This document shows, one piece after another, positions 1 through 64,000 of a stretch of DNA of 64,000 nucleotides (position 1 is the stretch's first letter; each line of letters opens with the position of its first letter). The position numbers and the translations under genes are program-made. The stretch is from Amphibalanus amphitrite (lineage: Eukaryota > Arthropoda > Thecostraca > Balanomorpha > Balanidae). Location of the stretch: the NCBI RefSeq assembly GCF_019059575.1, contig NW_024881518.1:930001-994000 (forward strand), in the 5' to 3' direction. The notes under the pieces are model-generated. The model was not told where the DNA came from, searched no databases, and was given only the letters and a program-made list of their open reading frames with translations.

Positions 1-537
1 CGTTGCGACCCACCCCGAAGCCTCACCATCCGGGCCATACCGGGGTACACACTGCGCCGCTGGGTGGCTGAGGGGGTCATGGAGGTGCGGAGGTGGTTGG
101 ATGGCCTTCATCCTGACACCTCCAGTGCCCAAGTAATCCTGTGGGTAGGAGGAAACGATGTGTACCCGAAGGACGCCATCAAACTACCAGAGGGGATGAA
201 GACGCGGTTGATGAAAGAAGTTCAGGACCGGATCGGAGAAATACAGAGGATGGGAGTGCACGTCACACTCGTGGGCACCCAGCCGCGGCTGTCCCGGGAT
301 CGGGGCCGACAATGGGAAGAGACGCAAGCCTATGAACTCGAGAAGTCTCTCCGCCAAATCAAGAAGGCTACGGGAGCTGCCGTCATCCCGCTGGGGCGGC
401 GACTCTGTTGCCGCCACGGCAAGCGACGGGTGTATAAGGTGGCAGAGGGGCTCCATCTCGCGGACGGCGTACATCTGAACAAGAGGGGCTACGGGTGCAT
501 CAGTTTGTCATTCCCCAAGTGGCTCCGCATGCGTTAA
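1..537 (+). CDS. SGNH/GDSL-type hydrolase domain, partial, probably from a retroelement
   Basis: The frame is open from the left window edge to a stop at 535-537, so the start lies outside; the first ATG-like start inside would be near 64-79. The protein carries the block GGND at about residues 29-32 counted from position 64, and DGVHLNKRGY near the C-terminus. These correspond to the oxyanion-hole Asn block and the catalytic Asp-x-x-His block of SGNH hydrolases. The N-terminal GDS serine block must lie upstream of the window. Among mobile elements, SGNH domains are known from Ngaro/DIRS-type and some CR1-type retroelements. The GC-rich, intronless context beside a retrotransposon fits such an origin, but a host esterase cannot be excluded. 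Treated as a fossil fragment. Confidence 0.55.
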   Translation, partial: RCDPPRSLTIRAIPGYTLRRWVAEGVMEVRRWLDGLHPDTSSAQVILWVGGNDVYPKDAIKLPEGMKTRLMKEVQDRIGEIQRMGVHVTLVGTQPRLSRDRGRQWEETQAYELEKSLRQIKKATGAAVIPLGRRLCCRHGKRRVYKVAEGLHLADGVHLNKRGYGCISLSFPKWLRMR

Positions 538-734
538 CGGGTGTAGGGCAGGTGGTGAAGGCGGTCGTTCGGGTGGCGGCCCGTGCATCCGTACATGTAT
601 GTAGCAGCGGCTGAATGTGTGTGTTCTTTTGGTGTTGAGGTGTCTCACTTTCGTTCTGGGGCGGCGCAAGTACCTTTTTTTTTTGTTTCGTTAAGCGAGC
701 AAGGAGCGGCTCGACTCAGTAGTAGTATGGAGGC

Positions 735-936
735 TGTGGTGTCGCGAGCTGCTCCCCCCCTGCCCCGGGGCCTGGCGACGCCATTGGCGGCGCCGGCGCG
801 CAGACGCGGGGTTCGAGAGCAGTCGGCCGCCGGCCCGCGCGGGGTGCGGTTGCGGTAGTAGCGATCGGTGTTTGGCGCTCAGGGAAGTTTAACGCAATGC
901 AGCTTTGGTTGTGAATAAAGAACTCACGTTATAACA
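735..936 (+). repeat. 5' LTR of the first Ty3/Gypsy element
   Basis: A 202-bp repeat with TG...CA ends. It carries an AATAAA polyadenylation signal at 914-919 and is very GC-rich in its first half. It matches 6277-6513. Confidence 0.92.
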
Positions 937-1792
937 TCCTGGCGACAAGGATGAGATCAAGGTGAAGCCTTGGAGCTGTGATTGCGAGTGATGGCGAAAC
1001 GGGCCAGTGATCAGTGCGCGGTGGTCAGCGAGAGCGGACAGGCCACGGACGGTGAGGGCGCAAACGTTGCTTAGTACGAATGCTTAGTGCTTAGTATTGC
1101 TTAGTATTTTTATTTTCGCGCTGCTGCTGGTAGTGTGCCTGTCGCGCGGCGGCCGTTGTCCTGGTCCTGGCAGGGTTTTCCATGTGATCGCCGAAATTCG
1201 TGGCGGCCATGATGCCTCGGCAGTGTGGTGTGCGTGCGTGGCGCATGCGTCGGCGTGCTGCACGCTGATTGGTCGGCCGGGGGTGACGCGCAGCTGTGGC
1301 AGCGCGTGTGATTGGCCGATCGGTGCGGCGGAGAGGGCCTCAATGCGGTTTGAGGTGCCTGGTCCCCGAAGCGGGTAATTTCGGCGGGAAGCTGGCGCGC
1401 GGCCGGGCGGTGCGGGACGAGTGCGCATGCGCGCGCGGTGACGTGCGTGTGACGTCACTACCACGTGACGCCCCCGTCGAGAAAAGCGCGGGAAACCGCA
1501 GCTGCAGCGCCAAGTACAGGCGCAGGGCGGCGCGGTGAGCGGTGGCCGACCGGCGTGTGCGGTGACCGACCGGCGTGTGCGGTGACCGGCCGGTGTGAGC
1601 GGTGACCGGCCGGTGTGAGCGGTGACGCCCGGCTGCGGGCCGACCGGTGGAGCGGCTGCGGGCCGCCGGTGGAGCGGCTGCGGGCCGACGGTGGAGCGGC
1701 CGCGGGCCGACGGTGGAGCGGCTGCGGGCCGACGGTGGAGCGGCGGCGAGCCGACCGGAGAAACGACGTGCTGGTGAGAGGGCGGCGGCACG
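937..1792 (+). other. Leader of the first Ty3/Gypsy element with GC-rich tandem repeats
   Basis: About 860 bp separate the 5' LTR from the gag-pol start. From about 1540 to 1765 there are short GC-rich tandem repeats, first units built on GGTGACCGACCGG and then units built on GAGCGGCTGCGGGCCGAC. Frames that cross this region on either strand are repeat artefacts. A long structured leader is plausible for translation control or packaging, but that is inference. Confidence 0.7.
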
Positions 1793-4700
1793 ATGGATCC
1801 AACGGGGATGCAGATAGTGTCTGCGGTGCCGTACCGTCCAGGCACGGACTTTGAAAAGTGGCTCCGGGCATTGGAGCGGTATATGATCGCTGTTGACATT
1901 CAAGGGCCTGCGAGACGGTGTGCAGTCCTGTTGCACCTGGTGGGCCCGGACCTCGCCGATGTCAGCGATTCACTGCCTGAGGAGGACGCCGAGAGACAGG
2001 GAGAAGACGAGTTTGCTCGCCTGAAAAGGAAGCTAACACGGTATCTGGTGCCGAAGAATAATGTGGTGGCGGAAAGAGGAAAGTTTCAAGGGATGAAAAT
2101 GGAGCAGGAAGAGAGTCTGGAGGAGTTCCTGGGCAGACTACGGACGCAAATCCTGCGCTGCGGCTACGAGCCGGCGCAGGTGGACCGTGAGTTGAGAGAC
2201 CGATGCGTCCTGGGCAGCCGAGGTGAGCTACAGAGGAAGCTGGTCCGGGAGGCGGCGCTAAAGGGTGACGACCTCTCTCTGGAGGACGTCCGGCGGACGG
2301 CACGGGCGCACAGGGACGTGATGGATCTGACGACGCGGCTGTCAGGGGCGCCGGCGCCGGCCGAGACGGACGGGGAGGCAGTTCACCTGGTGCGACGCCC
2401 GCAGCGGACGGAGAGGGTCAGGCCGACCGAGCCCCCGGGGCCAGGCACGTGCTTCCGCTGTGGCGGCCGGGGCCACTGGCGGCGCCACTGTCCCAGCGCG
2501 CAGTCGCGGCAGGCCGGCGCGCGGCCCCGGCAGGACGGTGCGCAGCCGCGGCAGGACAGCGGGCAGCCACGGCAGGACAGCGGGCAGCCGCGGCAGGCCG
2601 GCGCGCGGCCATGGCGGGCCGGCGCGCCGCGCTGCTATCGGTGCGGAGAGCGTGGGCATCTGCAGCGTGACTGCGGCAAACAGCGAACTGGCGTGAAGCT
2701 GGTTCAGGACGGCGACCAGGCTGACTGGCAAGTCAGCGCCGTGCAGCCAGCCGCAGCTGAGTGGGCGACGGTCAGGGTGAACGGCCAGGAGTTCACCATG
2801 CTGATCGACACTGGCTCACCGGTGACTATAATCAGCGCGGAGACTCACATCCCCGGTCTGACGCTGCGGCCGAGTGAGCTGCACCTCACGTCATTCACCG
2901 GCCAGCAAATCCGTCTGCGAGGCGAGGCCGACGTCAACGTGGAGACGGACGGCCGAGCGACACGGCTGCGACTCGTCGTGTCCGACATGGGCTCTCACCG
3001 ACCTCTCATGGGACGAGAGTGGATCAAGGCGCTGAGGACGGCGTCGGGTCTGGAGACGCTGAACGTGTGCCCGGTGGCGACTCAGCCGACGCTGAAGGAG
3101 GTGATGGACAAACACCGTGAGGTGTTCAAAGAAGAACTGGGCAGAATCCCGGTGAAGGTGGCGCTCAGACTGAAGGAAGGCGCCAAACCGGTCTATCGAC
3201 GCGCCAGACCAGTGCCGTTTGCGCTACAGCAAGATATCGAGCGGGAGCTCGACAAGTGGCTGGATCAAGGGATCGCCGAGAAGGTGCCTCCTGGACACTT
3301 CTCCGGATGGGGTACGCCGCTCGTACCCATCCCCAAGAAGGACGGCGTGCGGCTGTGCGCGGACTATCGGATCACGGTGAACCCGCAGCTGCAGCCTCTG
3401 AAGTATCCGATGCGCACGCCGGAGGAGCTATTCGCCAGCATCCGAGGGAAAAAGTTCTGCAAGCTGGACTGCAGGAACGCCTATCTCCAGTGTGAGCTGG
3501 ACGAAGAGAGCCGAGAGATGACCACCGTGACCACACACCGTGGTGCGATGCGGATGAACCGTCTCCCGTACGGGATCAGCACCTGTGGAGCGCAGTTCCA
3601 GGCGATCATGGACCAGGTGCTGGATGGTCTTCCAGGAGTCGTCTGTTACCTGGACGACGTGCTGATCGGCGCCGACAGTGACCGTGAGCTGATGGACAGG
3701 CTGGACCGGGTGCTGGAGCGGCTGAAGGACAACGGCGTCCGCCTCAAGAAAGAGAAGTGCCAGTTCGGAGTCCGAGAAGTGGTGTATCTCGGTTGGCGAC
3801 TGTCTGAGGCGGGTCTGAGCCCGGTGCAAGAGAAGACGGCGGCCGTCACAGCAGCACCTGACCCTCGGAACGTGCAGGAGCTGCGATCTCTGATCGGGTC
3901 AGTCAGCTATTATCAGCGGCTGCTGCCCAACCTGTCTACCGTGCTAGCGCCGCTCTACGCGCTACTGAAGACGGGCGTCAAATGGGCATGGACGGCGGAG
4001 TGCGCCGCGGCAGTGCGCCGTGTGAAGGACATGCTGTCCACGGCGCCGGTCCTGATGCGGTACGACCCCGTGCTGCCGCTGCGGCTCGTCACGGACGCCA
4101 GTGCGACAGGAGTCGGAGCGGCTCTGATGCAAGTGACGCCCGAGGGGCTCGAGAGGCCGGTACAGTACGCCTCCCGAACGCTCACTCCAACGGAGAGGAA
4201 GTACGCCCAGGTGGAGAGGGAAGCCGCAGCCGTCTCGTTCGGAGTGCGGCGGTTCCACCAGTTCCTGTTTGGTCGGCCGTTCACCCTGGTGGTCGACAAC
4301 AGGACGCTCTCCAGGATCCTGAACCCGGACCGTGAGCTGCCCTCTCTGGCGGCGGCTCGCATGCAAAGGTATGCGCTGCAGCTCGCGGCGTACCAGTACA
4401 AGATCGAGCTGCGCCGGACGGAGGACATGAGGCTGGCGGACACGATGTCCCGTCTGTCGGTGCCGGACGAGGCGGAGAACCGGCTGTCGGCAGAAGAGGA
4501 GGCGGCGTACGGCGGAGGCGGCGTAATGTTCATCGCCGAACAGGGGCCGTGTCTGACCGCGCAGCAGATAGCAGTGGCCACGCGCCGAGACCCGGTGCTC
4601 GCCCGCGCTCTGGCGGCGGTGCGATCGGGCTGGCCGGCGGTGGTGGACCCGGACCTGGCTCCCTTCAAGAATCGCCGAGAGGAGCTGACGACCGAGGCCG

Positions 4701-6184
4701 ACTGTCTGCTCTGGGGCGGCCGAGTCGTCATCCCGACCAACCTGCGCGACACCGTCAAGCGGGAGCTGCATGAGGGTCACTTCGGCTGCACTCGCATGAA
4801 GCAGCTGGCGAGGCGCTTTGTGTGGTGGCCGGGACTCGATGCTGAGCTGGAGGCGCTGGCTCGCGGGTGTCAGGCGTGCGTCTCAAAGCGAGCTGAGCCG
4901 CCGCAGGCGACACGGCACCCGTGGGAGCCGACGGACGGCCCGTGGCAGCGGGTGCATGCCGATTTTGCCGGACCTCTGAAGGGCACCTGGTTCCTGGTGA
5001 TGGTGGATAGTTTCTCCAAGTGGGCTGAAATGATCCCAATGAAGACGACCACGTCCGAGCGGACCGTAGCGGTGATGAGGACGGTTTTTGCTCGTCTCGG
5101 ACTACCACTGGTGCTGGTAACGGACAATGGCCCACAGTTCACGAGCCAGGAATTCGCCCAGTTCGCCAGCTCTAACGGGATCCGACATGTCAGAGTGGCG
5201 CCCCATCACCCATCGTCTAATGGGATGGCGGAGCGAGCGGTCGGCTCGCTAAAAAACTCACTGAAGGCGACTCTGGCAGCAGACGACAGCGGAGGCATGG
5301 AACTGGCGCTCGCCCGAGTTCTGATGGCGTACAGAGTGACGCCCCACGCCGCGACCGGACGGACTCCCGCTGAGATGCTGTTCGGGCGGAACCTCCGCAC
5401 TCGTATGAACCTCATGGTTCCGAGCGCCGAGACAGCTCTGCAGGCGGCTCGGGACCGGCAGCGTGAGACGGCCGGCGGACGGAGCAGGGAATTCGCCGTG
5501 GGAGCTACAGTGTGGGCCCGCTCGTATGACGGTCGTCAGAAGTGGGTCCGCGGCACGGTGGTCGCCCGCCCCGGTCCCGTGTCGTATGAAGTGGACGTGG
5601 GACACGTGATCTGGTCGCGCCACGTTGACCAGCTGTTGGCGGCGGCGGCTGACCCAGGGAACGGCGCCAGTGGTGACGTCAGAGCGACGACCGGCGGTGA
5701 CGTCAGAGCGACGACCGGCGGTGACGTCAGAGCGGCGACCAGTGGTGACGTCAGAGCGACGACCGGCGGTGACGTCAGAGCGACGACCGGCGGTGACCGG
5801 GCTGGTGGCGCCGGCGGCAGCGCCGGGCGCCCTGTCGGAGACGATCGCGCCTATGGCCTCGGTGACGGCAGCCGCGCCGGCGGCGCCGGTCAGGCCTGTG
5901 ACCGGGGAGGAGCCGGCCGTGCCGGTGATCTCGGCGGCGGCGGTGATGCCGTCAGCGGCGGCGGTAGTGCCGGTGACCTCAGCGGCGGCGGTGATGCCGT
6001 CAGCGGCGGCGGTAGTGCCGGTGACCTCGGCGGCGGCGGTGATACCGGTGACCTCAGCGGCTACAGTCACACCGGCGGTGGCGGTGATGTCGGTGACGGC
6101 GGCGGCGGGGACACCGAGGGCCCCTCACAACGCCGTTCCGCTCGGCGCCGGAGGTGCCCGAGGCGACTGATCGCCGAGGTTTAA
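1793..6184 (+). CDS. Gag-Pol polyprotein (Ty3/Gypsy)
   Basis: A single 1,463-residue frame. Gag occupies roughly the first 300 residues and ends with two CCHC zinc knuckles, near residue 219 (CFRCGGRGHWRRHC) and residue 280 (CYRCGERGHLQRDC). Protease follows with MLIDTGS near 336. Reverse transcriptase spans about 460-650 with the catalytic YLDD near 617. RNase H begins at LVTDAS near 765. Integrase has an HHCC finger (HEGHFGC ... GCQAC) near 990 and a DDE core with VHADFAG, VTDNGPQF and a Glu in NGMAERAVG. The last 170 residues are low-complexity Gly/Asp/Ser repeats. Gag and pol share one frame, as in Mag-like Gypsy lineages. It looks intact. Confidence 0.93.
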   Translation: MDPTGMQIVSAVPYRPGTDFEKWLRALERYMIAVDIQGPARRCAVLLHLVGPDLADVSDSLPEEDAERQGEDEFARLKRKLTRYLVPKNNVVAERGKFQGMKMEQEESLEEFLGRLRTQILRCGYEPAQVDRELRDRCVLGSRGELQRKLVREAALKGDDLSLEDVRRTARAHRDVMDLTTRLSGAPAPAETDGEAVHLVRRPQRTERVRPTEPPGPGTCFRCGGRGHWRRHCPSAQSRQAGARPRQDGAQPRQDSGQPRQDSGQPRQAGARPWRAGAPRCYRCGERGHLQRDCGKQRTGVKLVQDGDQADWQVSAVQPAAAEWATVRVNGQEFTMLIDTGSPVTIISAETHIPGLTLRPSELHLTSFTGQQIRLRGEADVNVETDGRATRLRLVVSDMGSHRPLMGREWIKALRTASGLETLNVCPVATQPTLKEVMDKHREVFKEELGRIPVKVALRLKEGAKPVYRRARPVPFALQQDIERELDKWLDQGIAEKVPPGHFSGWGTPLVPIPKKDGVRLCADYRITVNPQLQPLKYPMRTPEELFASIRGKKFCKLDCRNAYLQCELDEESREMTTVTTHRGAMRMNRLPYGISTCGAQFQAIMDQVLDGLPGVVCYLDDVLIGADSDRELMDRLDRVLERLKDNGVRLKKEKCQFGVREVVYLGWRLSEAGLSPVQEKTAAVTAAPDPRNVQELRSLIGSVSYYQRLLPNLSTVLAPLYALLKTGVKWAWTAECAAAVRRVKDMLSTAPVLMRYDPVLPLRLVTDASATGVGAALMQVTPEGLERPVQYASRTLTPTERKYAQVEREAAAVSFGVRRFHQFLFGRPFTLVVDNRTLSRILNPDRELPSLAAARMQRYALQLAAYQYKIELRRTEDMRLADTMSRLSVPDEAENRLSAEEEAAYGGGGVMFIAEQGPCLTAQQIAVATRRDPVLARALAAVRSGWPAVVDPDLAPFKNRREELTTEADCLLWGGRVVIPTNLRDTVKRELHEGHFGCTRMKQLARRFVWWPGLDAELEALARGCQACVSKRAEPPQATRHPWEPTDGPWQRVHADFAGPLKGTWFLVMVDSFSKWAEMIPMKTTTSERTVAVMRTVFARLGLPLVLVTDNGPQFTSQEFAQFASSNGIRHVRVAPHHPSSNGMAERAVGSLKNSLKATLAADDSGGMELALARVLMAYRVTPHAATGRTPAEMLFGRNLRTRMNLMVPSAETALQAARDRQRETAGGRSREFAVGATVWARSYDGRQKWVRGTVVARPGPVSYEVDVGHVIWSRHVDQLLAAAADPGNGASGDVRATTGGDVRATTGGDVRAATSGDVRATTGGDVRATTGGDRAGGAGGSAGRPVGDDRAYGLGDGSRAGGAGQACDRGGAGRAGDLGGGGDAVSGGGSAGDLSGGGDAVSGGGSAGDLGGGGDTGDLSGYSHTGGGGDVGDGGGGDTEGPSQRRSARRRRCPRRLIAEV

Positions 6185-6276
6185 AATGTGTTTGTTTCCA
6201 CGTTCCCACGCGTAATGTGTTCCGTTTTAAGGGCGGCAGGTTAAAGTGAATGTGTTCCGTTTTAAGGGCGGCAGGG

Positions 6277-6513
6277 TGTGGTGTCGCGAGCTGCTCCCCC
6301 CCTGCCCCGGGGCCTGGCGACGCCATTTGCTCCCCCCTGCCCGGGGGCCTGGCGACGCCATTGGCGGCGCCGGCGCGCAGACGCGGGGTTCGAGAGCAGT
6401 CGGCCGCCGGCCCGCGCGGGGTGCGGTTGCGGTAGTAGCGATCGGTGTTTGGCGCTCAGGGAAGTTTAACGCAATGCAGCTTTGGTTGTGAATAAAGAAC
6501 TCACGTTATAACA
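6277..6513 (+). repeat. 3' LTR of the first Ty3/Gypsy element
   Basis: A 237-bp copy of 735-936 that contains an extra 35-bp tandem duplication around the CCTGGCGACGCCATT segment. About 60 bp before it (6217-6276), a purine-rich block ending GGGCGGCAGGG is itself present twice. Confidence 0.92.
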
Positions 6514-6518
6514 GAGGC

Positions 6519-7286
6519 GGCTGTGTATGATACTGTTGACTGTTGAGGCATAGCCGTAGCAGCTCGGTGACTCAATGTGTGGCGGACCATCCCGGTGCTT
6601 ACCCTCCCCTGCGCGGCCGGCGCGAGGAAGCAGCCTGGTTTTGTGGCGAGGCGTGGTTGTTTGTTCGTGTCGCGGGGAGACATGTTCGCGGTATTTCTTG
6701 TGCGGATCATCGTTGTTACATCGTGCGCGTTGTGCTAGGGGGGAGGGGTGTTACGGGCCGCCCCTGGGCGGGCGCCCGGCGCCGCCCGTGGCGCGGGCCG
6801 CCCCTGGGCGAGCGCCTGGCGCCGCCCGTGGCGCGGCCCGGCGAGTGGTCGCGGCGCCGCCGCCCGGCTGGCGGCGGCTGGGGAGTGGGCGCGCCGCGGC
6901 GAGCGGGCAGTCGGTCGCGGGACGCGGAACGGGGTGTTGTGCCTGTAATATATGTGCCTGTAATACTATTATGGTTTATCAACAAAAGCCATCTTCTGAG
7001 AACTGTCTCGTGCGTGACAGGTAGCAGATGACCGTTGAAATATGCTAACGTGCTATACCTAGATTTCACCAATCTCTTTCCACTAGTTATTTCTGATAGG
7101 TCAATCGTTTTAGCAACAGTGTATAAACACCAAAACAGTGGGGCGTACTAACTACTGAACGAACAGCTACAGGGCAAGCTCGCACCCACGAAAACGATCT
7201 CACGACGCTTGTAATCCGGTAGACTTATGCGTTGTTGAAAAAAAAATGAAGCAGCCAGCGTCTATTCGCTGATACACATCCGTTTG
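6519..7286. other. GC-rich sequence continuing the pre-insertion site, no gene seen
   Basis: This is the right-hand flank of the first Gypsy insertion and was once contiguous with 538-734. It contains a GC-rich unit of about 38 bp in tandem at 6757-6836 and AT-rich sequence after 6940. It may be the terminal non-coding part of the element that carried the SGNH frame, but no matching second terminus lies in the window. Confidence 0.35.
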
Positions 7287-7292
7287 TTTATT
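7287..7292 (-). promoter_or_regulatory. Polyadenylation signal AATAAA for the THAP gene
   Basis: TTTATT on the plus strand reads AATAAA on the minus strand, about 120 bp downstream of the THAP stop codon at 7410-7412. Confidence 0.5.
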
Positions 7293-7409
7293 TTTTTTCA
7301 CTTCTGGCAGAAGTATTTGCCTGATAAACGTCCATCACATTCTGGCTCTCGAGCAGACGTTTTCTGAGCCTTGGGCATAGCCCCACCTGGTCTCCCGGTT
7401 TGACTGGTG

Positions 7410-9758
7410 TCACCTGCGACTGGCAGCCGTGGGTTTGGATGAACTGGCTTCCTGAGAAGTCTCAGCGGGTCCTCCTGTCTCCGAGCAGGTATTACCATCC
7501 GAGACGGGTAGCCGTATGTCAACGTCCTCAGATGAGAACACAATATCGATCCCATTCCAGTCAATGATAGGGAGTTGCACAGCCTCTGAAAAAGAACATA
7601 AAATGTGTAATTGTGCATGCATCATGTAGATATTTGTAGGTATTATAGATACTATTTTATAATATCACTGAGGCTTAACCCGCGCCCCACTGGGGGGGGG
7701 GGGGCTATTTATAGCCCCCCTCCCGTTTTTCTGCAATAACTTCCAAACCGCTTGACGTATCGACGCTAAACTTTCAGTACCTTCGGCTGAATCAATTTGA
7801 CACCTTGTGTCAAAATTTGAACTTCATACCTACCATAGGTCGGCCGGAAATGACGTCAGAGTGACGTCATGTTCGGCCGATTTCGACGCAAAACATTGAA
7901 CAACGGCAATCGCTCCCAAGAGCTCAGTTTTTAAGCTAGATCCAATTTCTTTGCATGACAGGACTCACAATAGACTGCGCTATCAAACTGCTATCTCGGA
8001 TTTTCGAAATTTTGAAAATTTCGAAAATTTTATATAATAAAATTCAAAATTTATATTTTTTATATTTTTTTTCAAAAACTTTTTGACTTTTCGAAAAAAC
8101 CGGAATATATGTGATAGAACGCATTATTATGACTAACTCTAGCAAGTTTTAGCAAAATATCTTCAAAAATGGCCAAGTTATACGCATTATTGCAAAAAAT
8201 TAACAATTATTAATTTTTCAAATCAATTTTTCAGCACGAATTTGACATCGTACGCCAATATAAATAGCACCATCGTGTTCCTGAGCTCAAACTGCATCCA
8301 ATAGACACCTTTTTGTTGAAAAATGTTAACTTCAAAATTTGACCTTTTTTGACCTGAAAGTGACCTGACCTAAGCGAAATTTGACTCAAAATGACCTCGA
8401 ATGACACAGACGACGTCAAATTCGCAATGTTTGGCCTAAATGGACCATAAAACATGTGTCACGTGACCGACGGATGATATAATATTTTCGTGACCTGTGA
8501 TGACCTGACCTTGACCTGAAAATCAAAGTACAAGTTTGGTACCCTCAGAGTATCTAGAGCATCTGTTCACGAGTGTGTGAACCAAAAATGAGCCTGATCT
8601 GACTTGTAAGACGGCGGCCAGAGCCCAAAACGTGAAGAAGCCAAAATGCTAATAATTTTTACTTTGACCTGACCTGTGACGTCATCAGTGACCTCGAGGT
8701 CAATGAAATTAGGTTTCGCTCGACAGTTTTTCCGGGGCTATCAGACGCCGTTTGAATTTTGACGATCGGCCCAGTAGTTTCGGAGTTAGGAGGGGGGCTA
8801 TGAATAGCCCCCCCCCCCCCAGTAGGGCGTGTTATACGCAGACCCCAGTGGGGCGCGGGTTAAATAAGGCATGTTCTGAACAAAATGAGACATTCTTATT
8901 TGGATTTGAACTCTCGAGTCTAAAAATAGCGTGATCAATATTGATCATTAACAATTGACAATCGCTAAACAGATCACATTGCTACGCCATGGTGCTTGAA
9001 GTAAAATGCCACTTAGAAGGCTATCAATTAAACAACAGAAAATTTGGCGTCGGTTGCAAATTCTTACCTTTTTCAATATATTTCACAGGACTGGCCTGTT
9101 GGACCGGCGAGAGTCTTCGAATTGTGACCGGCTTTGGCGGGTTGGACACATTAAAAATGGTGGGAACTGCGTCACGTTTCAGCCGCCTGCTTCCACCCGG
9201 ATAGTAATAAGAAGGCTCAAAGTGTTCTGAGCACAGCCTGATGTTTTCATAGAGGTACTCGGGGGACTTGTCAATTAGGTCCGCCCGCTGACAGAGCTGC
9301 ACCCACTGGCTCGACCTGCGGCACGGGGAATTAGAGGCACATTTTTGTGATGCATTTTACACTATACACATTCTCAAAGAAGCAATGCAGGTAGACTAGT
9401 GCATTACACAGGTTTGCTCAGTTTGCTAACCCTGGCCCCGTTAGGTCCTAAGCTCATAACGCAAGCCGTCGGGATGTATATGCGACCCTCTGGCGATTGG
9501 CACATAGGTATTGCACGCAGAAACACCAAATTTACAGGGAAGCTAAGTGGAACTTTCAAAGACAGCGCAAAAAGCCAAGCAGTCATTGGCCCATTTTGAC
9601 TTGCAGAGATCTGTAGGTAAGTAGGTACCTTCCTACTACCCTACTCACCTTGCTGGATCAATGGGAAAACGGTGAAACGATAGATGGCGCATCCCTCCCT
9701 TCCGATTACGACAGCCAATTGCACCGCAATATGAGCCTTCTGTCTGAAGAGATTTCAT
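7410..9758 (-). CDS. THAP-domain zinc-finger protein, three exons, 177 aa
   Basis: The coding exons read complement(join(7410..7585, 9068..9315, 9649..9758)), 534 nt in total. The start ATG at 9756-9758 gives MKSLQTEGSYCGAIGC. Exon 1 ends at a GTGAGT donor, exon 2 begins after GCCGCAG and ends at GTAAGA, and exon 3 begins after TTTTTCAG; both junction phases agree. The THAP fold is clear: zinc ligands C11 and C16, C65 and H68 (LCSEHF), invariant P32 (HRFP) and W41 (QWVQLC), and AVPTIF at 86-91. THAP domains bind DNA in a sequence-specific way, usually as nuclear regulators. The C-terminal half is acidic and unstructured-looking (DWNGIDIVFSSEDVD). It could be a host gene or a domesticated THAP transposase remnant. 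Intron 2 holds a TTAA-flanked repeat. Confidence 0.85.
7679..8859 (+). mobile_element. TTAA-flanked non-autonomous element, family A copy 1
   Basis: TTAA at 7675-7678 and 8860-8863 flank inverted termini CCCGCGCCCCACTGGGG (7679-7695) and its exact complement (8843-8859). Just inside each end is a G-run hairpin around CTATTTATAG or CTATGAATAG. The right end carries the GCCC-ACTGGGG block twice, the left end once. The TTAA target and CCC start resemble piggyBac-type MITEs. No transposase is encoded. The interior has many TGACCTGACCT segments. It sits in intron 2 of the THAP gene. Confidence 0.85.
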
Positions 9759-10848
9759 GATCATTTCCTAAGTTCTATCCTAGTAATTGATCCCAACTGG
9801 ATTGAGCAGTTAGCGAACAATGAAGACGGCCAAGGCAACACGGCCAATTAGTGATGCCATATGAAATAAAAAACAAAAAATGAGAAAGACACGTGCTAGC
9901 TAAGTCTGCAGCATTCTCCCAGCTTCGTGATTCAAGAAACAAGTTTCAAACAAGCACTTCCTTTAGTGTTAGCCTTGTTTCTTATTCCAGTCAGGTTTTT
10001 GTTCTTCTTTCCAGTTTCCTCGAAAAATGCACTGTCCGTTTTTTCGTGGGAAAATGCACTGTCATGTTGCAAAAAGATGTACCTACCGTACCTTCTGCCT
10101 ACATGCTATCAATGCTAAGCGACGGCGTTCGCTCCGTCCAAGCTCGCTAGCGATAATTCGGCCAACAGATGGCGGGACGGCAAGGAGGCATTCACCCAAT
10201 AGTACGGAGACGCCAATCCAGTATCTTGTCCTTATCCATCCAGATAAGTATCTATCCAAACATCGCTAGATTATCCATGAGGACCATGACAGTGCCATAG
10301 TGTTACCAAACGTAGCAACGGGTCCTGTGGCAAGCATCATTTCAGCAACAGCAACGGTGTTTTACAGCGTCACGTCTCAGGCAGCATTTTAGCTCTCAGT
10401 GTCGTCAGTAGCTTTACAGCGTATCTGAAACATTTTAAGAAGCTGTCAATGCAAATCATGTCGCCTCTGCATAATAGGTCCATTTGCGGACTGTAAAAGT
10501 TTGATTTATGTCGAAAAATGACATAAATATGCAAATGTGATGGCTGTTTGCAGCAGGCATTATCATTTAGATGCATAGTTATTCTTATGCTACAGGCGAG
10601 CAGCTTTTGACAAGATGCGTTTGGAACTGCGCCGCTCTGTGGACAGCGCAGTATCTTCAGCAATAAAGAGTTATCTATTGGGGCAAAGAATACTGATATC
10701 AGGGAACTAAGATTAAAAGACCCTTATAAAAGGAATACAAGTGGTTTGTTTTTCAATTTAAAATAAAAAATAAATTGCACAAACCTTAGGATATTTATCA
10801 ATTCAGGAGAGTTCGCTAGCAATTCAAAGGTGGAATGCATCCGCCATC
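9759..10848. other. Intergenic stretch, nothing recognised
   Basis: This is the presumed upstream region of the minus-strand THAP gene. I see no convincing exon, repeat boundary or RNA gene. A minus-strand frame around 10370-10663 has no recognisable domain. Confidence 0.4.
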
Positions 10849-10853
10849 CACAA

Positions 10854-11032
10854 TGAAGTAGACAGCACGGCGTCCCGTTCAAAAACTGTATTGCTTCCCG
10901 GCCGCTCACCCGAGGTCGTGTCACAGATACTGCCCGAGGCACCGGGCGAGTCCACTGGGACGAGAGGGGTGACCAGTATGCGAGGGAGAGAGGGAGGGAG
11001 GCCGCCGGTAGAGGCGAGAGCCGGTTATGACA
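10854..11032 (-). repeat. 3' LTR of the second Ty3/Gypsy element
   Basis: A 179-bp repeat, TGTCATAACC...CTACTTCA on the minus strand, matching 15323-15501. Confidence 0.93.
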
Positions 11033-11126
11033 TCCCTCCACCCCGCAATATAACATAATCACAACTAACGTAACAACAAAACTCTGGTCACTTTTAACGA
11101 TATCAGGCACGGAGAGCTCACAAACT

Positions 11127-14100
11127 TCACTCACACAACAGCCGGTCCGGCCGCCGTAACGTCTCTCGCGGACGCAGATTGTATCGCGGCGCCGGCGGCG
11201 GTCCGCCCGCCGGGACCGACGGTGACCCGTCCGAAGCAGCCGGGGCCACCGCCCAAGCCGTCAGTCCGGCCCTCGGCGGTACGTCGGCATCAAACAGGTC
11301 CCGCCGCGTCCGATCCAGGTCCAGCGCCCGTCCAGCGGTCGGCGGCGGTACGTCGGCCATAGTCCGGCGCGGCCGGACCCGATCCAGATGCCTCCAGATC
11401 ACTCTCCCATCCTGCAACTGAACAGCCAGTTTTACTCCCTTCCGCACCACTATCACACCCGGCAGCCATTTACAACCAGCAGCACTTTGTACACGATCAA
11501 CGGCTGACACAAACACAGCATCGCCTACGCACACGGAACGTTCATAGGAGCCCCTGTCGGCGTACTGTTTTTGTTTGTCCTGGTTTTTCCTCACTCTACC
11601 ACTCAGATCAGGCCTGACCAGATCCAGCGGGGTTCGCACCGTCCTGCCAAGGAATAATGCCGCTGGGGACACCTGGGTGGTTGTGTGCGGTGTTGTGCGA
11701 TAGCGCAGCAGAAAACGCGCTATTTTGGTGTGAATCGTGCCCGATGTTTGCTTTTTAATGCTGTTTTTCAATGTCTGAACACTACGCTCCGCCAAACCGT
11801 TAGATTTCGGAGACAGTGCAGGAGAAGTCAAAAGATGAATGCCATTCGAGCGACAGAACGTCTGAAAAGTCTCAGACAAGAAACATTGTGCGTTGTCAGA
11901 CACAAGAGTCTTTGGCAGCCCCCACGAGGAAAATGAAGCGCGCAAATGTTCTATGGTGGTCTCGGACGTGCATGATCGCGACGGAAACACGTCCATCCAC
12001 TTTGAATGAGCGTCAATGACAATTAATACCCACCAGCCATCAATTGGACCACAATAATCTACGTGCACACGCTCCCATGGTTTTGATGGCCAAATCCATG
12101 GGTGCAGCGGAGTCTCAGGTACGTTGGCACGATAAGCCTGACATTTGCCACAATTCTGTGCAATGGATGTGATGTCCTGATCAAGGTTAGGCCACCACAC
12201 ATACATTCTTGCGAACGACTTGGTGCGCGTCTCTCCGCAGTGCCCGTCGTGTAGAAGACTCAAAATTTTTGCCCTTCCCTGTGGCGGTATCACAACGCGC
12301 GAACCCCACAATATACATCCATCCTGAATGCTCAGCTCGGCTTTACGGGACCTAAAAGGTCGGAAATCTGGCGACAGCACCTCCCCGTCATCCGGCCAGC
12401 CCTCCTGAACATACTGAAGCACGACAGCCAAGACAGGGTCTCTAGAGGTCCACCGGCGAATGTGGTCCACAGTGACCGGAGACGCGTCTAAAAACTCCAT
12501 CAAATGTATCGTCTCCGCCGGAACGGGGCTCGACTGACCGACCACCGACGACGGGACGGGCAGCCGACTGAGCGCGTCACAGTGAGTTTGTTTAACGCCG
12601 GGGACGAATTCAAGGCGATAATCATACGCTCCCAGCATAAGGGCCCACCTGACCACCCGGGGCGATGCCATCAGTGGGAGCGGCTTGGACTCACCTATCA
12701 GCCCCAGCAGGGGCTTATGATCGGTCCGTATTGAAAACGGACGGCCCGCCAGATAATAGTGGAACCTCTTTACACCGGCCACCACCGCCAAACCCTCCCG
12801 GTCGGTCTGGGAGTAGCGCCTTTCAGTCTCGTTTAAAGAGCGCGAATAAAACGCGATCGGTCTCTCCCCTTGCCTCGTTTGCTGGCTAAGAATGCACCCC
12901 AATCCCACTGGACTGGCGTCACATGCCAAAATCACAGGGAGTTTTGGGTCAAAATGTCCCAAAACGGGAGGGCTTTTGAGCAAACGTTTCGCATCCTCAA
13001 AAGCTCTCCTTTCAATGTGCGTCCACCGCCAAGGGCGATTTTTCCGTAACAGAACATAGAGCGGCGAAAGGGTGGTGGCCAAACCCTGCAAAAATTTTCC
13101 GTAGTAATTGATAAGGCCGAGCCAGCACCGCAGCTCGGAGACATCTCGGGGCTCTGGCGCGCCCGTGATGGCAGCGACCTTTTCCTCAGTCGTCTCCACG
13201 CCGCTCCCGCTGACCTTGTGACCCAGGTACGTTACGCTGTCCACGCCCAAACAGCACTTGTCCCGGTTCGCCCTGAGACCCGCCTCACGCAGCCGGCGCA
13301 ACACCTCACGCAGCGCTACATCATGACTTTCCACAGTCTCACCCGCCACGACAACATCATCGAGGAACACACACACACCCTGTATCCCCGCTAGCAGCGT
13401 GTCCATGGTTCTCTGGAACAGGGACGGGGCTGAAGCGTACCCGAAGCTAAGTCTCGTGGGTCTCAGCAATCCCCTCTGTGTGTTTACGGTCAGAAAGTCA
13501 CGTGAACTCTGATCGAGAACCATCTGGTTGTACGCGGACTTAAGGTCTATCTTTGAAAAGACCTTACTGCCCGTTAAGCGTGTTAGCAGCTCTTCCACGC
13601 GTGGAAGCGGATATTGGTCCACCTTGGCCACCCTGTTGACCGTGAGGCGATAGTCCCCACATAACCTGATCTTTCCCCCTGGTTTTGGCACGACGACTAG
13701 GGGGGCGGCCCACTTACTGTGCTCCACCGGCTCCCACAGTCCTTGCTGGATCTGTTTCTCCAGCTCGGCATCCACCTGCTCGCGGAATGCCAGTGGGACT
13801 GTGCGAGCTTTGAAGAATCTCGGCTTCACATCGGGATCCACCGAAATGGTCACCTCAGCGCCACGATAGCACCCCAAACCATCGCTGAAAACTTCAGAAA
13901 ACTCATGAACGAGCTTCTGAGCCCGAGAGCGGTCGGTAAGCTGACATATGGAGGGCCAGTCCAGTCGTATGGTCGACAGCCAGTTTCGACCAAAAAGAAA
14001 TGGTCCCTCGCCCTTAACTACCACCAGCGGCAGCTGTGCTCGCTGCCCGCCATACTGAACATCCACCATCGCCTGACCACACACCCCTAACACCTCACCG

Positions 14101-15281
14101 CTGTAAGTTTTCAACAGTTTGTCACATGGCCTAAGATGGGGCCCACCGACCGGCCAAGTACCCTTGAACACTTTCTCTGAGCAAACAGACAATGCAGCTC
14201 CCGTATCTAACTCCATACGTAGCGGGCAGCCGTCCACACATACATCAACCATTAGTGGTGGTTTACGATCTACTCCCAACTGCACCCCTTGAGCACGGAA
14301 CAAGTAATATGGCTCGTCCTCACCGTCATTGTGGGGCGCCGCGCCACTCTGAGAAGTCCCAGGCGTCACGGACGGCTCCGGCTGCTCCTCCTCCTCCAGC
14401 AGCCGGACACGCTGAGACCCGGCGCGGCTCCGGCAGGCCGCTCTGGTGTGGCCCACGGCTCCGCACGCATAACAGTTCTGCGAGCGGAAGGGGCAGGCCG
14501 CCGGGACGTGCCGTCGGCTGAGACAGCGGCTGCAGGTACCCCGCGCCGGCGGAGCGCGGGAGGCAGCCCCGCCGGTGTCCAATGGACGCTGATTGTCGTT
14601 CACCAGTGCTCGCCGACTGTCGTTCACCAGTGCTCGCCGGCTGTCGTTCACCAGGGCTGGTCGGCTGTCGTTCACCATCCTCCGTCGTGTCCCATCGACT
14701 CGTCCGATGACGGCAGACGACTCGGAGCGGCCGCTGAGCTCGGCTGCACTGGCTGCTGCCGACTCGTGGGCCTGAGCGATCTCCAGAGCCGTGTCCAGAG
14801 TCAGCCGCGGCTCGCTCAGCAGACGTGATTGCAGCCGCTCATGCTGAATACCGCAAACCAGTCGGTCACGAAGCATCTCGTCCAGCTGGCCTGGCTGAAA
14901 CTTGCAGGGCTTCGCAAGCTTGCGGAGCCTCGCCGAAAACGACGACACTGACTCTCCAGCATCGCGAGTGCAGGAGTGAAACCGAAATCTGGAGACAATT
15001 GCAGATTGTTGCGGTTCAAAGTGATCGACCAATATCTTCACAAGCTCCTTGAACGTTTTGTCTCCCACTGCGGCTGGGGCTATGAGGTCCTCCAGGAGGC
15101 TGAAGGTGCTGGCGCCAACCGCGCTCAGCAGTATGGCGCGGCGCTTCTCGACTTCATCTTCACCGACGCTGTTGGCGACAAAGTGCTGTTCGAGACGCCT
15201 GCTGTACGCGCCGAACGACTCCACTGCCGCATCAAACTCGGGCGCCCGGCTCACTGACGCCATCACTGCTTCCCTTGCCAC
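11127..15281 (-). CDS. Gag-Pol polyprotein (Ty3/Gypsy)
   Basis: A single 1,384-residue frame that starts about 40 bp after the 5' LTR. Gag contains a stretch of about four tandem VNDSRRAL units near residue 205, then CCHC knuckles near 245 (CSRCLSRRHVPAAC) and 268 (CYACGAVGHTRAAC). Protease has MELDTGA near 356. Reverse transcriptase carries FLDDVVV near 645. RNase H has LACDASPVG. Integrase has an HHCC finger (HDGHCGE...CGKCQ) and a core with VHVDYCGP, VSDNAQCF and SNGLAERSV. Domain order is that of Ty3/Gypsy. The frame looks intact. Confidence 0.94.
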   Translation of the reverse strand: MAREAVMASVSRAPEFDAAVESFGAYSRRLEQHFVANSVGEDEVEKRRAILLSAVGASTFSLLEDLIAPAAVGDKTFKELVKILVDHFEPQQSAIVSRFRFHSCTRDAGESVSSFSARLRKLAKPCKFQPGQLDEMLRDRLVCGIQHERLQSRLLSEPRLTLDTALEIAQAHESAAASAAELSGRSESSAVIGRVDGTRRRMVNDSRPALVNDSRRALVNDSRRALVNDNQRPLDTGGAASRAPPARGTCSRCLSRRHVPAACPFRSQNCYACGAVGHTRAACRSRAGSQRVRLLEEEEQPEPSVTPGTSQSGAAPHNDGEDEPYYLFRAQGVQLGVDRKPPLMVDVCVDGCPLRMELDTGAALSVCSEKVFKGTWPVGGPHLRPCDKLLKTYSGEVLGVCGQAMVDVQYGGQRAQLPLVVVKGEGPFLFGRNWLSTIRLDWPSICQLTDRSRAQKLVHEFSEVFSDGLGCYRGAEVTISVDPDVKPRFFKARTVPLAFREQVDAELEKQIQQGLWEPVEHSKWAAPLVVVPKPGGKIRLCGDYRLTVNRVAKVDQYPLPRVEELLTRLTGSKVFSKIDLKSAYNQMVLDQSSRDFLTVNTQRGLLRPTRLSFGYASAPSLFQRTMDTLLAGIQGVCVFLDDVVVAGETVESHDVALREVLRRLREAGLRANRDKCCLGVDSVTYLGHKVSGSGVETTEEKVAAITGAPEPRDVSELRCWLGLINYYGKFLQGLATTLSPLYVLLRKNRPWRWTHIERRAFEDAKRLLKSPPVLGHFDPKLPVILACDASPVGLGCILSQQTRQGERPIAFYSRSLNETERRYSQTDREGLAVVAGVKRFHYYLAGRPFSIRTDHKPLLGLIGESKPLPLMASPRVVRWALMLGAYDYRLEFVPGVKQTHCDALSRLPVPSSVVGQSSPVPAETIHLMEFLDASPVTVDHIRRWTSRDPVLAVVLQYVQEGWPDDGEVLSPDFRPFRSRKAELSIQDGCILWGSRVVIPPQGRAKILSLLHDGHCGETRTKSFARMYVWWPNLDQDITSIAQNCGKCQAYRANVPETPLHPWIWPSKPWERVHVDYCGPIDGWWVLIVIDAHSKWMDVFPSRSCTSETTIEHLRASFSSWGLPKTLVSDNAQCFLSETFQTFCRSNGIHLLTSPALSPKSNGLAERSVQTLKNSIKKQTSGTIHTKIARFLLRYRTTPHTTTQVSPAALFLGRTVRTPLDLVRPDLSGRVRKNQDKQKQYADRGSYERSVCVGDAVFVSAVDRVQSAAGCKWLPGVIVVRKGVKLAVQLQDGRVIWRHLDRVRPRRTMADVPPPTAGRALDLDRTRRDLFDADVPPRAGLTAWAVAPAASDGSPSVPAGGPPPAPRYNLRPRETLRRPDRLLCE

Positions 15282-15322
15282 TAATCACCGCGCGGCGCAC
15301 ACGTTCACCGCCTCGTCGCCAT

Positions 15323-15501
15323 TGAAGTAGACAGCACGGCGTCCCGTTCAAAAACTGTATTGCTTCCCGGCCGCTCACCCGAGGTCGTGTCACAGATACT
15401 GCCCGAGGCACCGGGCGAGTCCACTGGGACGAGAGGGGTGACCAGTATGCGAGAGAGAGAGGGAGGGAGGCCGCCGGTAGAGGCGAGAGCCGGTTATGAC
15501 A
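15323..15501 (-). repeat. 5' LTR of the second Ty3/Gypsy element
   Basis: A 179-bp LTR next to the primer-binding-like TGGCGAC on the minus strand. Confidence 0.93.
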
Positions 15502-15818
15502 CACAATTTCAGATATGGCGAGCTTTTTACCATCTAACAGCAATGTCAAAAATTTGGTTTTCGGCCTAGCAGACTTTTTCGGGCGGGAAACCTGTTTGAC
15601 TTAAGTATGGAAAAGTCCCACAAAATATAGAATATGCTTGTTTCAATGATAACTCAGGTGCACATGTGCTTCGGTCAGCACGGACACCTTTAGAACCATA
15701 CCCATGCTTTTTGGAAAACGACATCCCTGAGACTTTGCCGGCGCCTAAATTGTATAGCATGACCATTGACCAGTCATACTGACGTTTTTTCGATTCTCTG
15801 CCCCCAGTACGGTCCGCG

Positions 15819-16702
15819 ATGTCGGGCCGCGGCTGTGGAGTGGTCTCCTGCTACCACGAGCACGTGTCACGACTCTCCGTCACGTTTGGCGCCGTCACGC
15901 TGGCGCTCGTTACGCTGTGCGTGGCTACCGACCGCTGGGTGACCACCACCGAGGGGTCGCCAGTGACGTCAGAGCCAGCCGCCTCCAGTGACGTCACCAG
16001 GTTCAGAATCGGCCTGCTGCGGATCTGCCGCCTGGCCGACCAGGAAGGTGATGGTGAGTTAACCAGCACATATTTCTCAACGTTAGCATACTGTTCACAG
16101 CTTCAGTGCAGACAACTTTTACGAGTCGGTACAGAAAAGCCGATAGGAAATAAAGTAAAGCCTTGTCCATCCTAAGCTCTCAATTTAAATATTCATATTG
16201 CTCCAGCGCTAATAATTAAAGGGACACTCCCACCTTAACATTAGTTTTGAGTTGAGATAGCCAAATTGGTGGCCATGGCCTGCAAATACCGGTTTGGGCA
16301 CTCACAACATCGACAAATGCTTTAATTCGGAGATATGGAATTTCAAACTTGCAGTTTTCGGATTCTAAGGGGCTAGTGCATTGGTATGCCCCCTTAGAAT
16401 TTGTGACGTCAGCGGAGATCTAACGATTTTTAAATCTTTTACTAAAACGTTTGGTAGCATGCGGTGGTATATGCTGCTTTGCGCGCAACAAATGCCGCAC
16501 TTTCAAATAAAGTCGCTAGGAACAGCGGAGATCCCAAAAAGTAAACAAAAGTAAAAGTCTAATATCTTGAAAACCGGTGAATATTTTTCGATGAAATTTG
16601 GTAGATATTCGTTTTCGCTCTTTCTGAACCGAGCGACATCACTTTCGTGCCAATTCATTAACTTTTTTGAAGGTGGGAGGGTCCCTTTAAGTAGCAGTTG
16701 AT

Positions 16703-16786
<84 letters not shown>

Positions 16787-18918
16787 CCTCCCTCCCTCCC
16801 TCCCTCTCTCCCTCCCCAGGTTCGAACTCCTCAGACTCCGAGGATTGCTCCTGGATTGATTATCTAAACACAGACCGTCTCACCAGCGTGGACATCAAAT
16901 CCATTCACCTGGTGGCCGTGTTCACCGTCAGCGTCGTCGACCGGATCAGGTCAGGTCGGCTCAGGTTATGTGCTAAATACCTAAAGGCATCTCAATTAAT
17001 ATGAAATAAAGGTAGACTTTCGATTTCTTTCGTTTTCAAGTTATAAACATCAAATGCATCTGCGCTGGCTTCTCGTGTGCTAGAAATGCATCCGGTTTAT
17101 CTCATTAATTCATCACAATTCACAATTGAGTATCAAGTTCCCAATGCTAGTTCCATAGTAATAAGTAACTATATCCGACCGTTCCTCTGACCTCTCACTC
17201 ATTACGTCATGACATTCACGAATGAAACACTCCACTCTGATACCTCTCCTGTCGTGCTAAATGCGTTCAATTTATATGTATGTCGTTGCCTGAGTAGTAA
17301 AGCATGAGCATTGAGCAGCGTCCATATCACATATGGGCATTTCGCCTCATTCTGCCCCCGAAGAGCACCTATTCGAGCAGCCGTTTCACGTGTCTTCCAC
17401 CCGAAGTTCCCTTGTCTCCTGTGGCGTTTTACCCGCTCCGTTCCACCGTGCGCAGGCGGATAGCTCCGGTGCTGGCACTGTGTCTGACAGTGGCCGTGGT
17501 CGGCTGCGTGCTCTCCATCGTGGGACACTGCAGAAAGTCGCGCTGCACCATCGCCGCTGCCGGCATGTTCGTGTTAGCAGGTGAGAAAGCCCACTGCTCA
17601 GTTAGACAGTGTGTATGCATAGATATAAGATAGTACAATGGAGGAAAGAAAAAAAACTTAGCAAATACAACCCTTTTGCTAAGTTATTTTGTGCAAGCCG
17701 CCTTATTATAGTGAGCTCAGAGCTGTATCATAAACTGAAATGAACCATCGTCTCAACAGCTTAAAAAAACAATTAAAGTAATTTTATTACAGTTCCCGTC
17801 CCCCAATGACCAATCAAACTCTTTCGCCCACGGAACCGAGCCGCGAACTGTAGCGTTATTGATGCTGGTATGCTGTGCCGGCGAACACAGATGCGATGCG
17901 GCACAGTCTATCCTCCCAGTGAATTTCCACCGCCAGCGATGCCGTGTCTGGAGCAGCGATGCGAGCGAGGGAATCTTCGCCAGAGTTCTGTCATGGCAGT
18001 CGCCAATCAGCACTAAGAGCCGTCCCAAGGACTTGGGGACTTCATGGACGATTCGATGCAAGGCTCACTTAGCCTTTGGGAGCGATGCTATGCATTTAAG
18101 CAGACTGCACCTGCGGGGCTCATTTTGAACATTGTGTTGTGTGTACCTACCCGAGTCCTGAACTAAGCATACACGTAACATGTGACCTGACCTGGACTAA
18201 CCCGAAAGGTCTTACGGTGGTCATGCACCTGACCCTCATCTTGGAGGTCTGATATCGACTTTGAATCTGACCTAGCCTGTTCCGGCAAATTAAAGGTCTG
18301 ATCCTTAATCCTGACTTTAGCTGATCCGGAGGATTTTATGTCGGCTTTGAGCCTGACCAAACCTCAGTCGACAGGTCTAATGGCGACTTGCTACCCCGGC
18401 AAGGTTTGATTTCGTTTTTCTTTACGTGACCTCGTATGCCCTGACCCGCAGGTCTGCTACTGGGCTCCGCTCAGGTGGCCATGATGAACATGCTCTCAGA
18501 CGAGTTCCTCGTTCGTCCGCTACGCTCCGGTGGCGCCACCAGCTACAAAATGGGCGCCTGCTTCTACGGCGCCGCCGCCGCCATCTTGGTCGCTCAGCTG
18601 GCGGCACTCATGTCCGCACACGCTTTTCTTCGGCGCGTGCGCAGTCCGGTCGACCTGCTGAAACGCGCGCCCACGCGTCCTCCGGAACTTTTTGTCGGGA
18701 CGCACAAGCTGGATCTCGCCGCAGAATCGCCCCTGGCGCCCGTGGTCGGTCACTCGCGTACGCTGCCCTCTCGCGGACGGTATGCGAAACAGGTGACATT
18801 TGACCTTGACGAGCCGCGCCCTCTAGTGGAGAACAATGGCGGCGTAGCGGGAGGTCACGTGAGGTCGCTGTGCGACCTGCACAGAGCCGATGATCGATTT
18901 GATTGTAGTAGAGTGTAG
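15819..18918 (+). CDS. Calcium-channel gamma subunit / stargazin-like four-pass membrane protein, four exons, 318 aa
   Basis: The coding exons read join(15819..16053, 16820..16949, 17456..17580, 18452..18918), 957 nt, with GT-AG borders and matching phases at all three junctions. The predicted protein has membrane segments at about residues 20-36, 126-145, 152-173 and 198-222. After segment 1 comes W40, then GLLRIC at 65-70 (compare GLWRTCC in gamma subunits), and Cys88 before IDYL. SYKMGACFYGAAAA opens segment 4. This is the claudin/PMP22/CACNG fold, closest in layout to gamma/stargazin proteins, which modulate voltage-gated calcium channels or AMPA receptors at the plasma membrane. The family placement rests on remembered motifs; a GSG1L-like or other claudin-fold protein is the main alternative. 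Intron 1 holds a TTAA element and a (CT)n tract. Confidence 0.82.
16220..16686 (+). mobile_element. TTAA-flanked MITE, family B copy 1 (T2/Kolobok-like ends)
   Basis: The element starts AGGGACACTCCCACCTT and ends AAGGTGGGAGGGTCCCT, flanked by TTAA at 16216-16219 and 16687-16690. At 467 bp it is too short to encode a transposase. TTAAAGGRR-type termini are those I recall for T2/Kolobok MITEs. It lies in intron 1 of the gamma-subunit-like gene. Confidence 0.8.
16707..16818 (+). repeat. (CT)n then (CCCT)n microsatellite forming a 3' splice-site pyrimidine tract
   Basis: About 75 bp of pure CT and then CCCT units run into CCCCAG at 16819, the acceptor of exon 2 of the gamma-subunit-like gene. 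Confidence 0.9.
18180..18451 (+). repeat. Degenerate TGACC/CTGACC array before exon 4 of the gamma-subunit-like gene
   Basis: About seven TGACC cores lie in the last 270 bp of intron 3, ending CTGACCCGCAG at the acceptor. Each CTGAC fits a branch-point consensus. Confidence 0.6.
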
Positions 18919-21900
18919 AGGGGAGGGGGGACTTTCGGGGGACTTTCGGGGGGAGGACTTTGAGGGAAAAAAATGTGAAGAGGCACTAGGCAGGGAAGGG
19001 AGGGGTAATCGGCAATGTTTTCACTGAGTGTGTATGTTAGGCTAGTGGATATCGTGGGCGATTTTTGTTATGGACTTGTCACATCAATGCTTGGCGAGAG
19101 CCGAGAACACAGCGATTTTTGTTGTAAGGACAAAATATATTCGTACTGTGTTTGGTAACGGGCCTTACAGATGAGATTGTGGTACTGCTGAAGTAATAGG
19201 CTTTAGTCTTTTGAAGCTGGAGGTGAGCGGTGATGGTCCTCCGACCAATAAGTCATGCGACACAGGCTGGGGAGAGGGAGACAGAGAAACGAAGAGGGGA
19301 AACGACATGGAAACGACGCTTCGATGGGACGCTCAGAAACAATCAAATATTGATATCTTCTCACCGATTAATGGTGGCAAAGCAGAAACATTTCAATTCA
19401 ATTATTGGTCATTATGTTATCCAGTGCCGTACTTTCCTATTGTAAACAACATTTACAAGGAATTTTCACTGGACAGTACCATTATGTAGCTGAAGCCTGA
19501 ACTTAGCAGGCTCAGCGATGCAAATTAGGTATATCTTCGGCATTAAGTACCTATAATAGCAGGGCTGTGGAGCGACTAACTTCGGACACAATCAACTGTT
19601 TAGTTTTTCTTTGCCGAAATCTGGTGCTACTAAACTAGCGTGAGCATTCATAATTTGACAGGAGCACTATACATGCTGATGGACGTTGAGTTGCAAGTTT
19701 CACATGTTTTCAACAAGATGCCTTTATGGGGAGGAAGAGCAACTTTCAAGGATTCAATATCCCGCTTTGCCCAGTTATCGTAAACAGTTTATCGGCGGGA
19801 ATAGACGCCATACAAGTTCAGAAATACTTGCGAAGTCAGGCTGCTCGAAGTAAAGCACCACAAATTCGGACAACTTCAGAGGCCTGCGGACGTTCTGGGG
19901 ACTAGGTTAAAATTAAATTAACGGTTCAGAGGCTCAATGAAGCAGCTCAAGACAATGTAATGAAGTCCAGATAAAAAACACCGGTGACATGGGCGTAGGG
20001 ACCTCACGAAATGTGTGTGTGTGTGTGTGTGTGTGTGGGGGGGGGGCAGCGAAACTTCAATGTCACTTTGTGGGAACCCCAATACGCCTATATGAAGAAA
20101 TTCTTTGCAGTTTTGTGCTCATCTCACCTTGCCGAACCATGTCCTGCTCTTAGTTTTGTAGTTAAATAAAAATAAAGATTTTACTTAAAACAATGGCTGA
20201 AAAGCGGGGGGGGGGCATGGCCCCCCGTTCCTACGCTTATGACCGGACCGGTGATAAAACATGGAGCCACCGATAAGGTAATTATGCTAAGGCTAATATT
20301 TGTTTTGTGATTCTAACTTTTTACTCCTGTTTCAGCGCACGGGTGAGGTGTTATATGCATTCATACATTGTAAGAAATTTGGCTCGACATAGTGACAACT
20401 GAAAAAAGATGTCGCGAGGAGCATGCTGTAATAAGCTCCTTCGGTACGAAAGTTACACCGAAATCACCACGTTTCACGTATGGCGTACGAACTTAAGCGT
20501 TCTTGTAAAATAATAAAACCAGACCAGCCTCTCAAAAGAGCCATCAATTACCCTAAACAATGCAATAGCTAGCTATGCATCAAATAGCATGTTTTAACTT
20601 TTGAGTACGATGTTTGCTGCTCGTAGCTTGCCAATACTACTAGCAACATTCCCGTAATGGCCATCGCCTAAAAGACAAATTATTCATATCACAGTCTATT
20701 TTGCATGGCAACGTTTGACAAGGAATTCAACACTCATCTCTGACACAACCACATACCATTCCAGACTTTTGCTGCCCTAACCATCTCACCACTGCCTCTG
20801 GAAGCTCCGTCCTGAACGCCTGACCCCTATCATGACCTCTCCCCACCACCCGGGACAAATCAATCGCACCTCTGACCCCGGCTTCACCAGGAGCCGGCGT
20901 CGGCAGCCGCTGGAGATCAATGACACCAGCAGTAGCTGCACATAACTCGGACAGGGGCGGCTGGAATGTCTTACGGAAAGCGGGTGACGGTGGCAGCACT
21001 GCAGGCGGTTACACCTGGGACTCAAAGATGCACAATTAGCTGCACAGAAGTGGTTGATCGAAACACGATTGGGACTGTAAATCAATGCGATGAAACGGAA
21101 CTAAAACGAACAACATCACTGACTAAATCATGCTTAATCATAAATACTTGGCGATCATATGAGCCAGCAACCACTTAAGCATTGCAAAGTGTTCAATGAT
21201 CGTTATGACAAGTCAACAAGATTAAATAACGGAATGAGCAACATTTTGTCAGTGAAAGAAAAACAGATTGCACAATAACGCAGGTGACTATTGACCTTTG
21301 TGACATTTTATCATGCATCAGCACTCAGCAAGGCAAACACTAGGGCCCCTCGTAATGTAAATACCAATCGCATGCATACAAGCTAGTGGACAATGCACAT
21401 GGCAACGGTAGACTAGATATAAAGCTGGCAGCGCGGAGATTTTCATACACTGTCATTGCAATTTACATGTGTGAAAATCCCGTTCCAAAAAGTACGCAAA
21501 TCTGGAAGAATCACAAGCAAATCGCAAGCAGTAAAACTCCTGGCGACAGTTAAGCCGATAGCACATCATACACTAAGCACGCAAAGCGCACCTGACGGCA
21601 AATGATGCCAGGCATTTAACCATTACATTTTCAACACAATGGATAAGCTACAAGACAGACTTCTCTATGCAGAAAAGTCTGTGACTACAGGCATCACCTC
21701 ACATCACATACACTCTACAGTTTATTTGGCGTTGCTAAGCCCGAAGTCGCTGCTAAGCCCGATGCTCCCATTCTGCTGATATACGTCAACCTTTGACGAC
21801 AAAGGCTAATGGATCACTGCTCCGGAGCAAAAGGAAGCAAACCTCCCATAGAAGGACGAAATCCAATAACTTGGATTCACAGAGGCGACGTGGAAGCCGC

Positions 21901-22620
21901 GTGACCGTTCTATTAGCTATGTATCTGACTGGCTATGTTGGTGGCTATGTTTCTGTTGGTTACGTTGATACTACAGGGATGCAGTTCCACCATGGTAGCC
22001 TAGCATAGGAAAATAAACGACATAGCAGAGCCCATGAACCGCTTTTAACGTCGTGGTCTATCATTATTAACGGCCATTATCAGGAATCCAAAGCTCAAAC
22101 TTAGGTAGGCGCAGGCGACGCCGTTATGGGCCGTAAGACTTTTTAACGCCACTTTGGGTCACAGGTAGCTACAGGTAATGTTCGTTACATTACCGTTCAA
22201 ATGGACAGCAACGCGCGCTTCCGAGTACCGACATTCCAATGTGTCTGCAGGCCCATTAACGTTGGCGATACTGCCTAGGGTTGATGGACAGCCTCCCTAA
22301 GCGCATGGTGCTATTAACCGTGCCTTTGGGACATCAGAGTTCCTGAACTCGGGAACGTCCCTAACGGTTCACAGCAGTCTCACAGGGTCTCTACCGTCTC
22401 TCTCACGACACTGCGATCACTTGGCGACGACACAGCTGCAGCATGACGTCATTTACTTCATCCTGCCTCACCAGTTACATTCACTGCGGTACAGCATCTG
22501 ACAAAGAGTTGGTGGCGTCGCCATCCCAACCTTGCATAGCTACCGCCGGAATATGGTTTTTCCTTGATCCCTGCAGCACAGTCTCTGACAAAGCCCATCC
22601 TCGTGGCCACTACCACAGCG
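18919..22620. other. Intergenic region between convergent genes, no clear gene
   Basis: The plus-strand membrane-protein gene and the minus-strand unidentified gene converge here. A (GT)n tract is followed by G9 at about 20012-20047. Segments 19987-20035 and 20200-20245 contain inverted GGCGTAGG / CCTACGC blocks, perhaps a small MITE of about 250 bp. A minus-strand frame at 20727-20999 looks protein-like (FRTELPEAVVRWLGQQKSGM) and has a GTATGT after it, but no family is recognised and no partner exon was found. TTTATT at 21721-21726 could be a minus-strand polyadenylation signal. Confidence 0.4.
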
Positions 22621-54094
<31,474 letters not shown>

Positions 54095-54335
54095 CTGCCG
54101 AGACAAACCCGAGTTCTCAGTGGAGATAGCGTAAGGTACTCACTACTCAGTGGGTACATGCCGGCATTCTCAAACTGTCGAGACAAACCAGAGGTCTCAG
54201 TGGAGACAATATAAGAAGCTCACTGCTCAGCCGACCGTGACACTGCGTGCACACGCTAGCGTTCTCCAGTTGCCGAGACAAAGCATTGTCTCAGCAGCTG
54301 GCTCAATGAAGACAGCGCGGTAAGGTGCTCGCTGC
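54095..54335 (-). repeat. Two upstream tandem copies of the exon A acceptor region
   Basis: Units of about 80-105 bp repeat the pattern TGAG(C/T)AGTGAG...TTTGTCTCGRCA(G/A) followed by TGGAGAACGC-like sequence. Copy 2 reads CTCGACAG|TTTGAGAATGC and copy 3 CTCGGCAA|CTGGAGAACGC. Copy 3 keeps the two-cysteine motif (CTQCHGRL). Confidence 0.7.
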
Positions 54336-54346
54336 TCAGCTGTTAA

Positions 54347-55260
54347 CCCGCGAGTTGCTGGGGGGGGGGGGGGGCGTTAAATGCCCCACTTTTTTCGCCG
54401 GGCCATAGTATAAGAATGGCGCGCCAAAATTTGGGTACCTGTAAGGAATTGATTGAAGTTTATTGTGACAAAGTTTCAAAAAAATCGGTCAGAAAATTTT
54501 TGAGATATCGAGGTTTTAGTGACGTCATGATTTCTGAGTTTTCGACCAAAAACGGCATATGTTCGAAAAATCATATAAAATCACAGAATAGACATACAGA
54601 CATTGCCTAAACGCCATTAGACTGCCAATACCATGAACAATCAAATGGCTATCTTCGATTATTGATTATCGTTCCGCATTTCCCAAAATCTTGAACTGAA
54701 TCTTGGCAATTTCTCGTGACTTCTTCACGACCATGATACATGCATTTTTTAAATTGAACTTTTTGAGCGTAACACGTACACATATGATAAAATGAATGTC
54801 ACCATCGTGCTCTACGCTCAAAATTACCCATAAAACATGTGTCACAGGCTGCGAATATCAGTTTTGATTTTCGGGGATATGTGCCTACCCGGTTGACCTG
54901 ACCTTGACCCTGACCTATGCTTGACTGACCCCTACATGGAGCTGACACTCTTGTAGGCCTTATATGAAGGATTTTGCACCGTTTTGGAGTTTATGACGAG
55001 AGGCGCCCATTGCGAAGTCCTGAAGTCCATGCTACTGAAAGCCCGATTTCAGGTGTTTGACCTGACCTTGACCTGACCTGTGACCTCAAAATTCAACTTT
55101 AAAGTACTCATCTGAAGCGTCTCGTCGCGTTCTTTCGTTTGCCGCCTAGTGCGTTTCGCTGCGCCTATAGGTTCTCGAGTTATCGGCTGGGGGCGTTTAA
55201 CGCCCCCCCCCCCCCCCCCCAGCAAACGGTGGGTGGCGAAATACCCCAGCAACTGCCGGG
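54347..55260 (+). mobile_element. TTAA-flanked non-autonomous element, family A copy 3
   Basis: TTAA at 54343-54346 and 55261-55264. The left end is CCCGCGAGTTGCTGGGG, and the right end reads inward as CCCGGCAGTTGCTGGGG. Hairpins are built on GCGTTAAATGC (left) and GCGTTTAACGC (right). The TTGCTGGGG block is single on the left and double on the right, as in copies 1 and 2. The interior has TGACCTGACCTTGACC segments. Confidence 0.83.
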
Positions 55261-55264
55261 TTAA

Positions 55265-56110
55265 AATGAGCGGAAAAAAACTTCGAAATTCGGAAACGGA
55301 ATTTCAACATTAATATCTATTTAATGACCCAAACTAAGCAAACCCCAATCTATAGCAACTCAACCTCCGACCCAGCGCAAAAACAATGCCAATTACGCCA
55401 ACAAACAAACAAAGCCAACAAAGCCAACAAAGCCAACAAAGCCAATTAAATCTGCCAGAAATAACACGCCGATGACGTCACTGGTCTGACAGAAAGAATG
55501 GGCTTATGATGCGAAGGAACGCCGGAGCGGAGCCCTGAAAGGCCCGAACGACGAGCGCACTGCGCCGGCACCGGCCGGCCGACTCAGGAGTCAGGAATCC
55601 CCGCCGATAGTAGAGAGGACAATGAGCCGAGTCAACTGCAGGGGAGGAGACTGTCCGGGTGTACGGGTTGGTCCAACCACGGATCACATAACGGATCGGC
55701 AACTCCCCCCCGCGACCTGTCTCCCCTGCCACCTGGTGGGCATTTAGGTGAACTATCTTCACTAAGGAAGCGGCCGGCCTCGTGCGTGTTGAGGGCGTCG
55801 TGTCGGAGCTAATTAAGTGATTTTTCTGCGGAACATGGTTTCTCAGCTAGCTCAGAAGATACCTATGGTATAAATGAGAATGGCAAGAATCGTTAGAGAC
55901 AGGTTAAGTATTTGAGATCGTATCCTTTGTCATGAAAATCGTTGTTTTCATACCCACGTGGGCGACCTAGCGTCCATCGCTAAATTGGTAATTTTCCGAT
56001 CGCTGTCATCTCTTACATATATTTCATGAGTACATTTTTGATAAATATTCATCTGCCGATTAAATTAAATCTATAACTTTCACAAATATCCTACTTGCAT
56101 AAAGTATAAA
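55265..56110. other. Intergenic or intron sequence with an interspersed repeat
   Basis: AAAGCCAAC units repeat at about 55410-55447. At about 55650-55785 lies a block (ACGGATCGGCAACTC ... ATCTTCACTAAGGA) that recurs inverted at about 60725-60840. No gene recognised. Confidence 0.4.
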
Positions 56111-59100
56111 CCCACGCCGGGCCGGTACACGGTACCAACCGCGCCGGGCCGAGGGTGTATGAAACCCCCGCCCCCTCCTAACTCGGCTTCTGGGCTACGT
56201 AGCCACACGGGGTAAGCGGCATTCCAAAGGGCGTAAAAATAATGGCGGAAATACTTCGGTCATTTTTTTAGGTCAGATCAAAGGTCGGGTCACCAGAGGT
56301 CATTAAAGGCAAATTTTGTCTATTTCAACAATTTTCGAAACATCCGACGCATAACTTGGGAACCAACAGAACTACAGAGGCGCGGAAAAGCGCATTCGAT
56401 AGCTCTTTCACAGGTCCTTCTGAGTTTTATTCACAGATTTAAAGGGACCATCCCACCTTAACATTAGTTTTGAGTTGAGATAGCCAAGTTTGCGGCCAGG
56501 CTCAGAAACCACCATTTATCCTGGTCGCAACCCCCGCAGCTTTATGGTGTTCAAGAAATTTCTTCCCTTTACTTGCAGGGTGGGACCAGCTTAGTCCCTA
56601 TCTCTTAACCATTAGCGGTTTGTTGATGACGTCAGCAGTCATTTCAACGCCCGCCATTCCTTGAACCCGAGTTTTGCTGACCTTGAGCTCTCTTTTTTAT
56701 CAACGTGAAATCCGTCGTCGGCGCTGAGAAAGCCTATTGCTTTTCATTTTAATTTGAATATTAGAATATACCCACCACTGGAACTTGGACTGATATTATA
56801 CCAAGGCCGAAGATGATCAAGCTGCCTGCTATATCTGGAGCTTGGTGTTCAACTTCAACATGGAATGAAAAACAAAATATCAAAGCAAACTGGATATGGT
56901 ACTGCAAGTTTAAGTCCAAAGAAATTTGAAGAGCTGACAATTGACATTAATTCTTTTCCCGCAAGGTTTCCATAGGAGATCACACCATGAAGAAAAATTT
57001 TTTGATGTTAACAGTTGAAAGGGGATTGATCTTCCAGTTTTGACGAAAGACGCTGCCGACTGTCTTTGGAAAAGGATGTCGGCATGAGGTGCAATTGTGC
57101 TTGTGAAGTGGTTATAACTTGTCTTTTCACAGTGTTAAATTAAATGTGCCATTGCAGCCAAGTGTGTTATCATGTAAGGTAAAATCAAAACTACAATGTT
57201 GGTTTTACGAGCATTGAGAAGGCTGGTAGGTAACACCTGCCTGTGCTCGTAAATCATGCTGCCAAAGTATTCTAAATTAATTTTATCATACACTTTTGTT
57301 GTCCAGAATGGTTGCACTATTGTTTGGTATCATATTATTCCATGTACATATGGTAGTGTTAAGTCCGACCAACATGTTACCAGATTTGAAGCTGTTACGT
57401 TACCTAAGTACCTACCTGTTTTTTTTTACTGGCGTGGTGAATGTCACCTGGATTTTGTTTTGAGGTGCAGACCTAGTAACTCTGACTACATGGGTTTGAA
57501 GCTATTATCTATTCTGTTTTTACTGGCCTGGTGAATGGCGACTGATGTTGTCCGTGGATGGCACTGAAACAAATTTTGAGTGTCAACTGCCATGTACAGT
57601 GTTTTAATACAATGCTGAGGGCTGAAAGTTGTCTTGTTTAGAGTGGTGAAAGTTCAGGATATGCCAGCCACCATGGTGGGTCAGAGTTAATGTGTTGCAG
57701 TCAGTTCGGCTTCGGCAAGCACACGGATGGGCATACGCATCAAGACCTGCTCTGCCATACTTTCAGCCAATTTTACCTAGGCAAGTCTTTTCTTTTTTTC
57801 TGCCAAAAGCTATGACATTGTGAATTTCAGTGCTGTGGCCTGTGTGTAGCTTTCAGGAAAGCAATTCTAAATAAAGCTCTGATAAAGTGCATGAAATCAC
57901 CAATGCAGCCCTCTATTACATTTTCTACAACATCTTACTCGTTCCTTGCATGGAGAGAAAAATGCAACGTTATGAATTCGTTTATTCACATAATTTGACA
58001 AACATGCAGTTACCTGCTACTATCACTGCACAAAACAGAGCAGAAAACATCAGTTGATCAAACACAAGACACAACAGAAGTTTACAACATAGGCCTGCCG
58101 AACCTGCTTCCTCCCATGAGTCCCACCACAGTTGATGCCATTTCCTAGCCTGGCTTGATGTGAGCACTGAATAGCTGCTTTGTCTAATTACAGCTCACTA
58201 CCATTCAACTTAAACTACTCTCTTTAAAGTAAGAGTGAGAGCGTTCAGTGTTCATAGCAGCTCGAGAGACGACAGACAATAAACATCTTGACAAACCAAC
58301 CAGTATTTGATTTGGCTAATGATTTATGTGCCTGTTGTATCATGGCCAAACTACTTTAACAGCAATAATCCCTGTTTCATCTTGATCTTGCTTTTAATTC
58401 CATTTGAACTCAGATCTTGAAACAATCATCTGAAGTGATATCAGACCTACTGGCTTCTCTTGAAAGCAAGTTGATAACAACAACAATGATAAACTAAGGC
58501 AGGAGATGTGAGTTGTGGCAGTAGATTTTTGATTCAACATATGTCAACCTTATATTGCTTGAGACCTCTGTGACAGACAAACAAATATTTATAGTTTTTT
58601 GATAGTTTGGATTCTTGGCTTGATTTAGCAGATCAGCTGTGAACCTTGACTTTGAAATCACATAAATGTCATGGTACCCGAACGAATCCTCGCATGACAT
58701 TTCTTCGTCCGCATTTCTTCGTCTACAAATCTTCGTCGGTGCATTTATTTGTCCATCAATGCTTACTCTTGCATATATTTGCGTTGAAGAAGAAATGCGA
58801 GCCGATTTTCATATACCCTGATGCGAGACAAAGTAATGCGATACGAATAAATGCCCTGACGAAGATTTGCAGACGAAGAATTGCGATACGAAAAAATGCC
58901 ATAAGAAGAATTGTCCTGGAACCCTTTGTTGGCCATCATATATTGACCTTGATAAGATAAACGCATCATTCGCGCAATATTTGTCGCACTTTGATACCAA
59001 ATTATTGCTTCCAAATGCCGACGTAAAGAAAACCTTTATGTGACGTCATAGAAACAGCGGATTTCCCAAAAAGTAAACAAAAATAAAAGTCTTATATCTC

Positions 59101-59560
59101 GAAAACGGTTGAATATTTTCCGGTAAAATTTGGTAGATGTTCATTTTCGCTCTTTGTGATTCACGCTACATCACTTTTATGCCAATTCATTAACTTTTTT
59201 GAAGGTGGGAGGGTCCCTTTAACCTCAGGTCAACGGTTTAGCGTCCAGAGAGCAAAATCTCCAAAAATAGCCGTGTTTACGAAAAACGTTTTTTTCGGTA
59301 ATATCTTTTGACTCAAACGAGCCACGACATTACTTTTGCCAGCATCGTGTTCCTCTCGTCGAGACGCGTCGAATGAACTATAGGTTGACCTTGAAAGGTC
59401 ATTTTGAAAATCTTACGTCAGGTGAAGGTCATGACCTGACCGGAAAGGGTCATTCTGCATATCAGTCGATCCGTATCGTCGAGCTGAACACATCTGACGT
59501 GTTTTCATCGCTCTAGCACGTCTCTATCAAAAGTTATAGTAAAAAACTGCTGGTGAACGT
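56111..59560 (-). mobile_element. Family A-like element, copy 4, interrupted and lacking one end
   Basis: The end at 56111 (CCCACGCCGGGCCGG, a spacer, then CGCGCCGGGCC and a hairpin-like block with CCCCCGCCCCCTCCTAACTC) matches the double-block end of copies 1-3. The flanks of the family B element inside it (56439-56442 and 59219-59222, TTAA) rejoin into sequence homologous to copy 2. The far end is not recognisable near 59560. Confidence 0.65.
56443..59218 (+). mobile_element. TTAA-flanked element, family B copy 3, with about 2.4 kb of unexplained cargo
   Basis: It begins AGGGACCATCCCACCTT and ends AAGGTGGGAGGGTCCCT, flanked by TTAA. The first 130 bp match copy 2 and the last 180 bp match copy 1. 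The middle (about 56600-58980) is AT-rich, has no long open frame and resembles untranslated mRNA or a decayed transposase. An imperfect inverted repeat with TTCGTC/GACGAAG motifs lies at about 58690-58930. Confidence 0.75.
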
Positions 59561-62500
59561 TTTTATTCCACTGTTTACATACATGTAACCCGATGTTTGA
59601 GGGTGTTAAGGATGACCCGCCCAGACCAAATGAGACGCCTTTCAATTTGCTCTTATTGAATTATTATTAGTATTACACATATTATTATGCATATAGAGAG
59701 AGAGAGAGTATTGAGTATGCGGCAATATATAGGGTGCAAAATGACCTGACCTGGCTCTAAGCCACAGATATTTTGAGATGTCTGATGTAACACGTGGCTA
59801 AACCAGCCTCGGGGCCAAAGCTATACGAGCACTGTTTAGCAGCACGCTGTTACCCAGTACCTAGCATCATCAGGTATGGGTGCCTCCGTTCCTATGGAAA
59901 CGTAAGCAAACTTCACAATGTTGCCAACGTCTTAATGGAAACCGGCTAAGTGTCAATACCTTGTAGCGGCGGGGAGGGTCGTATCGTGAAACAGGGGCCG
60001 AGATCCACCTATAGTCACGTTAATGGCCAGCTCGTTGGATTTGCTCCGATGTTATCTACTCCAACTGGTAGCCTGTGACCATCGAGATAGGAACAGAGGA
60101 TGAACTCGTACTATGGGCAGACGGATGAGGAAAGGTGGCTTCGTGTACGGCCAAAAACGACGTTAAAGTTGCGAGGACGTGGTTCTTGCTCATACAACTC
60201 AAGCATGACTAGAAACATTTGTATCATTATGCATGCTCCAGCTGATTAGGGAATAAAGTATGTAACATTTCCATGTTATGGTAACATTCCAGCTGTTAGA
60301 GAGACTCTGTAATTTAATCCGTTCACAACCTTTGATTGTTTTTGTTTCGTTGGGTTAGGCCCTTTCGGTCCATTGAGACCATTGCAGAGCCGGAAGGATT
60401 ATAGGAATTGGGGGAAACATTGGTATGGACAGGCACCCTAGAGAGTCACCGGGGCTGAGCCCGTCCCAATGGACAGGACGACCAGCCCCCCAAGCACTCT
60501 CTGCACCCGGCTACGGGTGTGCTCCCTAGGGAGCAGTGGTGCGCTTCAAGGGAGCAGCCCGCATGAGATAAAGTTGCCTGTCCAGTCCGGATCGAGAGTT
60601 GCTGCGTGGAGGAGAAGGATTTGAACTTGATCTGAACATCCTGAGGATGTAAACGACGGACGGGTGTTGCGTTCACACCCGTTTCCCCGTGCCTTTTAAC
60701 ACTGGTTGCGGCGGGCGGCCGGCTCCCCTCCTTAGTGAAGATATCCGCGCCGCTAGATGGCAGCCCGCTCCGCGGGTACACCGATAACAATGGGAAGCGG
60801 GGAGAGTTGCCGATCCGTTAGGTGATCCGTGGTCCAACAAAGTAGCCTACCTAGTGTCTGGGTCTGGGCCGATCATACAAAGGACCCTGTCTGTGTCTGT
60901 GATGATCTGACAAAGGAATCTATCTCGGGTTGTGTTGATTCGATGAAATCTAGTTGGATCTATGCTTGAGCTGACGGTGACGAAGTAATAGACCATTTGA
61001 AGCTACATTAACTCCGTGATTGTTTGGATCCATATTTGGTCTCACTCGTGAAACTCCCTGGGTGTATAATCCAAAGGCGAAAATAACGAAAAAAATAATA
61101 TCTCGCATTCAAACTTACAGCAGCGCTGTCTAGGCTCGCTGAATCTAAATTCAGCACGGTACAATAACGCGCTTGCCAACATTTGGCCGCCTGACAGCGA
61201 CTCTACAGGCGGACGAGAGTCGCGGCGCGGTACGGCCCATGCAGCCGCGTTGGGACGGGTGGCGGACTGTTATTGCCGGCCTGAGTGATGCTGCTCTGAT
61301 GAAATCACAGTGTGCCGGAGATATGCTCATCAGGCTCATATGGTGCCGGCAGCGCCGACGACAGATGGGCATTTGAAGTTTAACTACGTCAGTTTGACTC
61401 GAGAGACGGTGTGGCGACTGTAGCATCAAACGCATTTACGCATGTGTCAAATGGTAACAACTTGACTGGGGTCGAAACTTGTAGTGTTTTATACAGGTAT
61501 TCTGTTGAGTGTATGCCCATAATCAAAACGTAAAATGCATCCCGAAAGCCAATTCAAAGGTGCATTCAAAGGTTTGTGAGTCCATCATGCTGGCGTCGAA
61601 TTAAATCGTTTGGCCTGCTTTTTGAATCAAGGTAATCCCGTAATGCTGAAAATCCCGGCTAAGCAATCCAAGATTCAAGCAAGTGAATATGTGCAGCACC
61701 CTCAAAACAAAACAGGCTAGGTAACCATAACCACAACGTTTCCAACAAAACCATATAGTTCACCTTCACTGCCCGCACCACGTATGCACAGTCAAACATA
61801 AAATTATTTAGAAAATGGAAATCGTAGATCGGACTGGCTTTGGCGAATCCAATTCCAAACTCGCCATTCCCCCAGTCATGCTCCGCCCGCTTCGCATTCC
61901 CTCACATTCCAAACACGGTGCCGAATTACGGGTCCGGGTCAGGTTTATCAGTCAGCCTGCCGGCATGCATATTCATGCCGCGCTTACCGCTGGACTAACC
62001 GGGCGGACGGCAGGGTACTATTTAATCAGGCTGGTTGAATTCGCCCAATGACGGCAGCGCGGTAGGGTATGCTAGTTTCTGCCCAGTGGCCCATAAACCG
62101 GGCCAGTGATAGAATTGAGCCAGTCTGAAGCCGGTTATTTTATGCATTGGTTTGATGGATATAGTCCGTTTTTCTTATCTTTAGACTTCACTCCAAGATG
62201 TTTCGCAAGATATGCACGAGACAAAGCATGGCTTAGAAAAAATCAAGCCCTTCGGAAACAGAAAATATTGCCTTGAAGCCTGGAGAGCCTATATATGGCC
62301 TTGCTGGAGAGTGGCGCTCTTGGGTGCGGCAAGTGCAGATTTGTAGTCTCACAAATGTGTATTACATAAATAGGTAGGTACTTATACCTACCTGCTACAA
62401 AAATTAAGTTGGATAAAGTTTGGTATTGCTAACCGAACTATCGATCCGATGAATTAAAGGGTACCTATAAAAGCGAATATCACTTGGAAATGAACTATTC

Positions 62501-63025
62501 TGCAAATGGACACAAGTCATCATCAGTGACTTTAGTTCAAGACCTATAGGGCTTGGTTCCAGCCGAAGTTCTGGCGACAAGTTCTGGCGACTGTCGTGAA
62601 GCACTTGGTTTGTGGTTCGCTATCGCAGACATTCGAGTGAACGCGTTTTCGATAGTATTGACTGTGACGTTGTAATCCTCACGAAGTATCATGTGGACGG
62701 GTTAGACTGCGTGACGAGAGGCGGAGATGAATTATGCCTGTGGAGGTAGGCAACCCGCAGGACATGCGTGTTCAGCGGCGCAGGCTACCAACACGAGTTG
62801 GCTATATGAGCGTGTGTTTAGCGATGAATGCAGCATTGATCGAAATTAACAAATATACATACTATTTCAATGTGATGACATGTTTTGCTCGTATTACCCG
62901 CTAGTGTCTACAAATCTACCACCAGTAACTCGTAATACAAATTACAAAAGACAGGAAACACAGGAGTCGTACTCGTATATTGGGTATGTTTGGTTCACCG
63001 AAGCCATCGTAGGTCCCATGCGCCC
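59561..63025. other. Intergenic sequence, one interspersed repeat, otherwise nothing recognised
   Basis: The stretch about 60725-60840 is an inverted copy of 55650-55785. A minus-strand segment at 60605-60615 reads GTTCAAATC, which fits a tRNA-type B box, so a tRNA-derived SINE is possible but unproven. The rest shows no exon, repeat terminus or RNA gene. Confidence 0.35.
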
Positions 63026-64000
63026 TCAATCACTTTCACTGTCACTGTCGTCACTGCTCGAATCCTGAAGTGACACGATCACTGGCTCGATGTCCTCCAT
63101 CATACCATCTGCTCGCCAGTACACCTCTTCCAGTTCTCGCACGTGGCGGCAGCAGTTTCGCCACAAGTCCGGTGGCGCGGCGTCTCGGCTATCCAGCAGC
63201 AGCCTTTCCACGTCATTCAGATGCCCAGTGTTGTTGAACTGGCGGACGTGCGTCTTCATGTTTGCCCAAACCATTTCAATCGGATTGAGGTCGCAATGAT
63301 ATGGGGGCAACCTCAGTACTTCATGACCGGCCTCCTGTGCCACCTTGTCCAACACATACTCGCGTGTCTGTTTCAGAGGGCGAACCAGCTCAAGAAGCTC
63401 GACCTTCCGCAAGTCCGGATCAGGATTGACATCATGTACCCGCAGCCATTCTTGGATCGCTTCCTTCCTCCAGCTAGCTGTAGGTGCCTTGTTAGCACAT
63501 CTTGAATGATACGAGGCGTTATCCATAATGATCACGCTATTCGCTGGCAGGTTCGGCAGAAGTTGGAGTCGAAACCAGTCCTCGAAACAGCTCGAGTTCA
63601 TAGACGTGTGATAGTCGGCAGACTTGCCGTCCGTCCTCATACACATGAATGCTCCTGGGGTGAAGCCGCTGTCCGAGCCAGCATCGACTATGATTAGGCG
63701 CTTGCCCTTCCCTGTCACTGGCTTATGGCCGGCCACGTCGTCACTGTCCAACCACGCGACCGTTCGCATATCAAACTGGTTATACCAGGTCTCGTCCAAG
63801 TACACTATAGTGCGCTCTGGGTCGGAGCTTCTAATCTTCCGAATGCGTCTCAGGAACGCGTTCCGGGCTGCCACCACCTGAGGTTTTTCAACCAGCAGCT
63901 TTCGGTTGTTCACTTGTCGGAACTTGAATCCTATTTGGAACAGCTGCTTTCGTATGGTTGAGCGCGAGATAGTCTGCTCGAACTTGTCCTGAACTGCCGC
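63026..64000 (-). CDS. Tc1/mariner-superfamily (DDE_3-type) transposase, partial
   Basis: The frame runs from the right window edge to a stop at 63026-63028, 324 residues, and continues upstream out of view. The visible N-terminal part (SRSTIRKQLFQIGFKFRQVN) is the end of a helix-turn-helix region. Catalytic acidic residues appear in VYLDETWYN, IIMDNASYHS and PPYHCDLNPIEMVWANMK, with about 76 residues between the second and third, a long spacing for this superfamily. The C-terminus is an acidic Ser/Asp tail. No stop interrupts it, so it may be recent. The terminal repeats were not identified. Confidence 0.88.
   Translation of the reverse strand, partial: AAVQDKFEQTISRSTIRKQLFQIGFKFRQVNNRKLLVEKPQVVAARNAFLRRIRKIRSSDPERTIVYLDETWYNQFDMRTVAWLDSDDVAGHKPVTGKGKRLIIVDAGSDSGFTPGAFMCMRTDGKSADYHTSMNSSCFEDWFRLQLLPNLPANSVIIMDNASYHSRCANKAPTASWRKEAIQEWLRVHDVNPDPDLRKVELLELVRPLKQTREYVLDKVAQEAGHEVLRLPPYHCDLNPIEMVWANMKTHVRQFNNTGHLNDVERLLLDSRDAAPPDLWRNCCRHVRELEEVYWRADGMMEDIEPVIVSLQDSSSDDSDSESD

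Follow-up and report, generated by a model that had tools for sequence, protein, structure and literature searches.

IR/DR-type ends of Tc1/mariner transposons have long terminal repeats in which binding sites of 30-odd bp recur. Short conserved segments in divergent monomers have been described for the bivalve BIV160/Cg170 repeats, for oyster HINE and, as Box 1, for Meloidogyne; in the available portions of these reports, some conserved satellite boxes sit inside Helentron-type elements, and Box 1 of the Meloidogyne satellites is CENP-B-box-like (PMC7492417, PMC5139131, PMC3694981). Here, we analysed a window of 64,000 nucleotides from Amphibalanus amphitrite (contig NW_024881518.1, positions 930,001 to 994,000), in which a first-pass annotation had noticed one degenerate motif in several repeat families. 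This motif, called M, is like the satellite boxes as these are described in the consulted parts of the reports, though likened by description and not by letters, in being a short segment conserved across otherwise dissimilar repeats. Its sharing across unlike transposon families suggests, from sequence, a common protein docking site or an element-to-element signal.

Motif M and its instances in the window

M is a directional, gapped motif of 38 bp, AAnTTT-n6-AATCGGTCMAnnnGTT-nnn-GAGATAT, with the 16-bp core AATCGGYCCAGYNGTT. The core was matched 31 times in the window at up to two mismatches, against 0.36 expected, and this count was reached by 0/100 shuffles of the window. In the species' own genome, the exact core was found 21,751 times (10,594 + 11,157) and the pattern read backwards 2 + 2 times. 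Because five of the six exact cores in 20 arbitrary 10-kb genome blocks (200 kb) lay inside family C copies, this genome count is a poor guide to the number of families. When a 25-column profile was run over the window and the blocks (264 kb), 74 matches of at least 11.5 bits were obtained, the profile's own training instances included, as against 1-5 in five Markov-4 controls.

One internal spacing of M is preferred. The AAnTTT block, absent from the 25-column profile, starts exactly at -12 in 10/17 distinct contexts, the ten representing three lineages (A, B and C); other AAnTTT starts in the 17 contexts number four in total, and reversed contexts gave none at -12. The GTTT-n2-GAGATA spacing was kept in 29/29 genome matches with gaps of 1-4 permitted, which is weak evidence because 24 of the 29 have an identical string. 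Zero matches were obtained with the full-motif pattern in viral contigs and with two stricter patterns in the viral/prokaryotic collections. The core alone was found in 38 stretches of viral contigs, whose surroundings lack the upstream block and were judged to be phage sequence matched by chance, and two matches in the GTDB (prokaryotic) scan were taken as chance from their contexts.

An instance of M was found at each of the eleven first-pass coordinates that were checked, and in the remaining family C copies and foldback units as well. Family A copy 1, bounded by TTAACCCGCG ends, holds M at its left end on the minus strand (7736..7773; 31.2 bits with a 38-column profile) and at its right end on the plus strand (8752..8789; 29.2 bits), the GAG side pointing toward the left and the right terminus, respectively. 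A further internal instance on the plus strand (8144..8181; 26.9 bits), missing from the first-pass annotation, is the best held-out match in this copy (23.5 bits; 0/300 controls, control maximum 19.9). Copy 2 has M at its left end on the minus strand (32124..32161; 34.9 bits; held-out 23.1 bits, 0/300 controls) and copy 3 on the plus strand with the GAG side inward (54471..54508; 41.3 bits; held-out 35.4, 0/300 controls). In family B, M lies on the minus strand of copy 1 (16562..16599; 32.9 bits), an element of ~16216-16690 with TTAA at each end, and of copy 3 (59094..59131; 34.9 bits); B was the weakest of the claimed families, and in copy 1 the B-free, held-out profile scored 23.4 bits against 14.1 for the best of 300 controls (0/300 reaching it).

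Each family C copy bears four modules on the plus strand: copy 1 at 26893..27344 (starts 26893, 27021, 27149 and 27307; 36.4, 35.0, 40.1 and 26.8 bits), the second tandem copy at 27574..28021 (27574, 27702, 27830 and 27984; 34.1, 39.7, 40.1 and 26.8 bits), the copy at 42.6 kb at 42712..43163 (42712, 42840, 42968 and 43126; 37.6, 34.5, 40.7 and 29.9 bits) and that at 43.3 kb at 43405..43856 (43405, 43533, 43661 and 43819; 32.5, 34.5, 34.6 and 26.8 bits). A palindromic MITE with perfect arms of 114 bp (28243-28527), likewise missing from the first-pass annotation as a carrier, has M at its centre on the minus strand (28375..28412; 21.9 bits; held-out 22.0, 0/300 controls). The foldback element is built of 153-bp units, with the 8-bp repeat TAATCATG on both flanks (at 28726 and 30963); seven modules were found in its left arm on the minus strand (28773..29741; 31.9-36.7 bits) and six in its right arm on the plus strand (30109..30923; 31.4-36.7 bits), with the GAG side toward the left and the right terminus, respectively.

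Relationship of the elements carrying M

Ten elements were tested, six named by the first-pass annotation (A1, A2, A3, C, foldback and B) and four that came to attention through M itself (the palindromic MITE, L063, L081 and L082). With leave-one-lineage-out profiles, M was found in 10/10 of them, each against 0/300 controls, which bears out the claim of one motif in families with different termini. When M was masked, no BLAST match below E = 0.2 was obtained among A1, C, foldback, B1, the palindromic MITE, L081 and L082, and the earlier argument that descent of whole elements is an insufficient explanation thus stands. Family B, which is without the AATCGG core, had no significant BLAST match to the other families even unmasked.

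Several candidate families were folded into others. E and G proved to be two modules of a single A-related element, A3 has G as a relative and F has C, and L063 has a 35-bp stretch in common with A outside M; A2, A3, G and E accordingly group with A, and F with C. Because of this merging and of the lack of matches among the masked elements, M is taken to be present in five to seven lineages.

Conserved and free columns of M

The conservation of columns across lineages is partly built in, because columns 0-24 were also used for detection and the representatives of G, E, F, L081, L082 and L083 were picked by a pattern that also includes AATTT-n6. The cross-lineage match was 0.38-0.72 at columns -12..-7 against a background of 0.264, and core columns reached as much as 0.92; the two T columns of GTT gave 0.93-0.94 and the GAG columns 0.78-1.00. 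A free spacer lies between the conserved blocks, with n6 (-6..-1) at 0.24-0.38, about background; the n3 columns gave 0.31-0.39, columns 26-34 gave 0.17-0.37, and some columns upstream of M reached 0.39-0.43. AAnTTT at -12 is missing in most A right ends and in C4. This pattern of fixed and free columns fits a shared protein-binding site, the first option raised by the first-pass annotation.

M is also kept amid random surroundings inside single elements. Using constrained columns chosen from the same representatives, agreement at constrained versus free columns was 0.70 versus 0.20 for C1/C4 and 0.75 versus 0.47 for C3/C4, and inside A1 0.65 versus 0.40 (left/right) and 0.80 versus 0.13 (left/internal); in A and most C pairs the flanks were near random (random pairs 0.24-0.25). 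Less diverged modules gave 0.84 (C1/C2, upstream) and 0.51 and 0.45 (foldback internal/terminal units). Separately, a palindrome with an ACGT core was seen downstream of M, within 80 bp of 24/81 matches against 5.4% of random positions, which was not counted as evidence because the A and C lineages apparently account for most of it.

The main rival to a protein site is that M is a short module which recombination, gene conversion or nested insertion has copied from family to family and which has decayed since. M would then be an inherited fragment with no present function, an account that we find conceivable but rather doubtful. Near identities limited to M fit recent copying (26/26 bases between foldback and the palindromic MITE, 20/21 between foldback and the A1 right end, and 31/35 between L082 and G) and favour some exchange between elements. 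A second phrase, GCTATCTCGGATTTT, is also common to A-lineage copies and L063 (16 matches at up to two mismatches versus 1 reversed). Column-conservation profiles of lineage sets were correlated at p < 0.01 in only 3/10 comparisons and at p < 0.05 in 4, which counts against a protein site, and those of A and C, which are uncorrelated (A left ends versus C, rho 0.09), again fit exchange. However, decay is expected over all columns, yet n6 stands at background between two conserved blocks; the AAnTTT offset is kept in 10/17 contexts, and M persists within single elements in modules that are otherwise random, as seen in A and for most C pairs.

Orientation, ends and target sites

TTAA was found at 19/20 ends of ten paired family A elements, and also at both B1 ends. 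Families A and B are therefore of the same TTAA target class with different terminal sequences, and the differing target duplications that had been ascribed to them were not borne out. The further proposal that the GAG side faces the nearby element terminus was upheld in part: it applies to both ends of A copy 1, the left end of A copy 2 and foldback, it fails in A copy 3 and B, and in family C every module points in one direction. This varying orientation to the termini is an observation that counts against a protein site.

Family C has subterminal inverted repeats, ACGGAGCGAGCGAG near its left end and CTCGCTTCGCTCGCTCCGT near its right, a feature described for Helentron/HINE elements in the available text of PMC4067079; in the few C flanks read, no target duplication was seen and terminal T residues were not evident. 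L082 is probably a Tc1-like element; its 109-aa frame gave matches to HTH_23 (E 0.00034) and to HTH_SB (E 0.005) that fall short of the curated cut-offs.

Another explanation, which we consider improbable, is that M is bound by the transposases of the families themselves, these enzymes being related to one another and mobilising all of the elements. It is consistent with the placing of M immediately internal to the two termini in ten A elements (chosen by opposed outward matches), with the outward facing of all 13 foldback modules and with the position of M in L082, between the HTH-coding frame and the presumed terminus. The targets differ, however, from TTAA (A, B) to 8 bp (foldback) to the lack of duplication in the few C flanks, and M is asymmetric about the ends in C and B.

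RNA-level, CENP-B and coding readings

Far less probable still is an RNA-level signal, either a structured RNA or a Pol III internal promoter with an A-box-like core (GGYCCAGYNG). Such a likeness was seen at up to one mismatch in 43/74 contexts against ~7% of random 20-mers, but the A-box GG is not kept in B, in L063 or in a number of A left ends, and a B box within 100 bp was not enriched (7/74 at up to two mismatches versus 9%). With the B box at background, a Pol III SINE promoter was rejected. RNA folding z-scores averaged 0.09 and 0.20 on the two strands (n = 56), and the window gave no Rfam match and no tRNA.

A CENP-B box, nTTCGnnnnAnnCGGGn, was also rejected, 0/73 M matches having up to one mismatch in the 9 core bases; with 2 mismatches it was found in 24/73, against ~7% background (up to two), and many of these are copies of one sequence. 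A coding relic was likewise rejected: although a codon reading of the core is possible, no period of three was evident by eye among the variable columns (n6, n3, 4, 6, 8, 10-12 and 22). Chance likeness of AT-rich sequence has a negligible probability; nothing was found in its favour, and it is refuted by the comparisons with shuffles, reversed patterns and Markov sequences.

Discussion

Our tentative choice, which we hold as quite possible, is that M is a cis-acting site kept by selection in unrelated DNA transposons and most likely recognised by a sequence-specific DNA-binding protein independent of any single transposase. The carriers are TTAA-target elements, the tandem-unit family, the foldback, the palindromic MITE and probably a Tc1-like element, and they hold one to thirteen copies of M each, in this reading because the site would help the element to spread. 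The candidate binder, which we infer from sequence to be such a protein and possibly a host factor, might serve germ-line transcription, chromatin opening or assembly of a transposition/replication complex. A stronger version, in which several unrelated classes of DNA transposon in one genome have all come to depend on a single host DNA-binding factor and have converged on M or exchanged it, seems unlikely to us.

If it is true that unrelated transposons share a docking site, many families could be under the control of a single host protein, and M would be a direct handle for finding that protein. Such sharing might also account for the conserved boxes of unlike repeats in other invertebrates, and M is a potential marker for short-module exchange between element classes.

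No description of M was found in the literature matched by motif strings or by concept, including the available parts of PMC4067079, PMC2887409, PMC7492417, PMC5139131, PMC3694981, PMC8268682 and PMC11136912. As far as the accessible portions of the satellite reports go, their boxes lie within satellite families or Helentron repeats, whereas M is spread across TTAA-target, foldback, tandem-unit and probably Tc1-like elements; Box 1 of Meloidogyne, as presented there, is CENP-B-box-like, whereas M is without a consistent CENP-B box. The ends of family A are like piggyBac-type ends in their TTAA targets, short terminal repeats and asymmetric inner block, and to our knowledge M is no part of piggyBac ends. 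A phrase very similar to M is presumably present in lepidopteran microsatellite-associated repeats (RTE retrotransposons and Helitrons), and those repeat families, as is the case for M, have short conserved flanks at many loci. Four short M-like strings were each absent from the available main text of the lepidopteran RTE paper (PMC2887409). Unlike the sites of IR/DR-type Tc1/mariner ends, M is found also in elements whose target sites differ, and its family C copies are all in direct orientation.

Recurrence and extent of the motif

A single degenerate motif common to unrelated repeat families had been proposed in the first-pass annotation, and all 11 of the coordinates printed there were found to contain it, on the strand given; the remaining family C copies and foldback units also held instances. 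When its 16-bp core was searched with up to two mismatches, 31 matches were obtained in the window against 0.36 expected, and in the 807.55-Mb genome (2,644 contigs) the exact core was counted 21,751 times (reversed pattern, 4). Twenty arbitrary 10-kb blocks held 6 exact cores, in agreement with this count; 5 of the 6 lay in family C copies, and the genome count is therefore no measure of the number of families carrying the motif. Window and blocks together (264 kb) yielded 74 matches to a 25-column core profile at a threshold of 11.5 bits, a figure that counts the training instances; five Markov-4 controls yielded 1-5. The 74 formed 14 clusters with unrelated flanks, five multi-member and nine singletons (some weak). 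Alignment of representatives produced a longer 38-column motif, AAnTTT-n6-AATCGGTCMAnnnGTT-nnn-GAGATAT (M). Its profile gave 89 matches of at least 12 bits, again including training instances; reversed sequence gave 4, and Markov controls 2.4 on average.

With profiles built without the tested lineage, 10 of 10 elements gave a best match at 16.7-35.4 bits, reached by 0 of 300 Markov controls each; the fair test comprises the six elements named in the annotation (A copies 1-3, C, foldback and B), since the palindromic MITE and three sequences outside the window (L063, L081, L082) were first noticed through M itself. The lowest score was that of L063 (16.7 bits; control maximum 13.8), and A copy 1 scored 23.5 bits (control maximum 19.9).

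In the same 264 kb, the palindrome TGACGTCA occurred 81 times in 34 flank-independent contexts (0-4 occurrences across five same-composition control palindromes), and TGACCTGACC 102 times, where uniform bases would give 0.5.

Lineages carrying the motif

A relaxed M pattern, with 194 matches against 0 reversed, and 20 retrieved flanks showed that some seemingly separate families were one. The apparent families E and G proved to be two M modules of a single element, at a distance of 331 bp; this element and A copy 3 grouped with family A, and F with family C. By BLAST, L063 and A had a 35-bp stretch in common outside M. Judged by these comparisons, the M-carrying lineages are A, C, foldback, B, the palindromic MITE at 28.3 kb, and the single copies L081 and L082. 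The earlier argument that common descent of whole elements does not explain M was borne out: termini differ between A, B, foldback and C, and with M masked no BLAST match below E = 0.2 was found among A copy 1, C, foldback, B copy 1, the palindromic MITE, L081 and L082. Unmasked, cross-lineage matches at E ≤0.01 fell on M, except that of A copy 3 with L081, which was a stretch resembling the right half of M; B copy 1 gave no such match even then, its motif being detected by profile only.

In ten family A elements, 19 of the 20 ends carried TTAA, with C-rich terminal repeats after it; family B also had TTAA ends, but with AGGGAC termini. Family A elements also contain AGGTCA repeats, resembling nuclear-receptor half-sites. 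Another phrase, GCTATCTCGGATTTT, is repeated in the A lineage and L063; with up to 2 mismatches allowed it was matched 16 times, near 7990 and 32355 of the window and at 14 places in the blocks, compared with a single match when the sequence was reversed. Family C copies, present as tandem dimers at 26776-28121 and 42595-43968, started with CACCAGTATAACGCC and finished with CTCGCTCCGTAAT in most copies read, and target duplication was absent in the few flanks read. The palindromic MITE (28243-28527) had 114-bp perfect arms and a centre formed by an inverted repeat that combines a portion of M with its complement. The foldback element, with the 8-bp repeat TAATCATG on both flanks, was inserted near the start of a mariner-like element (28595-37542, GGGTGATTCA ends), in which other sequence, including minisatellite arrays at 34857-36533, lay between two frames: one at 30968 coding for an HTH, the other ending near 37392 and matching DDE weakly, below the curated cut-off. 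A minus-strand frame of L082 bore weak likeness to the HTH domain of Sleeping Beauty/Tc1 transposases (HTH_23 E = 0.00034, HTH_SB E = 0.005, both below curated cut-offs). Reverse transcriptase, RNase H and integrase domains were encoded in two long open frames (1778-6184 and 11127-15284), each of which sat between a near-identical repeat pair.

The GAG side of M had been said to face the near terminus in family A; this held for both ends of copy 1 and the left end of copy 2, but in copy 3 it faced inward. It also faced outward in all 13 foldback modules and toward the presumed terminus in L082. In family B the AAATTT side lay nearer the close end, and in family C the modules all ran in one direction. 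As orientation varies, a plain terminal signal does not describe M.

Constraint within the motif

Across lineages, AAnTTT and a large part of the core were conserved, the match being 0.24-0.38 in the n6 columns between them (background 0.264), 0.31-0.39 in the n3 columns, 0.17-0.37 in columns 26-34 after M and up to 0.39-0.43 in some upstream columns; the detection profile rewards the very columns scored as conserved. AAnTTT played no part in finding the core matches. Of the 17 distinct core contexts, 10 had it starting at -12, and these 10 came from lineages A, B and C; it was absent at -12 in most A right ends and in C4, the fourth module of a family C element, and family B had no AATCGG core. 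Between modules of one element, agreement in constrained columns (picked on the same representatives) and free columns was 0.80 and 0.13 for A copy 1 left and internal, with flanks at random level, 0.65 and 0.40 for its left and right, and 0.70 and 0.20 for C1 and C4. C1 and C2 were alike outside M too (0.84 upstream), as in part were the foldback units. Of 10 comparisons of column profiles between lineage sets, 3 showed correlation at p < 0.01; A left ends showed none with C (rho 0.09). Subject to the limits above, the fixed and free columns between lineages and the agreement within elements make M look more like a selection-held site than an evenly fading fragment.

Interpretation

We tentatively favour M as a site at which a protein binds and of which unrelated DNA transposons make use; they may have kept or acquired it as useful, through an aid to transcription, chromatin opening or complex assembly. 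Such a shared site was among the options of the first-pass annotation; the fixed/free column pattern agrees with it, but near-identical matches confined to M (foldback/palindromic MITE 26/26, foldback/A copy 1 20/21) point to exchange. A non-functional module passed between families would account for these identities, and we consider it possible though somewhat doubtful, as the n6 and n3 columns lie near background beside conserved blocks, unlike even fading. A role of M as the site bound by transposases of a single group appears improbable.

Other readings gained no support: the RNA folding of M was close to that of shuffled sequence (mean z of 0.09 and 0.20; n = 56), and the core, though similar to a Pol III A box, had no following B box. 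The window yielded no Rfam family at threshold and no tRNA, and a CENP-B box was absent from M in consistent form.

Comparison with known repeats

The ends of piggyBac elements are asymmetric, and those of family A are alike in this respect, roughly 25-30 additional bases lying between the TTAACC repeat and a G/C-rich inner block at one end in most of ten elements. Lepidopteran repeats contain phrases similar to M. No believable relative was found in viral and prokaryotic collections, and motif-string searches returned no relevant paper among those listed. In the main text of a paper on RTE-derived lepidopteran families (PMC2887409), 0 of 4 searched short strings occurred. Helentron features follow PMC4067079. 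Conserved boxes within repeat monomers that are otherwise unlike one another are described from Meloidogyne satellites (PMC3694981), and from Helentron repeats and the satellites of bivalves (PMC7492417, PMC5139131).
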